Source: an uncultured Bradyrhizobium sp.
GTDB taxonomy: Bacteria; Pseudomonadota; Alphaproteobacteria; Rhizobiales; Xanthobacteraceae
Assembly (NCBI RefSeq): GCF_947648125.1
Contig: NZ_CANSMR010000007.1
Location: 1-64,000, forward strand
DNA: 64,000 nucleotides
Direction of reading: 5' to 3'
Shown here: one piece after another, positions 1-64,000 of the stretch
Numbering within the stretch: the first letter of the stretch is position 1
Layout of the letters: each line of letters opens with the position of its first letter
Notes under the pieces: model-generated
Database searches by the model: none
What the model was told of the DNA's origin: nothing
Seen by the model: only the letters and a program-made list of their open reading frames with translations
Program-made: the position numbers and the translations under genes

Positions 1-58
1 AAAAAGTGTCGGCTATGTCCCCGAACACCCGTCGGTCATGTCCCCGGGCTGAACACTT

Positions 59-150
59 GACCGGGCGATCCAGTATTCCAGAGACGGTTGTGATTGAGTC
101 GAGAAGCCGCGGCGTACTGGATCGCCCGGTCGAGCCGGGCGATGACAGTT
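59..150. repeat. Inverted copies of dispersed palindromic repeat
   Basis: A left arm with GGGCGATCCAGTATTCCAG faces a right arm carrying TACTGGATCGCCCGGTCGAG followed by CCGGGCGATGACA. The same unit recurs at about 7301, 8756, 9109 and 9241. It lies 3' of the Lrp-type gene. The first 58 bases of the window contain two TGTCCCCG motifs and no gene I can support. Confidence 0.75.
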
Positions 151-179
151 GAGTGTGCCGCTACGCCTGAGGGTGCCAC

Positions 180-680
180 TTACGCCGCGGGCACCGGCAG
201 CGCCGTCACCGACTTGATCTTTTCCATCGCGAAGCGCGAGGTGACGTTCTTCAGCGGCACCGCCGAGATCAGCTTCTTGTAGAAGACGTCGTAGGCCTGC
301 ATGTCGGCGACCACGACGCGCAGCATGTAGTCGACATCGCCGGCCATCCGGTAGAACTCCATCACCTCGGGCATGGCGCTGACGGCGTCGGCGAATTTGC
401 GCAGCCAGGCTTCCGAATGGTCGGCGCTCTCGACCGAGACGAACACCGAAATCCCGAGCCCGATCTTGTTCTGATCGACCAGCGCGACGCGGCGCAAGAT
501 CACGCCGTCGGCCTCGAGCCGCTGGATGCGCTTCCAGCACGGCGTCGACGACAGCCCGACCCGGTCACCGATTTCGGCGACGGAAAGCGAGGCATCCTCC
601 TGCAACACGGTCAGGATCTTGCGATCGATGGCGTCGAGGCGGCGATTGTTGTCGTGAAGCTGAATGGCGACATCGGTCAT
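180..680 (-). CDS. Lrp/AsnC family transcriptional regulator
   Basis: Predicted DNA-binding regulator of the leucine-responsive/AsnC family, 166 residues from the ATG at 680; a TTG at 707 would add nine. The N-terminal helix-turn-helix begins at LDAIDRKIL and includes SVAEIGDRVGLSSTPCWKRI. The C-terminal half has the alternating strands and helices of the ligand-binding (RAM) domain, including the typical GDVDYMLRVV stretch. Family members form octamers or dimers and sense amino acids; the ligand here is unknown. A PfkB kinase gene follows upstream on the same strand. The family call is firm, the regulon is not. Confidence 0.93.
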   Translation of the reverse strand: MTDVAIQLHDNNRRLDAIDRKILTVLQEDASLSVAEIGDRVGLSSTPCWKRIQRLEADGVILRRVALVDQNKIGLGISVFVSVESADHSEAWLRKFADAVSAMPEVMEFYRMAGDVDYMLRVVVADMQAYDVFYKKLISAVPLKNVTSRFAMEKIKSVTALPVPAA

Positions 681-756
681 AGAAGAAAGTTCCACATGAA
701 GGTTCAAACTCCCTCATATAGAGAAAAATCTTCCAAATCAAGCGGGTCGTGGCCGG

Positions 757-1704
757 TCAGGCCGGCCGCGCGTCGGCGTGTTCGCCCAAAAACGCTTCAA
801 CTTCAGTACGTTGCGGTGCGGCATAAGCGCCCCCGAACCGGGTGCATTTCAGCGCTGCGGCGGCCGAGGCAAAGCGGAGCGCCTGCCGCAACTCCTGCTT
901 CTCGGTGATCGCCAGGGCAAACGCCCCGTGGAAGACGTCGCCCGCTCCGAGCGTGTCGACGGTATGGACCGGGAAGGCCGCCGTCTCCTCGAGCCCGCCC
1001 TTCTCATTGAGCCAGATCGTGCCCTGAGGGCCGCGCGTGCCGGCCAGGAAGGAGGGGGTGAGCTTGGCGAGCTTTTGCAGCGCCTGGCCGTCGTCGGTGA
1101 CATCGGCGGTCTGCTGCAGCGGCTCGCTGGAAAACACCAGATGGGACGAGGCCGTGAGCAGTCCTTCCCGCATCGACATCGCGCGGTCGACGTCGACCAC
1201 CACGGGAATGCCGCGCTTGACCGCCTCGGCGCACAGCTCGGTGCAGAACGGCGCGCAGCGGCTTTCGGTCAGGATCGCCGCGCAATCCTCCAGCAGCAGC
1301 TCGGTCGGCGGCAGCTTGACCTTCCAGAGCTCGGGATCGCGGAAGGTGACGATGGTCCGCTCGCCGGTGTCGTCGATCATGATCGCCGAGATCGGGGTGA
1401 CCAGGTCCGGCATGTGGATCAGATGGTTGGTCTCGATGCCCTCCTGGGCCATCTTGTCGAAGATGTAGCGGCTCGAGGTCTCCTGCGAATCGCCCATCGG
1501 CCCGCAGATCGAAGCGCGGCCGCCGAGCCGGACGATGCCGATGGCGGCGTTCAGCGCGTTGCCGCCGCAGATCTCGTCGAAATGGGTCGCATTCTCCTTG
1601 GAGCCGCGCGCCGGAACATTGACGCGGAAGGTCAGGTCGCGCACCGGCAGGCCGATGCAGAGGATGCGGGGCGGGACTTTCGGGGCGCCGTCTTGAAAGT
1701 TCAT
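757..1704 (-). CDS. PfkB family sugar kinase
   Basis: Predicted cytoplasmic ATP-dependent kinase of the ribokinase/PfkB family, 315 residues, close to the family norm. The N-terminal GG-containing sugar site (CGGNALNAA) and the C-terminal signature DTLGAGDVFHGAF, with the catalytic Asp and anion-hole Gly residues, are both present. The substrate is probably a furanose or a nucleoside-like sugar but cannot be told from sequence alone. The ATG at 1704 is followed by a charged stretch before the first strand (RILCIGLPVRDL). The gene lies between an Lrp regulator and nudC, with a palindromic repeat upstream. Confidence 0.92.
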   Translation of the reverse strand: MNFQDGAPKVPPRILCIGLPVRDLTFRVNVPARGSKENATHFDEICGGNALNAAIGIVRLGGRASICGPMGDSQETSSRYIFDKMAQEGIETNHLIHMPDLVTPISAIMIDDTGERTIVTFRDPELWKVKLPPTELLLEDCAAILTESRCAPFCTELCAEAVKRGIPVVVDVDRAMSMREGLLTASSHLVFSSEPLQQTADVTDDGQALQKLAKLTPSFLAGTRGPQGTIWLNEKGGLEETAAFPVHTVDTLGAGDVFHGAFALAITEKQELRQALRFASAAAALKCTRFGGAYAAPQRTEVEAFLGEHADARPA

Positions 1705-1779
1705 GCAGGGGTCCGTCGCAATGGTTCCGCTCGCGCGATGAGATCAGGCTGATCATCATCGCGCTTTAGCTCATTGTTT

Positions 1780-1829
1780 GAGCATGATCTTTTCGGAAAA
1801 CCGCTTCGCACTTTTCCGGATCATGCTCC
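1780..1829. repeat. REP-like hairpin, GAGCATGATC family, copy 1
   Basis: GAGCATGATC (1780-1789) pairs with GATCATGCTC (1819-1828). Inside it, CGGAAAA pairs with TTTTCCG, leaving a short loop. A near-identical copy lies at 5821-5870. This repeat type is common between genes of Bradyrhizobium relatives. Confidence 0.85.
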
Positions 1830-1882
1830 AACTGCCACAACCTGTGTGCAGATGTAATCGGCAGAACGATGTCCGGTTCCCG

Positions 1883-2833
1883 CTATTGGTCCAACGGATT
1901 TCGGTGGTGCACCCAGCGGCCGAGCAAATGATGGGCAATCGCGAACGGGTGCGGGCCGGCAAGGCCGTCGGGATGCTGGCGCTTGAGCATCAGCGTCGCC
2001 TCCGCATGGTCGAACCAGCGCGCATCCTCGAGCTCGGTGCGGTCGACCACGATGTCCTCGTTGGTCGCGCGCGCGGTGCAGCCGATCATCAGCGACGACG
2101 GATAGGGCCAGGGCTGCGTCATGTAATAATTGACGTCGGTGCAGCGGATGCCGGACTCCTCGAAAATCTCGCGCCTGACCGCATCCTCGATGGTCTCGGC
2201 GGCCTCGACGAATCCGGCGAGGCAGGAATACATCCCGGGCATGAACTGCTTCTGCCGGCCGAGCAGCACCTTGTCGCCCGAGGTGACCAGCATGATCACG
2301 ACCGGATCGGTGCGCGGAAAGTGCTCGGCCTTGCAGCTCGGGCATTCGCGCTTCCAGCCGCCGTCCTTCATAGCCGTGCGGGTGCCGCAGTTCGCGCAGA
2401 AGCCGTGGCGCTGATGCCAGGTCACCATCGATTTCGCCATCGCGATGGCCGAGAGCTGCTCCGGCGGCACCACGCCCTGCATCGCCATGCCGCGCAATTC
2501 GGTGATCGCAACATCAGGACGCCCGACCAGCTTCTCGGCCGCCTGCGGCGCGATCCCCATGCCGAAGATCGGCGCCGCATCGCGGAGCCCTAAGAAGATC
2601 GTGCCGGGATTGGCGCCAAAGCCGCGGGCCTCCTCCAGCGAGAGCAAGGCGCGGGCCCCGCCTTCCTCCTGCTTCACGACCAGCGAGTCGCGATAGATCA
2701 CGTAGGCTCTAGCCTCGCGGTGGCCTTCCAGCGCGAACAGCTTCTCGTCATTGCTGCGCAGGTGCGCGGCGCGGTCCAGCACATGGGTGACGAAGGCCGG
2801 CTGGCCGAGCGGAAATGAATCGGATGCAGACAT
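1883..2833 (-). CDS. nudC: NADH pyrophosphatase / NAD-capped RNA hydrolase NudC
   Basis: Nudix hydrolase that cleaves NADH to NMNH and AMP and, in characterised homologues, removes NAD caps from RNA. The 316-residue protein has the three NudC parts in order: an N-terminal domain, a four-cysteine zinc ribbon (C146, C149, C164, C167), and a Nudix domain. The Nudix box at about 207-229 matches the GX5EX7REUXEEXGU pattern. The downstream TQPWPYPSS matches the SQPWPFPxS motif that marks NADH specificity. It sits 6 bases downstream of the end of the HIT-family gene on the same strand, so the two are probably co-transcribed. Confidence 0.95.
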   Translation of the reverse strand: MSASDSFPLGQPAFVTHVLDRAAHLRSNDEKLFALEGHREARAYVIYRDSLVVKQEEGGARALLSLEEARGFGANPGTIFLGLRDAAPIFGMGIAPQAAEKLVGRPDVAITELRGMAMQGVVPPEQLSAIAMAKSMVTWHQRHGFCANCGTRTAMKDGGWKRECPSCKAEHFPRTDPVVIMLVTSGDKVLLGRQKQFMPGMYSCLAGFVEAAETIEDAVRREIFEESGIRCTDVNYYMTQPWPYPSSLMIGCTARATNEDIVVDRTELEDARWFDHAEATLMLKRQHPDGLAGPHPFAIAHHLLGRWVHHRNPLDQ

Positions 2834-2839
2834 TGAATT

Positions 2840-3259
2840 TCAACCCAACCAGATCTTGCGGCGAAGCGCGCTGATGAAATTTTGCACTTCCTCGGCGTCA
2901 TGCGCCAGCGGCGGCATTACGCCCCAAACGGGACGCGGCCATGCAGCGTCGCTGGTGCGGCGCGCGATGACATGGACGTGAAGCTGCGGGACGAGGTTGC
3001 CGAGGGCTGCGACATTCAGCTTGTCGCACTTGGTGACCTCTTTCAGGGCCCGCGACACGCGGGTGATCTCGGTCATCAGCTGCGCCTGCTCGACCTCGTC
3101 GAGGTCGATGATCTCGACCGCGCCGTCGCGCCGCGGCACCAGCAGCAGCCAGGGATAATGCGCATCCTTGATGACGAGCACCTTGCACAGCGGCAAGTCG
3201 CCGATGTCGATGGTGTCTTTCTTGAGCTGCGAATGCAGCGACCAATTGGAGGCGGGCAT
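2840..3259 (-). CDS. HIT family protein
   Basis: Predicted histidine-triad nucleotide-binding hydrolase or transferase, about 139 residues from the ATG at 3259. An upstream in-frame start at 3304 would run toward the SRP RNA region and is less likely. The signature HVHVIARRTSD fits the HxHxHxx active-site motif with the last histidine replaced by arginine, a variation also seen in other bacterial HIT proteins. Substrates are usually nucleoside phosphoramidates or dinucleotides. It lies directly upstream of nudC. Confidence 0.88.
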   Translation of the reverse strand: MPASNWSLHSQLKKDTIDIGDLPLCKVLVIKDAHYPWLLLVPRRDGAVEIIDLDEVEQAQLMTEITRVSRALKEVTKCDKLNVAALGNLVPQLHVHVIARRTSDAAWPRPVWGVMPPLAHDAEEVQNFISALRRKIWLG

Positions 3260-3368
3260 GAGGGGCAAGTAATGCCTTTCCGTGTTCCCAGACAAGCCCC
3301 ACAAAGCCAGCCTTACAAAGCCGGGTCAGGCCGCTTGCTTTCCGGCGGTTTTGGCCCCAAATAGGGAC

Positions 3369-3466
3369 CGGGAGATTGGCGGTGGACGAGCCACTCGCCA
3401 ACCGGGTCAGGTCCGGAAGGAAGCAGCCCTAACGAGGTCCGGATCGGGTCGCTCGTCAGTCTCCTA
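3369..3466 (+). ncRNA. ffs: Signal recognition particle RNA (small bacterial type)
   Basis: The conserved SRP RNA core is read at 3404-3430 (GGGTCAGGTCCGGAAGGAAG then CAGCCC), which is the asymmetric-loop and GGAA-tetraloop region bound by Ffh. The ends GGAGATTGGCG and CGTCAGTCTCC pair to close a single hairpin of about 97 nt, as in 4.5S-type RNAs. A short T-run (TTTTT, 3471-3475) follows and may help termination. It is located immediately upstream of dnaX. Exact ends are estimates from pairing. Confidence 0.93.
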
Positions 3467-3579
3467 CCTGTTTTTCCGAGCGAATCGCGCTGGAATGGCG
3501 GTCTCCGCGCCCGGCGCTCGATTTTGGCTCCTATCCGCACGCCGGCCGAAGAGACAATTCCCAAGTTGCGGATCGATGC

Positions 3580-5433
3580 ATGAATGACGCTGGCGACCCC
3601 TCCCAACCGTCCGACGGCGCAGGCAAAGCAAGCCTTGACGGCGGCTTTGATTTGGGTGGCGCGCCGGATACGGCCAAGCCGTACCGCGTTCTCGCCCGCA
3701 AATACCGCCCCTCCAGCTTCGAGGATCTGATCGGCCAGGAGGCCATGGTCCGCACCGTCTCGAACGCGTTCGAGACCGGGCGGATTCCGCAGGCCTGGAT
3801 CCTCACCGGCGTCCGCGGGGTCGGCAAGACCACCACCGCCCGCATCCTCGCCCGCGCGTTGAATTACGCGAAGCCGGACGGCTCGGTGAAGGGGCCGACC
3901 ATCCACATGCCCGACCTCGGCGTGCACTGCCAGGCGATCATGGAAAGCCGGCACATGGACGTGCTGGAGATGGACGCTGCCTCCCACACCGGCGTCGACG
4001 ATGTCCGCCAGATCAATGACAGCGTGCGCTATGCGCCGGCCAGCGCGCGCTACAAGGTCTACATCATCGACGAAGTCCACATGCTGTCGACGGCGGCCTT
4101 CAACGCCTTCCTGAAGACGCTGGAGGAGCCGCCGGAGCACGCCAAGTTCGTGTTCGCCACCACCGAAATCCGCAAGGTTCCGATCACGGTGCTGTCGCGC
4201 TGCCAGCGCTTCGACCTGCGCCGCGTCGAGGCCGACGTGCTGATGAAGCATCTCGGCAACATCGCGACCAAGGAAGGCGTCGAGGTCGAGCCCGAGGCGC
4301 TCGGCATCATCGCGCGCGCGGCCGAGGGTTCGGTGCGCGATTCGCTGTCGCTGTTCGACCAGGCGATCGCACATGCCGCAGGCCTCGTGAAGGCCGATGC
4401 GGTCAGGCAGATGCTCGGCCTCGCCGACCGCACCCGCGTGATCGATCTGTTCGATTCGCTGGCGCGCGGCGATCTCGCCAGCGCCTTCGCCGAGTTCCGC
4501 GCGCAGTATGATGTCGGCGCCGATCCGGTGGTGGTGCTGTCCGACCTTGCCGAGTTCGTCAATTTCGTCACCCGCGTGAAGTTCGTGCCGGGAACGGCCG
4601 ACAATGTCGCATTCGGCGAGACCGAGCGGGTGCGCGCGCGTGAATTCGCCGCAAAGCTGTCGACGCGGGTGCTGTCGCGGATGTGGCAGATGCTGCTCAA
4701 GGGTATCGCCGAGGTGCAGACCGCGACGCGTCCGGCGGCTGCCGCCGAGATGGTGCTGGTGCGGATCGCCTATGTCGCCGACCTGCCGACGCCGGATGAA
4801 GCGATCCGGATGATCGAGCAGAATGGCGGCGGCGCGGCCCTCGCGACGGCAGGCTCCGCCGCGTCGTCACCGCCGCGCGGCGCGCCGGCCTCGGCGATGT
4901 CTGCAATGCCGTCGGCGCCGGTGCGTGCGCCGCAGGCCTCGCCGCGCGCCGATCTCGCCACGCGCCCGCAGATGGCAGCCCCAGTCGCCGATGCCGCGCC
5001 GGCGCTGCGGATATCAAGCTTTCCGCAACTGATCGCGCTCGCCGGCGAGAAGCGCGATATCATGACCAAGAGCGCGCTGGAGGCCGATGTGCGGCTGGTG
5101 CGCATCGAGGACGGCCAGCTCGAGATCGCACTCGAGCCGAAGGCGCAGCGCGCGCTCGTCACCGATCTGTCGCGCAAGCTCGAACTGTGGACCGGGCGGC
5201 GCTGGACCGTGATCATCTCCAACGCGGCCGGCCAGCCGACGGTGCGTTCGCAGAACGAATTGGCGCGCAGCGAGCATCAGCGTGCTGCCGAGGCCGATCC
5301 GCGCGTGCAGGAGGTGCTGGCGCGCTTTCCCGGCACCAAGGTGGTCGAGGTCCGCCGCCTTGCCGCCGAGGTTCCGGTGGCGGATGCCACCGGCGAAGAC
5401 CCGATTGAAACTTCCGACAGTGACGACGATTGA
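3580..5433 (+). CDS. dnaX: DNA polymerase III subunit gamma/tau
   Basis: Clamp-loader ATPase of the replicative polymerase, 617 residues. The AAA+ core has Walker A GVRGVGKTTTA, a DEVHML Walker B and sensor region FATTEIRKVP with the arginine finger near SRC. An Ala/Pro-rich linker then leads to a tau-like C-terminal domain. In the zinc-module region only one of the usual four cysteines (in HCQAI) is visible. The gene follows the SRP RNA and precedes ybaB and recR, a common gene order. Upstream sequence to 3580 has no better start. Confidence 0.97.
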   Translation: MNDAGDPSQPSDGAGKASLDGGFDLGGAPDTAKPYRVLARKYRPSSFEDLIGQEAMVRTVSNAFETGRIPQAWILTGVRGVGKTTTARILARALNYAKPDGSVKGPTIHMPDLGVHCQAIMESRHMDVLEMDAASHTGVDDVRQINDSVRYAPASARYKVYIIDEVHMLSTAAFNAFLKTLEEPPEHAKFVFATTEIRKVPITVLSRCQRFDLRRVEADVLMKHLGNIATKEGVEVEPEALGIIARAAEGSVRDSLSLFDQAIAHAAGLVKADAVRQMLGLADRTRVIDLFDSLARGDLASAFAEFRAQYDVGADPVVVLSDLAEFVNFVTRVKFVPGTADNVAFGETERVRAREFAAKLSTRVLSRMWQMLLKGIAEVQTATRPAAAAEMVLVRIAYVADLPTPDEAIRMIEQNGGGAALATAGSAASSPPRGAPASAMSAMPSAPVRAPQASPRADLATRPQMAAPVADAAPALRISSFPQLIALAGEKRDIMTKSALEADVRLVRIEDGQLEIALEPKAQRALVTDLSRKLELWTGRRWTVIISNAAGQPTVRSQNELARSEHQRAAEADPRVQEVLARFPGTKVVEVRRLAAEVPVADATGEDPIETSDSDDD

Positions 5434-5454
5434 TCTGGCGATAGGAACGCACGC

Positions 5455-5775
5455 ATGGCTGATTTTCTCGGCATGATGAAACAGGCAGCGCAGCTGCAAT
5501 CCAAGATGCAGGCGATGCAGGAAGAGCTCGGCAATGTCGAGGTCGAGGGCATTTCCGGCGGCGGCCTGGTTGCCGTGCGCATGACCGCGAAGATGGAAGT
5601 GAAGGGCATCAAGATCGATCCGTCGCTGATGAAGCCGGAGGAGCGCGAGGTGCTCGAGGATCTGCTCGTCACCGCACTTGGCGACGCGCGCCGCAAGGCC
5701 GAGACGGCGATGCAGGAGAAGATGATGGCTCTCACCGGCGGGCTCGGCCTGCCGCCGGGATTTGGTCCGACTTAA
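5455..5775 (+). CDS. YbaB/EbfC nucleoid-associated protein
   Basis: Small DNA-binding protein of the YbaB/EbfC family, 106 residues. The family signature is clear: an N-terminal helix beginning [16 protein letters not shown], the [10 protein letters not shown] turn, and a C-terminal helix with [11 protein letters not shown] and the ending [12 protein letters not shown]. Members form dimers that bind DNA non-specifically and are usually co-transcribed with dnaX and recR, as here: it begins 21 bases after dnaX. A hairpin repeat separates it from recR. Confidence 0.95.
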
Positions 5776-5820
5776 AGCGCGGCGAGATCAAGATGAAGCA
5801 TCGTGCCTTGGCTCTTTGTT

Positions 5821-5870
5821 GGAGCATGATCTTTTCGGAAAACCGCTCCACACTTTTCCGGATCATGCTC
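5821..5870. repeat. REP-like hairpin, GAGCATGATC family, copy 2
   Basis: Arms GAGCATGATC (5822-5831) and GATCATGCTC (5861-5870), with the same internal CGGAAAA/TTTTCCG pairing as the copy at 1780. The right arm ends two bases before the recR ATG, so it occupies the place where a ribosome binding site would lie. Confidence 0.88.
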
Positions 5871-5872
5871 TA

Positions 5873-6478
5873 ATGGCTGCAAGCGTTGCCGGCCCCGAGA
5901 TTGAACGCCTGATCCAGCTGCTGGCGCGGCTGCCCGGGCTCGGGCCGCGTTCGGCGCGGCGCGCGGCGCTGCATCTGATCAAGAAGCGCGAAGCCCTGAT
6001 GACGCCGCTCACCGCTGCGCTGCAGGTCGCGATCGACAAGATCCAGGTCTGCAAGACCTGCGGAAACATCGATACACAAAACCCCTGCACGGTGTGCACC
6101 GATCCGCGCCGCGATCCCTCGATCATCGTCGTGGTGGCCGATGTCGCCGATCTCTGGGCGCTGGAACGCGCCAATGCGACCAATGGCCGCTATCACGTGC
6201 TCGGCGCAACGCTGTCGCCGCTCGACGGCGTCGGCCCGCAGGATCTCACCATCGATCAGCTGGTGGCGCGCGCGCATGCGGCGGAGGTCAGCGAGATCAT
6301 TATAGCCTTGAATGCGACCGTCGATGGGCAGACCACCGCGCATTACATCACCGACCTCTTGTCGGAGGCCAATGTGCGAGTGACGCGGCTGGCGCATGGC
6401 GTGCCGGTCGGCGGAGAGCTTGATTACCTCGATGAAGGTACGCTATCGGCTGCCATGCGACAGCGGACGCTGTTCTAG
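5873..6478 (+). CDS. recR: Recombination mediator RecR
   Basis: RecR works with RecO and RecF to load RecA at gaps. The protein is 201 residues from the ATG at 5873, the usual length. It has the helix-hairpin-helix [19 protein letters not shown], a C4-type zinc finger ([16 protein letters not shown]) and the Toprim domain with VVVADVADL and the Walker-like [17 protein letters not shown] end. The reading frame stays open upstream to 5762 only because the inserted hairpin happens to be in frame; homologues begin near [12 protein letters not shown], supporting 5873. No clear Shine-Dalgarno is seen. Confidence 0.95.
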
Positions 6479-6625
6479 CAAGCGATCCAGCAACGGGACG
6501 CAGCGGAGTTCGCCAGGCGATCCGTCACAGGTCGAAAAGATCGCACTGAAACAAAATGATAGGGTGGATGACGATTCGGGGACGGTCATTCACGCTCTGA
6601 CGAATCAAATACGGAACCACTGCAA

Positions 6626-7054
6626 ATGACGACACACCGATTCGGCGTATGCTTGGGCTTTGCGCTTCTGGCGGTGACGTTCGCCGCGTCCGGCGCGATC
6701 GCGCAGCAAAGTGATGCGCCGCAGAAGCCCGGCAAGATGATTCGGGCCGGCGACGTGCTGTCGGGGGAACTCGGCGTCATGAAGGTGCGCGACACCAAGA
6801 ACCGCGGCAAGCGCGTCGCGACCTACCAGATCACCAGCGAGCCGCGCCGCCTGCCGCCGCCGAACGGTCTCTGCAACCTCGAAACCGGGCCGGAAACTTT
6901 TCAGCTGATTCCGACCAACGACGCCCAGGCCGCGCAGCTCAAGAGCCTTTCCGGCAAGGCCATCTCGGTGAAGGTCGACGAGATCGCCTGCGCGCAGGAC
7001 GCCGGCGAGATGAGCGAAGCCATCGTCACCAAGTGGAGCGTGGTCGCGAAGTAA
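6626..7054 (+). CDS. Secreted protein of unknown function
   Basis: 142 residues with a clear signal peptide (basic start, hydrophobic core, cleavage after SGAIAQ). The mature part contains two cysteines (in GLCNLE and EIACAQ), which could form a disulfide, and ends in a beta-like stretch. I do not recognise a named domain. It stands alone between recR and a repeat-rich gap, so its context gives no function. Confidence 0.75.
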   Translation: MTTHRFGVCLGFALLAVTFAASGAIAQQSDAPQKPGKMIRAGDVLSGELGVMKVRDTKNRGKRVATYQITSEPRRLPPPNGLCNLETGPETFQLIPTNDAQAAQLKSLSGKAISVKVDEIACAQDAGEMSEAIVTKWSVVAK

Positions 7055-7133
7055 GCGCCTCAATTTCGGTGTCATCGCCCGGCTGCGCGGGTAATGACAC
7101 CGCGCTGTTTCTTGAGTTGCGACCCATCCTCAT

Positions 7134-7256
7134 CGTCGTCCTGGCGAAGGCCAGGACCCATAACCACCGGCCTTGCTTGTCGGATGGATCGTGGCCCCGA
7201 CATCGCGCAACAATTCGCATTTGGGGTAATGGGTCCTGGCCTTCGCCAGGACGACG
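7134..7256. repeat. 28-base perfect inverted repeat
   Basis: CGTCGTCCTGGCGAAGGCC continuing to ACCCAT (7134-7161) is repeated in reverse complement at 7229-7256, separated by 67 bases. It belongs to the broad CCTGGCGAAGGCCAGG palindromic family of alphaproteobacterial gaps. It lies 3' of the secreted-protein gene. Confidence 0.8.
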
Positions 7257-7300
7257 CGCGGAGAGAGTGGTGCCGCGGCTTCTCCGTCAAACAACGAACG

Positions 7301-7345
7301 CCTCTGGAATACTGGATCACCCGGTCGAGCCGGGTGATGACAGGG
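7301..7345. repeat. Dispersed palindromic repeat copy
   Basis: Same unit as at 59-150: CTGGAATACTGGATCACCCG followed by GTCGAGCCGGGTGATGACAG. It ends three bases before the stop codon of the AmpG-like gene, so it may double as its transcript end. Confidence 0.75.
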
Positions 7346-7347
7346 GG

Positions 7348-8718
7348 CTAAACCCTCACCGGCCCCAGCTCATCGAAATGCCCGCGCCGTTGCAGCCAGG
7401 CGAGCAGGATCAGGCTGGGGATCGCGACCAGCACGCAGATCACGAAGAACATTTGCCAGCCGACGGCCTTGGCGACATAGCCCGCACCCGATGACAGATA
7501 GGTGCGGCCGACCGCCGCGAGCGCCGTGAGCAGCGCATACTGGGTCGCGGTGTGCAGCGGATTGCGGCATAGCGCCGACAGATAGGCGACGAAGATCACG
7601 GTGCCGATCGCGCTGGTGAAATTCTCCGCCGTGATCGCAAGCGCGAGCGCCCATTGATCGACGCCGACATGCGCGAGCCAGGAGAACGAGAGGTTGGCGA
7701 CCGCCTGCAGCACGCCGCCGATCCACAGGCTGGTCGCGAGCGAATAGCGCCGCGCCACGAAGCCGCCGGCAAATCCGCCGATCAGGGTTGCGGCGAGGCC
7801 GACCCCCTTCACGATCGCGGCGTAATCGACCTTGGAAAAGCCGATGTCGATCACGAACGGCGCGGTCATGGTGCCCGAGAATGCGTCGGTGAACTTGAAC
7901 AGCACCACAAAGGCGAGCGCCGCCAATGCGTCCTTGCGGCTGAGGAACTCGGAGAACGCGCCGAGCGCCGCGTGCAGGACGCGTTCCGCTGCGGTCTGCG
8001 CATGCGTGGCGGCCTCTGCGCCTTTCGATTGGACAGGCTCGGTCGCAGCAAGCGCGGTGACGATACCGATCACGACCAGCGCGGCCATCACCACATAGCC
8101 CCACATCCACGCCGATGGGCGCGCCAGGCCGGCGGACTCGAAGCCGCTGACGATGAACAGCGCGCCCGCGGTCGAGACCAGCATGCCGACGCGATAGGCC
8201 GCCACATAGGACGCCATGCCGGCGGCCTGCTCGCTCTCGGGCAGGCTTTCGACACGGAAGGCGTCGACCACGATGTCCTGCGTCGACGAGGCGGTTGCGA
8301 CCAGCAGCGCGGCAAAGGCCGCGAACCACGGCGATCGCGCCGGATCGGCCAGCGCCAGCACCAGGATCGTCGCGATCAGCAACAGCTGCGAGAGCAGCAG
8401 CCAGCCGCGGCGGCGACCGAAGATCTGCGTGAACAGCGGCACGTGCAGCGCATCGACCAGCGGCGCCCAGAGGAACTTCAGCGTGTAGGGCGTGCCGATC
8501 AGTGCGAGCAGCCCGATGGTGCCGAGATCGACCCCAGCCTCCTTCATCCACACCTGCAGCGTCGAGCCCGACAGCGCCAGCGGCAAGCCGGACGAGAAGC
8601 CGAGCAGCAACACGATCAGCACCCGCGGCTGCAAGTACACCGCGAAGCTGTCGCGCCAGGAGGTGGCTGGAGGGACGGTCGTTTCCGGCTTTGTCGCGGT
8701 CGCTTCGGGCGCGGTCAT
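7348..8718 (-). CDS. AmpG-like MFS permease
   Basis: Inner-membrane transporter of the major facilitator superfamily, 456 residues with about 12 to 14 hydrophobic helices. The N-terminal region GFSSGLPLALSGSTLQVWMKEAGVD and the later SSTQDIVVDAFRVE match the AmpG/PAT family. Those proteins import anhydro-muropeptides for cell-wall recycling and beta-lactamase induction. Assignment to muropeptide transport is by family similarity only. The ATG at 8718 lies just upstream of a repeat that also bounds the GIY-YIG gene. Confidence 0.85.
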   Translation of the reverse strand: MTAPEATATKPETTVPPATSWRDSFAVYLQPRVLIVLLLGFSSGLPLALSGSTLQVWMKEAGVDLGTIGLLALIGTPYTLKFLWAPLVDALHVPLFTQIFGRRRGWLLLSQLLLIATILVLALADPARSPWFAAFAALLVATASSTQDIVVDAFRVESLPESEQAAGMASYVAAYRVGMLVSTAGALFIVSGFESAGLARPSAWMWGYVVMAALVVIGIVTALAATEPVQSKGAEAATHAQTAAERVLHAALGAFSEFLSRKDALAALAFVVLFKFTDAFSGTMTAPFVIDIGFSKVDYAAIVKGVGLAATLIGGFAGGFVARRYSLATSLWIGGVLQAVANLSFSWLAHVGVDQWALALAITAENFTSAIGTVIFVAYLSALCRNPLHTATQYALLTALAAVGRTYLSSGAGYVAKAVGWQMFFVICVLVAIPSLILLAWLQRRGHFDELGPVRV

Positions 8719-8829
8719 AGGGCAGTTGGTAGCAGATTCGGCCGCAAAAAGACTATCATCGCCCGGCCCGACCGGGCGATCCAGTATCCCAGAGGCCTAT
8801 CCGCCACCTGCGGCAATCTCCGGGTAAAG
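8711..8829. repeat. Direct repeat copy 1 flanking the GIY-YIG gene
   Basis: About 119 bases starting GCGGTCATAGG, including the ampG start codon, the palindromic unit and the last codons of the GIY-YIG gene. A diverged second copy lies at 9196-9315. The order and most bases match, showing that a segment of about 485 bases was duplicated or inserted here. Confidence 0.85.
8756..8796. repeat. Inverted repeat, left end of GIY-YIG cassette
   Basis: TCATCGCCCGGCCCGACCGG then GCGATCCAGTATCCCAGAGGC. It is the reverse complement, with a few mismatches, of 9109-9151 and stops exactly at the TAG stop codon of the GIY-YIG gene. Confidence 0.85.
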
Positions 8830-9102
8830 ATCGATCCAGTCCGGATTGTCCTTCTCAATTAGGGAGATTTTCCATGCGCGCGGCCATTTTTTCAGTCGCT
8901 TCTCGCGCTTGATCGCGTTCTCCGGATCATCGAATTGCTCGAAATAGACGAGCTTCGCCACGTCATATTTCTCAGTGAAACTCTCGATCGACTTCAACTT
9001 GTGCTCGCCCACACGGCGAATGAGATCATTTGTCACACCAATGTAGAGCGTGCCGCCGGTGCGGCTGGCGAGGATATAGACGTAGTAGCTGCGTGCCCCC
9101 AA
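8797..9102 (-). CDS. Small GIY-YIG endonuclease-domain protein
   Basis: 101-residue stand-alone GIY-YIG domain. The two halves of the motif are YVYILAS (YVY in place of GIY) and TLYIGVTNDLIRRVGEH, with the conserved Arg; the later family block KLVYFEQFDDPENAIKREK is also present. Members of this family (YhbQ/UPF0213-like) are single-domain nucleases of uncertain cellular role. The gene is bracketed by inverted repeat copies only 0 and 6 bases away, and its 3' end is duplicated at about 9280-9315. That suggests a small mobile or repeat-associated cassette. Confidence 0.9.
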   Translation of the reverse strand: MGARSYYVYILASRTGGTLYIGVTNDLIRRVGEHKLKSIESFTEKYDVAKLVYFEQFDDPENAIKREKRLKKWPRAWKISLIEKDNPDWIDLYPEIAAGGG

Positions 9103-9108
9103 ACTGCC

Positions 9109-9151
9109 GCCTCTGGGATACTGGATCGCCCGGTCAAGCCGGGCGATGACA
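9109..9151. repeat. Inverted repeat, right end of GIY-YIG cassette
   Basis: GCCTCTGGGATACTGGATCG then CCCGGTCAAGCCGGGCGATGAC, reverse complement of 8756-8796 with minor differences. It lies just upstream of the gene start. Confidence 0.85.
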
Positions 9152-9195
9152 GCTGATCATGCCGCACGATCTGCGGTCATCCAACATCACTAGGT

Positions 9196-9315
9196 GCGGT
9201 CATAGGGTCGGTGTTACCAGATTCAGCCGCAAAAAGACTGTCATCGCCCGGCTCGACCGGGCGATCCAGTATCCCAGAGGCCTATCCGCCACCTGCGGCT
9301 ATTTCGGGATAAAGC
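9196..9315. repeat. Direct repeat copy 2 with GIY-YIG 3' remnant
   Basis: Diverged copy of 8711-8829: GCGGTCATAGG, AGCCGCAAAAAGACTGTCAT, the palindromic unit and CCTATCCGCCACCTGCGGC. The last part equals the C-terminal codons of the GIY-YIG gene without the rest of it. Another half repeat (CCGGGCGATGACA) follows to 9327. Confidence 0.85.
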
Positions 9316-9371
9316 CGGGCGATGACACCGATTGGGTGGCGCGAGCGCGCCAAGCAACTTGTAAAGCACCA

Positions 9372-10580
9372 TCACTCCCCCGCCTGCAGCTTGCGCGGGG
9401 CGGGGAACAGGTCGGTGGCGGCAGGCTTGACGAAGCGGGGGACCTCGATCGGGGTCTCGGACTTGCTGAAGTCGAGCTCTTCGATGCGGCCGGCGCGCTT
9501 CTCGATCTTGTCGGCGGAGATCAGGATCTGCCTGACGTCCTCGTTGACCTGGCCGAAATGGGTCTGCAGCTTGAGCACGCGCTCGCGCAGCCGGCCGAGG
9601 TCGTCGCCGAGATGCATCACCTCGTTGCGGATCTGGTCGGCTGCGTCGCGGATGCGGGCGTCCTTCAGGATCTGCTGCATCACCTGGATCGCCAGCATCA
9701 GCAGCGAGGGCGACACCAGCACGACGCGCGCGCGATAGGCCTTCTGGATCACGTCGTCGAAGCCGTCATGGATTTCGGCATAGACCGATTCCGAGGGCAC
9801 GAACATCAGCGCGGTGTCCTGGGTCTCGCCCGGGATCAGGTACTTCTCCGCGATGTCGCTGACATGCTTCAGCACGTCGGCGCGCAGCCGCTGGCTGGCG
9901 AATTTGCGTTCCTCGTCGCTGCGCGCGTCGTGCAGCGCGGTCATGGCTTCCAGCGGGAATTTCGCGTCGATGCAGAGCGGGCGCTGGTCGGGCAGGAACA
10001 CCACGCAGTCCGGCCGCTTGCCTGACGTCAGCGTGTACTGGAACTCGAACGAGCCCTTCGGCATGCCGTCCTGGACGATCGCTTCCATCCGTGCCTGGCC
10101 GAATGCGCCGCGCGATTGCTTGTTGGCGAGCACGTCGCGCAACGTCGTGACCTGGGTGGTGAGCTCGTTGAGGTTCTTGTGCGCGTGATCGATGATGCCG
10201 AGCCGCTCGTGCAGCACGCGCAGCGAATCCATCGTGTTGCGGGTGGTCTGTTCCATCGATTGGCCGACCCGGTGGGTCACCGAATCGAGCCGCTCGTTGA
10301 CGGCGCGGGCCATCTCGGCCTGGCGGCCGGCCAGTGCCTGCCCCATCGCGTCGACCCGTCCTGAGGCCTCGCTCTGGGCCCGCAGCATGTCGGCAAGCCG
10401 CTCCTCCAGCTCGTCGGCGCGAATGGCCTGGGCCATCGCGAGTTCCGCGCCGCGCCGGCTGGCGCGCGCGATCACCACGGCGATGGCGAACAGCAGGATC
10501 AGCGCCAGCGCGCCAAGGCCGATCAAGGCGTCGGAGACACGGACCGGGAAGTCGCCAATCGTGAGCAGAATCTCATTCAT
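9372..10580 (-). CDS. rmuC: DNA recombination protein RmuC
   Basis: 402 residues from the ATG at 10580; the longer open frame to 10757 overlaps the def gene and its promoter and is unlikely. An N-terminal membrane anchor (ALIGLGALALILLFAIAVVI) is followed by a coiled coil rich in Ala/Glu/Arg, then the RmuC domain with DCVVFLPDQRPLCIDAKFPLE-like nuclease-fold residues. RmuC limits sequence inversions at short inverted repeats, by family knowledge. It is divergent from def, with a CtrA-type site in between. Confidence 0.93.
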   Translation of the reverse strand: MNEILLTIGDFPVRVSDALIGLGALALILLFAIAVVIARASRRGAELAMAQAIRADELEERLADMLRAQSEASGRVDAMGQALAGRQAEMARAVNERLDSVTHRVGQSMEQTTRNTMDSLRVLHERLGIIDHAHKNLNELTTQVTTLRDVLANKQSRGAFGQARMEAIVQDGMPKGSFEFQYTLTSGKRPDCVVFLPDQRPLCIDAKFPLEAMTALHDARSDEERKFASQRLRADVLKHVSDIAEKYLIPGETQDTALMFVPSESVYAEIHDGFDDVIQKAYRARVVLVSPSLLMLAIQVMQQILKDARIRDAADQIRNEVMHLGDDLGRLRERVLKLQTHFGQVNEDVRQILISADKIEKRAGRIEELDFSKSETPIEVPRFVKPAATDLFPAPRKLQAGE

Positions 10581-10660
10581 GGGGGCCGTTGTAGCCGATT
10601 CGGAGACGTCACCGAACGAAAAGGGAACATTTATGGTAAACACTCCCTTAAATTCCTTGG

Positions 10661-10700
10661 TTAATCTTGCGTAAAGAAACGTGGTTAAGGCCGCCTTAAC
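10661..10700. promoter_or_regulatory. Putative CtrA binding site(s)
   Basis: 10685-10700 reads TTAA-N7-TTAAC exactly, the consensus for the alphaproteobacterial cell-cycle regulator CtrA. A weaker TTAA-N7-TAAA lies 24 bases upstream (10661-10675). The same bases also form an 8-bp stem GGTTAAGG/CCTTAACC. The site is 50 bases before the def start codon and about 100 bases before the rmuC start. Function is inferred from motif and position only. Confidence 0.55.
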
Positions 10701-10750
10701 CGGTTCCTGAGCGCATTGACCCCATGAAGTCAGCAGCTTAAATCGCCGCC

Positions 10751-11278
10751 ATGGCATTACGAGAAATCATCATCCTGCCGGACAAGCAGTTGCGTCTGGT
10801 GTCGAAACCGATCGAGAAGGTGACGCCGGAGATCCGCAAGCTCGCCGACGACATGCTCGAGACCATGTATGACGCGCCCGGCATTGGGCTGGCGGCGATC
10901 CAGGTCGCGCAGCCGCTGCGGCTGATCACTATGGACCTCGCCAAGCGCGATGAGAACGGCGAGACCACGCCGCAGCCGCGGGTGTTCATCAATCCGGAGA
11001 TCATCTCGCACTCGGAAGAGCTGTCGGTCTACGAAGAGGGCTGCCTGTCGATCCCTGAATATTACGAGGAAGTCGAGCGCCCGGCGCGGGTGCGCCTGCG
11101 CTTCACCGACCTCGACGGCAAGCTGCATGAGGAGGATGCGGAAGGGCTTTACGCCACCTGCATCCAGCACGAGATCGACCATCTCAACGGCGTGCTGTTC
11201 GTGGACTATCTGTCGAAGCTCAAGCGCGACCGCGTCTTCAAGAAATTCGAGAAGGCCGCCAAGCGCGCGGCGGAGTAA
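10751..11278 (+). CDS. def: Peptide deformylase
   Basis: Metalloenzyme that removes the formyl group from new proteins. The 175-residue protein has all three motifs: [17 protein letters not shown] with the metal-ligand Cys, and QHEIDHLNG with the HExxH metal ligands and catalytic Glu. Length is normal for type 1 deformylases. It is followed by a repeat and then fmt and truA, the usual def-fmt pairing that adds and removes the formyl group. Confidence 0.97.
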
Positions 11279-11294
11279 CGGCGCGCACTCCGCC

Positions 11295-11380
11295 GTCATG
11301 CCCGGGCTTGACCCGGGCATCCACGTCTTCCTTCTGGGAGACCAAAGACGTGGATGGCCGGGACAAGCCCGGCCATGACG
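11295..11380. repeat. Palindromic repeat between def and fmt
   Basis: GTCATGCCCGGGCTTGACCC then GGGCATCCACGTCTT, and the complement AAGACGTGGATGGCCGGGAC then AAGCCCGGCCATGAC. It forms a long hairpin 33 bases before the fmt start. The same family is at 18011-18097. Confidence 0.8.
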
Positions 11381-11412
11381 AAGATTGGATCCTCCCGGAA
11401 GAATCTGACCGC

Positions 11413-12348
11413 ATGCCTCTCCGTCTGATCTTCATGGGCACGCCCGATTTCGCGGTGCCGACGCTGCTGGAGCTGGTGGCCCATGGCCACGAGGTCGTGG
11501 CGGTTTACACCCGCGCGCCGAAGCCGGGCGGCCGGCGCGGCTTGCAGTTGCAGCCGACGCCGGTCGAGCAGGAGGCACGCCGCCTCGGCATTCCCGTGCT
11601 GACGCCGAAAACGCTGAAGACATCGGAAGCGCTCGACGAGTTTCGCGCGCATGACGCGGATGCCGCCGTGGTCGTCGCCTATGGCATGATCCTGCCACAA
11701 GCGATCCTCGATGCGCCGAAGCTCGGCTGCTTCAACCTGCATGCTTCGCTGTTGCCGCGCTGGCGCGGCGCCGCGCCGATCAACCGCGCCATCATGGCGG
11801 GCGATGCCGAAAGCGGCGTGATGGTGATGAAGATGGATGTCGGCCTTGACACCGGCGACGTCGCGATGGCCGAGCGGCTGCCGATCTCGGACGGCATGAC
11901 GGCATCCGACCTGCACGACGCGCTGGCGCCGCTCGGCGCCGATCTGATGGTGCGCGCGATGGGTGGGCTGCAGCGCGGCGGGTTGCAGCTGACCAAGCAG
12001 AGCGCGGACGGCGTCACCTATGCCGCCAAGATCGAGAAGGCCGAGGCGCGGATCGACTGGAGGCAGCCGGCGCATGCGGTGCTGCGGCACATTCACGGGC
12101 TGTCGCCGTTTCCCGGCGCCTGGTGCGAGCTTTTGGGCGAGGGTGAGCCGGTGCGGCTGAAAATCCTGCGCTGCGAATTGGCGAAAGGCGCGGGCGAACC
12201 GGGCGATGTGCTCGACGACAATTTTGCGATCGCCTGCGGTGATGGCGCGGTCCGGATCCTCGAACTGCAGCGCGCCGGCAAGGCGCCGATGAAGGCGGCG
12301 GACTTCCTGCGCGGCACGCCGCTGAAGCCGCCCGCGCGGCTCGCCTGA
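11413..12348 (+). CDS. fmt: Methionyl-tRNA formyltransferase
   Basis: Formylates initiator Met-tRNA with 10-formyl-tetrahydrofolate. The protein is 311 residues from the ATG at 11413; the upstream open frame from 11308 runs through the repeat. The start is followed by [14 protein letters not shown]. The active site [16 protein letters not shown] (catalytic Asn about 108 and His about 110) and DVGLDTGDV with the catalytic Asp are present, followed by the C-terminal OB-like domain. The stop codon overlaps the truA start as TGATG. Confidence 0.97.
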
Positions 12349-13085
12349 TGCCCCGCTACAAGCTCACCATCGAATATGACGGCACGCCGTTCTCCGGCTG
12401 GCAGATCCAGGACACCGCGCCGACCGTGCAGGGCGCGCTGGAGACGGCGGTCAAGGCGATCTGCGGCGAGGACGTGCGCGTCCACGGCGCAGGGCGTACC
12501 GATGCCGGCGTGCATGCGCGCGGCCAGGTCGCGCATTGCGACATCGCCAAGCATTTCCCGCCCGGCCGCTTCCGCGACGGGCTGAACGCGCATCTGCGGC
12601 CGAATCCGATCGGCGTGCTCGCGGCCGATATCGTGCCCGACGAATTCGAGGCGCGGTTCTCGGCGATCAAGCGGCACTATCTCTATCGCATCACCAACAC
12701 TCGCGCGAACCTCGCGCTCGACATCGGCCGCGTCTGGCGCGTGCCGCGCGCGCTCGATGCTGACGCGATGCACGAGGCCGCGCAGCGACTGCTTGGCAAG
12801 CACGATTTCACCACCTTCCGCGACACCGAGTGCCAGGCCAAGTCGCCGGAGAAGACGCTCGATCAGCTCGACGTCATGCGCGAGGGCGACGCCATCAACA
12901 TCGTGACGTCGGCGCGCTCGTTCCTGCACAGCCAGGTGCGCTCGATGGTGGGCTCGCTGGTCTGGGTCGGTGAGGGCCGCTGGAGCGCGGACGATCTCTT
13001 TGGCGCGCTCGCCGCCCGCAACCGCGCCGCCTGCGGCCCCGTCGCGCCGCCGGACGGGCTCTATCTGATGCGGGTGGATTATTAG
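12348..13085 (+). CDS. truA: tRNA pseudouridine synthase A
   Basis: Makes pseudouridine at positions 38-40 of the tRNA anticodon arm. The 245-residue protein carries the TruA motif [11 protein letters not shown] with the nucleophile Asp at about residue 52, and the C-terminal [15 protein letters not shown] block. Translation is probably coupled to fmt through the TGATG overlap. A palindromic repeat follows 18 bases after the stop. Confidence 0.97.
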
Positions 13086-13102
13086 GCGGTGTGAATGATC
13101 TG

Positions 13103-13186
13103 GTAGGATGGGTAGAGCGAAGCGAAACCCATCACCTCGAATCCGTGGTGCACATGATGGGTTTCGCTGCGCTCTACCCATCCTAC
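13103..13186. repeat. Palindromic repeat 3' of truA
   Basis: GTAGGATGGGTAGAGCGAAG then CGAAACCCATCA pairs with TGATGGGTTTCGCTGCGCTC then TACCCATCCTAC, with one mismatch in the arms and a 20-base loop. This is a widespread bacterial palindromic unit and may act as a transcript end. Confidence 0.85.
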
Positions 13187-13287
13187 GGACTAGCACGCTG
13201 TATCTGGTGCGGGTGAATTACAGGTGACCCCAATCCCTACTGTGCATGGGGTTGTTTTCGATGTTTTTGTCCAGCCGAGCGGCTGGA

Positions 13288-14442
13288 TTACGCAAAATAC
13301 CTGTCCAGCACGCCGCGATAGATCTTCGTCAGCTTCTCCAGATCGGCCACCGGCGTGCGCTCGTCGATCTGGTGCATGGTCTGGCCGACCAGGCCGAATT
13401 CGATCACCGGGCAATAGCTGGAGATGAAGCGCGCGTCCGAGGTGCCGCCCGAGGTGGACAGCTCCGGCTTGCGGCCGGTGATCTCCTCGATCGCGGCGAC
13501 CGCAAGATCGGTGAACGGGCCGGGCTGGGTCACGAACACGTTCGAGTTCGACGGCATCCAGTCGATATGGGCGCGGATGCGGTTGCCGCAGGCTTTGGCC
13601 AGCCGCTCGTCGACCAGCTGCCGCAGGCTTTCCTGGGTGTGGTTGTCGTTGTAGCGGATGTTGAACTTCGCCCGCGCCTGGCCGGGGATCACATTGCTTG
13701 CGGTGTTGCCGACATCGACCGTGGTGAATTCGAGGTTGCTGGCCTGGAATTGCGCACTGCCGTGATCGAGCGGCTCGTCGCTCAGCGCCACGATCAGCCG
13801 CGAGATATCCGGCACCGGGTTCGAGGCGCGGTGAGGATAGGCGACGTGGCCCTGCACGCCATCGACAATGAGCGTGCCGGACTGCGAGCCGCGCCGGCCG
13901 ATCTTGATCATGTCGCCGAGCACCTCGACATTCGAGGGCTCGCCAAGCACGCAATGGTCGAACTTCTCGCCGCGGTCGGCGCACCATTTCAACAGCTTGA
14001 CGGTGCCGTTGATCGAGACGTCTTCCTCATCGCCGGTGATCAGGAAGGAGATCGAGCCGTTTGCCTTGCCGGCATGATCCTGCAGATACTGCAGCACGGC
14101 GGCGACGCTGCAGGCGATGCCGCCCTTCATGTCGACGGCGCCGCGGCCGTAGAGATAGCCGTCCTTGACCTCGCCGGAGAACGCGCCGAGCGTCCACGCC
14201 GCTTCATCGCCCGGCGGCACCACGTCGGTATGGCCGGCAAAGGTGATATGCGGTGCCGTGCTGCCGATGCGGGCATAGAGATTGTCGACATCGGCCGTGC
14301 CGGGCTCGGAGAACGTCACGCGGTGGACGTGGAAGCCCGCGTTTTTCAGCAAATTTTCAAGAACGCCAAGCGCGCCGGCGTCGGCCGGGGTGACGGAGGG
14401 GCAGCGAACCAGATCGCGGGTAATCGAGACGGCATCACTCAT
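13288..14442 (-). CDS. dapE: Succinyl-diaminopimelate desuccinylase
   Basis: Zinc-dependent M20-family hydrolase of the lysine/meso-diaminopimelate pathway, 384 residues. Metal and catalytic residues are visible in [12 protein letters not shown] (His, Asp), [10 protein letters not shown] (bridging Asp), ITGDEED (general base Glu) and the C-terminal SGGTSDARF. It is upstream of a DUF805 gene and dapD on the same strand order (dapD, DUF805, dapE), so two steps of DAP synthesis are clustered. Confidence 0.96.
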
Positions 14443-14491
14443 GCGCCTCGCTTAACACGTCACACCGCGGGTGGACCAGCTTTGTGCGGCA

Positions 14492-15076
14492 TCATTCGAG
14501 CTCGCTCTGCTGATCCCAGCCCTGCCTGGAGCGCGACCCGTTGCCGCGGTCGCCGCCTCGGCTCACATGGGTTTTTCCAAGCGGATTGGGGCCATAGCGA
14601 TTGGGGTACGAGGTGCCGGGCAGAAAGGCGAGCTCGATGAAGCCCCAGATATAGAGCACGAAGACGATCGCGCCCGCGGCCATCACCCAGTAGGAATCAT
14701 CGGGAAGCCGGTCCGAGAATTGGCTCATGAGGCCCGGGATCGCGAAGAACGGGACCATCCACCAGCCGCTTCTGTCGCGGTCGTGCAGGCGCTTGATCGA
14801 GACCGCGATATAGACCCAGACGAACAGCACTGTCCCGCTGGCCTTGACCAGCAGCGTGGGCAATCGGGCAAGGGTCAGCGATCTGTAGCTGTCCGGGTCG
14901 AACACCCGGAAGATGTCGTCGACATTGAAGCCAAACCCGTCCTTGCCGCCGAGCCCTGCCGAGATCACCAGCGCGGCCAGGAATATCATCCAGCACACGA
15001 TGATCAGCGCTGCGAGCCAGAACTTGGCCCGGTTGACGCGGCCCTTGAAGCCGAACAGGTAATTGGCCCAGTCCAT
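14492..15076 (-). CDS. DUF805 membrane protein
   Basis: 194 residues with about four hydrophobic helices. The start FGFKGRVNRAKFWLA and the middle SIKRLHDRDRSGWW are the hallmark blocks of the DUF805 family of inner-membrane proteins, whose function is not established. The hydrophilic tail is Gly/Arg/Ser-rich. It lies between dapD and dapE on the same strand and may be co-transcribed with them. Confidence 0.9.
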   Translation of the reverse strand: MDWANYLFGFKGRVNRAKFWLAALIIVCWMIFLAALVISAGLGGKDGFGFNVDDIFRVFDPDSYRSLTLARLPTLLVKASGTVLFVWVYIAVSIKRLHDRDRSGWWMVPFFAIPGLMSQFSDRLPDDSYWVMAAGAIVFVLYIWGFIELAFLPGTSYPNRYGPNPLGKTHVSRGGDRGNGSRSRQGWDQQSELE

Positions 15077-15146
15077 GAAAAACTCCGGACAGCAGCAATG
15101 TTTCGCGGCCCGGAGTTTTGTCGGCGTCAGATCGAAATTGGTTCGA

Positions 15147-15992
<846 letters not shown>

Positions 15993-16078
15993 CGGGACAA
16001 TCCTTGGGCGTATCGGGGATATGACGGGAATTTTGCAGGGCTTTTTCGGAATTTGGGGCTGCGGAGTCAAGGCAAACT

Positions 16079-16114
16079 CCCACGTCGTCCTGGCGCAGGC
16101 CCGGACGACGTGGG
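16079..16114. terminator. Strong hairpin 3' of the HAD gene
   Basis: CCCACGTCGTCC (16079-16090) and GGACGACGTGGG (16103-16114) form a perfect 12-bp stem with a 12-base loop, seven bases beyond the stop of the minus-strand HAD gene. There is no T-run, so it may be a repeat used as an mRNA end rather than a classical terminator. Confidence 0.5.
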
Positions 16115-16120
16115 GAGAGA

Positions 16121-16813
16121 TCAGGGCTTCAGCCGCTGCAAGAACCCGGTGAGATCGTCCGTGACGTGGTCGACATAGGCGGCGTCGCGGCCTTCGAGCT
16201 CCCAGGTCTCGCGCACCACCTCCTGGCTGCCGTCGGGCACCACCAGCACGGTGGTCATGCCGAGCTCATGCGGCACCACCAGATTGCGCGCGAGGTCCTC
16301 GAACATCGCAGCCTTCGACGGATCGACGTCGTGGAGCCTGAGGAACTTCTGGTAGGTCTGCGGCGCCGGTTTCGGCTCGAGGTCGGCGGCGATGATGTCG
16401 AACACGCCGTCGAAATGGTTGGAGATGCCGAGCCGGCCCAGCACCGCGTCGACATGATCGACCGAGCCGTTGGTCAGAATCAGCTTGCGCCCCGGCAGCT
16501 TGGCGATCGCAGCGCCCATTGTCGGATTCGGCTGCAACGGCGAATGGTCGATCTTGTGCACATAGGCGAGATAGTCGTCGGCCTGCACGCCGTGCTCGGT
16601 CATCATGCCGCGCATCGTGGTGCCGTAGCGCAGGTAATAGTCCTTCTGCAGCCGCCGTGCTTCCTCGGGCGAGATCTTCAGCCAGTTGCCGACGAACTCG
16701 CCGATCCGCGCATCGACCTGCTGCCACAGATTGACGTGATGCGGGTACAGCGTGTTGTCGAGGTCGAACACCCAGGTCTCGACATGGCCGAAGCTGCGGG
16801 GAGTTTTAGTCAT
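16121..16813 (-). CDS. HAD-superfamily pyrimidine 5'-nucleotidase-like hydrolase
   Basis: Cytoplasmic haloacid-dehalogenase fold phosphatase, 230 residues from the ATG at 16813. Motif [13 protein letters not shown] contains the nucleophile and acid Asp residues; motif II is [11 protein letters not shown]; motif III/IV lies around the Lys in [14 protein letters not shown] and the Asp in MFEDLARN. The pattern DLDNTLY and this length are typical of the pyrimidine 5'-nucleotidase branch (SDT1/YjjG-like). A repeat pair lies immediately upstream. Confidence 0.88.
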
Positions 16814-16827
16814 GGCTTTCTCCGCGT

Positions 16828-16964
16828 GTCGTCCCTGCGAAAGCAGGGACCCATACGCCGTGCCGGTCATTATTGAGCAAGATGGGAGTAACCTTCGCTT
16901 GGGGACATAGACAACTGCAAAACGTAGGTCTGTGGTTATGGGTCCCTGCTTTCGCAGGGACGAC
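16828..16964. repeat. 27-base perfect inverted repeat
   Basis: GTCGTCCCTGCGAAAGCAGG then GACCCAT (16828-16854) is repeated in reverse complement at 16938-16964, separated by 83 bases. It begins 14 bases upstream of the HAD start codon and ends close to the stop of the DUF1036 gene. Confidence 0.8.
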
Positions 16965-16975
16965 GAAAGAAGCAG

Positions 16976-17977
16976 TCACGGCATCGCAAAGCGCAGCGTC
17001 TTGCCGCCGCTGGTCATGTCGACGGTGGTGAAGCCGAGCGCGATGAGGCCGCGGGTCGCGCAGTCGCCCTGCTCGTTGACCTCGAACTTGCTTTCGCGGG
17101 TGCAGAGCAGCACCGCGCCGCCCCAGTTCAGCGGCTTGTCCTTGATGCGGATGGCGCGGTTGTCGCCGTCGACGGCTTCCGCGAAGGAATAGATCTGCTT
17201 CGGCGTGCCCGACACGTCGGGGTGCAGGCATTTGCCGGGGTCGATCCGATACCAGCCGCGGCTGGTCACCATCTTGCCGTCGTCGGTCGCAACCGCGGCC
17301 ATCACCTTGTGCGGCGTGTCGTTGCACCAGGTCAGTCCCGACGGCGAGGGCTTCTGCACGGCATCGACCATGGTGGTGAAGAAGTTCGGCGACTGCACGA
17401 TGTCGCTGGCAAGCCCGCGGCTCTTGAGGAATGCGGAGAGCGCGCTCTGGGTCTTCGGCCCGTCGACGCCGTCGATCGGCGCCGCGTCATAGCCTGCGAT
17501 CACCAAGAGGCGCTGGATGCCGGCGAGCCGCGCCTGCTCGTCGTCATACTCGCTGTCTTCGGCGAGATAGGCGACAAGATTGCCGTCATCGGTCTGCGTC
17601 GGCGTAATCTGGGTGAACTGCGCCGGTGTCTGGCCGGAGCGGCATTGCCGCGCGGCGGCGATCACGAAATTGTCCTGCGCGACGCAGAGTGTGTCGGTGC
17701 CGTTCTGCGGGATCGGCGACGCGCCGTAGACGCCGAGGGCGCGCGCATTGAGCAGCACGCGGTCCGCGGTGAGCGCACCCTGCACCACGACGCGGCAGGT
17801 GGCGGGATCGATCCGGAACCAGCCGCGCGTCGCTGTCGCGGCCTTGTCGTCGATGCCGATCGCGGCCTCGATCACATAGCTCATGCGGTTGCAGAGCTTG
17901 AGATCGGCATGCGCCGGCGCCGCCGAGAACAGGAACGAAGCCACAGTAGCAGGCAGCGGCATCAGAATGCGTGTCAC
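16976..17977 (-). CDS. Periplasmic protein with two DUF1036-type domains and a peptidoglycan-binding-like segment
   Basis: About 333 residues. I prefer the GTG at 17977, giving a signal peptide ending SAAPAHA; the ATG at 17962 is the alternative. Two copies of a DUF1036-like block are seen: CNRMSYVIEAAIGIDD...RGWFRIDPATC near the N-terminus and CNDTPHKVMAAVATDD...RGWYRIDPGKC near the C-terminus. Between them, IQRLLVIAGYDAAPIDGVDG then PKTQSALSAFL matches the peptidoglycan-binding type 1 repeat. Role unknown, probably envelope. The open frame upstream of 17977 is translated palindromic repeat. Confidence 0.82.
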   Translation of the reverse strand: MTRILMPLPATVASFLFSAAPAHADLKLCNRMSYVIEAAIGIDDKAATATRGWFRIDPATCRVVVQGALTADRVLLNARALGVYGASPIPQNGTDTLCVAQDNFVIAAARQCRSGQTPAQFTQITPTQTDDGNLVAYLAEDSEYDDEQARLAGIQRLLVIAGYDAAPIDGVDGPKTQSALSAFLKSRGLASDIVQSPNFFTTMVDAVQKPSPSGLTWCNDTPHKVMAAVATDDGKMVTSRGWYRIDPGKCLHPDVSGTPKQIYSFAEAVDGDNRAIRIKDKPLNWGGAVLLCTRESKFEVNEQGDCATRGLIALGFTTVDMTSGGKTLRFAMP

Positions 17978-18010
17978 TGCAGAGCGGTGACGTCGCGGCG
18001 TCCTCTGGTC

Positions 18011-18097
18011 GTCATGCCCGGGCTTGTCCCGGGCACCCACGTCTTTCTCTCGGCCGGCAAACAAGACGTGGATGGCCGGGACAAGCCCGGCCATGAC
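18011..18097. repeat. Palindromic repeat between argB and the DUF1036 gene
   Basis: GTCATGCCCGGGCTTGTCCC then GGGCACCCACGTCTT opposite AAGACGTGGATGGCCGGGAC then AAGCCCGGCCATGAC. It is the same family as the unit at 11295-11380. Confidence 0.82.
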
Positions 18098-18126
18098 GGC
18101 CCATATGCGCGTCGCCGTCCTTGCCA

Positions 18127-19020
18127 TTACTTATGGATCAGCGTGCCGGTGCCCTGGTTGGTGAAGAGCTCGAGCAGCACCGCGTGCTGGGTCTTGCCGT
18201 CGATGATGACGACACCCTGCACGCCCTGTTCGAGCGCGTAGATGCAGGTCTCGACCTTCGGGATCATGCCGCCGGAAATCGTGCCGTCGGCGATCAGCTT
18301 GCGGGCTTCCTTGATCGACAGGTCCGGAATCAGCTTCTTGGACTTGTCGAGCACGCCGGGCACGTCGGTCAGCAACAGCAGGCGCTTGGCCTTCAATGCG
18401 CCCGCGATCGCGCCGGCAAAGGTGTCGGCGTTGATGTTCAGCGTCTGGCCGTCCTGCGAGGTCGCCAGCGGCGCCAGCACCGGGATCAGCTCATAGCCGA
18501 TCAGCTGATTGAGCAGCGTGAGGTCGACCTTCTCGGGGTCGCCGACGAAGCCGAGATCGACCGCCTTCTCGATGTTGGAATCGGGATCGACCATGGTGCG
18601 CGTCGTCTTCGACGCCTTCACCATGTTGCCGTCCTTGCCGGAGAGGCCCACGGCCTTGCCGCCGGCCTCGTTGATGTAGCCGACGATCTGCTTGTTGACC
18701 GAGCCCGCCAGCACCATCTCGACGATCTCGATGGTCGCGGCATCGGTGATGCGCAGCCCCGCGGCGAATTCCGACTGGATGCCGAGGCGTTTCAGCATGG
18801 TCGCGATCTGCGGCCCGCCGCCATGTACGACCACCGGATTGATCGCGGTCTGCTCGAGCAGCACGATGTCGCGCGCGAACGCCTTGGCGGTGTCCTCGGC
18901 GCCCATGGCATGGCCGCCATATTTAATGACGATGGTTTCCTCGTCATACTCCTGCATGTGCGGCAGCGCCTCGGACAGGATGCGGGCCTGATCGAGCGGG
19001 CTGATGTGCTGGTCGGTCAT
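18127..19020 (-). CDS. argB: Acetylglutamate kinase
   Basis: Second enzyme of arginine synthesis, phosphorylating N-acetylglutamate. The 297-residue protein has the amino-acid-kinase features [11 protein letters not shown] (phosphate-binding Lys and Gly loop), [14 protein letters not shown] and [13 protein letters not shown], plus the C-terminal SGGMIPKVE. The N-terminal helix before the first strand is the extension linked to hexamer formation and arginine feedback in such enzymes. It ends just before the repeat and DUF1036 gene. Confidence 0.97.
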
Positions 19021-19129
19021 GGGGCTGGTCTCACGTCAGCGGAGGGACGGGCGCGTTTCTATCTGATTGCCGGGCAGGGCGCAAAGCTGTCTTCAAACCT
19101 CTCCCACAAGGGGAGAAGGAAGGCAGTGA

Positions 19130-19498
19130 TCACCGCTTCGGCCACATGGCCGAAACCGCCAGCACCAGCCAGCTCAGGATCAGCAGCGTTCCGCCGGTCG
19201 GAGCCGCCATCGGAAACAGGCCATGGCCGCCATATTGGCGTAGCGTGAGATCGCCCGCGAACAATGACGCCGCGATGACGAAGCCTGCCGCCGCCACGAT
19301 GCCGAGCTTCAGATGAACGATCGCGCGCTCCGCGACCGCAATGGCTGCGATGGCGCCGGTGGCATGGAACAGCAGCATTGAGGACGCCGACGCCAGCCGC
19401 GTGGCATCCGGCAAATGGGCCGCGGCCGCCGCCAGCATCACGCCGCAGGCGCCCATCACGGCGGCAAGGCCGATCAGGAGACGGGATGCGCCGTTCAT
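19130..19498 (-). CDS. DUF423 family small membrane protein
   Basis: 122 residues, four hydrophobic helices. The order of small-residue-rich helices, the LLFHATGAIA block and the GGHGLFPMAAPTGGTLLILSW-like C-terminal part are those of the DUF423/YgdD family of inner-membrane proteins of unknown role. The start ATG at 19498 overlaps the TGA of engB as ATGA, so translation is probably coupled. A longer in-frame run to 19825 lies inside engB and is not real. Confidence 0.88.
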   Translation of the reverse strand: MNGASRLLIGLAAVMGACGVMLAAAAAHLPDATRLASASSMLLFHATGAIAAIAVAERAIVHLKLGIVAAAGFVIAASLFAGDLTLRQYGGHGLFPMAAPTGGTLLILSWLVLAVSAMWPKR

Positions 19499-20148
19499 CG
19501 GCGCCGCTCCTCGATCAGGCGTACCATGGCGGCGCGGAGCTCCGGCATGCCGTCGCCGGTGCGCGACGAGGTCACCAGCACTTCGGGGAACGCGGCGGGA
19601 TGTTTTGCGAGCGTCGCGATGGTTTCGGCGGTGACGGTCTTGAGTTCGCCGGCCTTGACCTGGTCGGCCTTGGTCAGCACGACCTGGTAACTGACCGCGG
19701 ACTTGTCCAGCGTCTTCAGCACGTCGAGATCGACGTCCTTGATGCCGTGACGGGCGTCGATCAGCACATAGACCCGCGCCAGCGTCGCGCGCCCGAGCAG
19801 GAATTTGTGGATCAGCGCCGTCCACGACGCCACCTTGGTCTTCGGCGCCGAGGCGTAGCCGTAGCCCGGCATGTCGACGAGACGAATGTCCGCGTTTTCC
19901 GGGCCCTCAAAGAAGATCAGTTCCTGGGTGCGGCCGGGCGTGTGCGAGGTGCGAGCGAGCGCATTGCGGCCGGTCAGCGCGTTGATCAGGCTCGACTTGC
20001 CGACATTGGAGCGGCCGGCAAAGGCGACCTCGAGGCCGGTCATCGGCGGCAGCGTCTCGATCGAGGGCGAGGCCCAGATGAAGCGCCAGTCGCCGGCGAA
20101 CAGCTTTCGCCCCTGCTCGATCAGCTCCGCATCAGGTTCGGCGGTCAT
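19495..20148 (-). CDS. engB: Ribosome biogenesis GTPase EngB/YsxC
   Basis: Essential-type GTPase thought to act in large-subunit ribosome assembly. The 217-residue protein has G1 AFAGRSNVGKSSLINAL, G3 DMPGYG, G4 LTKADQVK and the G5 region TSSRTGDG. The switch-I block SHTPGRTQELIFF is typical for EngB. It is followed by the overlapping DUF423 gene and lies downstream of yidC on the same strand, a common order in this group. Confidence 0.96.
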   Translation of the reverse strand: MTAEPDAELIEQGRKLFAGDWRFIWASPSIETLPPMTGLEVAFAGRSNVGKSSLINALTGRNALARTSHTPGRTQELIFFEGPENADIRLVDMPGYGYASAPKTKVASWTALIHKFLLGRATLARVYVLIDARHGIKDVDLDVLKTLDKSAVSYQVVLTKADQVKAGELKTVTAETIATLAKHPAAFPEVLVTSSRTGDGMPELRAAMVRLIEERRR

Positions 20149-20249
20149 GCGAAGGATCCCATTTCATCGTGGCCAGGCGAAAGCCCGAAGCGCAGCCTTG
20201 GCGTAAGACGACCCGCCCATCCGCGTCAACGTTTTGCTGGTCTCCAATA

Positions 20250-20282
20250 TGTCGATGCCCGGCACGAGGCCGGGCATGACGC
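20250..20282. repeat. Palindromic repeat 3' of yidC
   Basis: GATGCCCGGCACGAGGCCGG GCATGAC forms a short hairpin (ATGCCCGGC/GCCGGGCAT) between the yidC stop and engB. It is a short member of the GTCATGCCCGG family. Confidence 0.65.
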
Positions 20283-20305
20283 AGTGATAGAGCGGGCGCA
20301 GGAAG

Positions 20306-22195
20306 CTACGTCGGCTTCTTGGCGAAGGTCGACTTCAGATTGTCGAATAACTCCACCTTCACGCCGTTCTTGCGCATGATGAAGCTCTGCTGCAGCACGG
20401 AGAGCGTGTTGTTCCAGGCCCAGTAGATCACGAGACCCGCCGGGAAGCCGGCCAGCATGAAGGTGAAGATCAGCGGCATCCAGTCGAAGATCATCTTCTG
20501 GGTCGGATCCGGCGGCGCCGGGTTGAGCTTCATCTGCACCCACATCGTGATGCCCATGATGATCGGCCAGATGCCCATCACCAGATAGGCGCCGAAATGC
20601 GGTCCGAGCAGCGCGATCGGGTCGAACGGAATCAGCCCGAACAGCGTGAACAGATTGGTCGGATCGGGCGCGGAGAGGTCCTTGATCCAGCCGAAGAACG
20701 GCGCGTGCCGCATTTCGATGGTGATGAACAGCACCTTGTAGAGCGAGAAGAACACCGGAATCTGCAAGGCGACGGGAAGACAACCGGCGATCGGGTTGAT
20801 CTTCTCCTTCTTGTAGATCTCCATCATCTCCTGCTGCTGCTTCACGCGGTCGTCAGGATAGCGCTCCTTCAGCGCCTGCAGCTGCGGCTGCACCGACTTC
20901 ATCTTCGCCATCGAGGCGTAGGACTTGTTGGCGAGCGGGAAGAACAACAGCTTCACGATCACGGTCACCAAGAGGATCGCGATGCCGAAATTGCCGACCA
21001 GGCGATAGAACCAGTCGAGTGCCAGGAACATCGGCTTGGTGATGAAGTAGAAGTGACCCCAGTCGATCAGCAGATCGAAATGGTTGAGGCCGAGCTGCTT
21101 GTTGTAGCCGCCGAAGCCGACCAGCGGGAAGTTGAGGCCGACCGTGGCGGCCTCCTTCGCGCCGGCGAACAGCCGCGCGTTGGCAACGCCGGTGCCGCCG
21201 ATCGGGATGGTCTGCGCGCCGAGCATGTAGTCGGCCCGATAGCGCTTGGCGCGCGGATCGGATGCCTGGTCGTTGGTAAGACGGGCCGTTTGCAGGGTGG
21301 CGTTGGTGTCCGGCAGAAGGGCTGTCGCCCAGTATTTGTCGGTAATGCCCAACCAGGCGTTGGTCACGTTGTCAAACTTGACGCCACGCGAGTCTTCGCC
21401 GGTCGGGATCTTGCTGTCGTCGATATTCTTGTAGGTGTATTCCTGCAGGCCCTGTTCGCCGAGATAGCCGATCAGGCCTTCGTGCAGGATCGCGTAACCG
21501 GAGACCGGCGGCTTGCCGCCGCGCGAGATCAGCCCGAACGGATACAGCGTCACCGGCGCGCTGCCTTGATTGATGACCTCGTCCTTGATGCTGAAGAGGT
21601 AGCGATCGTCGATCGAGATGGTGCGGCGGAAGGTCAGGCCCTGGCCGTTCTCATATTTCAGAACCACCGGCGTGCTCGGCGACAGGCTGTTCGACCCCTC
21701 CTGCTGCCAGACGGTTTCGGCGTCAGGCGTCTTCACCGACGAGCCGCTGGCGGTCAGCCACAGGAACTCGGCATAATAAGGCTCCGCGGTGCCCGACGGC
21801 GACAGCAGCACGATGGCCGGCGATGTCGGGTCGACCGTCTCGCGGAACTGGACCAGCGAAAGATCGTCGATCCGGGCGCCCTTCAGCGCAATGCTGCCGA
21901 TGATGCGCGGGCTCTCGATCTTGATGCGCGGGCCGGCCGCGAGCGCCGTCTCGCGGCTCGCCACCGGAGCGTCGGCAGCAGGCCTGCCCGGTGCCGGGGA
22001 GGGCGTCGTTGCGCTTCCCGGAGCGGCGCCAGCAGCGGCACCAGGGGTCGCCTGCGGCGCCGGCTTCAACAGCTCGGCCTGGCGCTGCGCCTCGCGCTGC
22101 TTCTCCATCTGCGGCACGTTATAGAAATATTGCCAGGCGATCAGGACGAGGCCCGACAGAATGACGGCGATGATCGTGTTGCGGTTGTCGGACAT
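20306..22195 (-). CDS. yidC: Membrane protein insertase YidC
   Basis: Inserts and folds inner-membrane proteins, alone or with SecYEG. The 629-residue protein has the Gram-negative layout: an N-terminal helix right after MSDNRNTIIAVILSG, an Ala/Pro-rich linker, a large periplasmic beta domain (about 90-370), then the conserved five-helix core. The core contains NKSYASMAKMKSVQPQLQ and LPVALQIPVFFSLYKVLF. It begins three bases after the rnpA stop, leaving no room for the small yidD gene often found there. Confidence 0.97.
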   Translation of the reverse strand: MSDNRNTIIAVILSGLVLIAWQYFYNVPQMEKQREAQRQAELLKPAPQATPGAAAGAAPGSATTPSPAPGRPAADAPVASRETALAAGPRIKIESPRIIGSIALKGARIDDLSLVQFRETVDPTSPAIVLLSPSGTAEPYYAEFLWLTASGSSVKTPDAETVWQQEGSNSLSPSTPVVLKYENGQGLTFRRTISIDDRYLFSIKDEVINQGSAPVTLYPFGLISRGGKPPVSGYAILHEGLIGYLGEQGLQEYTYKNIDDSKIPTGEDSRGVKFDNVTNAWLGITDKYWATALLPDTNATLQTARLTNDQASDPRAKRYRADYMLGAQTIPIGGTGVANARLFAGAKEAATVGLNFPLVGFGGYNKQLGLNHFDLLIDWGHFYFITKPMFLALDWFYRLVGNFGIAILLVTVIVKLLFFPLANKSYASMAKMKSVQPQLQALKERYPDDRVKQQQEMMEIYKKEKINPIAGCLPVALQIPVFFSLYKVLFITIEMRHAPFFGWIKDLSAPDPTNLFTLFGLIPFDPIALLGPHFGAYLVMGIWPIIMGITMWVQMKLNPAPPDPTQKMIFDWMPLIFTFMLAGFPAGLVIYWAWNNTLSVLQQSFIMRKNGVKVELFDNLKSTFAKKPT

Positions 22196-22198
22196 CTC

Positions 22199-22609
22199 TT
22201 AGGGTCTCGTCATTCCATTCGGATTGGGCGCGCTTTTGTTACCTGCCTTGTTGGTACCCGTCTTGTTGGTACCATTCTTGGGCGCAGGCCGGTCGAGGCG
22301 GCGCAGCGCCGACCGCAGGTCGTCAATCATGGTCGCAAAGTCGCGGGTCAGCGCGTCACGACGGCCGACTAGCACATAATCATGGTGCGGCCGCATGAAT
22401 ACGGCATCGACCCGTCTTATCACTTCGCGAAGCCGGCGGCGGATGCGGTTACGCTCGGTCGCGGTGCCGTTCTTCTTGGTGACGGTATAGCCGACGCGGA
22501 TCGGGCCCTGATCGTCGCGGCGGCGGCCCTGCAGCACAAAAGCTGCGGTATTCGCCCGTGCGCCATTGGCAACGGCGAGGAAATCCGCCCGCTGCCTTAG
22601 CCGATCCAT
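22199..22609 (-). CDS. rnpA: Ribonuclease P protein component
   Basis: Protein subunit of RNase P, which matures tRNA 5' ends. It is 136 residues from the ATG at 22609 (MDRLRQRADFLAV). The family RNR motif is in TERNRIRRRLREVIRR, and the substrate-contacting strands precede it. The C-terminal tail (about 25 residues) is low-complexity, with GTNKTGTNKAGNK encoded by near-repeats. The longer open frame upstream would overlap rpmH. Order rpmH-rnpA-yidC is the classical one. Confidence 0.95.
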   Translation of the reverse strand: MDRLRQRADFLAVANGARANTAAFVLQGRRRDDQGPIRVGYTVTKKNGTATERNRIRRRLREVIRRVDAVFMRPHHDYVLVGRRDALTRDFATMIDDLRSALRRLDRPAPKNGTNKTGTNKAGNKSAPNPNGMTRP

Positions 22610-22641
22610 AATGGGTATCTCCGGAGAGGAGACGTCCGGGC

Positions 22642-22776
22642 TCAGGCGCTCAGGCGCTTGCGGCCACGCGCGCGGCGCGCAGCGAGGACCTTGCGGCCGC
22701 CGGCCGTGGCGAGACGGGCGCGGAAGCCGTGACGGCGCTTGCGCACCAGTTTGCTGGGTTGATAAGTCCGCTTCAC
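22642..22776 (-). CDS. rpmH: Ribosomal protein bL34
   Basis: 44 residues, the standard length, from a GTG start at 22776 giving [20 protein letters not shown] and ending [10 protein letters not shown]. It is highly basic, as for all L34 proteins. It heads the rpmH-rnpA-yidC group on the minus strand. No dnaA is next to it; the upstream neighbour is a sensor kinase in the opposite direction. Confidence 0.97.
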
Positions 22777-23140
22777 GGGTAATTCTCCGCTGACCGGGCA
22801 ATTTGCCGTTGTATTGAGATGGAGTCCGATGATGCTGGCGGGCCCAAGCGAGCCGTTTACGGCCCCAAATGAGCCGCCCCCGGTCAAGAACCGGGCCATC
22901 GCGGACAGTTGGCGCGGCTTATAAGGGAGCGCCCTGTTTTCGTCAATGTCACAGGGCGTCGCAAAGAGGCTTCTTTGAAACGTCGCAATTGGGGCGAATA
23001 TAACTGTTTTCGCGGGGTTTTTGACGGTGAGGAGCGCTTTGGGGCGTTTGGGGAACCGCCGACATTAGCGATCCGTAATTTGACCGGCTTGGGGGCCGGG
23101 CCGCATCTTCCGACCCCTAAGCCAAACAAGGCCTTATCTT
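22777..23140. other. Divergent intergenic region, rpmH / sensor kinase
   Basis: A 364-base gap that must carry the rpmH promoter and possibly that of the kinase. A near-repeat GGGCCCAAGCGAGCCG / GGCCCCAAATGAGCCG is visible at about 22841-22877. No ORF with coding character and no clear operator was seen. Confidence 0.5.
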
Positions 23141-24619
23141 GTGGCTCTAACTGACGATCAGGCGACCGCACAGAAGCAGCGGCCCAAGCCGCCCCTTCGG
23201 CTCGGGCTGTCGGGCAAGCTTTTGCTGCTGACGATCCCCCTGGTGATGATCGCCGGGCTCCTGATCTACGTGCCGGCCATCGCCAACTTCCGGATGAACC
23301 GGCTCAATGACCGCCTGGCGGCCGCCAACACCGCGGCGCTGGTGCTCGATGCCGCCCCCTCCGGCCTGGTGCCGGATTCGCTGGCGCGGCAGATCCTGAC
23401 CAGCATCGGCGCCCGCGCCGTCGCCATCAAGCTCGGGCAGCAGCGCCGCCTGCTCGCCAGCGCCGACCTGCCGGCCGCGATCGACCATGATGTCGACATG
23501 CGGGCCATGACGGTGTGGTCGGCGATCGTCGATGCCTTCGAGATCATGCTCGAACACGGTGACCAGACCATCCGCGTGGTCGGACCCGCGCCGGGCCAGG
23601 CGCAATTCATCGAGGTCGTGATCGACGAGAAGCCGTTGCGGCAGGCGATGTACCGCTTCTCGCGCAACGTCCTGGTGGTCGCGCTCCTGATCGCCGGCCT
23701 GACCGCCGGCCTGGTCTATCTGGCGCTGCATTATCTGTTCGTCCGTCCGATGCGGCGGCTGACCGCGAGCCTGGTCGGCTTCCACGAGAATCCGGAGAGT
23801 TCGGCGCGAATCATCGTGCCCAGCCAGCGCGGCGACGAGATCGGCGTTGCCGAGCGCGAGCTGTCGGACATGCAGCGCGACCTCGTCTCGATGCTGCATC
23901 AGAAGAGCCGGCTTGCCGCGCTCGGGCTCGCCGTCTCCAAGATCAATCACGACCTGCGCAATTTGCTGGCGTCCTCGCAACTGCTGTCGGACCAGCTCGC
24001 CAGCGTGCCCGATCCGCGGGTGCAGCGCTTCGCGCCGAAACTGCTGCGCTCGCTGGAGCGCGCCATCGCCTTCTGCCAGTCGACCTTGTCCTATGGACGC
24101 GCGCAGGAGGCGGCGCCCGACCGCCGCGTGATCATGGTGGAGCCTGCGGTTGCCGAGGTGCGGGAATCGGCCGGACTTGCGACCGATGTCTCGATCACCT
24201 GGATCAGTGCGATTGAGCGCGGCCTCACCATCGACGCCGACCCGGACCAGCTGTTCCGCGTGCTGCTCAACCTGGTGCGCAACGCGACCCAGGCCCTGGA
24301 GAGCCGGCAGGACAGCGATGGCGGTGCCCAGCAGATCCGCATCACCGGCCGCCGCGAGGGGACGGTTGCGATCATCGAGGTCTCCGACACCGGCCCCGGC
24401 GTTCCGGCCAAGGCGCGCGAGCACCTGTTCGAGGCGTTCCAGACCTCCGGCCGCCCCGGCGGCAGCGGGCTGGGCCTTGCGATCGCCGCCGAGCTGATCC
24501 GTGCCCATGGCGGCCATATCCATCTGGTCGAGGGCACCATCGGCGCCACGTTCCAGATCTCGATCCCGGATCGCCCGGTGGAACTGCTGTCGGTTCGCAG
24601 CGAGCGGGCGAGGGCGTGA
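23141..24619 (+). CDS. Orphan sensor histidine kinase
   Basis: Inner-membrane two-component kinase, 492 residues from a GTG start. It has TM1 at about 27-47, a periplasmic sensor of about 125 residues, TM2 at about 177-198, a HAMP linker (FVRPMRRLTASL), a DHp helix with the phospho-acceptor His at about 270 in KINHDLRN, and a HATPase domain. The latter has N box NLVRNATQAL, G1 DTGPGVP and G2 SGLGLAIAAEL. No response regulator is adjacent, so its partner and signal are unknown. Confidence 0.92.
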   Translation: MALTDDQATAQKQRPKPPLRLGLSGKLLLLTIPLVMIAGLLIYVPAIANFRMNRLNDRLAAANTAALVLDAAPSGLVPDSLARQILTSIGARAVAIKLGQQRRLLASADLPAAIDHDVDMRAMTVWSAIVDAFEIMLEHGDQTIRVVGPAPGQAQFIEVVIDEKPLRQAMYRFSRNVLVVALLIAGLTAGLVYLALHYLFVRPMRRLTASLVGFHENPESSARIIVPSQRGDEIGVAERELSDMQRDLVSMLHQKSRLAALGLAVSKINHDLRNLLASSQLLSDQLASVPDPRVQRFAPKLLRSLERAIAFCQSTLSYGRAQEAAPDRRVIMVEPAVAEVRESAGLATDVSITWISAIERGLTIDADPDQLFRVLLNLVRNATQALESRQDSDGGAQQIRITGRREGTVAIIEVSDTGPGVPAKAREHLFEAFQTSGRPGGSGLGLAIAAELIRAHGGHIHLVEGTIGATFQISIPDRPVELLSVRSERARA

Positions 24620-24772
24620 GGCCATTCCGGTAACCCAGGGCGGCTAAAACCGCGGCCGAAATTGGCGCTTGCAGACCTTGCCAACCGGACCGGGAGCCTG
24701 TAGCTAGAGCGCTCTTTCGCGACGTTCCGGGGCTCCCGGAGCCGTGCGGGCTTTAGGCCCACCTGCGAAAAT

Positions 24773-24849
24773 GCGCCCGTAGCTCAGCTGGATAGAGCAT
24801 CAGACTACGAATCTGAGGGTCGGACGTTCGAATCGTTCCGGGCGCGCCA
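24773..24849 (+). tRNA. tRNA-Arg, anticodon ACG
   Basis: A complete cloverleaf of 77 nt including the encoded CCA. The acceptor GCGCCCG pairs with CGGGCGC; the anticodon stem TCAGA/TCTGA encloses the loop CTACGAA, so the anticodon is ACG (read as ICG after deamination). The T arm has GTTCGAATC. A trio of envelope genes lies downstream; no duplicated tRNA 3' end was found nearby. Confidence 0.95.
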
Positions 24850-25042
24850 TTCGGCTTTGTTTTCATTGAAGTTTCGCGTTGCGTGTCGCGCTCGCTTCTG
24901 GCCGGAGCGGGAGCGACGCCGTTGACCGCCGGCGCCCGGCTTGGCGCGACGATCAAATACTTGTGCGACGCAGTATGATTTTATTGCATTGCAACAAAAT
25001 GGGGCTACGTGTGCTGCTCGAGTCCTATCGAGGAGCCTTCAA

Positions 25043-25309
25043 GTGACCAAGATTTCTCTATCCATCGTAGCCGCCACCCTCGCGATCGCGAGCGCGACCG
25101 TCGCATCCGCTGCGGAACGTCCGACTTTCGAAGCCGCGGGCCTGCCGATCTCGCCGGTGCAGGCCGGTGTGCTTGGCGCCGCCAATGTCCACGAGCAGGC
25201 GCCGATAGCCGCGACGTCGGCAACTCCGCATCAGCTCAGTGTTCTGACACCGCGAAGCAAGATCACGACCGCGCGGGCTTCTGTCCGGACGGACCGCGCG
25301 TTGCACTGA
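25043..25309 (+). CDS. Short secreted protein of unknown function
   Basis: 88 residues from a GTG at 25043, preceded by a good ribosome binding site (GAGGAG at about 25030). The signal peptide ends around VASAAE. The mature part (about 66 residues) has no cysteine, is rich in Ala/Pro/Thr/Ser, and ends with basic residues. I recognise no domain. A strong hairpin follows 23 bases after the stop, so it looks like a single-gene transcript. Confidence 0.7.
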   Translation: MTKISLSIVAATLAIASATVASAAERPTFEAAGLPISPVQAGVLGAANVHEQAPIAATSATPHQLSVLTPRSKITTARASVRTDRALH

Positions 25310-25331
25310 CTGGCACGGCTGGTCCAACTCC

Positions 25332-25362
25332 AGAAAGCCCGCGACCACGTCGCGGGCTTTCT
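25332..25362 (+). terminator. Rho-independent-type terminator
   Basis: AGAAAGCCCGCGAC, loop CAC, then GTCGCGGGCTTTCT: a 14-bp GC-rich stem ending in TTTCT, just downstream of the short secreted-protein gene. Confidence 0.85.
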
Positions 25363-25597
25363 CATATGTGAGGTGTGCAACGGCTGCCTCCGCCCTCGCT
25401 CGCACGCTTGGACAGCCGCAAGGCCTCGATATTGTCGACTTACGAACGCTATCGACGCAGGTGATGGCGAGGGCCATCCCGTAGAAACCCTGCTTGCGCT
25501 CGTCCGACCGTTGAGAAAAAATAAGGCCTTTTAGGCTATAGGCGACAGAACGTTTTATTCATTTTGTCCGTCCATTTGAACCGGCGGGTCATCTCTC

Positions 25598-26398
25598 ATG
25601 TCGAGTGAGATCTCAGACGCCATTTTCCTGGCGGCGGTGTATCTGGGTGTCGTTTACAGTACACGCATCCTCGAGACGTGGTGGCCGATTGCAGACGTTC
25701 CCGGCTCCGAGTTTCGTGATGATTGGTTAGCTGTCATCGTGAGCATCGGATTGGAGAACCTGCTCGCTCCGATCGCGGCCATCAGCGTGGGCATCATCGC
25801 GAGCTATACCGGGCTTGGCTGGATCAAGTTACCGACCGAGGGTTACTGGTGGTACGCCTCTCTCGCGTTCGTCGTGGTGGCACTCGATCTCTACAAGTAC
25901 ACGTTCCATCGTCTTCAGCACGCGATCCCGTTCCTTTGGGCGATGCACTCGTTCCATCACAGCGCGAATGCCCTGACGTTCATTACCGCCGGCCGACATT
26001 TCTGGCTGGAGAGAGTGCTGTCTGACGCCTTTCTTCCAATTCTGGCGATCCTGTTTCGGGTCCCGCCGGATATGGCGGTTGCCGCGGGATTTATCTTCTT
26101 CGTCCCCGATGCGTGTGCGCATCTCAACGTCCGCATCCCGCTCGGCCGTTTCGTGACATGGGTCAACAACCCGCAATGGCACCGGATCCATCACTCGGTC
26201 CATCCCGAGCACCGGGACAAGAATTTTGCTGCGTTCTTTCCGCTGCTGGACATTCTGTTCGGCACGGCGTGGGTGCCGAAGCCGGACGAGTATCCTGCGA
26301 CAGGACTTGTGCCTGCCGAACGGGTGGACATCATCAACAGCGTGATCTGGCCGATCCGGCATCTTCGGCATGGGGAGTCAAAGAATGAACTGGGTTAA
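25598..26398 (+). CDS. Fatty acid hydroxylase / sterol desaturase family membrane protein
   Basis: Predicted diiron membrane oxygenase, 266 residues with about four to five hydrophobic segments. The histidine clusters of the family are in order: HRLQH, HSFHH and WHRIHHSVHPEH, followed by the conserved FAAFFPLLDILFGTAW. Members hydroxylate or desaturate lipid chains or sterols; the lipid here is unknown. Its end overlaps the next membrane-protein gene by 14 bases, and a PAP2-type enzyme follows, pointing to lipid modification. A weak promoter-like TTGAGA-N17-GGCTAT is at about 25511-25539. Confidence 0.9.
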   Translation: MSSEISDAIFLAAVYLGVVYSTRILETWWPIADVPGSEFRDDWLAVIVSIGLENLLAPIAAISVGIIASYTGLGWIKLPTEGYWWYASLAFVVVALDLYKYTFHRLQHAIPFLWAMHSFHHSANALTFITAGRHFWLERVLSDAFLPILAILFRVPPDMAVAAGFIFFVPDACAHLNVRIPLGRFVTWVNNPQWHRIHHSVHPEHRDKNFAAFFPLLDILFGTAWVPKPDEYPATGLVPAERVDIINSVIWPIRHLRHGESKNELG

Positions 26399-26672
26399 AG
26401 GTATCCTGCTGTTCTTCGCCTTGCTGCTGGGCTACGCCGACCTCGTGTCGACGAATCTGATTTTGACTCTCGGACTGGGCGAGTTGAACCCGTTCATGCA
26501 TCTGGCTCAGACATGGTTCGGCGTATGGTGGCTGGTCCCCAAGCTCGGTTTGACGTTCCTCATCACGTGGCTGCTTTGGCGCAGCAACAACGTCTACAAC
26601 ATCGCTCTCGTCGTCGCCTTCTGCTGTACGCCTGTCCTGAATAATCTTGTCATCATCGCGGGTACGAACTGA
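26385..26672 (+). CDS. Small integral membrane protein (DUF5658-like)
   Basis: 95 residues from the ATG at 26385, overlapping the end of the sterol desaturase-like gene by 14 bases. It has three hydrophobic helices and the pattern YADLVSTNLIL...LGELNPFM, which is seen in DUF5658-type membrane proteins. The role is not known. Coupling to the hydroxylase suggests a linked membrane function. Confidence 0.65.
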   Translation: MNWVKGILLFFALLLGYADLVSTNLILTLGLGELNPFMHLAQTWFGVWWLVPKLGLTFLITWLLWRSNNVYNIALVVAFCCTPVLNNLVIIAGTN

Positions 26673-26810
26673 GCCGGCCGCTTCGTCTCATTGCCGGAAC
26701 CGGCGAAGCTCTTCTGTCGTCCGGCGCATGTTGCTGCAAGCACGATGAAACAGAACCGCGCGCGGCGCGGGACATGAGTTCGGGTATTTTAGAACGATAA
26801 GAGTTTTTCC

Positions 26811-27749
26811 ATGGGTGATATTGAGGGGGTACAACCTTGTCCGCCCGGCCCGGTTTCGGCACTGGCCGCGCGCGCTTTCCCTCACCAATACTCTGAAGCC
26901 GCAGAGGCCAGGAGCCTCTGGATCATCATCGCGGCGCTCACCGGAGTTGCCGCCGCCGGGCTCGTTCTGTCGGGACTTCGGGTCTCATTCAACCCTGTGA
27001 TCGTCGTCGGCTTCCTGGCATTGGTCGGCCTCAATCTGGTCTACACCAGGATCAGGCCCAACAGACGCATCGCGTCATTTGCCCTCACCTGCGCGCAACT
27101 GGTTGCGTTCACCAATGTCGGAACGGTTCTCAGCTATCTTGCTGCCTCCGCCGCATTTCCGCTGGTCGACAACGCGCTCGCGGCGGCCGATTCCGCGATC
27201 GGCTTCGATTGGCTCGCATTCTTCAACTGGGTGAAACTGGGGCATCCTAACATCGGTTGGGCGCTCGATATCATCTACGATACGCTCTTCATTCAATTCG
27301 GCGTCCTGCTTGTTGTGCTGAACACGGTCGGAAAGCTCGAAAGGGCAAGAGAGCTCGCCTGGCTCTTTGTGATCACGCTGCTGATGATCCTTCCGTTGTC
27401 GATGGTGCTGCCCGCAGAGGGAGCCTGGGCACATTACGGTGTGTCACATTTGACGAGCGCCTATTACCTGGCTGACTTCTATGCGATCCGCGACGGATCC
27501 ATGAGAGTCATCGATCTGTCCAGGATCAACGGCATCATTCAATTTCCTTCGTTCCATGCAGCGCTTGCACTGATCCTCATCCTGTCGAGCCGGGGCACTT
27601 TCCTGTTCGTCGTCTTTCTCCCGCTCAACGTTCTCATCATCGTATCGGCGCTGACCGCCGGCGGTCACCATCTGAGCGATATTGTCGTCGGGCTGGCCAC
27701 CGTGCCTGCGGCCATGCTGGTGTTGCGGGCGCGCAAACTTTCGTCCTAG
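26811..27749 (+). CDS. PAP2 superfamily membrane phosphatase/phosphotransferase (Aur1/Ipt1-like)
   Basis: 312 residues with about eight hydrophobic helices. The C-terminal PAP2 motifs FPSFHAALAL and GGHHLSDIVVG supply the histidine and Asp of the catalytic site. The overall layout resembles the inositolphosphotransferase-like branch (PAP2_3) rather than soluble phosphatases. The substrate is presumably a phospholipid or sphingolipid-like headgroup. It follows the hydroxylase and small membrane protein in the same direction. Confidence 0.85.
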   Translation: MGDIEGVQPCPPGPVSALAARAFPHQYSEAAEARSLWIIIAALTGVAAAGLVLSGLRVSFNPVIVVGFLALVGLNLVYTRIRPNRRIASFALTCAQLVAFTNVGTVLSYLAASAAFPLVDNALAAADSAIGFDWLAFFNWVKLGHPNIGWALDIIYDTLFIQFGVLLVVLNTVGKLERARELAWLFVITLLMILPLSMVLPAEGAWAHYGVSHLTSAYYLADFYAIRDGSMRVIDLSRINGIIQFPSFHAALALILILSSRGTFLFVVFLPLNVLIIVSALTAGGHHLSDIVVGLATVPAAMLVLRARKLSS

Positions 27750-27848
27750 AGCAGCTTCGGTTCTGATTGAATCGGAACCGAAGCTCTGGATTCTTGTCTT
27801 GACGCGTTTTCTTCACGCGAACCGGCGTCCACTTCGCTCGAAAACGCT
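27749..27848. repeat. Composite palindromic repeat (AGCTTCGGTTC family)
   Basis: AGCTTCGGTTC / GAACCGAAGCT hairpin at 27753-27785, followed by ACGCGTTTTCTTCACGCGAA then CCGG and TTCGCTCGAAAACGCTC. A related composite is at 40045-40165, in the opposite part order. Confidence 0.8.
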
Positions 27849-27934
27849 CTCGCTCGCAGAACCTGGCCGCCCTGTCCGGCGACAAACACTCTGGAATGAC
27901 GGATGATCGCGTCCAGCGGTTGGGAGATCGAGTG

Positions 27935-28309
27935 ATGTCGGACAGGACCGTGCTCGCCTGCATCGTCGGTAGTGCCCTGATCCTGGGGCCCCTGGGTGCG
28001 ACCGTGCATGCGCAGACGCCATCGAGCTGCAAGGAGCCGCGGGCGGGCACCAGCCGCGTCCCGATGCTGTCGCCGCCGCTCGCCAATGTGGTGACGGGCA
28101 AGGGACGGCTGCAATTCTACTCGGCGCCGAATCTTCACTGCCCGATCGGCGGCGTGTTCGTCATTCCGAATGACGAGCTCGTCGCCTATGCCCAAACCGA
28201 TGATGGCTGGTCGTCGGTGATGTATCTCAATCCGGGGACGGGCAACGACGTGTCGGGTTGGGTGAGGTCGGCGAGACTGAAGGTAACCGGGACCATCGCT
28301 CCAAAGTAG
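27935..28309 (+). CDS. Secreted SH3-like domain protein
   Basis: 124 residues from the ATG at 27935 with a GGGAGA ribosome site; a longer in-frame start at 27896 is less likely. The signal peptide ends ATVHAQ. The mature part has an SH3-type beta-barrel pattern: LQFYSAPNLHCPIGGVFVIP, VAYAQTDDGWSSVMYLN and VSGWVRSARLK, resembling bacterial SH3 domains that bind peptidoglycan or proteins. Two cysteines could form a disulfide. Function unknown. Confidence 0.78.
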   Translation: MSDRTVLACIVGSALILGPLGATVHAQTPSSCKEPRAGTSRVPMLSPPLANVVTGKGRLQFYSAPNLHCPIGGVFVIPNDELVAYAQTDDGWSSVMYLNPGTGNDVSGWVRSARLKVTGTIAPK

Positions 28310-28384
28310 CACGTGACCGGGATCGCAGCGGATGCTGCATGACAGCGATCGGCGAGCCGGCCGCGACGCATGGGCGTTGAGGCC

Positions 28385-29877
<1,493 letters not shown>

Positions 29878-29881
<4 letters not shown>

Positions 29882-30975
29882 GAGCCTGTCTCCTCGGCAA
29901 GCCCGGCGAGGGGCAGTTTCAGCACGCGGCCCGGTCCCTTGGCGATCAGCACAAGGTCGCTGCCCAGCTCGAGCGCTGCGACGACGCCGTGATTGACGCC
30001 GTCGACCCGGCTATGCAGCGAATAGAGCGGCTTGCCGTCTTCGCCGAGCCGGATCACGAGGCCGTAGGAGCGCGGCGGCGCCCACGGCTTGATGACGCCC
30101 ATCGTCTTGATGTGCGCGCCCTGCATCGGCTCCTTGAACGAGAAGCCCGAGCGCAGCCGCGGCGCCACCCAATAGGCCGGGTCGATTTCGGCCATCATGC
30201 GGCGCCGGTAGGCCGGCTCGCGCAGCACGAACTCGATCAGCTGGGTACGCGCGGTGAACGCGGTGAGCCAATAGCCGCCGCCCGCGGCCTTCGACAGCCG
30301 CGACGGATACACGGGCAGGTGGCCGAGCATGATCTGCGGCGCCCTGCCGTCTGCGATGAGGACGAGACGATGCCGCCAGCTCTCGCTGACCAGGATTCCA
30401 TCGCCGCGCGCGCAGACGCCGAACGCGTAGCCGAGTTTTGATGCCAGCGGCTTCACCGAGCGGGTCCTGGGATCGAGCCGGAACACGCGGCCGCTCCGGT
30501 TGAGCTCCATCAGGTCGCGCGCCCAATCGTCGACGCCGCATGTTGTCGAGCCGTCGGTCGCGATCAAGCCTCCATCGTCCGCCGGCGATAGTGCGTTGAT
30601 CGCATTGAAGGCGGCGTCGCTGAACGTCACGCTTGGCTCGCCCGATGAGGGATTGGCGTAGAGGCGCACCTCGCGGCCGCCGAGTGCGACTGCGATGCCG
30701 CCGTCGGTGAGCATGCAGAGCGCCGAGATCGGCTGCTCGAAGCTGCGCAGCTCGGTCGCGGTACTGCCGTCGAGCCGCAGCAGGCGCCGTCCGTCGGCGA
30801 CATAGAGGTTGCGGCCATCGGTTGCGAGATCCTCGGGCGCCTCGCATTCCAGCAGGGTGGTCGCGGCCTCCAGCTTCTGGTTCGGCTTGAGCGCGCCGTC
30901 GAACGACGGCACGGTGATGGTGGCCTCGCCGCGGCCGAGGAAGCGGTTGGCGAATTCCCTGACGGCCGCGATCAC
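29878..30975 (-). CDS. Strictosidine synthase-like beta-propeller protein in ABC operon
   Basis: 365 residues from a GTG at 30975, overlapping the previous gene's stop as GTGA. Propeller-blade repeats are visible (EDLATDGRNLYVADGRRLLRL; DDGGLIATDG; GDGILVSESWRHRLVLI; LGSDLVLIAKGPGRVLKLPL). The order, including the YRRRMMAEIDP block, parallels the C-terminal half of the neighbouring permease fusion, so the two are paralogues. There is no signal peptide. The SMP-30/strictosidine synthase superfamily includes lactonases and esterases; the activity here is unknown. Confidence 0.82.
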
Positions 30976-33095
30976 GACGCTTTCCCCCAGCGCTTGTCAT
31001 ACTGCACGAAGTTCGGATCCGCGTTCTCCAGTCTGTACCGGCCGATCCGGTTGTTCATGATGCCGCCGAGATAGAGATAGCCGCGATGCTCGCGCATCGA
31101 GGTGATCATCGGGTGGTTCTCGCCGCGCAGGTCCCAGAACGATTCGAGGATCTTGCCCTGCTCGTTGAACTTGACGACGCAGCCGGTGTTGATGTTCGGG
31201 AACAGCCATTCGTCGACCGGGACGCGCTTCGCCATGCGGCGGCGGAAGCCCGGCATCTTCCAGGCGAGGTCGAGCGAGGGGCTGCGCATGCCGACCAGCG
31301 CCAGCCAGTAATTGCCGTCGGAGGCGAGGTTGATGTTATCAGGGTAGCCCGGCAGATTGTCCATCACCACCTCGACCTGGCCTTTCTTCGGCCCTGCGAA
31401 CCACAGCCGCTTGATCGAGCAGCCGAAGGTTTCGGCGAACAGGATCGACTGGCCGTCGCTGGCGACGCAGATGCCGTTGGGGAATTTGAGGCCGCGCAGC
31501 GCCGTATGCGTGGCACCGGTCTTGGTGTCGTAGCAGATGATGCGGCCATTGCCGCGCGCCTCGAGGCCGTCGATCGGCCATTCGTCCATCTCGTAGCGCA
31601 CCGTGGCTTCCGAGAAGAAGATCAGGCCGTCGTCGGTGATGTCGAGGTCGTCGGCGAGCCGCAAACGGCTGTCGTCATTCACCGAATGCATGCTGCGATT
31701 GGTCTCGTCGGTCGCCTTCTCCACGGTGCCGTCGGGCGTGATCCGGTACAGGCCCATGCCGCCGATGCAGACATAGAGATTGTCTTGCCGGTCGAACGCC
31801 ATGCCGAGCGGCTGACCGCCGATATGAGCGAACACCTCCATGCGCTGATAGTCGGGCGCGAAGAAGCGCATGATGTCGCCGTGGCGCGAGCCGGCGTAGA
31901 GATTGTTGTTGCGGTCGAGGATCACGTCCTCCGGCGCCTCGATGCGGCCGAGGCCGATCAGTTCGACGTCGCGCAGCTTGTCGTTCTGCTCGAACGGGCC
32001 GCCCTGGCCGATCTCGGTGGCCGGGGGCGGCGGCAGCGCGTGATAGGTCGGCGCGACATAGACCTTGCTGATGATGCGGGTGCGGTTCTTCTGCCAGCGG
32101 ATGTCGACCATCGCGGCGATCAGCAGGATGCCTGCGAGCGCCATGCGGTTGATGCCGCCGCGCGCATTGAGCGTGGTCAGGCCGTTGGTAATCAGGAGCA
32201 CGATCAGCACGCCGACCAGCGATTTGGCGACCGAGCCCTTGCCGCCGCCGAGCGTGATGCCGCCGAGCACGGTCGCGGTCAGCACGATCACCTCGAGGCC
32301 GACGCCGATGTCGCCGCCGACGGTGCCGAGCCTGGCTGCGAAGAACAGCGCGGCGATGCTGGTCAGCACGCCGCTCGCGACGTAACAGAGCGCGATGGTG
32401 CGGCGAACCGGAATCCCGGAATTGTAGGCCGACCGGCGCGAGCCGCCGATCGCGGTGATGTGCCAGCCTGGGCGCAGCCGCGTCATGAAGATATGGCCGA
32501 AGATCGCGATCGCGATATAGACCAGCGCGACGCTCGGAACGCCGAACACGTCGCCGCCGCCGATGAAATTCCAGGACGGGATGTCGGGAAAGGCCGCGGC
32601 GATCGAATTGGAGTAGCGCTGGATCAGGAGGTCGAACGCCGAGCGGTAGATGATCAGGGTGATCAGCGTAGTGATGAAGGCGCGTAGCCTCAAGTATCCG
32701 ATCAGGACGCCGTTGACGGCGCCGAGCAATGCGCCGCAGGCGAGGGTGGCGATCACCACCGCAGGTACCGGCCAGTTCAGCACGTCGAGCAGATAGAGCG
32801 CGCAGAAATCCGTCAGCGCGAAGATCGAGCCGACCGACAGATCGATGCCGCCGACGATGACGACCAGCGCCATGCCGAGCCCGATGAAGCCGATCTCGCC
32901 GGCCTGCCGCGCGGTGTCGGCAAGGCTCGCCGGCGACAGGAAGTGATCGATGGAGCGGCTGAGCGCGAAGCCGACGATCAACAGCAGGATCACCGGAATA
33001 GCGGTCTCGGTCCAACGCTTCGACAGGATCTCGCCGAGGAGATGATCCGGCCAATAGCGGTAACGCAGGCTCGTCAGGGTATCGCGCATCGGCAT
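30972..33095 (-). CDS. ABC transporter permease fused to a strictosidine synthase-like propeller
   Basis: 707 residues. Residues 30-335 are a full RbsC-type permease with about ten helices and the conserved GIDLSVGSIFAL and VLGGITLGGGKGS loops. A Pro-rich linker (LPPPPATEIGQGG) follows. Residues about 375-700 form a six-bladed-type propeller (APEDVILDRNNNLYAGSRHG; GLKFPNGICVASDGQSILF; LPGYPDNINLASDGNYWLA). The reading frame is continuous with no sign of a frameshift. Usual permease topology would put the propeller in the cytoplasm. A stand-alone paralogue is encoded next. Confidence 0.9.
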   Translation of the reverse strand: MPMRDTLTSLRYRYWPDHLLGEILSKRWTETAIPVILLLIVGFALSRSIDHFLSPASLADTARQAGEIGFIGLGMALVVIVGGIDLSVGSIFALTDFCALYLLDVLNWPVPAVVIATLACGALLGAVNGVLIGYLRLRAFITTLITLIIYRSAFDLLIQRYSNSIAAAFPDIPSWNFIGGGDVFGVPSVALVYIAIAIFGHIFMTRLRPGWHITAIGGSRRSAYNSGIPVRRTIALCYVASGVLTSIAALFFAARLGTVGGDIGVGLEVIVLTATVLGGITLGGGKGSVAKSLVGVLIVLLITNGLTTLNARGGINRMALAGILLIAAMVDIRWQKNRTRIISKVYVAPTYHALPPPPATEIGQGGPFEQNDKLRDVELIGLGRIEAPEDVILDRNNNLYAGSRHGDIMRFFAPDYQRMEVFAHIGGQPLGMAFDRQDNLYVCIGGMGLYRITPDGTVEKATDETNRSMHSVNDDSRLRLADDLDITDDGLIFFSEATVRYEMDEWPIDGLEARGNGRIICYDTKTGATHTALRGLKFPNGICVASDGQSILFAETFGCSIKRLWFAGPKKGQVEVVMDNLPGYPDNINLASDGNYWLALVGMRSPSLDLAWKMPGFRRRMAKRVPVDEWLFPNINTGCVVKFNEQGKILESFWDLRGENHPMITSMREHRGYLYLGGIMNNRIGRYRLENADPNFVQYDKRWGKAS

Positions 33096-33123
33096 TCCAG
33101 CAAGGCGTTCGATTTCGGGAGAT

Positions 33124-33156
33124 GAACGTCCCGGGCGGGATGCACCCGGGACGTTC
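33124..33156 (-). promoter_or_regulatory. Intra-operon hairpin after the binding-protein gene
   Basis: GAACGTCCCGGG (33124-33135) pairs perfectly with CCCGGGACGTTC (33145-33156), with a 9-base loop and no T-run. It sits 17 bases past the stop of the binding-protein gene and before the permease fusion. Such hairpins often protect the binding-protein message and lower expression of downstream membrane genes. Confidence 0.65.
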
Positions 33157-33173
33157 AGCGGGAAATGGCCGGG

Positions 33174-34190
33174 CTATTTCTTCAGGTCACTGAGATTCCA
33201 GCACGCGGTCTGGCTGTCCGCGTTCTCCTTGGTGATCGGAATCAGCGTCGTGTATTCCGAACCCTTGATCGAACCAGCCTTGGCGCCCGACGACAGCAGC
33301 CATTTGATGGTGCCTGCCATCTGCGCGGCCTGGGTCGGCACGTCGTAGCTCAGGTTGAGGTCGAAGGCGCCGGACTTCACGAGCTCGCAGGCGCCCTTGC
33401 GCTCGCCGCCGCCGGAGGTTGCGACGAACACCTTGCCGGTCAGACCGGCTTCCTTCACCGCCGCCGCGGTGCCGATGTCCATGCCGTCCCAGAAGCCGAC
33501 GATGCCGCAGAGATCGGGATTCTGCTTCAGCACCGTCTGGGTGATCGCCTTGGCCTTCGCCGCATCCCAGTCGGCGGCCTGGCTCGAGACCACCTTGATC
33601 TCCGGATGCTTGGCGAGCACGTTCTCGACGCCCTTGAGCGTGTAGGCGCTGGCGGCGGCCGACAGCGCGCCCTGCACGATGGCGATTTTGTTCGACTTGC
33701 CCTGGCAGGCCTTGACCACGGCTTCAGTGTCCTTCTCGCCGATCTCGATCCAGTTGGCGCCGACGAAGGCCGAAGAGCGATAGGCCGATCCCATGTTGAT
33801 CTGGATGACGTAGATGCCCTCGTTCTCGGCGCGCTGCAGCAGCTTGGCGTAGGTCTGCACGTCCGGATTGTGGATCACCATCACGGCCGGCTTCTCCGAG
33901 ATCAGCGAGGTCACCGCCTGCGCGCCGGCATTGGTGTTCCAGTTGGGATCGCGGATCTCGAACTTGACGCCGAGGGGCTCGAGCTCCTTCTTCATGCCGG
34001 CGTACCAACCCTCGGTGAGGTCGAAGTTCATGGCGACCGGAACGTAGGCCACCGTCTTGCCGGCGAGCGCCTCCTTGAACGGCTTCTGGAACGGCTCGTC
34101 CAGGCCCTGCTGGGCCAGAGCCGGGGCGGCGGTGGCCGCGAGCCCGAGTGCTGCGGCGATTACCTTTGCAGTCCTGACAGCGTACTTCAT
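33174..34190 (-). CDS. Sugar-type ABC transporter substrate-binding protein
   Basis: 338 residues from the ATG at 34190, with a strong AAGGAGGAAG site just upstream. The signal peptide ends AAPALAQ. The fold matches the periplasmic-binding type 4 (ribose/galactose-like) family: VAYVPVAMNFDLTEGWYAGM, EKPAVMVIHNPDVQ, GIVGFWDGMDIGTAAAVKEAG, KVFVATSGGGERKGACELV. The ligand is not evident. A longer open frame extending to 34778 enters the upstream permease gene in another frame. Confidence 0.93.
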   Translation of the reverse strand: MKYAVRTAKVIAAALGLAATAAPALAQQGLDEPFQKPFKEALAGKTVAYVPVAMNFDLTEGWYAGMKKELEPLGVKFEIRDPNWNTNAGAQAVTSLISEKPAVMVIHNPDVQTYAKLLQRAENEGIYVIQINMGSAYRSSAFVGANWIEIGEKDTEAVVKACQGKSNKIAIVQGALSAAASAYTLKGVENVLAKHPEIKVVSSQAADWDAAKAKAITQTVLKQNPDLCGIVGFWDGMDIGTAAAVKEAGLTGKVFVATSGGGERKGACELVKSGAFDLNLSYDVPTQAAQMAGTIKWLLSSGAKAGSIKGSEYTTLIPITKENADSQTACWNLSDLKK

Positions 34191-34231
34191 TGCTTCCTCC
34201 TTGGTCGTGATTGATCGTTCTTCGATTTGGT

Positions 34232-35203
34232 TCAGATGTCGCCCTGCTGTGCCGTTTCTTCGTTGCGCGGATTCAGGAATGAATCCGTGATGACGGCGAG
34301 CAGCAGGACGACGCCCTTGACGAGGTTTTGTCCGGCGTAGGAGATGTCCATGATGGTCATACCGTTCAGCATGGTGCCGATCAGCAGCGTTCCGATGATG
34401 ACGTTGAGCACGCCGCCGCGACCGCCCGACAGCCCGATGCCGCCGAGCACGACGACGAGAATGACGTCGTAGATCAAGGTCGAATTGAAGACCCGGGTCG
34501 GCATCGAGTTGACCGACGCCGCCATCACCAGGCCTGCGAAGCAGCCGATCAGGGCCGCGACGACATATTGCAGCACGATGATCGGCCGCGAGGGGATGCC
34601 GGTGACGCGGGCCGCATAGGGATTGTCGCCGATCGCGTAGATATAGGCACCCCAGCGTGTCTGGCGCAGCAGGAAGGCGACCATCACGCAGGCGATCGCG
34701 AACATCACGATCGATGTCGGGATACCGGCGATGGTGCCTTGTCCGAGCCGCTCGAATCCCTTCATGCCGTCGCTCCACTGCACGACGTCGAGTTGAAACA
34801 GCGCGGCCTGTCCGAGGCCGGCGAGCAGCAGGCCGGTCGCCAGCGTCGCAAACAGCGACGGCACCTCGGCGTAGGCGATCAGCCAGCCATTGACCAGGCC
34901 GAACGCGATCGTGAGCAGCACGGCCGTCAGCAGCGAGGCCGGCAGCGAATGGCCGTTCTGCACCATTTGCAGCACGAGCCCCGGAGGCACCGCGAGGGCT
35001 GCGATCAGCGAGATGTCGATGCCGCGGCCGATCACGACCAGCGCCATGGCAAGCCCGAGGATGCCGAGCACCGCCACGTTCTGCAGCAGCGTCAGCATGT
35101 TCTCCGGCGTCAGAAAGCCGCGCAGGAAAATCGAGAACGCCAGGAACAGCACGGCGAATACGGCGAAGACGATCTCCTGTTGATTAAACCGCAATCGCTT
35201 CAT
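34232..35203 (-). CDS. Sugar-type ABC transporter permease
   Basis: 323-residue inner-membrane permease of the RbsC/BPD_transp_2 class with about nine helices, the GRGIDISLIAALAV loop (normally GGIDLSVGS) and VVLGGIGLSGGRGG near the C-terminus. It is the first structural gene after the TetR regulator and the partner of the permease fusion, so the importer probably uses a heterodimeric channel. Confidence 0.93.
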   Translation of the reverse strand: MKRLRFNQQEIVFAVFAVLFLAFSIFLRGFLTPENMLTLLQNVAVLGILGLAMALVVIGRGIDISLIAALAVPPGLVLQMVQNGHSLPASLLTAVLLTIAFGLVNGWLIAYAEVPSLFATLATGLLLAGLGQAALFQLDVVQWSDGMKGFERLGQGTIAGIPTSIVMFAIACVMVAFLLRQTRWGAYIYAIGDNPYAARVTGIPSRPIIVLQYVVAALIGCFAGLVMAASVNSMPTRVFNSTLIYDVILVVVLGGIGLSGGRGGVLNVIIGTLLIGTMLNGMTIMDISYAGQNLVKGVVLLLAVITDSFLNPRNEETAQQGDI

Positions 35204-35222
35204 TGCCTCGTCCTTCCTGCTT

Positions 35223-35972
35223 CTATGGCTGCGCCGCCGGCCTGGATCTCGTGCGCGAGCCGGTCGCGACGCGGCCGGGCCGCGTCCTGCCGGCGACCGC
35301 GGCGTCGACGAAGGCGCCGACGGCGTTGATGTAGGCCTCGATCGAGGTGCCGCGTCGGCGGTACTTCGCGCGCTTGACGTACCAGTCCTGCAGCAGCGGC
35401 TTGATCAGCGAGGCCGTCAGCGTGACCTGGTCGATGGCGAACACCCCGCTGGCGACGCCCTGCTTCAGGACGTCGGCGATGATCTTCTCGGTCATCACCT
35501 CCATCTCGATGGCGCGCTGGCGCTCCGCGGGCGGAAACGATTTTGCTTCCATGAAGGAGAATACGAACCAGGGCTGCATCGCCTCGCTCATGCGAACATG
35601 GGTGGCGATGATCCAGTGCAGGTGCTTGCGCGCATCCTGCTTCACGCTGGCGGGCGGAGCGGTGAGGACCTCGGCGGCCGTTTCGGCGACCTCGCCGAGG
35701 ATCATCGAGAGCAGCGTCGGCTTGCTGTCGAAATAGGTATAGAGGCCGCCCATGCTGAGGCCGGAGGCCTCCGCGAGCTGGCGTAGTGTGGTGGCGTGAA
35801 AGCCGTGCTTGTTGGAAAGCGTGAGCGTGGCGCCGATGATGCGCGTGAGGTTCGGAACGGCGAGATGCGGCTTCTGGACCCGGACGGAATCCCGATGACG
35901 TTCGAGGATGCGTGCGCAAAGCACGTCCATCGCGAACGCATTCGTCCCCGGCCGCTGACGCGCGAGACCCAC
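35223..35972 (-). CDS. TetR/AcrR family transcriptional regulator
   Basis: 249 residues from a GTG at 35972 with a well-placed GGGAGG site. The helix-turn-helix lies at ATLTLSNKHGFHATTLRQLA then EASGLSMGGLYTYFDSKPTLL, the classical TetR pattern. The C-terminal ligand domain is alpha-helical, and a basic tail ends the protein. It lies 19 bases upstream of the ABC permease gene in the same direction, so it probably controls that operon and itself. Confidence 0.93.
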   Translation of the reverse strand: MGLARQRPGTNAFAMDVLCARILERHRDSVRVQKPHLAVPNLTRIIGATLTLSNKHGFHATTLRQLAEASGLSMGGLYTYFDSKPTLLSMILGEVAETAAEVLTAPPASVKQDARKHLHWIIATHVRMSEAMQPWFVFSFMEAKSFPPAERQRAIEMEVMTEKIIADVLKQGVASGVFAIDQVTLTASLIKPLLQDWYVKRAKYRRRGTSIEAYINAVGAFVDAAVAGRTRPGRVATGSRTRSRPAAQP

Positions 35973-36355
35973 GTTGCCTCCCTGGCTATGTCCCCGGACC
36001 GCTTCATCTGGTTGCCGGTCCGGGCCGGGCTTTGCGCCCTTGCTTAATTCCTAGCCCACGAACTGCCGTTCGGAAAAGGGGGATGATCAATTTTTCTGAG
36101 AGAGCGCTCGCTCGTTTTTTGACCCGCGCCGTTCTGCTTGCCCTGCGCCCGGTGCCGCTCCGGCGCGGTTCGGGAACTTTTCGCGCTGAAAGGTCAGCAC
36201 AAATTCCGGGCACTCCGGCCGACCAGGTTGCCGGTTAGACGGCCGTCACATTCCAGATATAAGAACGCAGGCTCGCTGGCTGGAAGGCCAACCCGCACAG
36301 ACATAGACATGCTGGCCGAATTTCACCCACGGTCACTTTGGGCCGAAGCAAGGTT
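35973..36355. other. Divergent intergenic region with inverted repeat
   Basis: 383 bases between the TetR regulator and the plus-strand envelope cluster. CCCGGACC (35993-36000) and GGTCCGGG (36017-36024) form an inverted repeat about 21 bases upstream of the TetR start; this is a candidate operator or 5' leader hairpin, with low confidence. No gene is supported in the rest. Confidence 0.4.
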
Positions 36356-37126
36356 ATGACGGCAGTTGGATCACATGGTGCACGCGCGGGCGCTGCGATC
36401 GGCGCTGACGCTCCGGGAGCCTCCGCAACGTTGCGGTATCTGTTCGGGATTTGTGCTGCGCTCCTGATCGGCAGCATCTGCGCGGTTGCCGCGCAGCAGC
36501 GCGACACCGTCGCGGCATCCGCAGCGATCGAATTCAACATCCCGGCCCAGCAGCTTGCGAGCGCACTGCAGGCTTATGGCGAACGAACCGGCGTTCAGGT
36601 GCTCTATGAGAGCAATTCTGCGACGGGACGGAAGTCGACGTCGGTCGAAGGCAGCCTCACGCCCGAGGATGCATTGAATCTGCTGCTGACGGGAACCGAC
36701 CTGAAGGTCCAGTACATTCGTCCGGATGCCATCACGCTTGCTTCGCGCGCCGTGCGCGCCGACCATCCGCCGGCGAGCCCGCTTGCGACCGCGGATCTGT
36801 CGCTCGGCACGTTGCAGGTGCGGGCGAGCAGTGACGGCAACGACACCGGCGCGCTGCGCGACTACAGCGAAAGCCTGCAACTCGACCTTCAAAAGGCGCT
36901 GCAGAAGAATATCGGGTCTCGCGGCGGCAGCTATCAGCTCATTGTCGATCTGTGGATCGACCCCTCGCGCACGATCCAGCGAACCCAGCTGTTGCGCTCG
37001 ACCGGCGATCAGAAGCGCGATGCCGCCGTCACCGCGGCGCTGCAAGGATTGACCGTCAGCCGAACGACGCCCGCGAATGCGTCGCAGCCGGTGCGGATCG
37101 CGATCCGGGTGAAGTCGTTCCAATGA
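36356..37126 (+). CDS. Periplasmic STN-domain protein with TonB-C-like C-terminus
   Basis: 256 residues from the ATG at 36356. An N-terminal hydrophobic anchor or signal is at about 26-46. Residues about 58-129 are a secretin/TonB short N-terminal domain (FNIPAQQLASALQAYGERTG, SVEGSLTPEDALNLLL), normally the signalling part of FecA-type receptors. Residues about 172-254 resemble a TonB C-terminal domain (YQLIVDLWIDPSRTIQRTQL; GDQKRDAAVTAALQGL; QPVRIAIRV). No barrel is attached. Its stop overlaps the next tonB gene as ATGA. It probably feeds FecR or the barrel; this is inference. Confidence 0.85.
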   Translation: MTAVGSHGARAGAAIGADAPGASATLRYLFGICAALLIGSICAVAAQQRDTVAASAAIEFNIPAQQLASALQAYGERTGVQVLYESNSATGRKSTSVEGSLTPEDALNLLLTGTDLKVQYIRPDAITLASRAVRADHPPASPLATADLSLGTLQVRASSDGNDTGALRDYSESLQLDLQKALQKNIGSRGGSYQLIVDLWIDPSRTIQRTQLLRSTGDQKRDAAVTAALQGLTVSRTTPANASQPVRIAIRVKSFQ

Positions 37127-37851
37127 GTGCCAACGACACCAGCGGAGCGGATGGGGTGCGCGACGCAAGTCCGATGACGCTGCTGTTTCATCCCGAGGAT
37201 CCGGGCGCGTGGACCTCGGGCGAGGTGCTGCGTCTGCTCCTGGTGCCGGCGATCGCAGCCCTGTTGTTCGTCGGGGGAATCTACTGGATCCGGCTGCAGC
37301 CGCCGGCTGGACCGGCAAGCCGGGAGCAGAGCTCGATCGTCCAGGTTCGGTTGCTGCCGAGCCCGTCGCCTGCGCCGATTCCGGTTGCGCCGGTGTCGCA
37401 GCCGCAAACCGCGACCGTCGCCAGCCGGACCGACGTGTCACCGGAGAACTCCGAACCGCCGCTCGACAATCTGACCGCGGCCGCGGCGCGGGAGCCGATG
37501 CCGGCGGAGCCGGCCGTGCCGAGCTTGCGTCCGACGCCGTCGCCCGCCGATGCGCCGCCCAACAGTGCCGCCGTGAAATTTCAGCAGGCGCTGCTTCGTC
37601 ATGTGGCACGCTACCAGCGCTATCCGAACGCGGCGCGGCTCGGTCGGCTGCACGGGGCGGTCGAGACGCTGTTCTCCATGCAGCGGGACGGCACCCTGCT
37701 CGAGGTCTGGGTCAAGACCAGCTCCGGGCAGGCCGTGCTCGACAAGGCTGCGGTGGACGCGATCCGGCGGGCGCAGCCGCTGCCGTCGATCCCGTCGGCG
37801 CTGCCCGACCGGCTCAATATTCAGATCACCCTGGTCTTCGACCCAGCCTGA
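37123..37851 (+). CDS. TonB family energy transducer
   Basis: 242 residues. One inner-membrane helix at about 35-55 (LRLLLVPAIAALLFVGGIYW) is followed by a Pro/Ala/Ser-rich periplasmic spacer and a TonB C-terminal domain (YQRYPNAARLGRLHGAVETL; VKTSSGQAVLDKAAVDAIRR). It is translationally coupled to the STN protein gene. It would transmit proton-motive-force energy from ExbB/ExbD, encoded 5 kb further on. Confidence 0.93.
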   Translation: MSANDTSGADGVRDASPMTLLFHPEDPGAWTSGEVLRLLLVPAIAALLFVGGIYWIRLQPPAGPASREQSSIVQVRLLPSPSPAPIPVAPVSQPQTATVASRTDVSPENSEPPLDNLTAAAAREPMPAEPAVPSLRPTPSPADAPPNSAAVKFQQALLRHVARYQRYPNAARLGRLHGAVETLFSMQRDGTLLEVWVKTSSGQAVLDKAAVDAIRRAQPLPSIPSALPDRLNIQITLVFDPA

Positions 37852-38052
37852 TTCCGATGCGTGGTCCCGTTCGGCTTCGCAGGCGCGAGCGGCAGTTCAT
37901 TGCTTGGATGTGACCGCGATGCACCAGCTTCCGTGTCGTTCGGTGTCGACTTGTTGCCGTCATAAATGTGTTGTGCGTGGCCGTTACGAGATGGGCAGCT
38001 TCAAGAACAATTCAATCTGGATATCGGGCTGGTGTCTGGGAGGCCGCGGAAC

Positions 38053-38595
38053 GTGGCTGAAATCAATCGAGTGCGGCTGCGGGGCCAGCTTGCAGATAAT
38101 TACGACGGCCTCGTCAAGAAATTGACCCGCCGTCTGGGATCGTCGGACTTCGCCTACGAAGCCCTGCACGAGACGTTCCTGCGGCTGGAGCGGGTCACTG
38201 ACGCGGTGCCGATCCGCAGCCCCGCCGACTATATCTTTCGTATCGCGATCAACATCGCCAGGGATCGCCAGAAGGCGCAGAATCTCCGCGTCAGCGCGGC
38301 CGAAATCGATTCATTGCTCGACGTCAGCGACGACGGACCGAGCCCGGCGCGAATCGTCGAGGCGCGCTCCGATATCGATGCTTTCAAGCGTGCCTTGGCC
38401 GAATTGCCGCAGCGGCCGCGCGATGTTCTTTATAGCATTACGATCGAGGGACGGACGCCGAGCGATGTGGCGACCCGCCTCGGTGTCAGCGTGCGAACGG
38501 TGGAAAGCGATTTGAAGTTGGCTCTGAGCCATTGTGCCGATTGCCTCGATTATACTCTGATCCGTCGTCTCGGCGGTCCTCGTCCCCGTTCGTGA
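38053..38595 (+). CDS. ECF RNA polymerase sigma factor (FecI-like)
   Basis: 180 residues from a GTG at 38053 with a GGGAGG site at about 38038. Region 2 (DNYDGLVKKLTRRLGSSDFA; IRSPADYIFRIAINIARDR) and region 4 (LAELPQRPRDVLYSITIEGR then TPSDVATRLGVSVRTVESDL) are both clear. A FecR gene follows, so it is probably an iron-starvation-type (FecI) sigma factor controlled by membrane signalling. Its regulon is presumably the cluster itself. Confidence 0.9.
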   Translation: MAEINRVRLRGQLADNYDGLVKKLTRRLGSSDFAYEALHETFLRLERVTDAVPIRSPADYIFRIAINIARDRQKAQNLRVSAAEIDSLLDVSDDGPSPARIVEARSDIDAFKRALAELPQRPRDVLYSITIEGRTPSDVATRLGVSVRTVESDLKLALSHCADCLDYTLIRRLGGPRPRS

Positions 38596-39058
38596 TCGAA
38601 TTCGCCGTGGCCGCGACGCGCGCCGTCACGCGCAGCGGGCCGTCGAAATTTGTTGCAGGAATTATTTCCAACAACTGCAGGCGCTTGACCTGAAATAAGG
38701 GGGCACAAGCTGCAGGATTTTCAACCTCTGTTCTGCGGGATAGCGGGCTTTCCGTCGTCTATAGGGTAGAGAGCGATCTCATAAGGACCGTTTGGGTGCC
38801 TGGGAAAGGTTCGCTGGAAGTGTTGAGCAGCTTGAAAACACGTTCAGACCTGATCGGCCCGGCATGCGATCATCGCGCCGCCTTCCGGCGTGCGATGCGG
38901 CGCAAGCTGCGGTTGCCGGATGTTTCTGCTTGCGTTGTGCGCAACGGCCGATTGCGGTGCCCTGCTGCCGTCGGAATCGTCTATATAGCGACCTTCGCTA
39001 TGTGCTCGACGCGATCGGGAGGTTGAGGTTTGGCGAGCAGGGTGATGAGCAATCTGTC
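38596..39058. other. Intergenic region between sigma factor and FecR genes
   Basis: 463 bases with no supported gene. GTTGCAGGAATTATTTCC followed by AACAAC (38652-38675) can fold as an imperfect hairpin and may end the sigma-factor transcript. A promoter for the fecR-downstream genes is likely here but I cannot point to one. Confidence 0.4.
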
Positions 39059-40042
39059 GTGACCGAGCCGACCCGCACTTCCGGGCCCGATCCGTTGCTG
39101 GATGAGGCGCTTGACTGGGTTGTTCGGCTGAAAGCCGGCGCGCCGACGCGCGCCGACGTCGACGCATTGCAACGCTGGCGCGCGCAAAGTCCCGACCACG
39201 AGGATGCCTTCAGGGCGGCTGCCCGGCTGCTCCGCAGCGCCAGCGCTGCGGCAAAGGAACTCGCCGATGAGCAGGCGGCAACGGCCTCCGTGGTGGTGTT
39301 GCCGCCCCGGCCATCACGCCTCTTGACGCGTCGCATCGTGCTCGGCGGTGCGATCGCAGCCGCGGCCGGCTACGTGATGATCCGCCCGCCACTCGACATG
39401 TGGCCGTCGATCGAAGAGCTCTCGGCCGACTACCGAACCGGAAAGGGCGAGCAGCGCAAGGTGATGCTGGCGCCCGACATCTCGGTTGAATTGAACACCC
39501 AGACCAGCCTGGCGCTGCGGCCCACCCCGAACGAAACTCGGGTCGAGTTGATTTCGGGCGAGGCCTCGGTGATCGCCCGCAGGTCGTCGTCGACGCCGCT
39601 GGTGATGCTGGCGCGCGATGGGCGCATCAGCGCGCTGCAGGCCGATTTCAACGCGCGCTGCCTCGATGGCGTCGTCTCGGTGACATGCCTCGACGGCATC
39701 GTCACCGTCGAGCAGGACGGCCGTTCCGTGCAGCTTCGCAAGGCGGAGCAGGTCACCTACTCGCCCGCGGGCCTGCAGGCATCGCTTCCGGTCGACGCCA
39801 GGCAGGTTGCGGCGTGGCAGACCGGATTGTTGATCTTCCGCGACCGGCCGCTGGCGAGCGTCGTCGACGAAGTGAACCGGTATCGCGCCGGAAAGATCAT
39901 CATTACCAACGCGGAACTGAAACGCCGGCTCGTCAACGGCACATTCCAGGTCGACAAGCTCGACAATTTCGTCGCCCAGGTCGAGCAACTGTTCGGCGCG
40001 CGGATCACGTCGTTGCCTGGCGGCGTGGTGCTGATGAGCTGA
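39059..40042 (+). CDS. FecR family sigma-regulator protein
   Basis: About 327 residues if the GTG at 39059 is used (AGGGTGA lies 13 bases upstream); the true start is uncertain. The N-terminal cytoplasmic DUF4880 block is DEALDWVVRLKAG then RWRAQSPDHEDAF. One helix at about 90-107 (RRIVLGGAIAAAAGYVMI) is followed by a periplasmic FecR domain (DYRTGKGEQRKVMLAPDISV; RVELISGEASVIA) and a STN-like C-terminus (NRYRAGKIIITNAELK). It should hold or activate the neighbouring sigma factor. Confidence 0.9.
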   Translation: MTEPTRTSGPDPLLDEALDWVVRLKAGAPTRADVDALQRWRAQSPDHEDAFRAAARLLRSASAAAKELADEQAATASVVVLPPRPSRLLTRRIVLGGAIAAAAGYVMIRPPLDMWPSIEELSADYRTGKGEQRKVMLAPDISVELNTQTSLALRPTPNETRVELISGEASVIARRSSSTPLVMLARDGRISALQADFNARCLDGVVSVTCLDGIVTVEQDGRSVQLRKAEQVTYSPAGLQASLPVDARQVAAWQTGLLIFRDRPLASVVDEVNRYRAGKIIITNAELKRRLVNGTFQVDKLDNFVAQVEQLFGARITSLPGGVVLMS

Positions 40043-40044
40043 CC

Positions 40045-40165
40045 TGGAGCGTTTTCGCGCGAAGCCTGTCCCGCACTTGATGCGGGATGGATACCGGTTC
40101 GCGTGAAGGAAACGCGTCAAAAAGATCTGGAGCCCCGTTCCGCTTCGATCGTAGCGGGGGCTCTC
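40045..40165. repeat. Composite palindromic repeat (GAGCGTTTTCG family)
   Basis: GAGCGTTTTCGCGCGAAG, then CCCGCACTTGATGCGGG, GGTTCGCGTGAAGGAAACGC and a hairpin AGCCCC/GGGGCT at 40131-40162. It is related to the unit at 27749-27848. It begins three bases after the fecR stop and fills most of the gap before the barrel gene. Confidence 0.75.
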
Positions 40166-40339
40166 ATCGAACGAATCGACGCCGCGCGCTCGATTTCCTA
40201 ACAAACCAAAAATTTCTTTTGCGCTGCCGCAGATTCTTTTGCGGGTTTGCATCCGCCCAGACGTCTTCTGAGTAAGGCGTCGTCATCGCGGGCTTCCTGT
40301 CGCGATGGCGCGCGTCTGCGCGAAGTAAGTGGGACGTCT

Positions 40340-42088
40340 GTGCGTAGTCGAAGAGATCATTGGGCTATTGGGCATCGTCAGCGATGCCGGATCGGGTTGC
40401 GCGTGTCAGCTGCGGCACTCACCGTGGTTGGCTCCGTAGCAGCCATCGTTCCGGCGCGCGCGGCGAAGGAAGCAGCGAAAGATGCGGCTGCGGCCGCAGC
40501 GCCGGCGGCGGACAAGCAGCAGGCGAATGCGCCGGCGCAAAAGCCGTCGGCGCCGCTGCAGCGCTTCGACATCGACGACTTTGCCGTGCAGGGTGCCGAC
40601 AGGCTGCCTCAGGTCGAGATCGAGGAGGCGATCTATCCCTTCCTTGGTCCGAACAAGACCTCGGAGGATGTCGAGAAGGCGCGCGCCGCGCTGGAGAAGA
40701 CGTATCACGACAAGGGCTTCCAGACCGTCAGCGTCGCGGTCCCGCAGCAGAACGTGACGGGCGGCGTGGTCACCCTCAAGGTGACCGAGCTGAAGGTCGG
40801 GCGGCTGCGGGTGAAGAACTCGCGTTATTTCGATCTCGACCGGATCAAGGACAGCGCGCCTTCGCTGAAGGAAGGCACCGTTCCCAATTTCGGTGACGTC
40901 ACCAAGGACATCGTGTCGCTCAATCAGTGGCCGGATCGCCGTGTGACTCCGGCGCTGCGCGCCGGCGTGGCGCCGGGCACCGTCGACGTCGATCTCAATG
41001 TCGAGGACAAGGCGCCGTTCCACGCCAGCCTCGAAGCCAACAACCGGCAGTCGCCGTCCACCACGGCGAGCCGCGTCTCCGCCACCGTGCATTACGACAA
41101 TCTGTGGCAGCTCGGCCATTCCCTGAGCTTCACCTATCAGGTCGCGCCGGAGCGCCCGAGCGATGCCGAGGTGTTCTCCGGCTCGTATATGGCGCGGATA
41201 CCGAACGCCGATTGGCTCAATTTGCTGTTCTACAGCGTCAAGTCGAACAGCAATGTCGCGACGATCGGCGGCACCAACGTGGTCGGTCCCGGCACGATCA
41301 TCGGCGAGCGCGCCGTGATCACGCTGCCGACGCGCGAGGGCCTGTTCCACACGCTGTCGGTCGGCATGGACTACAAGCATTTCGACCAGACCGTGAAGCT
41401 CGGCACCGACGGGTTCTCGTCGCCTGTCACTTATTATCCCGTTGTCGCGACCTATGGGGCGACGTTCCAGGAAGAGAAGTTCACGACGCAGTTCAATGCC
41501 GGCGTCACCTACAACATCCGGACGCTGAGCAGCCCGTGGGACGAGTTCGACGCGAAGCGCTTCAAGGCTTCGCCGAGCTTCACCCACCTCAACCTCGACG
41601 TCTCGCATACCCAGGAGCTGCCGGAAGGCTTCCAGCTCTACGGCAAGGTGCAGGGGCAGATTGCCGACGGCCCGCTGGTCTCGAGCGAGCAGTTCAGCCT
41701 CGGCGGTCTCGATACCGTTCGCGGCTACCTCGAGTCCGAGGTGCTCGGCGACAACGGCGCGGTCGCCAATCTCGAGCTGCGCACGCCCAATGTCGGCGGC
41801 ATGCTGCAAGGCGAGCTCAAGAGCGAAACCGGCGACGGCAAGCCGCGCTTCGTCACTTTCAACGATTGGCGCTTCTTCACGTTCTTCGATGGCGGATACA
41901 CGGCCATTCAGCAGCCGCTGCCCGGCCAGGAGTCGTCATTCGTCGCATGGAGCTACGGCGTCGGCACGCGATTCAAAACCTTCGATTACTTCAACGGCAT
42001 GGTCGCGTTCTCCGTGCCGGGGGTTACTCAAGCATACACGCACGCAAACAGTCCGCGCGTGAACTTCCGAATCTGGGGTGAATTCTGA
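40340..42088 (+). CDS. TpsB/FhaC-type outer-membrane transporter (ShlB family)
   Basis: About 582 residues from the GTG at 40340 (upstream alternatives exist). The signal peptide ends near AIVPARA. An Ala-rich segment is followed by a POTRA domain (FDIDDFAVQGADRLPQVEIE; EKTYHDKGFQTVSVAVPQQN) and a second POTRA-like part, then the 16-strand barrel. The barrel has motifs SLGGLDTVRGYLESE (the VRGY lid motif) and FFDGG, and it ends in Phe. Partner exoproteins (TpsA) are absent. The stop overlaps the ExbB-fusion start as TGATG. Confidence 0.9.
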   Translation: MRSRRDHWAIGHRQRCRIGLRVSAAALTVVGSVAAIVPARAAKEAAKDAAAAAAPAADKQQANAPAQKPSAPLQRFDIDDFAVQGADRLPQVEIEEAIYPFLGPNKTSEDVEKARAALEKTYHDKGFQTVSVAVPQQNVTGGVVTLKVTELKVGRLRVKNSRYFDLDRIKDSAPSLKEGTVPNFGDVTKDIVSLNQWPDRRVTPALRAGVAPGTVDVDLNVEDKAPFHASLEANNRQSPSTTASRVSATVHYDNLWQLGHSLSFTYQVAPERPSDAEVFSGSYMARIPNADWLNLLFYSVKSNSNVATIGGTNVVGPGTIIGERAVITLPTREGLFHTLSVGMDYKHFDQTVKLGTDGFSSPVTYYPVVATYGATFQEEKFTTQFNAGVTYNIRTLSSPWDEFDAKRFKASPSFTHLNLDVSHTQELPEGFQLYGKVQGQIADGPLVSSEQFSLGGLDTVRGYLESEVLGDNGAVANLELRTPNVGGMLQGELKSETGDGKPRFVTFNDWRFFTFFDGGYTAIQQPLPGQESSFVAWSYGVGTRFKTFDYFNGMVAFSVPGVTQAYTHANSPRVNFRIWGEF

Positions 42089-44133
42089 TGGGGATGGGTC
42101 TTACTCTCGAGCGTCGCACGCGCCGGCCGGCGCTGCGCCGAGGCGTTGCGAACATCGCGACGGCATTGTTGTTCGGGCTCGTCGCCCTGCTGACGACGCT
42201 CGCGCCGGCCAATGCGTGGTGGAACGACGAATGGTCGCTGCGCAAGAAGATCACGGTCGACGTCAGCGCGTCGGGTGCCAACGTCACCGATCCGATCGGT
42301 GCAACGGCGGTGCTGGTGCGGCTGCATGTCGGCAACTTCCGCTTCAGCGCGGCGAAGGACGACGGCAGCGATCTGCGGTTCGTCGCCGGTGACGACAAGA
42401 CGCCGCTGAAGCATCACATCGAGAAGTTCGATTCGCTGCTCGGCGAAGGCCTGGTCTGGGTCGCAGTGCCGAATATCGCACCGGGCGCGCGGACCGATAT
42501 CTGGCTCTATTACGGCAACAAGAAAGCGCTCGCGACCAACGATCCCAAGGGCACCTACGATCCGGATACGTTGACGGTCTATCACTTCAACGAGCGCGGC
42601 ACGCCGGCGATCGATTCCTCGGTGTGGGCCAACAACGCCCAAAGCGTCGGCCAGCCGGCGGACGGTTCGCTGATCGGGACCGGCTTGCGGCTCGACGGCC
42701 GCACGCCGGTAACCGTGCCGGCCTCGCCGTCGCTGGCATCGCCGGATGGTGCCGCGCTGACGTGGTCGGCCTGGATCAAACCGGCCGCCTTGCAGCCCAA
42801 CGCTGCGCTGTTCAGCCGGCGTGACGGCGCCAACGCACTGGTGGTCGGTGTCGACAATGGCAGCCCGTTCGTCGAAGTCACCAATGCGGGCTCCGTGCAG
42901 CGCTCGAGTGCCGGAGCACCGGTGGCGGCCGGCAGCTGGCATCATGTCGCCGTCGTTGCCGGAAACGGACAGGTCACGCTCTATCTCGACGGCGTATCCT
43001 ACGCCGCGCTCAGCGCGAGCCTGCCGGCCCTCAACACCGTTGGCCTGATCGGAGGAGACTCGTCGACCTCCAGTGCGTCTCCGATCGCGCCTGCGACGGC
43101 CCCGTCCGCAGCAACACCATCAGTGCCCCCTGATGCGTCGGCTGCGGACGGTGGCGCCGCGCCCGCGGCGACGCCGGATGCGGCGGCAACGCCGGCACCC
43201 GCGCCTGCGCCTGTAGCCGCCGCGATGGCCGGCTTCGTCGGCGACATTGACGAGCTGCAGATCAGCAAGGTCGCGCGCCCCGCCGGACTCATCAAGGTGA
43301 TGGCGATCGGGCAGGGTCCCGACCAGGCCAAGTTGATGGCATTCAGCGTTGATGAGGAGACCGCAAGCTGGCTGTCCGGCTACTTCGCGGTGATCCTGAA
43401 GTCGGTGACGCTCGACGGCTGGGTGGTGATCGGCATTCTGCTGATCATGGCCGCGATCAGCTGGGTGGTGATGTTCGACAGAGCCTCGTATCTCAGCAAG
43501 CAGGCCAAGGCGAATGCCCAGTTCATGAAGGGGTTCCGCGAGATCGCGGCCGATCTCACCATGCTGGATCGCGGCGATGCGGACGATATCTCGACGCTGG
43601 GCGGACGCCTCACCGAAGCCGACGCCAAGATGATGCGCTCGTCCTCGCTCTACCGCATCTACCACATCGGCGCTGCGGAAATCCGCCACCGCTTCAACAA
43701 CTCGCAGCGCGCTCCGGTGCTGTCGGCGGTCTCGATCGCGGCGATCCGCGCCGCGCTCGATAGCGGCGTCGTCAAGGAGATGCAGCGCCTCAACCGCCTG
43801 ATGGTGGTGCTGACCATCGCGATCTCCGGCGGACCGTTCCTCGGCCTGCTCGGCACCGTGGTCGGCGTCATGATCACCTTTGCGGCGATCGCGGCGAGCG
43901 GTGACGTCAACGTCAACGCGATCGCGCCCGGCATCGCTGCGGCGCTGGTCGCAACCGTCGCCGGTCTCGGCGTCGCGATCCCGGCGTTGTTCGGCTACAA
44001 CTACCTGATCTCCCGGATCAAGGACCTGACCAACGACATTCAGGTCTTCGTCGACGAGTTCGTGACCAAGATGGCGGAATTCTATTCCGCCGACCGGCCG
44101 GACCCGATCGAACGCCGCATCGCCGCGGAGTAA
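42088..44133 (+). CDS. DUF2341-LamG-ExbB fusion (proton channel with periplasmic lectin-like head)
   Basis: 681 residues. A signal/anchor segment is at about 22-43, then DUF2341 at about 44-145 (WWNDEWSLRKKITVDVS; DIWLYYGNKKA). A LamG/concanavalin-like domain spans about 160-400 (TLTVYHFNER; AWIKPAALQP; SWHHVAVVAGNGQVTLYLDG; GFVGDIDELQISKV), with a Pro/Ala-rich loop inside. The C-terminal MotA/TolQ/ExbB domain has helices at about 444-462, 571-600 and 612-638 (GPFLGLLGTVVGVM). ExbD follows 5 bases after the stop. Standard ExbB lacks such a head; it may bind glycan or protein. Confidence 0.93.
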   Translation: MGMGLTLERRTRRPALRRGVANIATALLFGLVALLTTLAPANAWWNDEWSLRKKITVDVSASGANVTDPIGATAVLVRLHVGNFRFSAAKDDGSDLRFVAGDDKTPLKHHIEKFDSLLGEGLVWVAVPNIAPGARTDIWLYYGNKKALATNDPKGTYDPDTLTVYHFNERGTPAIDSSVWANNAQSVGQPADGSLIGTGLRLDGRTPVTVPASPSLASPDGAALTWSAWIKPAALQPNAALFSRRDGANALVVGVDNGSPFVEVTNAGSVQRSSAGAPVAAGSWHHVAVVAGNGQVTLYLDGVSYAALSASLPALNTVGLIGGDSSTSSASPIAPATAPSAATPSVPPDASAADGGAAPAATPDAAATPAPAPAPVAAAMAGFVGDIDELQISKVARPAGLIKVMAIGQGPDQAKLMAFSVDEETASWLSGYFAVILKSVTLDGWVVIGILLIMAAISWVVMFDRASYLSKQAKANAQFMKGFREIAADLTMLDRGDADDISTLGGRLTEADAKMMRSSSLYRIYHIGAAEIRHRFNNSQRAPVLSAVSIAAIRAALDSGVVKEMQRLNRLMVVLTIAISGGPFLGLLGTVVGVMITFAAIAASGDVNVNAIAPGIAAALVATVAGLGVAIPALFGYNYLISRIKDLTNDIQVFVDEFVTKMAEFYSADRPDPIERRIAAE

Positions 44134-44138
44134 TTGCG

Positions 44139-44543
44139 ATGCAGATCCAGGCCGACTCCAAGCCCTATGACGACATCAACATCACGCCGATGTTGGACCT
44201 CGCCTACGTGCTGCTGGTGATCTTCATCATCATGACGACGGCGACCGTGCAGGGTCAGAAGGTCAATCTGCCGAAGGCCTCGGCGGCGCCGAGCCTTGCG
44301 ACCCAGACCACCAAAGCGATCACTGTCGCCAATGACGGCAAGATCTTCCTCGACACGATTCCGGTGACCCTGGCCGAGCTCGAGCAGCGGTTGATCCAGC
44401 AGAAGGCGCTGACGCCGGAATTTCCCGTGGTGCTGCGCGGCGATGCGCAGGCGCAGTACCAGAGCGTGATGGACGTGTTCGATCTGCTCAGCCGTATCGG
44501 CCTGAGCCAGGTCGGGCTCGCCACCAAGCCGCTCGTGAAGTGA
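44139..44543 (+). CDS. exbD: Biopolymer transport protein ExbD/TolR
   Basis: 134 residues with the one-helix layout: DINITPMLDLAYVLLVIFIIM, including the protonatable Asp of the motor, followed by a periplasmic domain (VTLAELEQRLIQQKA; VVLRGDAQAQYQSVMDVFDL). It pairs with the preceding ExbB fusion as the proton-driven stator. The next start overlaps its stop as GTGA. Confidence 0.94.
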   Translation: MQIQADSKPYDDINITPMLDLAYVLLVIFIIMTTATVQGQKVNLPKASAAPSLATQTTKAITVANDGKIFLDTIPVTLAELEQRLIQQKALTPEFPVVLRGDAQAQYQSVMDVFDLLSRIGLSQVGLATKPLVK

Positions 44544-45097
44544 GCCAGCCGGGAAGCGACGCCATGATCACGCAGCCAGCACCTTTCCCACATACCGAGC
44601 GCAGGACGCTGCGGTCATGGCTGAGCGGCATGATGCGATCATTCGATCACGGCTGCGGTGCCGCGGACGTCACGCGCGCCGACACCCTGTCGCAGGTGTC
44701 GATCCGCGCCGGTATTGGCGCGGAGCTCCCCGCGTTGCCGGTCGCCCCGGTGGGGCGCGAAGAGCCGCGCGGCGAGGTGGTGGCATTTCCCGTTCATGGC
44801 GAGGCCCTGCTGGTCAAGCTCGCGGATGTGCTGCGCCGGCACGTCGCAGGCCGCGAGCCCGCTGACAACCCGCTGCGGCTGACGATCTCGCGATGTCCGT
44901 GGGCCCGCCTGTCGATCGACGCGATGGCCTATGTCGACTTTTTGAGCGAGGTTGAGACCTTTCACGCAGCGATCGAAGCAGGCCCCGACACCAAGGTCAT
45001 CCTGAAGACCACGGACTTCGACGCGCTCGCCAGCTTCGTCATGCAATATGTCAATGACAGGCTGCTCGATCGCGCCTCGGTGGAGGCCGCGCCATGA
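44540..45097 (+). CDS. Conserved-position protein of unknown function
   Basis: 185 residues from a GTG at 44540 coupled to exbD; an ATG at 44564 is possible. No signal peptide or transmembrane helix is evident, so it is probably cytoplasmic. I recognise no domain. The C-terminal half has a plausible alpha/beta pattern (LRLTISRCPWARLSIDAMAY; KVILKTTDFDALASFVMQYV). Overlaps on both sides with exbD and tonB suggest it is needed in step with the motor, perhaps as a regulatory subunit. Confidence 0.75.
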   Translation: MSQPGSDAMITQPAPFPHTERRTLRSWLSGMMRSFDHGCGAADVTRADTLSQVSIRAGIGAELPALPVAPVGREEPRGEVVAFPVHGEALLVKLADVLRRHVAGREPADNPLRLTISRCPWARLSIDAMAYVDFLSEVETFHAAIEAGPDTKVILKTTDFDALASFVMQYVNDRLLDRASVEAAP

Positions 45098-45903
45098 ACG
45101 CGCCGATGCGAGACCAGAACGCGCGTGCCGCGCCGTCAGCCGACGATCACGATGTTGCCGTCGCGCCCGCAACGGCCGCGGCGCCGCCGACGGCCGCCCG
45201 CAACACGGCCGCTCGGAAGGCCGAGCGCAGTGCAGTGCTGCGTTACGGTGCTGTGGTGGCGGTGGTCGCGCTGTTCCTTGGCGGGATCGTCTACTTCTTT
45301 CTCGGTCACGACGATCTGCCGCCGCCGCGTCAGGTGCGCGATCTCACCATTGTCAATGTGACGCTGCCGCCGCCACCTCCGCCTCCGCCGCCACAGCCGC
45401 AGCCCGAACAGAAGATGATCGAGCAGCCCAAGATGGCGGAGCCCGAGTTCAAGGAAGAGAAGCCGGTCGACAAGCCGAAGGACGAGCCGGCCAAGGACGC
45501 CAAGAACGACGAGCCGCCCGGTCCGCTGTCGCTCGATGCCAAGCCGACCGGACCCGGTGATCTGTTCAATCTCGGCGGCAAGCCCGGCGGCAACCCGTAT
45601 GGCGGAGGCGGCGGCGGTGGCAGCCGCTGGGGTTGGTACACCACGATCATCACCTCGCAGGTCGAGGCGGCAATCCGCGCCAATCCGAAGACCCGCAACA
45701 TGGCGACGCAGATCCAGGTGCGGCTGTGGGTGGATGGCTCCGGCCACGTCACCCGCGTCGTCCTGACGCCGTCCTCCGGCAATCCGGAGATCGATGCGGC
45801 GCTTCGCAACGAGGTGATCGGCAGCCTGACGCTGCGCGAGCCACCGCCCAAGGACATGCCGATGCCTGTGGTCACGCGCGTCACCGCGCGACGGCCGAGC
45901 TGA
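45094..45903 (+). CDS. TonB family energy transducer
   Basis: 269 residues. A cytoplasmic N-terminal part of about 48 residues is followed by one helix (YGAVVAVVALFLGGIVYFFL), a Pro-rich stretch with (P)9, Lys/Glu/Pro repeats that form the periplasmic span, a Gly-rich hinge, and a C-terminal TonB/TolA-like domain (IQVRLWVDGSGHVTRVVL; NPEIDAALRNEVIGSL). It overlaps the preceding gene as ATGA. It is the second complete TonB of this cluster, after the protein at 37123. Confidence 0.92.
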   Translation: MNAPMRDQNARAAPSADDHDVAVAPATAAAPPTAARNTAARKAERSAVLRYGAVVAVVALFLGGIVYFFLGHDDLPPPRQVRDLTIVNVTLPPPPPPPPPQPQPEQKMIEQPKMAEPEFKEEKPVDKPKDEPAKDAKNDEPPGPLSLDAKPTGPGDLFNLGGKPGGNPYGGGGGGGSRWGWYTTIITSQVEAAIRANPKTRNMATQIQVRLWVDGSGHVTRVVLTPSSGNPEIDAALRNEVIGSLTLREPPPKDMPMPVVTRVTARRPS

Positions 45904-45964
45904 CGAGACGACTGACGAACGACCAACCTTCGAATTCAATGTGCGAGTGAGAACTGGGGGACTG

Positions 45965-47860
45965 ATGTTTAAGAAACGAGCTCACGCAGAATGGCGCGCG
46001 TTGCCGCTTGCGGTGTCGCTGAGCGCGCTCGCCTGCGCAACGCCGGCCGTGGGCCAGACCGCGGACCAGGCTGCCGAGCAGGGTCCCGCCGCCGCGGCGA
46101 AGCGGACCGATGCCAAGAAGCCGAAGGTGTCGAGCACCAAGCCGACATCGTCCAACGCCACCGTCAACCTCGTCAATCTGCTGGTGCAGCAGGGCGTTCT
46201 CAAGGAAGAGCAGGCCCAGGCGCTGATCAAGCAGGCCGAGGACGAGGCCTATGTCTCCCGGCAGGCCGCCAAGGACGCCACGACCAAGGCCGACGACGCC
46301 ACCAAGGCGGCAACGGCTGCCGCCGCGGCGGCACAGCCGCCCGGCACGCGGCACGTCACCTACGTTCCCGAAGTCGTCAAGAGACAGTTACGGGAAGAGA
46401 TTAAGCAGGAGGTGATGGCCAAGGCGCAGAAAGAAAACTGGGCGTCGCCCGGAACCTACCCGGAATGGGCGCAACGCATCCGTTTCTACGGCGATGCGCG
46501 CGTGCGCTATCAGGGCAATTACTTCCCGGCCGGCAACGACCAGGCCGGCGCCGCCAACTTTAATGCGATCAATACCGGATCGCCGTTCGACGTATCGAAC
46601 TCGAACCCGTACTTTGGGCCAACCTATAACGCCACACAGGACCGCAACCAGTTCCGGCTTCGCGGCCGGCTCGGGATGGAAGCGGACCTGCTCTACGGGT
46701 TCACGGCCGGTCTGCGCATCGCGACCGGCGAAAATAACTCGCCGGTGTCGACCAACCAGACGTTTGGTGCGAGCGGAGGCAACTTCTCTAAATATTCGCT
46801 CTGGCTGGATCGCGGTTACATCAACTGGCAGGGTTGGAACGGCGATTTGAGCCTGTCTGCGGGCCGTTTCGACAACCCGTTCTGGTCGCCGACCGATCTC
46901 GTCTGGTACAAGGAACTCGGCTTCGACGGCTTCGCCGTTCAGGCCAAGCACGAGGTATGGGAAGGATTCACGCCATTCGCCGTGGCCGGCGCATTCCCGA
47001 TCTACAACACCGACTTCAACGCCGGAATCAATCTGGCGGATCCGGCCACCGGGGCGCCAACCAAGTTCGCCAGCCACGACAAGTGGCTGTTCGGAGGCCA
47101 GGTCGGCTTCAACGCCCGCTTCAGTCCGGAATATGCGTTCCGGTTCGGCGTCGCCTACTACGACTTCGACAATGTGCAGGGCCAGCGCTCCAGCCGATGC
47201 ATCGTCGAGCTGGCGTCCGACGTTTGCAATACCGACATCACCCGGCCGTCCTTTGCGCAGAAAGGAAACACCTACTTCCCGCTGCGCAACATCATTCCCG
47301 ATGCCCCCGGCTTCGGTAACAATAACGGTACAGCCTTTCAGTACCAGTATTTCGGACTGGTCAGCCAGTACCGCCCGGTCGTGGTCAGCGGACAGCTCGA
47401 TCTCGGACATTTCCATCCGACCCACATCGTGCTCGACGGCGAGTACGTCAACAACACCGCCTTCAGCCGCTCCCTCATGAATGCGGCCGCGGCAATCTAC
47501 GGCGTCAACATGAACAATCGCGGGCCGAGCCCGGACGGTGGCAACACGCCCGGCCCGTTCAACGGCGGCAATCAGGGTTGGCTCGGCCGCGTCACTGTCG
47601 GCGACAGGGAGATCAAGCATCTCTGGGATTGGAACGTCCACGCCGGCTACAAGTACCTGGAATCCGACGCCACCATCGATGCCTTCGCAGATTCCGACTT
47701 CGGTCTCGGCGGCACCAACCTCAAGGGCTATTTCGTCGGCGGCAATATCGGTCTCGGCGAGAATGTCTGGGCGACCTTGCGCTGGATGAGCGCCAACAGC
47801 ATCGCCGGCAATCCCTATGCCGTCGACGTGCTGCAAGTCGACCTCAACGCGAAGTTCTGA
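45965..47860 (+). CDS. Putative outer-membrane porin (Porin_5-like)
   Basis: 631 residues from the ATG at 45965 with a GGGGGAC site upstream. The signal peptide ends TPAVGQ. An N-terminal coiled-coil-like, Ala/Lys-rich part (about 40-145) contains VNLLVQQGVLKEEQAQALIKQ, typical of the putative porin family. A large beta-barrel region follows (IRFYGDARVRYQGN; WLDRGYINWQG; SLSAGRFDNPFW) and ends in a terminal Phe. It may be the outer-membrane target or partner of the TonB system. Confidence 0.88.
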   Translation: MFKKRAHAEWRALPLAVSLSALACATPAVGQTADQAAEQGPAAAAKRTDAKKPKVSSTKPTSSNATVNLVNLLVQQGVLKEEQAQALIKQAEDEAYVSRQAAKDATTKADDATKAATAAAAAAQPPGTRHVTYVPEVVKRQLREEIKQEVMAKAQKENWASPGTYPEWAQRIRFYGDARVRYQGNYFPAGNDQAGAANFNAINTGSPFDVSNSNPYFGPTYNATQDRNQFRLRGRLGMEADLLYGFTAGLRIATGENNSPVSTNQTFGASGGNFSKYSLWLDRGYINWQGWNGDLSLSAGRFDNPFWSPTDLVWYKELGFDGFAVQAKHEVWEGFTPFAVAGAFPIYNTDFNAGINLADPATGAPTKFASHDKWLFGGQVGFNARFSPEYAFRFGVAYYDFDNVQGQRSSRCIVELASDVCNTDITRPSFAQKGNTYFPLRNIIPDAPGFGNNNGTAFQYQYFGLVSQYRPVVVSGQLDLGHFHPTHIVLDGEYVNNTAFSRSLMNAAAAIYGVNMNNRGPSPDGGNTPGPFNGGNQGWLGRVTVGDREIKHLWDWNVHAGYKYLESDATIDAFADSDFGLGGTNLKGYFVGGNIGLGENVWATLRWMSANSIAGNPYAVDVLQVDLNAKF

Positions 47861-47862
47861 CC

Positions 47863-48456
47863 ATGCGCATCGCACTCTTTGTCCTGATGATGGTGGTCGG
47901 AGCGTTGAGCTCCGGCACCGCATTCGCCCAGTCCGAGACCGACCGCCTGCGCGACGCCTTGCGTAGCGCGACGGCACAGACCCGTGCGCTGGAAGACCAG
48001 CGCACGGCGTTGCAGGCCAAAGTCGCCGACGCCGATCGCGAAAAGGCGGCGGCCAAGAAGGAGGTCGACGACCTCAAGGCACAGCTGAAGAAGGCCGACA
48101 AGGAACATCGCGACGCTGTCGACGAGTTCAATCAACGGCTCGCCGAACGTGACGAGACGCTGGAGAAGTGGAAGTCGGCCTATGAGGAGGCGGCCACCGT
48201 TGCCCGCACAAAGGACGCCGAGCGCGCCAAGTTCGAAGGTGAGGCCACCGCCTACAAGGCCAGCACCAAGAGCTGCGTCGCCAAGAACACCCAGCTGATC
48301 AAGGCCGGCAAGGAGATGGTGCAGCGCTACAAGGACCTGACCATCGGCGAGATCGTGGTCTCGCGAGAGCCGATGATTCAGCAGCGCCGCGTCGAAATCC
48401 AGAATCAGCTGCAGGAAAGCCAGGACAAGTTCCTCGATCAGAAGGTGAATCCATGA
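47863..48456 (+). CDS. Periplasmic coiled-coil protein
   Basis: 197 residues beginning two bases after the porin stop. The signal peptide ends GTAFAQ. The mature protein is a long alpha-helical coiled coil (about 25-130) rich in Ala/Lys/Glu/Asp, with a single Cys near SCVAKNTQ and a conserved-looking C-terminal helix. There is no enzyme domain. It could act as a periplasmic spacer or chaperone for the machine. The stop overlaps the next start as ATGA. Confidence 0.8.
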   Translation: MRIALFVLMMVVGALSSGTAFAQSETDRLRDALRSATAQTRALEDQRTALQAKVADADREKAAAKKEVDDLKAQLKKADKEHRDAVDEFNQRLAERDETLEKWKSAYEEAATVARTKDAERAKFEGEATAYKASTKSCVAKNTQLIKAGKEMVQRYKDLTIGEIVVSREPMIQQRRVEIQNQLQESQDKFLDQKVNP

Positions 48457-49505
48457 CGACCGCCACTATCGTGAAGCCGCTCCGGTCGATCGGTCTCGCC
48501 GCCGCCGTCGCGGCTTTCGTTGCGCCGCTCGATGCCTCGGCGCAGGCTCAGACACAGGCTCCCGCGCCACGGACGGTGCAGGCCCCGGTCAGGAAGCCGC
48601 AGCCACAGCCCGCGGCGCAGGCGCAAGCCGCCGCCACGCCGGCGCCGGCCCCGGTCGCGGCGGCGCCGAAGCCCGTCACCGCGCCCGAGAACGTCATCGC
48701 GCGGGTCGGCGACACCAACATCTCCGCCGATGATCTTCGCAGCTATGTCGCAGCCCTTGCCCCGCGCGAACAGGCTGCGCTGGCCAAGGATCCGGCCATG
48801 CTGAGCCAGGCGGTCCGGCTGCTGCTCGCCAACCGCCTCGTGCTGCAGGAAGCGGTGGCGAAGAAGTGGGATCAGCAACCCAGCGTCGCCGCGCAGCTCG
48901 ACCGGGCGCGCGAGGGCGCGGTGGTCGAGCTCTACCTGCAATCGGTGTCGACGCCGCCGGCGAACTTTCCGAGCGAAGACGATTTGCAGAAGGTCTATGA
49001 GGCCAATCGCGCCGCATTCCTGATGCCGCGGCAATTCCAGCTCTCGCAGATCTTCGTCGCCGCTCCGAAGGAAGGCGACAAGGCCGCCGAGGACAAGGCG
49101 AAGCAGGAGCTCGACGACGTGCAGCGCAAGCTGAAGGCGCCGGGAGCCGACTTCGCGGCGATCGCGCGCGGCGACAACAACGCCGCCAAGGATGCCGGCG
49201 ACCTCGGCTGGGTAGCCGAGAACCAGATCCGTCCGGAGATCCGCAACCAGGTGTTGGGGCTCGCCAAGAACAGCGTGTCCGAGCCGATCAAGCTCGACGA
49301 CGGCTGGCACATCATCAAGCTGATCGACACCAAGGCGTCCTATACCCGCACCTTGCCCGAAGTGCGCGACCAGCTGGTGCTGCAGATCCGCTCCGAGCGG
49401 TCGAACATGATGCGGCGGGCGTATCTCGCCGAGCTGCTGAAGCAGCATCCGCCCGTCCTCAATGAGCTTGCACTGTCGAGCCTGCTCGACGCGTCGAAGA
49501 AGTAA
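48453..49505 (+). CDS. Periplasmic PpiC/SurA-type peptidyl-prolyl isomerase
   Basis: 350 residues with a signal peptide (cleavage near LDASAQ), a Pro/Ala/Gln-rich linker, an N-terminal chaperone-like helical part (NVIARVGDTNISADDLRSYV) and a parvulin rotamase domain (MPRQFQLSQIFVAAP; GDLGWVAENQIRPEI; LDDGWHIIKLIDTK). SurA-like proteins escort outer-membrane proteins, so this one probably serves the porin and barrel of the cluster. Coupled to the coiled-coil gene. Confidence 0.92.
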   Translation: MTTATIVKPLRSIGLAAAVAAFVAPLDASAQAQTQAPAPRTVQAPVRKPQPQPAAQAQAAATPAPAPVAAAPKPVTAPENVIARVGDTNISADDLRSYVAALAPREQAALAKDPAMLSQAVRLLLANRLVLQEAVAKKWDQQPSVAAQLDRAREGAVVELYLQSVSTPPANFPSEDDLQKVYEANRAAFLMPRQFQLSQIFVAAPKEGDKAAEDKAKQELDDVQRKLKAPGADFAAIARGDNNAAKDAGDLGWVAENQIRPEIRNQVLGLAKNSVSEPIKLDDGWHIIKLIDTKASYTRTLPEVRDQLVLQIRSERSNMMRRAYLAELLKQHPPVLNELALSSLLDASKK

Positions 49506-49518
49506 TACGGAGATAAAG

Positions 49519-50049
49519 ATGCCCGAGATCATCACCAAGCTCACCATCGAAGGATTGCGCGACAGCTTCCAGAATGTCGGCTATCGCGTCGAAACGCTGA
49601 CCGATCCGGTCGCCAATACGACCTATCTGCGCTCGGCGACGGCGGGGCTCGGGTTCGAGATCCGGCCGGGAAACCAGCTCGTCGGCGAGGAGCAGAGTTT
49701 TGTCGACGCCACGCTGGTCACCACGCTCCAGGTGCAGGGCGAGCTGCCGCTCGACCTCGTCAATCGCTGGAATACGACGCGGCGGTTCGGGCGGCTGCAG
49801 TTCAGCCAACCGTTCCTGCTGTTCTGCCTCGATGTCTCCGTGGCCGGCGGCGTGGCGCCGAACTTCGTGCGGGCGCAGATCGAGGTCTGGGACCGCCTGG
49901 TTCAGGAGCTGATCGCCTATCTGCGCGAGGAGCTGCCGAAGATCGTGGCCCGGAATGGCGCGGCGGCTGCCCCGCAGCCGAGTGCGCCGGCCCAGCAGCC
50001 GGCGCATGAGCACGCCGCGGAAGCGGGATCGGTTCCCACCATCCAGTAG
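49519..50049 (+). CDS. YbjN domain-containing protein
   Basis: 176 residues from the ATG at 49519; the open frame extends back into the foldase gene but a CGGAGA site precedes this ATG. The YbjN fold is recognisable from LTIEGLRDSFQNVGYRVETL, LVNRWNTTRRFGRLQFS and FLLFCLDVSVAGGV. The fold resembles type III secretion chaperones. No signal peptide, so it is cytoplasmic. The C-terminal tail is Pro/Ala/His-rich. Confidence 0.87.
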   Translation: MPEIITKLTIEGLRDSFQNVGYRVETLTDPVANTTYLRSATAGLGFEIRPGNQLVGEEQSFVDATLVTTLQVQGELPLDLVNRWNTTRRFGRLQFSQPFLLFCLDVSVAGGVAPNFVRAQIEVWDRLVQELIAYLREELPKIVARNGAAAAPQPSAPAQQPAHEHAAEAGSVPTIQ

Positions 50050-50088
50050 CCCGCGCGCACGGGCGAACATCAGGACCGCAACCGATCC

Positions 50089-50994
50089 ATGAATGACGGT
50101 GCCTCAACGACGAAGGCGGGCAGCTTCAGCCGATGGCGGAAGCTGCTTGATCCTGCTCGTCGCCGGGGCAGCCGCATCGCAGCCGGCGGTCTTGTGCTCG
50201 CGTTTTGTCTTGCGCAGCCCGCTCACGCGGAGCAGGCGACGCCGGCATCGTCATTCAGCACGCGCTTTGCCGCCGTCGAGTCGGCAGACCCTTCAGCCGA
50301 CGCCACGGCAAAGCCGCCGGCCGAGGCGACGACGAAGCCGGCCGCGCCGGCCAAAGATGCGGTGAAGGATGCGCCGAAGGACGGTGGCGGGAAAACGCTC
50401 CCGCTTCCGCCCGCAAGCCAGCCCGCGGTGTCGGACGCGCGCATGCGCTATCGCGCGCTGATCGAGAAGGAGGCGGCGGGAAGCGGGCTCGCGCCCGAGA
50501 TCGCCGAGGCGGTGATGGGCGTGGAGAGCGGCTACAATCCCGACGTGATCGGCGGCGTCGGCGAAATCGGGCTGATGCAGCTGCTGCCGTCGACCGCACG
50601 CATGCTCGGCTTCTCCGGCTCGCTTGCCGAGCTCGCGATTCCCGAAAACAACATTCACTTCGGCGTCATGTATCTTGCGCAGGCGTGGCGCCTTGCCGGT
50701 GGCGACCTGTGCACCGCAGTCATGAAGTACCGCGCAGGCCACGGCGAGACCCGTTTCTCCTATCTGTCGGTGAATTATTGCGTGGCGGTGCGCAGCCGGC
50801 TGTTTGCCCGCGGCTTTCGGGTGACGGGAACCGTGCCGGTCGCGACCTTCGGCGAACCGGGCCGTGCCGGCGGTGGCGGCGGTGGATGCGGCCGCAAATG
50901 CCTCGGCGGCGGCGGACGCATCGGTCGCGTCGATCTCGTCGCACTCAACACGCGGCTCAATGCGCTTGTGATCCAGGCCCGGGGAGGGAAATAG
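50089..50994 (+). CDS. Lytic transglycosylase (SLT domain)
   Basis: 301 residues with a signal peptide ending AQPAHAE, a low-complexity Ala/Pro/Lys segment, and a SLT goose-lysozyme-like domain from about 115. The catalytic Glu is in AVMGVESGYNP (about residue 146), followed by GEIGLMQLLPSTARMLGF and the AVMKYRAGHGE block. The tail is Gly-rich with two Cys (GGCGRKCLGGG). It probably opens peptidoglycan locally so the envelope machine can assemble. Last large gene of the cluster. Confidence 0.93.
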   Translation: MNDGASTTKAGSFSRWRKLLDPARRRGSRIAAGGLVLAFCLAQPAHAEQATPASSFSTRFAAVESADPSADATAKPPAEATTKPAAPAKDAVKDAPKDGGGKTLPLPPASQPAVSDARMRYRALIEKEAAGSGLAPEIAEAVMGVESGYNPDVIGGVGEIGLMQLLPSTARMLGFSGSLAELAIPENNIHFGVMYLAQAWRLAGGDLCTAVMKYRAGHGETRFSYLSVNYCVAVRSRLFARGFRVTGTVPVATFGEPGRAGGGGGGCGRKCLGGGGRIGRVDLVALNTRLNALVIQARGGK

Positions 50995-51091
50995 TAAGAG
51001 CCGCGCCGCCCTAATTCATATCGTTGCCTTGATATCCTCCTCTGGCTTCCTATCGTTTGAAACAATTCTGGTTCTGCAAGGAGCAGTGCCG

Positions 51092-51538
51092 ATGAAAGTG
51101 ATCATGTTGGCGGTCGCCGTTGCCGGATTGTCGGCGATGCAGGCGGAGGCGCAGACGCAGCAGCGCACGCCGCTGCCGGAAATTGTCGTCGGCACACCGC
51201 CGCCGGCGCTCAACCTCAACCGCGACACCAGTGGCGGCACACCGCCGCCGACGCTCAACCTCAACCGCGATACCGGTGGCGGCACCGGCCGGGCTGCGGC
51301 AAGAGGCAGCGGCGGCTGCGGCGATGCGGCCTCGCTTGGCTGTATCAATGAGCGGTTGAAAAAGCAGGTCGATCAGGTCAATCCGCCCGTAACCAACACG
51401 CCGCCGATCGATGCGAAATCGCAGGATCTCAAGGTGGGCGTGGTCAACGTCCCGGCGGTGCAGCAGCAATATGGCCGCAACTTCGGGGTCTCGGCGTTTC
51501 CCTATCGCCCACCAGCGCCCGTTTACAGTCATCGATAA
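51092..51538 (+). CDS. Short secreted protein with tandem repeat
   Basis: 148 residues from the ATG at 51092 with an AAGGAG site. The signal peptide ends AMQAEAQ. Two tandem copies of a 15-16 residue unit, GTPPPALNLNRDTSG and GTPPPTLNLNRDTGG, lie at about 34-65; the DNA repeat is about 48 bases per unit (51189-51284). Two Cys follow (GGCGDAASLGCIN). No known domain. It could belong to the upstream cluster or be separate; the 97-base gap contains possible promoter space. Confidence 0.72.
   Translation: MKVIMLAVAVAGLSAMQAEAQTQQRTPLPEIVVGTPPPALNLNRDTSGGTPPPTLNLNRDTGGGTGRAAARGSGGCGDAASLGCINERLKKQVDQVNPPVTNTPPIDAKSQDLKVGVVNVPAVQQQYGRNFGVSAFPYRPPAPVYSHR
51189..51284 (+). repeat. Tandem direct repeat inside the secreted-protein gene
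   Basis: GGCACACCGCCGCCGGCGCT then CAACCTCAACCGCGACACC, followed by a near-identical second unit from about 51237. The repeat is in frame and encodes the PPPxLNLNRDT units. Confidence 0.85.
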
Positions 51539-51637
51539 TGTACGCGAAGTGACCTCTGTTTCGCACAGATCGTGACGCCGTCACATTTCTGACGATGGGC
51601 ATATGGAAAATAGAGAGAGCAACGGTTTGCTGATTCC

Positions 51638-51829
51638 ATGCGAAAATCTGACGTGACGTGCCCCCATTGCCAGGCCGGCTATCGCCGGATCGAATTGACG
51701 TCGAAGGGCGGCATCGCCGGTGAGTTTCGATGTCTGGTGTGTGACCAGTTGATCGAGCTGATGGACGGTTCGACTGATGTCGCTTTTCGGCTGACCGTGC
51801 AGCCGGGCAAGACGTCCTACGCGTATTAG
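51638..51829 (+). CDS. Small Zn-ribbon-like protein
   Basis: 63 residues with paired CxxC motifs, CPHC at about 8-11 and CLVC at about 32-35, spaced as in a minimal zinc ribbon. The part around GYRRIELTSKGGIAGEF is beta-like. No further domain or partner is clear. It lies alone between the secreted-protein gene and the convergent AraC gene. Confidence 0.72.
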   Translation: MRKSDVTCPHCQAGYRRIELTSKGGIAGEFRCLVCDQLIELMDGSTDVAFRLTVQPGKTSYAY

Positions 51830-51875
51830 CGCGGGCGTCCGCACGAGCGAGGCGATAAGCGATTGTGGCCCGCGA

Positions 51876-52916
51876 TCATTCGCCGCGGATATCGCTCGGG
51901 GCCTTGTTGGTCCAGCGGTGGAACGCGCGCCTGAAGTTTGCCGCATCGCTGAAGCCGAGCGCCAATGCGATGTCGTCATTGGCCAGCGTCGTGTTGCGGA
52001 GATATTTCAGCGCGATCTGGGTCCGCAGCTCGTCGTGCAGCCCCCGAAAGGAAAAGCCCTGCTGACGAAGCTGGCGCCGCAGCGATCGATCGTTCACGCC
52101 GAGCAGCTTCGCGATGGCTTCGAAAGTCGGGGGATTGGCGATGTCGCGAAGCAGGATGGCGCGGATCTTTCCGGCCACGCCGGTCCGCAATCTCAAGTCA
52201 CCAAGCAAGTCGTCGCAGAGGGCGACGATGGTCGGATACGTCGTCTTGTTGCCGAGATCCGCTCTCCGGTCCAGCAATTGCGCCTTGAAGACGATCTGGT
52301 TGGCCGGCTGATCGAAGCGCACCGGGCACCCGACATGATCGAGCGGAAGCTCGAAGTCCTCTGCCTGCGGATAGGCGAGCGTGATTTCATGGGGAGCGAA
52401 GCCCGGCCCCATGATGTCGCGCATCAGCGAAATGTGGATGCCGATCTGCATCTCGGCGACGAACCGGTAAAGCGCGGAATCGGCAAGTGCGTGCAGATTG
52501 GGCTCGATGGTCCATTTCGCACAGGCCTTGTCCTCGCTGAATTCGATCGTCGCCAGCGGCGCGGCGAGTGCGTGGTAGCGCATCGCAAATTCCATTGCCT
52601 TGCGAAAGTCCGGGCAGCACAGCAACGCATAGCCATACATCCCGTAGGTCGAGATGTGGATCGATGCGCCGATGCGATAGGGCAGGTGACGGTCGGTCGA
52701 CAGGCGCAGCGCGTTTTGACAGACCGTCATCAGCTGCGTCAGCGAAATCCGCGCCTGCGGTGAGTGGACGTCGGCCAGCGGAATGCGGGTGTCGCGCAGG
52801 ATGGCGTCGGCCGGGACGCCGGCGCCGGCCAGCATGTCGAAGACCGCGCCAAGCTTGGTCGTCTCATAGACCTTGTCGCTGGTGCCGACGGTCAGGATAT
52901 CGTTGCGGGAGCCCAC
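51876..52916 (-). CDS. AraC family transcriptional regulator
   Basis: 346 residues from the GTG at 52916, preceded closely by GAGGAGG. The C-terminal two-helix-turn-helix DNA-binding part is typical (FEAIAKLLGVNDRSLRRQLR; LANDDIALALGFSDAANFRR AFHRW). The N-terminal part matches the Arabinose-binding domain type of the OruR/ArgR-like branch. It is divergent from the PHA gene cluster and is the likely regulator of it. The upstream frame to 53054 lacks homology features. Confidence 0.92.
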   Translation of the reverse strand: MGSRNDILTVGTSDKVYETTKLGAVFDMLAGAGVPADAILRDTRIPLADVHSPQARISLTQLMTVCQNALRLSTDRHLPYRIGASIHISTYGMYGYALLCCPDFRKAMEFAMRYHALAAPLATIEFSEDKACAKWTIEPNLHALADSALYRFVAEMQIGIHISLMRDIMGPGFAPHEITLAYPQAEDFELPLDHVGCPVRFDQPANQIVFKAQLLDRRADLGNKTTYPTIVALCDDLLGDLRLRTGVAGKIRAILLRDIANPPTFEAIAKLLGVNDRSLRRQLRQQGFSFRGLHDELRTQIALKYLRNTTLANDDIALALGFSDAANFRRAFHRWTNKAPSDIRGE

Positions 52917-53310
52917 AGGCCTCCTCAGTCGCGTGGTTGGTTGCAAAGTGAACCAGCCTTTCCTTCGGTCGGAAAGCAGTGCGCCGCAAACCTGGCCCGA
53001 GTGGATTGCCGTTCGCGAGCTCCTGGAACATAGCCGGTTCGCGTCATAACCCAAGAGTTATCGAGACTTATCAATGGGTCCTTCTTGCTGCGCAGCAACA
53101 AGACCGCCGCCATTGATGAGAGCATCCTGTCCGGTTGAGACCCGGCCGATGTCCGTTTCGGACCTTCACAAACCTCGGGCATCACGCGAGGCTTCGTCCT
53201 AATGTCACACGGTCAGGCCGTTGCGACATAGGACGGCAGGCCACGCGATCCGCTCGCTTAGAACTGCGGACGCAACGGTCGGAGGACATGCCAGGTCGAG
53301 GGAGGCTTCC
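52917..53310. promoter_or_regulatory. Divergent control region, AraC regulator / PHA cluster
   Basis: 394 bases without a supported gene. A perfect 14-base palindrome TTGCTGCGCAGCAA lies at 53085-53098, roughly midway, and is a candidate regulator site or hairpin. Promoters for both directions should be here but are not evident. Confidence 0.4.
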
Positions 53311-54963
53311 ATGGTCGGAAGGCTGATTCAGACTGCCCAATCCGCCTATCACTATCCGCTCATCTTCAAGCAGCTATGGCATACGCCGAGCGTGCAGGCG
53401 CCGGACCAGGAGATCGTCTATCGCGATCTCAAGCGTCAGACCTATCGACAGACCAGAGAGCGGATCGGCCGCCTCGCCTCGGCGCTCAGCAAGGCCGGCG
53501 TCGAGCCCGGCGACACCGTCGGCGTGCTCGAATGGGACAGCCATCGCTTCCTCGAAGCCTTCTTCGCGATCCCAATGATGGGGGCCGTGCTGCAGACGGT
53601 GAACGTCCGCCTGTCGCCGGAGCAGATCGCCTACACGATCGATCACGCCGGCGCGTCGACACTGCTGGTCAATGACGAGTTCGTCGGACTGCTTGAAGGC
53701 ATCAAGGCGCAATTGCCCAAGGTCAAGCGGATGATCGTGATCTCGGACAAGCCGTCGCCGCAGACCGGCAGCCTGTCCTTCATCGGCGAGTATGAGGGCC
53801 TGCTTGCGGCCGCCTCGCCGGACTACGACTTTCCCGATTTCGACGAGAACACCCAGGCCACCACCTTCTACACGACCGGCACCACCGGTCTGCCCAAGGG
53901 GGTCTATTACAGCCACCGCCAGCTCGTGCTGCACACGATCGCCGGGCTTGCGCTGTTCGGCATGGCCGGGTCGCAGGGGCGCTTCTCGCGCGACGACGTC
54001 TACATGCCGATCACGCCGATGTTCCACGTTCATGCCTGGGGCTTCCCGTGGTCGGCGACTTTGGCCGGCACCAAGCAGGTCTATCCCGGCCGCTACGAGC
54101 CGGCGATGCTGGTCAAGTTGATCAAGAGCGAGGGCGTCACCTTCACCCACGGCGTGCCGACCATCCTGCAGATGCTGCTCAACGCAGCCGCTGCCGCCAA
54201 GGTCGATCTCAACGGCCTCAAGATGGTGATCGGCGGCTCCGCGTTGCCGAAGGCGCTGGCCAAGCAGGCGATGGAGGCCGGCATCGACATCTTCGCCGGT
54301 TACGGCATGTCGGAGACCGGTCCGCTTGCCGCGGTCTCCCATGTCCAATCCAGGGATCTCAGCGGCGATCCCGACGGCGAGGTCGAATTTCGCACCCGCG
54401 CCGGCATGGCCGGCCCGCTGGTCGATCTGCGCATCGTCGATCCCGACATGAAGGACGTGCCGCATGACGGCAAGTCCGCCGGAGAGATCGTGCTGCGGGC
54501 GCCGTGGCTCACGCAGGGCTACTTCAACAATCCCGAAGGCTCGGAGCAGCTCTGGGAAGGCGGCTATCTGCACACCAGCGATATCGCCGTGGTCAGCCCG
54601 GGCGGCTATGTCCAGATCACCGACCGGATCAAGGATGTGATCAAGACCGGCGGCGAATGGGTGTCCTCGCTGCAGATCGAGGATCTGATCTCGCAATGCG
54701 CCGGCGTGGCCGAGGCCGCGGTGATCGGCGTCAAGGACGAGAAATGGGGCGAGCGGCCGCTCGCGCTGGTGGTCAAGAAGCCGTCCGGTGCCGACGGCCT
54801 CAGCGACGAAGCCATCAAGGACCATCTCAAGGTGTTCGCCGACAAGGGCGTCATCTCGAAATACGGCATCCCCGGCAAGATCCTGTTCATCGACAGCATT
54901 CCCAAGACCAGCGTCGGCAAGATCAACAAGAAGGAGCTGCGCGAGCAGTACGGCGACATGTGA
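53311..54963 (+). CDS. Long/medium-chain fatty acid-CoA ligase
   Basis: 550 residues from the ATG at 53311 with a GGGAGGC site. Acyl-adenylate enzyme motifs are present: ATP loop YTTGTTGLPKGVYYSH, GYGMSETGP, and LHTSDIAVVSPGGYVQITDR with the adenylate-binding Asp; the catalytic Lys is in PKTSVGKINKKELR. It activates fatty acids to CoA thioesters. It opens the PHA gene cluster, feeding 3-hydroxyacyl-CoA supply through the following MaoC hydratase. The exact chain length is unknown. Confidence 0.93.
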   Translation: MVGRLIQTAQSAYHYPLIFKQLWHTPSVQAPDQEIVYRDLKRQTYRQTRERIGRLASALSKAGVEPGDTVGVLEWDSHRFLEAFFAIPMMGAVLQTVNVRLSPEQIAYTIDHAGASTLLVNDEFVGLLEGIKAQLPKVKRMIVISDKPSPQTGSLSFIGEYEGLLAAASPDYDFPDFDENTQATTFYTTGTTGLPKGVYYSHRQLVLHTIAGLALFGMAGSQGRFSRDDVYMPITPMFHVHAWGFPWSATLAGTKQVYPGRYEPAMLVKLIKSEGVTFTHGVPTILQMLLNAAAAAKVDLNGLKMVIGGSALPKALAKQAMEAGIDIFAGYGMSETGPLAAVSHVQSRDLSGDPDGEVEFRTRAGMAGPLVDLRIVDPDMKDVPHDGKSAGEIVLRAPWLTQGYFNNPEGSEQLWEGGYLHTSDIAVVSPGGYVQITDRIKDVIKTGGEWVSSLQIEDLISQCAGVAEAAVIGVKDEKWGERPLALVVKKPSGADGLSDEAIKDHLKVFADKGVISKYGIPGKILFIDSIPKTSVGKINKKELREQYGDM

Positions 54964-55004
54964 CGGCTCAACACAGCCAAGAGCGGATCGAGGAGCACGA
55001 CATC

Positions 55005-55481
55005 ATGAGCAACCTCACTTTGGCCGGCCTCGGCGAACATGTTGGCAAGGAGCTCGGACTTTCCGACTGGGTCATGATCGATCAGCAGCGCATCGACAAT
55101 TTTGCGGCCTGCACCGGCGATCACCAATGGATTCATGTCGACGTCGAACGCGCGAAACGGGAGAGCCCGTTCCGCGGTCCGATCGCGCATGGCTATCTGA
55201 CGCTCGCGATGGTGGCGCCGCTGGCGATGCAGGTCGGCATCATCCCGCGCGATGCCGCCGCCGGGCTGAACTACGGGGTCGACAAGGTGCGCTTCCTGGC
55301 GCCGGTGCCATCAGGCGCGCGGGTGCGGCTGCGGGTCGTGCTGTCCGGCATCGAGCCGAGGGACGGCGGCCAGGTGATCATGAAAACCCTGAACACGCTG
55401 GAGGTCGAGGGCTCCGAAAAGCCGGCGCTGATCGCCGAAACGCTGGCCCTTCTGATCCCCGCGGCGGGAGCAAAGCCATGA
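55005..55481 (+). CDS. MaoC-like (R)-specific enoyl-CoA hydratase
   Basis: 158-residue hot-dog-fold hydratase. The motif DQQRIDNFAACTGDHQWIHV then D...GPIAHGYLTLAM gives the Asp/His catalytic pair of the R-hydratase family; NodN and PhaJ belong here. It converts trans-2-enoyl-CoA into (R)-3-hydroxyacyl-CoA, the monomer used by PhaC, encoded next. Its stop overlaps the phaC start as ATGA, so the two are coupled. Confidence 0.9.
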   Translation: MSNLTLAGLGEHVGKELGLSDWVMIDQQRIDNFAACTGDHQWIHVDVERAKRESPFRGPIAHGYLTLAMVAPLAMQVGIIPRDAAAGLNYGVDKVRFLAPVPSGARVRLRVVLSGIEPRDGGQVIMKTLNTLEVEGSEKPALIAETLALLIPAAGAKP

Positions 55482-57181
55482 GCACGGAAAATCGCACTCC
55501 GGATTCCTCGGCGTCCGACATGTCCGAGGCGGCGTCCAGGAATACGCTGGCGCTCAATCCACTGGTCGGCATTCAGGGCCAGGACCTCATCGAGGGCGCC
55601 GGCATCCTGTTCAAGGCCGTCATCAACGAGCCGAAGGTCGCGACCGAGCAGTGGCTGTCCTTCGTCGGTGAGCTCGGCTCGATCGCCGCCGGCAAGTCCG
55701 AGCGCGCGCCGAAGGCCGGCGACAAGCGGTTTGCCGATCCGACCTGGAAAGAGAGCTCGCTGCACTCCGGCCTGCTTAAGGCCTATCTGGCGTGGGGCGA
55801 GGCGGTCAACGGTCTGGTCGACAAGACCAGCCTCAGCGACATCGACAAGCAGCGCGCGCATCTGATCACGGATATCCTGATCGATGCGGTCGCGCCGACC
55901 AACACCATGCTCACCAACCCGGCGGCGGTCCGCAAGTTCATCGACACCGGCGGGCAGAGCCTGTGGAGCGGCCTGAAGAACTATATCGGCGATCTGACGC
56001 AGAATCGCGGCATGCCGTCGATGGTGGACATGAGCGCGTTCAAGGTCGGTGAGAACCTCGCGACCACGCCGGGCGCGGTGATCTTCCGCAACGAGCTGAT
56101 CGAGCTGATCCAGTACACCCCGACGACGCCGAAAGTCAGGAAGCGGCCGCTTTTGATCACGCCGCCGCAGATCAACAAGTATTACGCGCTCGATCTGTCG
56201 CCGGACAAGAGCATGGTCCGCTTCCTGCTCGAGAGCGGCTTCCAGGTCTTTGCGGTGAGCTGGCGCAACCCGACGGCGGCACATCGCGACTGGGGGCTCG
56301 ATACCTATGTTGCGGCGCTCGACGAGGCGGTCGACGCGGCGCGCGAGATTTCCGGCAGCGAAGACATCTCGATGATGGGATCCTGCTCCGGCGGCATCAC
56401 CTCGACGGCCTATTTCGCAACGCTCGGCAGCGCCGCCGAGAAGAAGATCAAGAACCTGGTGCTGGCGGTCTGCCTGCTCGATCCCAACTCGGCCGAGGAG
56501 AGCACGTTCGGTTGCCTGATGACGCCGGAGACCATGCGCGCGGCCAAGGCGACCTCGCAGCTGCGCGGCATCGTCGACGGCCACGACCTGGCGCGGATGT
56601 TCGCCTGGATGCGGCCCAACGACCTGATCTGGAATTATTGGGTCAACAACTACCTGCTCGGCAACCAGCCGCCGGCGTTCGACATCCTCTATTGGAACGC
56701 CGATACGACGCGCCTGCCGGCGGCGCTGCACGGCGACTATCTCGATCTCTATTTCTCCAATCCGTTCGTCAACGCCGGCAAGCTGACGCTCAACGACAAG
56801 ACCATCGACATGAGCAAGGTCAAGGCCGACAGCTACGTGGTCGCAGGCGTGACCGACCACATCACGCCGTGGAAGGGCGTCTACAAGACCGCGCAGATCA
56901 TGGGCGAGGGCACCACCTTCGTGCTGTCGAACAGCGGGCATCTGCAGAGCCTGCTCAATCCGCCGAGCAATCCGAAGGCGTCCTTCATGATCGGGCCGAT
57001 CTCCAAGGACAAGCCCGATGCGTTCATGGCCTCGGCCGAGAAACGCAAGGGCAGCTGGTGGCTCGACTGGCGCGACTGGCTGCAGGCGCGTTCGGGTGAC
57101 GAGGTGGCGGCGCCCGCCTCACTCGGCAGCGCGCGCTATCCATCCCTTGGCCCGGCACCGGGGACCTACGTCTTTGACTGA
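55478..57181 (+). CDS. phaC: Class II-like polyhydroxyalkanoate synthase
   Basis: 567 residues. The lipase-like box GSCSGG places the catalytic Cys at about 303; the catalytic Asp (AGVTDHITPW, about 460) and His (NSGHLQSLLNPP, about 488) are present. The blocks PPQINKYYALDLSPDKS, VSWRNPTAAHRDWGL and AWMRPNDLIWNYWVNNYLLG are strongly like Pseudomonas class II (medium-chain-length) synthases rather than the class I enzymes usual in rhizobia. The N-terminal 80 residues are less conserved. phaZ follows directly. Confidence 0.93.
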   Translation: MSTENRTPDSSASDMSEAASRNTLALNPLVGIQGQDLIEGAGILFKAVINEPKVATEQWLSFVGELGSIAAGKSERAPKAGDKRFADPTWKESSLHSGLLKAYLAWGEAVNGLVDKTSLSDIDKQRAHLITDILIDAVAPTNTMLTNPAAVRKFIDTGGQSLWSGLKNYIGDLTQNRGMPSMVDMSAFKVGENLATTPGAVIFRNELIELIQYTPTTPKVRKRPLLITPPQINKYYALDLSPDKSMVRFLLESGFQVFAVSWRNPTAAHRDWGLDTYVAALDEAVDAAREISGSEDISMMGSCSGGITSTAYFATLGSAAEKKIKNLVLAVCLLDPNSAEESTFGCLMTPETMRAAKATSQLRGIVDGHDLARMFAWMRPNDLIWNYWVNNYLLGNQPPAFDILYWNADTTRLPAALHGDYLDLYFSNPFVNAGKLTLNDKTIDMSKVKADSYVVAGVTDHITPWKGVYKTAQIMGEGTTFVLSNSGHLQSLLNPPSNPKASFMIGPISKDKPDAFMASAEKRKGSWWLDWRDWLQARSGDEVAAPASLGSARYPSLGPAPGTYVFD

Positions 57182-58103
57182 CGATCTCACCAGCGCTGAC
57201 GAGGCCGGACCTGCGATCGAGACGCGGCAGATCACGATCGACGGCCAGTTGCTTCAGGTTGCGATCAGGGACGGCGGCGGCAGCCGGCCGCCGTTACTGC
57301 TGTTCAACGGGATCGGCGCCAATTGGGAGCTGGCGAAGCCGTTCCTCGACGCGCTCACCGGTACCACCGCTATCATCTTCGACGTGCCCGGCGTCGGCGG
57401 GTCGCCACGGCCGGCATGGCCCTATCGTCCGTCGACCCTGGCGCGGCTTGCCGCCGGGCTGGTTGCGGAGCTGGGCTACGCCGAGGTCGATGTCGCCGGC
57501 GTGTCCTGGGGCGGTGGCATCGCGCAGCAATTCGCGCATCAGTTTCCAAAGCGCTGCCGCCGCCTGGTGCTCGCCGCGACCGCGCCAGGTTTCACCATGG
57601 TGCCGGCGAGCCCGTCGGTGCTGTGGAAGATGGCGACGCCGCGCCGCTACACCGACAAGGGCTACATGAAAACGATCGCCGCCGACATCTATGGCGGGGC
57701 GTTTCGTGACGATCCGTCATTGATCGGCCGGCATGCGGCCGCGATGCACGGCGCGCGCAGCATGGGCTATCTTTATCAACTGCTCGCGATGACCGGCTGG
57801 ACCAGCCTGCCATGGCTGTGGTCGTTGCCGCAGCCGACGCTGATCCTGATGGGCCGTGACGACCCGCTGGTGCCGCCGGTCAACGGTCAGATCATGGCGA
57901 GCCTGATCCCGAACGCCGAGCTGCACCTGATCGACGACGGACATCTGTTCATGGTGACGCGGCCAACGGAAACCGCCGGCCTGATCGAAGCGTTTCTCGC
58001 TGACGAGAGCCGTCAGGCCGTGTCGTCATCCCTGCTCTCGCGAACGACGAGCTACTTCAGGGATCTCGTTCCAACGTCCGGAGGCGGGCGCCAAAAACCT
58101 TAA
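57174..58103 (+). CDS. phaZ: Intracellular PHA depolymerase
   Basis: 309 residues from a TTG at 57174 that overlaps the phaC stop; GGGGACC lies just upstream and homologues begin near MTDD. Alpha/beta-hydrolase features match the Pseudomonas mcl-PHA depolymerase: FNGIGANWELAKPF, FDVPGVGGS, and the nucleophile Ser (about 111) in AGVSWGGGIAQQF. The Asp is in LILMGRDDPLVPP and the His in DDGHLFMVTRP. It degrades stored polymer; pairing with phaC is typical of mcl-PHA clusters. Confidence 0.92.
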   Translation: MTDDLTSADEAGPAIETRQITIDGQLLQVAIRDGGGSRPPLLLFNGIGANWELAKPFLDALTGTTAIIFDVPGVGGSPRPAWPYRPSTLARLAAGLVAELGYAEVDVAGVSWGGGIAQQFAHQFPKRCRRLVLAATAPGFTMVPASPSVLWKMATPRRYTDKGYMKTIAADIYGGAFRDDPSLIGRHAAAMHGARSMGYLYQLLAMTGWTSLPWLWSLPQPTLILMGRDDPLVPPVNGQIMASLIPNAELHLIDDGHLFMVTRPTETAGLIEAFLADESRQAVSSSLLSRTTSYFRDLVPTSGGGRQKP

Positions 58104-58126
58104 ACACAGCAACCAGGGAGGATATC

Positions 58127-58555
58127 GTGACCGACAATACCTCTTACATCGACATGCTGCGGAAGTTCGGCAGTGATCTCGGCTTGCCGAAGCTGAACGT
58201 CGACGAGCTGCTGCAGGCCCAGAAGAAAAATCTCGAGGCGCTCGGCCAGAGCGCGAAGGTCGCAGCGCAAGGTGCGCAATCGGTGGCGCAGAAGCAGCGC
58301 GAGGTGCTGGAGGCGGGCTTGCGCGAGGCCTCGACCTTGGCGCGCGAGTATAAGCCGCTCGGCAAGATTCATGAGAACCTCGCCTTGCAAACCGAATTCG
58401 CGCGGAAGGTGTTCGATATCGCGGTGAAGGGCGCGCAAGACACCGCGTCGACGGCGCGGCAGTCGACCACCGAGGCGGTGAAGATCATCCAGGACCGGAT
58501 GAAGGAGAATTTTGAGGAGTTCCGCGCCAGCGTCCGCCCGAACAAGTCAACCTGA
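58127..58555 (+). CDS. Phasin family protein
   Basis: 142 residues from a GTG at 58127 with a GGGAGG site. The protein is helical, with the Phasin_2-type layout: a N-terminal LRKFGSDLGLPKLNVDELL stretch, repeated Ala/Lys/Gln-rich helices and a C-terminal TTEAVKIIQDRMKENFEEF. Phasins coat PHA granules and set their size. Position right after phaZ fits this role. Confidence 0.9.
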   Translation: MTDNTSYIDMLRKFGSDLGLPKLNVDELLQAQKKNLEALGQSAKVAAQGAQSVAQKQREVLEAGLREASTLAREYKPLGKIHENLALQTEFARKVFDIAVKGAQDTASTARQSTTEAVKIIQDRMKENFEEFRASVRPNKST

Positions 58556-58645
58556 CGTCACGATGAGACGAAGCCCGGCAGGGCGCGGGTCCTGCCGGGA
58601 GCGCGAGATAAAGCCGAAGCATCGCCATGCATCAGGGAGGACACC

Positions 58646-59863
58646 ATGGCTAACGCGCAAGCGACACGGTCGGCCAGGCCGGATTACGTTCCGCCGGCGG
58701 TCGACGGCGACTTCTACCGGATTGCCACCGTCCTCAATGAGACGGAGCGCGCACTGGTGCAGCGTGTGCGCGCATTCACCGAGGGCGTGGTGGCGCCGGT
58801 CATTGAGGAGTTCTGGAGTCGCGACGAATTTCCGTTCGCGATCATTCCGAAGATGGCCGAAATCGGCATCGGCGGCGTCGGCTACCAGGGCTATGGCGCA
58901 GCCGGCGGCAGCTGGCTGCTGAACGGCTTTGTCGCGATGGAATTGGCGCGGGTCGATTCCTCGGTCGCCACCTTCTGGGGCGTGCACACCGGCCTTTCGG
59001 CGGGCTCGATCTATCTGTGCGGCGACGACGCGCAGAAGCAGCGCTGGCTGCCTGCGATGATGCGCTTCGAGAAGATCGGCTCGTTTGGTCTCACGGAGCC
59101 GCTGGTCGGCTCGGCGACCTCGGGCGGGATGCTGACCACCTGCCGGCGCGAGGGCGACGTCTGGATCCTCAACGGCCAGAAGAAGTGGATCGGCAACGCC
59201 ACCTTCGCGGACATCAACGTGATCTGGGCGCGCGAGGAAGGCTCCAACCAGGTCAAGGGCTTTGTCGTGGCCAAGGACAATCCCGGTTTCTCGGTCGAGA
59301 AGATCAAGACCAAGATGGCGCTGCGCGTGGTGCAGAACGGCCTGATTACGCTGAAGGACTGCCGCGTGCCCGAGGCGGACCGCCTGCAGAACGCCAACTC
59401 GTTCAAGGACACCGCCAAGGTGCTGCGCATGACCCGCACCGGGGTGGCGTGGTTCGCCGTCGGCTGCGCGATGGGCGCCTATGAGCACGCGCTGCGCTAT
59501 GCGACCGAGCGGCAGCAGTTCGGCAGACCGATCGGCGGCTTCCAGCTGGTGCAGGATCTCCTGGTCAGGATGCTCGGCAACGTCACCGCGACGCAGGCGA
59601 TGATGCTGCGGCTCGGACAGATGCAGGACGAGGGCGTGATGCTGGACGAGCATGCTTCGCTGGCGAAGGCGTTCTGCACCGTCAAATGCCGTGAGACCGT
59701 CGGCTATGCGCGCGAGCTGCTCGGCGGCAACGGCATCCTGCTCGAGAACCATATCGGCCGCTTCGTGGCCGACGCCGAGGCGATCTACTCCTACGAGGGC
59801 ACCCGCGAGATGAACACCCTGATCGTCGGCAAGTCGATCACGGGATTGAGCGCCTTCGTCTGA
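58646..59863 (+). CDS. Acyl-CoA dehydrogenase (glutaryl-CoA dehydrogenase-like)
   Basis: 405-residue FAD enzyme with a GGGAGG site. The N-terminal helical domain, middle beta domain (GSFGLTEPLVGSATSGGM; NGQKKWIGNATFADI) and C-terminal domain are complete. The catalytic Glu is in YSYEGTREMNTLIVGK. The sequence around the substrate pocket is closest to the glutaryl-CoA dehydrogenase branch, but placement at the end of the PHA cluster suggests a fatty-acid supply role, giving enoyl-CoA for the MaoC hydratase. Confidence 0.9.
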   Translation: MANAQATRSARPDYVPPAVDGDFYRIATVLNETERALVQRVRAFTEGVVAPVIEEFWSRDEFPFAIIPKMAEIGIGGVGYQGYGAAGGSWLLNGFVAMELARVDSSVATFWGVHTGLSAGSIYLCGDDAQKQRWLPAMMRFEKIGSFGLTEPLVGSATSGGMLTTCRREGDVWILNGQKKWIGNATFADINVIWAREEGSNQVKGFVVAKDNPGFSVEKIKTKMALRVVQNGLITLKDCRVPEADRLQNANSFKDTAKVLRMTRTGVAWFAVGCAMGAYEHALRYATERQQFGRPIGGFQLVQDLLVRMLGNVTATQAMMLRLGQMQDEGVMLDEHASLAKAFCTVKCRETVGYARELLGGNGILLENHIGRFVADAEAIYSYEGTREMNTLIVGKSITGLSAFV

Positions 59864-59886
59864 CGTGTTGCAAGGCGTCCAATACC

Positions 59887-59971
59887 GTCATTGCGAGGAG
59901 CGAAGCGACGAAGCAATCCATCTCTCCGCGCGGTCGGCAGCGATGGATTGCTTCGCTTCGCTCGCAACGAC
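59887..59971. repeat. Palindromic repeat between acyl-CoA dehydrogenase and MFS genes
   Basis: GTCATTGCGAGGAGCGAAGC then GACGAAGCAATCCAT pairs with ATGGATTGCTTCGCTTCGCT then CGCAACGAC. It is a widespread alphaproteobacterial intergenic unit. It lies between convergent genes and may end both transcripts. Confidence 0.85.
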
Positions 59972-59995
59972 GTGGATAGAGCTGCGCCAGTGGCT

Positions 59996-61222
59996 TTATT
60001 CCGCCGGGGGCAGGCTAGCTTCGGCGTTTGTCCGCGGCAGCATGCCGAGGGCGACGATCGCTGCGGCAAAGCCGGCGGCAGCGCCGACGCCGAGTGCCCA
60101 ACGCGGGCCAAGGTGATCGGCGACCCAGCCGACGATCGGGGCGCCGATCGGCGTGCCGCCCAGCGCCACGCCGAGCCGCAGCGCCATCACGCGCCCGCGC
60201 ATCGCGGGCTCGGTCGAGAGCTGCATCAGCGCGTTCGAGGTGTTGGCGACGGTGAGCGCGGCGACGCCGATCACGACGAGCGCGGCAGCGAACAGCCAAT
60301 AGTTCGGCGCCAGTGCGGCGAGCGTGCAGCCGAGGCCGAAGATCGCTGATCCCAGCATCAGGGACGAGAACCGCGGCTGCTCGCGGCTCGCGGCAAGCAG
60401 CGCGCCCGACATCGTGCCGAGCGCCATCACCGATGACAGCAAGCCGAAGCCACGCGCATCGGTGTGGAACACGCCGACCGCCATGGTGGAGATGAAGATC
60501 GGAAAGTTCAGTCCGAAGGTCCCGATCAGGAACAGCATGATCAGGGTCGCCCGGAGATCGGGGCGGGACCACACATAGTGGAACCCCTGCATGACGCTGC
60601 CCTTGGTGGGATGCGCCCGCGCGTTCGGGCGCAGCTCCGAGGTGCGCAGCAGGGTCAGCGAGGTCAGTACCGCCAGGAACGAGGCGCCGTTGAACAGGAA
60701 TGCCCAGCCGGTGCCGACGGAGGCGATGATGAGGCCGGCGACCGCGGGGCCGATCATGCGCGCGGCGTTGAACGAGGTCGAGTTCAGCGCGATCGCGTTC
60801 GACAGGTTGGTGTTGCTGACCAGCTCGGCGACGAAGGTCTGGCGCACGGGCGCGTCGAGCGCTGCCGCGCAGCCGAACAGGAAGGCGAACACATAGACGT
60901 GCCAGAGCTGCACCAGTCCGATGACAGTGAGAATTCCAAGCGCCAGCGCGAGCGCGCCCATCGTCGCCTGGGTCGCCATCAGCAGCCTGCGCTGGTTGAA
61001 ATGATCGGCGGCAAAGCCGCTCCACGGCATCAATAATAGCTGTGGCCCGAATTGCAGCGCCATCACGATGCCGACCGCGGATGCGCTATGCTGCGTCAGC
61101 TGGGTGAGAACGAGCCAGTCCTGGGCGGCGCGCTGCATCCAGGTGCCGATGTTGGACACCAGCGCGCCGGCCGCCCAGACCCGGTAGTTGAAGCTTGCGA
61201 GCGATCGAAAGACGCGTCTCAT
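59996..61222 (-). CDS. MFS transporter
   Basis: 408-residue inner-membrane permease with about 12 helices. The N-terminal block NYRVWAAGALVSNIGTWMQR AAQDWLVL and the loop LPWSGFAADHFNQRR match the MFS_3/EntS-like branch. Substrate unknown; relatives export small molecules such as siderophores or drugs. Start overlaps the previous gene's stop as ATGA. Confidence 0.9.
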   Translation of the reverse strand: MRRVFRSLASFNYRVWAAGALVSNIGTWMQRAAQDWLVLTQLTQHSASAVGIVMALQFGPQLLLMPWSGFAADHFNQRRLLMATQATMGALALALGILTVIGLVQLWHVYVFAFLFGCAAALDAPVRQTFVAELVSNTNLSNAIALNSTSFNAARMIGPAVAGLIIASVGTGWAFLFNGASFLAVLTSLTLLRTSELRPNARAHPTKGSVMQGFHYVWSRPDLRATLIMLFLIGTFGLNFPIFISTMAVGVFHTDARGFGLLSSVMALGTMSGALLAASREQPRFSSLMLGSAIFGLGCTLAALAPNYWLFAAALVVIGVAALTVANTSNALMQLSTEPAMRGRVMALRLGVALGGTPIGAPIVGWVADHLGPRWALGVGAAAGFAAAIVALGMLPRTNAEASLPPAE

Positions 61223-61548
61223 GGTCGCTGCGGTTCATTCCCGCCGTGAAACCGTCCGAACCGCCGCGCCAGGAACAGGCCGATCAGCAGGCCGCCGAGA
61301 CCGAGCGCTACGATGTCGCTGGTCGTTCTCAAGCCGAAGTCGCCGACGCGGCAGACCAAGAGATATCCGACCGCTAGGTTGAAGAAGCCCCACACGATGT
61401 TGACGGTCGATGACGACAGGCCCTCACCGGGCGGTTTTGCGAACGGGCTCTGGAACGGTTCGCCCATCATGCCGGCGACGACGTGGGGAATCGCGTTGGT
61501 GAGGAAGGCGCCGCCGAAGAAGTAGGCGACGAGGTCAAGCCAGTTCAT
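61219..61548 (-). CDS. Small integral membrane protein
   Basis: 109 residues from the ATG at 61548. Three hydrophobic helices (LVAYFFGGAFLTNAIPHVVA; VNIVWGFFNLAVGYLLV; IVALGLGGLLIGLFLARR). The N-terminal NAIPHVVAGMMGEPFQSPFA resembles small membrane proteins near MarR-type operons, but I have no named function. It overlaps both neighbours, so it belongs to the operon. Confidence 0.75.
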   Translation of the reverse strand: MNWLDLVAYFFGGAFLTNAIPHVVAGMMGEPFQSPFAKPPGEGLSSSTVNIVWGFFNLAVGYLLVCRVGDFGLRTTSDIVALGLGGLLIGLFLARRFGRFHGGNEPQRP

Positions 61549-62113
61549 GCGCGTTGGTCCTTTCAAGCAGATCGATGATCGCCTGCGTCGAGCCGGTTTC
61601 GCCGAGCCGCGGGAACACCTGTTCGATGCTGTAGTCATGTGCGTTCGGCCGTGCATCGGTCATGGCGTCGACCGCGAGCGTGACGTTGAAGCCGGCCTCG
61701 TAGGCCTGCCGAGCCGTGGATTCGACGCCGGTCCCGGTCGCAACGCCGGCGACCACGACCTGCGTGACGCTACGGGCGCGCAGCTGCTTCTCGAGATCGG
61801 TGTTGGCGAACGCGCCCCATGTCCGCTTGGTCACGACGATGTCGCCCGGCTGCCGATCGAGCCCCGGGATCAGGTCGGTCCAGCCGTCGGGAAATTGTCC
61901 ATTGTGGCGTGGCCGCTCGGTCCGTCCGGGTGCCGTGCCGTCGACATTGACCAGCACGATCGGCAGTCCACACCGTCGAAACGCATTGATGAGGGCGCAG
62001 GTGTGCGCCACGACGTCCTCGAACGGATGTATGAACGGCGCGCCGACCAGCCCGGCCTGCAGATCGACGACAACGAGGGCGGTGATCGGATCGAGCGTCG
62101 TCAAAGCCATCAT
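61535..62113 (-). CDS. Isochorismatase-family hydrolase lacking the catalytic Cys
   Basis: About 192 residues from the ATG at 62113 (or the adjacent ATG at 62110, better spaced from AGGAGA). The fold markers are present: ALVVVDLQAG with the Asp, VTKRTWGAF with the Lys. At the usual Cys position the sequence reads GVATGTGVESTARQA, so Gly replaces the nucleophile. That points to isochorismatase-like chemistry or a non-amidase rather than a nicotinamidase-type cysteine hydrolase. It overlaps the small membrane protein gene. Confidence 0.87.
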   Translation of the reverse strand: MMALTTLDPITALVVVDLQAGLVGAPFIHPFEDVVAHTCALINAFRRCGLPIVLVNVDGTAPGRTERPRHNGQFPDGWTDLIPGLDRQPGDIVVTKRTWGAFANTDLEKQLRARSVTQVVVAGVATGTGVESTARQAYEAGFNVTLAVDAMTDARPNAHDYSIEQVFPRLGETGSTQAIIDLLERTNAHELA

Positions 62114-62151
62114 CGTCTCCTGTTCTCGCGGTTGGCGCGGCGCGGCCGGCT

Positions 62152-62613
62152 TCAATCCGCGACCAGCCGTTTCAGCAAGCCGACGGCGGCGGCGAGTTCA
62201 TCCTGTTCCCGCGCCGACAGCCGCGCGGCGATCGTGCGCGACAGCCAGTCCTGCCGCGCGGCACGGCCGGTGCGCAGCCGCTCGCGGCAGGTATCGGTGA
62301 GCGACATGATGGTCTGCCGGCCGTCGTCCGGATCGGGCGTGCCGCGGACCAGGCCCGCGGCCTCGAGCGCCGATATCGCCGAACTCATCGACTGCGGACG
62401 CATGCCTTCCGACCGCGCCAGGCTGGACACGGTCGCGGGGCCGTTCTTTTCGAGGCGCAGCAGGACCGCGACCTGGGAAGGTGGAAGATCCTCACGCTGG
62501 CCTTGCTCGCGAAGCCGGCGCTTCAGCGTTCCGATCAACAGGCGAAGGTCTTCGGCGAGCGCAGATGTGCGCGCCGAGCCGGTACGGGCCGCTGCATTGT
62601 TCATGTCCGTCAC
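62152..62613 (-). CDS. MarR family transcriptional regulator
   Basis: 153 residues from a GTG at 62613; an ATG three codons later is possible. The winged helix is clear: LPPSQVAVLLRLEKNGPATV then SSLARSEGMRPQSMSSAISA, and the wing DPDDGRQTIMSLT. It lies at the head of the isochorismatase-membrane protein-MFS operon and probably controls it in response to a small aromatic or other ligand. Confidence 0.92.
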   Translation of the reverse strand: MTDMNNAAARTGSARTSALAEDLRLLIGTLKRRLREQGQREDLPPSQVAVLLRLEKNGPATVSSLARSEGMRPQSMSSAISALEAAGLVRGTPDPDDGRQTIMSLTDTCRERLRTGRAARQDWLSRTIAARLSAREQDELAAAVGLLKRLVAD

Positions 62614-62855
62614 AATGGCATATCTGAAGGTAAACTGTAAAGACTATCTTCGCAGATTAGCTTCATATTCCCGTGATCGTCTGCGCCGTCGCACAGCATT
62701 GTTGGATGATGCTTCAAAATCTGAACGGCGCCTGAACTCGGCTCCGGAGTGAATCACATTAGATTTTGTTGTCTTCGTGCGCGCGGTTGTCGATGACTGC
62801 GCTTGCGCTCACAACGTGGCGTGTCGTCCCGCGGTAGCTCGCGGAGTTGTTTGGA

Positions 62856-63809
62856 ATGAAGCTTGATGTTCGTTTCACGGCGATCGGCGTGTCGATCGTC
62901 CTCGCTTGCCTGGCGCAGCCGGCAGCGGCCCGGACCCGCGAGGCGCCACCGGCGCTGACGTTGATCGATCCACCCGGCTTCTACCAGAACGCAAGCGGTT
63001 ACGCGGACGCCATCAAGCCGCTGCATGCGTTCATTGCTGAGATCAACAAGGCCGCCGATGAACGTGATCTGGATTGCGTGATGGACTTGCTCGCAGGCTG
63101 GGCGAGGGGAAGTGCGCTGCTGACAACAGGCGCGAACTATCAGGGCGATTTCGAACGGTCCTGGGCCGGGACCGATTTCGCGCTCGCGCTGCTGCGCTTC
63201 CCGGGCGCGTCCACCAAGGCCGATCATCGATTCCAGCAGATCAAGCCGTGGCTGATCCGGATTGCCGAGGAAACGCGCGATGCCGACCGCATCAACCACC
63301 TCGGCAACAATCTGGTCTATTGGGCCGGGCTCGATCTGATGTCGATCGGCACCCTGACGGATCGGGTTGATCTGGTCGATGCCGGCATTTCCCGGGCGCG
63401 TCAGGGCAGCGGGGACATCGGGGCCCACGGCGAATTGGAGCGCGAATTGAAGCGCGGCGAGCGCGCGCTGCACTACCACAATTTTGCGCTGACCCCGCTG
63501 GTGTTCTGCGCCGAACTCGCCAGCCGCCGGAAGATCGACCTCTATGCGGAGAACAACGGAGCGATCCGTCGGCTCGCCGACCTGATCGTTCGCGCGGTGC
63601 AGGATGAGCGCAGCTTCGGCGCTCTCACCAACGTTCCGCAGCAGCTTTTCCCTTGGACGCTTCAGGGAGACCTTGCCTGGATGGAGCCGTACTACGCCCG
63701 GTTTCACGATCCGCGCTTGCCGCCAATTCTCAGCTCCAGGAGGCCTCTCATCAATCCGCGGCTCGGAGGCAATGTGACGGCAAGCTGGGGCGCGCCCCTG
63801 CCGGACTAA
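62856..63809 (+). CDS. Alginate lyase-like protein (PL5/AlgL family)
   Basis: 317 residues from the ATG at 62856. The signal peptide ends AQPAAA. The mature alpha-barrel matches AlgL in order: the PPGFYQNASGYADAI start, DLDCVMDLLAGWARGSAL, and ELERELKRGERALHYHNFAL with the catalytic Arg and Tyr. The catalytic NNH-x-YW region instead reads NNLVYW, with an NH pair four residues earlier, so activity is uncertain. No alginate synthesis genes are in the window. Confidence 0.8.
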   Translation: MKLDVRFTAIGVSIVLACLAQPAAARTREAPPALTLIDPPGFYQNASGYADAIKPLHAFIAEINKAADERDLDCVMDLLAGWARGSALLTTGANYQGDFERSWAGTDFALALLRFPGASTKADHRFQQIKPWLIRIAEETRDADRINHLGNNLVYWAGLDLMSIGTLTDRVDLVDAGISRARQGSGDIGAHGELERELKRGERALHYHNFALTPLVFCAELASRRKIDLYAENNGAIRRLADLIVRAVQDERSFGALTNVPQQLFPWTLQGDLAWMEPYYARFHDPRLPPILSSRRPLINPRLGGNVTASWGAPLPD

Positions 63810-63849
63810 GCGTCGGCCGGAGATGCGCAGTTACCCCGATGAGGTGCGC

Positions 63850-64000
63850 TTACTCGCTCTCGCTGGTCGCCGGCGCCGCGTACATGTCCCGTGCGCGCCG
63901 GGTCACGGCCGCATAGCGCGCGGTCGCGCTGAGGCTGATCAGGCCGGCGCGCACCAGTCCGAGAATGGCGCGGCGCGAGTGGAACGGCCCGGTCTTGCTC
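63850..64000 (-). CDS. C-terminal part of an unidentified protein (runs off the window)
   Basis: An open frame entering from the right edge, SKTGPFHSRRAILGLVRAG then LISLSATARYAAVTRRARDMYAAP, ending at TAA 63850-63852. Codon use fits the window. Only about 50 residues are visible and I recognise no family. Confidence 0.5.
   Translation of the reverse strand, partial: SKTGPFHSRRAILGLVRAGLISLSATARYAAVTRRARDMYAAPATSESE

Follow-up and report, generated by a model that had tools for sequence, protein, structure and literature searches.

A TpsB-type outer-membrane transporter, a Ton motor and a FecIR-type signalling pair lie in one gene cluster within a 64,000-nucleotide stretch (the window) of a contig from an uncultured Bradyrhizobium sp., and the question raised by this locus is what is exported, what is energised and what is sensed by a cluster that carries neither a TonB-dependent receptor nor a TpsA.

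Gene content of the cluster

The genes between 36.3 and 51.5 kb (the hub) were as follows.

36356..37126, +, VreA-like protein, STN and TonB/TolA-like C-terminal domain, no barrel (Pfam STN 1.9e-10, TonB_2 9.3e-05)
37123..37851, +, TonB1 (TonB_C), overlapping the end of vreA (Pfam TonB_C 1.4e-13)
37966..38595, +, VreI/FecI-like ECF sigma factor, start uncertain (Sigma70_r4_2 4.9e-11)
39059..40042, +, VreR/FecR-like anti-sigma factor, start inferred (FecR 2.2e-13, DUF4880 1.1e-12; VreR-type profile 478 bits)
40247..42088, +, TpsB outer-membrane transporter, POTRA_2 and ShlB (Pfam), start uncertain
42088..44133, +, ExbB fused to DUF2341 and LamG (MotA_ExbB 1.2e-27, DUF2341 3.3e-19, Laminin_G_3 1.2e-17)
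44139..44543, +, ExbD (6.6e-29)
44540..45097, +, 185-aa orphan of no known family (Pfam), kept in close relatives
45094..45903, +, TonB2, the hub TonB (TonB_2 2.3e-05)
45941..47860, +, Porin_5 outer-membrane porin in a PA0696-like position (9.9e-216)
47863..48456, +, exported protein with a coiled coil judged by eye, conserved in 11/11 other hubs
48453..49505, +, PpiC-type peptidyl-prolyl isomerase (Rotamase_2 1.2e-19)
49519..50049, +, YbjN-like protein (YbjN 3.2e-05)
50089..50994, +, lytic transglycosylase (SLT 5.7e-19)
51029..51538, +, small exported protein of no family, retained beside many hubs

The Pfam matches and the ORF table bear out the parts named in the initial annotation (STN protein, ECF sigma/FecR pair, TpsB, ExbB fusion, ExbD and porin, all on the forward strand), including its two TonB proteins, which matched TonB_C and TonB_2 respectively. 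The first reading of the VreA-like protein was refined, as Pfam places a TonB_2 C-terminal domain besides STN; in fold, its structural model matched the signalling domain of FpvA and, less closely, TolA domain III. The predicted fold of TpsB was closest to E. coli CdiB and FhaC. A plug helix was sought between its signal peptide and first POTRA domain, where the model gave no confident helix and the 43 sequences were too few. Neither a TonB-dependent receptor, whose absence had been claimed, nor a TpsA was found among the 15 proteins scanned with Pfam at 36.3-51.5 kb, and NCBIfam scans gave no names past general family matches.

Relation to known systems

The hub combines ExbB, ExbD and TonB encoded side by side, as in a Ton system, with a TpsB having POTRA domains and barrel, as in two-partner (type Vb) secretion, and an ECF sigma factor and FecR-type anti-sigma factor encoded together with an STN protein. 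Linkage of that STN protein with tpsB, exbBD and a PA0696-type porin is the arrangement of PUMA3, and the Pseudomonas PUMA3/Vre-Pdt locus has in this one a Bradyrhizobium relative; the gene cluster is therefore not new in kind. The comparison draws on published sources (PMC2729926, PMC7035377, PMC5422565, PMC4971064). In these, VreA was described in 2009 for Pseudomonas as an STN protein without a barrel, and the P. aeruginosa locus (PUMA3 with PdtA-PdtB-ExbB2-ExbD2-TonB4-PA0696-0699) shares with the hub a barrel-less STN protein with a TolA/TonB-like C-terminus, ECF sigma factor, FecR-type anti-sigma factor, TpsB, ExbB, ExbD, TonB, porin, YbjN and PpiC. Unlike that locus, the hub has no tpsA next to tpsB, its clients being encoded elsewhere in the genome, and an extra tonB1 lies between vreA and vreI. 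ExbB is here fused to DUF2341-LamG, the Pseudomonas side of the comparison being taken from published descriptions. For R. palustris and Janthinobacterium the 2009 paper describes four PUMA3 clusters, of which three include tpsA and the fourth tpsB-exbBD; a hub with satellites of this sort was thus already noted for Rhodopseudomonas palustris.

Type Vb systems (FhaC/FHA, CdiB/CdiA, HMW1, HxuA) share the TpsB fold and TPS-domain clients, and differ in that the hub has a dedicated Ton motor, a conserved client tail after DUF3739 and, probably, one TpsB for several clients. FecIR-type signalling shares the ECF sigma factor, FecR and STN domain; unlike FecIR clusters, this one encodes no TonB-dependent receptor to act as transducer among the proteins scanned at 36.3-51.5 kb, and its STN protein has a TonB-like domain of its own. 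Oar-dependent secretion of PopC in Myxococcus (PMC6434023) likewise ties protein export to a TonB-linked outer-membrane transporter, which there is a TonB-dependent transporter rather than a TpsB.

A single TpsB and remote TpsA proteins

A genome-wide search for POTRA_2/ShlB matched only the window gene, and further TpsBs were accordingly rejected. Three TPS-domain proteins and five TpsA tails were found elsewhere in the same genome. The earlier statement that TpsA is missing thus holds for the neighbourhood and was rejected for the genome, where cognate TpsAs of the type Vb kind are present outside the window; their pairing with the window's TpsB is suggested by its being the only one. The genome has five VreAIR cassettes, the hub and four satellites, and at least two tpsA genes stand directly behind a private vreA-vreI-vreR cassette, some satellite tpsA genes being cut by contig ends. 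No common motif was found between vreR and tpsA, the pattern tried occurring in 6/39 loci. The cluster looks like a common export station for giant surface proteins, with the unusual addition of its own motor.

Conservation of the motor and of the TpsA tail

TpsB, ExbB, ExbD, TonB2, porin and coiled-coil protein keep their order in 11/11 other hub genomes of the family sample, in which ExbD is 80-94% identical, and the gene set is therefore not due to chance. Beyond the family, TpsB, DUF2341-ExbB and ExbD were found together in all of the 80 closest loci, reaching Verrucomicrobia and Myxococcota, with gaps between matches of no more than 330 and 291 bases; the porin adjoins the motor in 74/80, and a TonB-dependent receptor does not belong to this conserved set.

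In hub genomes the giant TpsAs terminate in a strand that hardly varies, PSVIIVEVLGYGG, within a conserved tail that lies after the DUF3739 domain. The tail profile was present in 12/12 hub genomes of one family; none of the TpsAs found in 88 non-hub genomes, 30 of which have TPS-domain proteins, carried it. Elsewhere the tail ended a frame of 3.5-4.5k residues in 29/35 other genomes, Verrucomicrobia and Myxococcota MAGs among them. Hub genomes held eight further TPS-domain proteins without tail (cut or broken ones excluded), and profile A7 matches at 0.04-0.06 in two genomes (G508, G511) were left uncounted. Among 12 more distant genomes of the phylum, three (G118, G363, G454) had the ExbB fusion but no TpsB in the fetched stretch, and the tail was missing as well, so that the tail mostly accompanies TpsB; the exception, G251, has TpsB next to the ExbB fusion and no tail was found there.

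A tail segment linked to VreAIR cassettes

A further tail segment was found on 40 TpsAs directly behind VreAIR (39 full, 1 partial), while none of 21 segment-less TpsAs had VreAIR directly upstream. The segment was scored as present when the profile match reached position 55 or beyond of 73, and L016, missed by the search expression, was scored by eye. Counting began only after the motif had been noticed, which makes the first 26 + 6 TpsAs discovery data; two subsequent sets are later data, the second of which took 15/17 extended and 15/22 unextended tails in giant frames. Excluded were L012 (contig end), L085 (2260 aa frame, no tail), three other TpsAs without tail (L065, L084, L096), and starts that were cut or lay at a contig edge (C21, C41 and C46 of G000; L134, L135, L139, L289). 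TpsB adjoins L084 and L096, and none was detected by L065. Because the vreA profile contains a TonB-like domain, its matches of 40-81 bits in this second set were assigned to TonB proteins. The number of non-hub VreRs equalled the number of extended tails in 12/13 genomes; p values from this tally ignore kinship.

Several cases run against the link. In Magnetospirillum fulvum (two TpsAs) and in a Rhodospirillales MAG the segment is present, with no VreR in the fetched stretches; G043 and G095 have a hub VreAIR, but their sole tailed TpsA has no segment; and 11 TpsAs have VreAIR at another place in the neighbourhood, the segment being only short in three of them. Segment distances, taken without phylogenetic correction, correlated more strongly with those of VreA (r 0.45) and VreI (0.42) than with the TPS domain (0.19) or VreR (0.17), and this co-variation cannot single out VreA from VreI.

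Proposed mechanism and alternatives

Computation directly showed the conservation of the hub, the five TpsA tails for a single TpsB, the satellite cassettes, the wide occurrence of the tail and the association of segment with cassette. The explanation that we favour, and consider somewhat better than even, is that the window holds a TPS hub of PUMA3/Vre-Pdt type in which one TpsB, accompanied by a Ton motor of its own (DUF2341-ExbB, ExbD, TonB2), a porin and folding helpers, serves several remote TpsAs by Ton-energised export, with the tail segment read by VreA. All five TpsAs would use the window TpsB, the passenger leaving through it while the C-terminal tail remains periplasmic. We infer the function of this tail: its strand may resemble a TonB box, and IIVEVLGYGG may be a handle held by a TonB-type domain, that of TonB2 and/or the VreA C-terminus, through whose grip the proton motive force would drive or reset export. 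VreA would read the last tail segment as the missing inducing signal and relay the client's state to VreR and VreI, through which each TpsA may steer its own sigma factor. The full claim, of Ton-energised TPS across several phyla with a periplasmic TonB-box-like tail and, given a private sigma cassette, a further segment as inducing signal, is put forward more tentatively, as possible and somewhat short of probable. Against the mechanism, a TPS review holds that type V export is not powered by any energy source, and the P. aeruginosa work reports that deletion of vreA left VreI activity and virulence unchanged under the conditions used. Conservation of the Ton motor, for its part, would speak against energy-free export.

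The tail might instead be a static anchor or plug docked in the POTRA domains or barrel of TpsB without energy, much as reported for HMW1 and HxuA, whose C-termini are retained, the motor powering, for example, uptake through the porin. The porin's closeness to the motor in most loci fits such a role; yet it is TpsB, and not the porin alone, that adjoins ExbB and ExbD in all 80 loci, and the tendency of the tail to follow TpsB suits docking on TpsB or TonB alike. We consider a static anchor unlikely. We give a similarly low probability to the view that the segment has no signalling role and marks shared descent of one duplicated VreAIR-tpsA unit. The linked TpsAs may form one lineage, the segments lacking VreR in M. 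fulvum and the Rhodospirillales MAG are exceptions to a signalling link, and TPS-domain distances weakly follow those of VreA (r 0.23, p 0.0008), the segment (0.19, p 0.008) and VreI (0.16, p 0.011), with kinship ignored. They barely follow VreR distances (r 0.09, p 0.18), however, so that the units do not resemble blocks always duplicated intact, and the segment-VreAIR link was found again in other families.

The initial annotation proposed an energised system in which TpsB or the porin replaces the receptor. Read as a system that works without a TpsA, this agrees with the absence of TpsA and receptor from the 15-kb proteins, and the joint conservation of TpsB and a Ton motor, with no TonB-dependent receptor in the set, is supported by the 80 closest loci. 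Action without TpsA is not supported: giant TpsAs with genes elsewhere in the genome are its regular partners, the very observation named beforehand as speaking against it, their hub-specific tail occurs in every hub genome of the family sample, and the single TpsB sits in a genome that has TpsAs. We regard this reading as very improbable.

Significance

Published work on P. aeruginosa describes the inducing signal for VreI and the role of VreA as unknown. The open-access literature searched contained no report of TpsB-ExbB(DUF2341)-ExbD conservation, of the invariant tail strand or of the segment-VreAIR link. A motor kept beside TpsB bears on the energy of export, and a tail segment tied to a sigma cassette bears on the VreI signal; both questions are made directly testable by the motor conservation and the segment-cassette link. 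If the full claim is true, a secreted protein would, through VreA, let its dedicated sigma factor know the state of its export.

Gene content of the hub

All of the parts named in the initial annotation for 36356..51538 were borne out on the + strand by an ORF table, a start check and Pfam scans. They make up what we term the hub.

Parts of the hub (36356..51538, all + strand)
STN protein (VreA)
TonB1
ECF sigma factor (VreI)
FecR (VreR)
TpsB
DUF2341-LamG-ExbB fusion
ExbD
185-aa orphan
TonB2
Porin_5 porin
coiled-coil protein
PpiC
YbjN
SLT

A TonB-type C-terminal domain was also present on the STN protein (Pfam). The model of this protein (mean pLDDT 70.5, from 23 sequences) had the signalling domain of FpvA as its stronger match (E 2.7e-7) and TolA domain III as a weaker one (E 5.9e-3). 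In P. aeruginosa the same gene set is described as vreA-vreI-vreR with pdtB-exbB2-exbD2-tonB4-PA0696 to PA0699, and its VreA is described as missing the barrel and having a TolA/TonB-like C-terminus (passages of PMC2729926 and PMC7035377). The layout of a hub with satellites, that is, VreAIR (vreA-vreI-vreR) cassettes elsewhere in the genome, was in print in 2009 for R. palustris (a passage of PMC2729926). For R. palustris and Janthinobacterium that paper gives four PUMA3 (vreA-vreI-vreR) clusters, of which three include tpsA and one includes tpsB-exbBD. On gene set and layout, the window locus is therefore a member of this described kind.

The small exported protein at 51029-51538 carried PLPEIVVGTPPP near its mature start, which we take to resemble a TonB box, and its C-terminal half was kept beside many hubs. 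Upstream of the hub, 28385-35203 (- strand) presumably encodes sugar-type ABC transporter genes and SMP-30-like proteins. The lowest G+C of the window (0.585) was at 26001-28000, near tRNA-Arg (24773-24849).

Conservation of the hub

Hub-type TpsB (at least 55% identity) was found in 12 of 100 family genomes, the window's genome counted. TpsB, ExbB, ExbD, TonB2, porin and coiled coil were in unchanged order in 11/11 other hub genomes. VreI and VreR stood upstream in seven of the 11; of the others, G028 has reversed pieces, in G004 VreA and TonB1 are on the downstream side, and G044 and G074 have none of these. A genome_contigs search matched at least 595 stretches, at least 556 of which encode an ExbB-fusion relative; the 80 closest to the window's ExbB among the matches listed were analysed. 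In these best 80 of at least 556 loci, ExbB was always flanked directly by TpsB before and ExbD after, while TonB and porin were each found in 74; all six porin misses and five of the six TonB misses fell in stretches with no more than 1.6 kb remaining, and in L228, with 10 kb available, TonB was not detected. The 80 included Bradyrhizobium, Rhodopseudomonas, Hyphomicrobium, Magnetospirillum, Burkholderia and Dyella, together with Verrucomicrobia MAGs and one Anaeromyxobacter MAG. Of 398 genomes sampled across the phylum, 14 gave a match, and 12 of the 14 belong to other genera; TpsB lay beside ExbB in 8 of these 12 and was not seen there within the stretch examined in G118, G363 and G454, and G379 was cut.

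TpsB and TpsA in the window's genome

The proposed absence of a TpsA partner stands for the 15-kb locus and fails genome-wide, where three TPS-domain proteins and five TpsA ends were found elsewhere. The genome (8.57 Mb, 71 contigs) had a single TpsB by two profiles, and its five STN and five VreR-type proteins correspond to the hub and four satellites. Satellites on contigs C4 and C6 each lead into a tpsA; the other two are cut by the end of the contig, roughly 270 and 515 bases past vreR and at a common repeat. The TpsA ends, located by the tail profile described below, were on C4, C3, C21, C41 and C46. Because C41 starts on the final 18 codons of the C6 tpsA fragment, it most likely continues that gene; the C21 and C46 frames are left open by a contig edge and may be continuations of the two other cut satellites. 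No VreAIR was found in the neighbourhood of the C3 TpsA gene (L015/L016, ~141.6-167.4 kb), which adjoins a GspD-like type II secretin and PBP-like proteins, presumably of the phosphate-binding type. This neighbourhood recalls the Hxc system of the Pseudomonas Vre regulon (as outlined in a passage of PMC7035377).

In C41 (L137) the reading frame seems to shift near base 2,470, a shift that may be genuine or may stem from the assembly; the sequence was used as it stands. Directly 3' of the C21 TpsA tail (L136) an ECF sigma factor stands alone (9841-10383), with 69% identity to hub VreI; neither VreA nor VreR was matched next to it within the stretch examined. At L017 (C7:321404-325254) one satellite vreA is directly preceded by genes for a PepSY protein and a TonB-dependent receptor.

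A conserved tail on giant TpsAs

In hub genomes the giant TpsAs terminated in PSVIIVEVLGYGG or a near variant of it, a short way past the DUF3739 domain. Three columns of this tail, S, V and the last G, were invariant over 51 rows; only the S invariance is free evidence, since the rows were chosen by an expression fixing V and final G and allowing S or T; the G418 tail does not fit the expression and was left out. Eight TPS-domain proteins in hub genomes were tail-less (cut or broken ones excluded), most adjoining their own TpsB-like match, with none detected for two (G046).

A profile built from family tails matched 12/12 hub genomes of the family sample. Among the 88 other family genomes, 30 of which have TPS-domain proteins, there were only two weak matches: G007 (E 0.003, 265-aa frame) and G071 (L140; IIIIVEVLGFGGG, E 8.8e-7, 40-aa frame). 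The latter genome is without hub-type TpsB, and its tail is probably a relic of a system lost there. Nine of 13 further genomes had the tail on giant frames (E 4.5e-26 to 3e-4); it was not found in G363, G251, G118 or G454, of which G251 has TpsB. Thirty-six named loci led to another set of 35 genomes. The tail closed frames of at least 3.5k residues (E <0.01) in 29 of these, one of them G526, which had supplied a row to the profile, and was not found in G493, G499, G508, G510, G511 or G523.

A further segment and the VreAIR cassette

On 26/26 complete TpsAs directly behind VreAIR in the family discovery set, the tail was followed by about 40 more residues (YDPNS...VxGxGxLT...), which were missing from 6/6 unlinked TpsAs. 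Later data placed this segment on nine linked TpsAs, of which L168 carries just a part of it, and then on 5/5 more. In the 35-genome set 15 of 22 segment-less and 15 of 17 extended tails were examined. For 15 segment-less TpsAs no VreR-type gene was seen in the upstream stretch examined; segment-less L294 had a 65-bit VreR fragment ~9 kb away. The number of non-hub VreR proteins, counted from 300 bits upwards (the scores of other FecR proteins go up to 229), equalled that of extended tails in 12/13 genomes; G053 had nine against ten, and its surplus tail sits at the edge of a contig.

Several cases count against the link. Eleven TpsAs (G226, G396, G191, G487, G418, G513, G515, G516, G517, G518, G525) had VreAIR or VreR at another place in their neighbourhood, and those of G396, G191 and G487 had no more than a short segment. 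Three (G507, G506 twice) carried the segment with no VreR found in the stretch examined, and in G043 and G095 the hub VreAIR was present, yet the TpsA was without the segment.

Over 35 linked units, segment distances correlated with those of VreA (r 0.45), VreI (0.42), the TPS domain (0.19) and VreR (0.17). As VreA and VreI distances themselves correlate at 0.71 and the partial correlations with the segment were 0.24 (VreA given VreI) and 0.16 (VreI given VreA), VreA cannot be singled out.

Proposed mechanism

The hub-and-satellite layout is already known, as are VreA and the association with exbBD; for the tail, the segment-cassette link and Ton-energised two-partner secretion no paper was found in searches of an open-access library. 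TonB-type domains bind partner strands, and the hub has three: TonB1, TonB2 and the VreA C-terminus. Most likely the giant passenger would be exported by TpsB with its tail staying in the periplasm, where the conserved strand could be a handle for the Ton motor and the segment a message to VreA.

The inducing signal in P. aeruginosa is stated as unknown in passages of PMC7035377 and PMC4971064, and vreA was without phenotype under the conditions used (a passage of PMC7035377). This null phenotype either argues against the mechanism or reflects absence of the signal in those conditions; absence at low phosphate is suggested by the authors in a passage of PMC4971064. A strand as handle with a segment as message would explain both why the P. 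aeruginosa signal was not found and why the STN of VreA is joined to a TonB-like domain.
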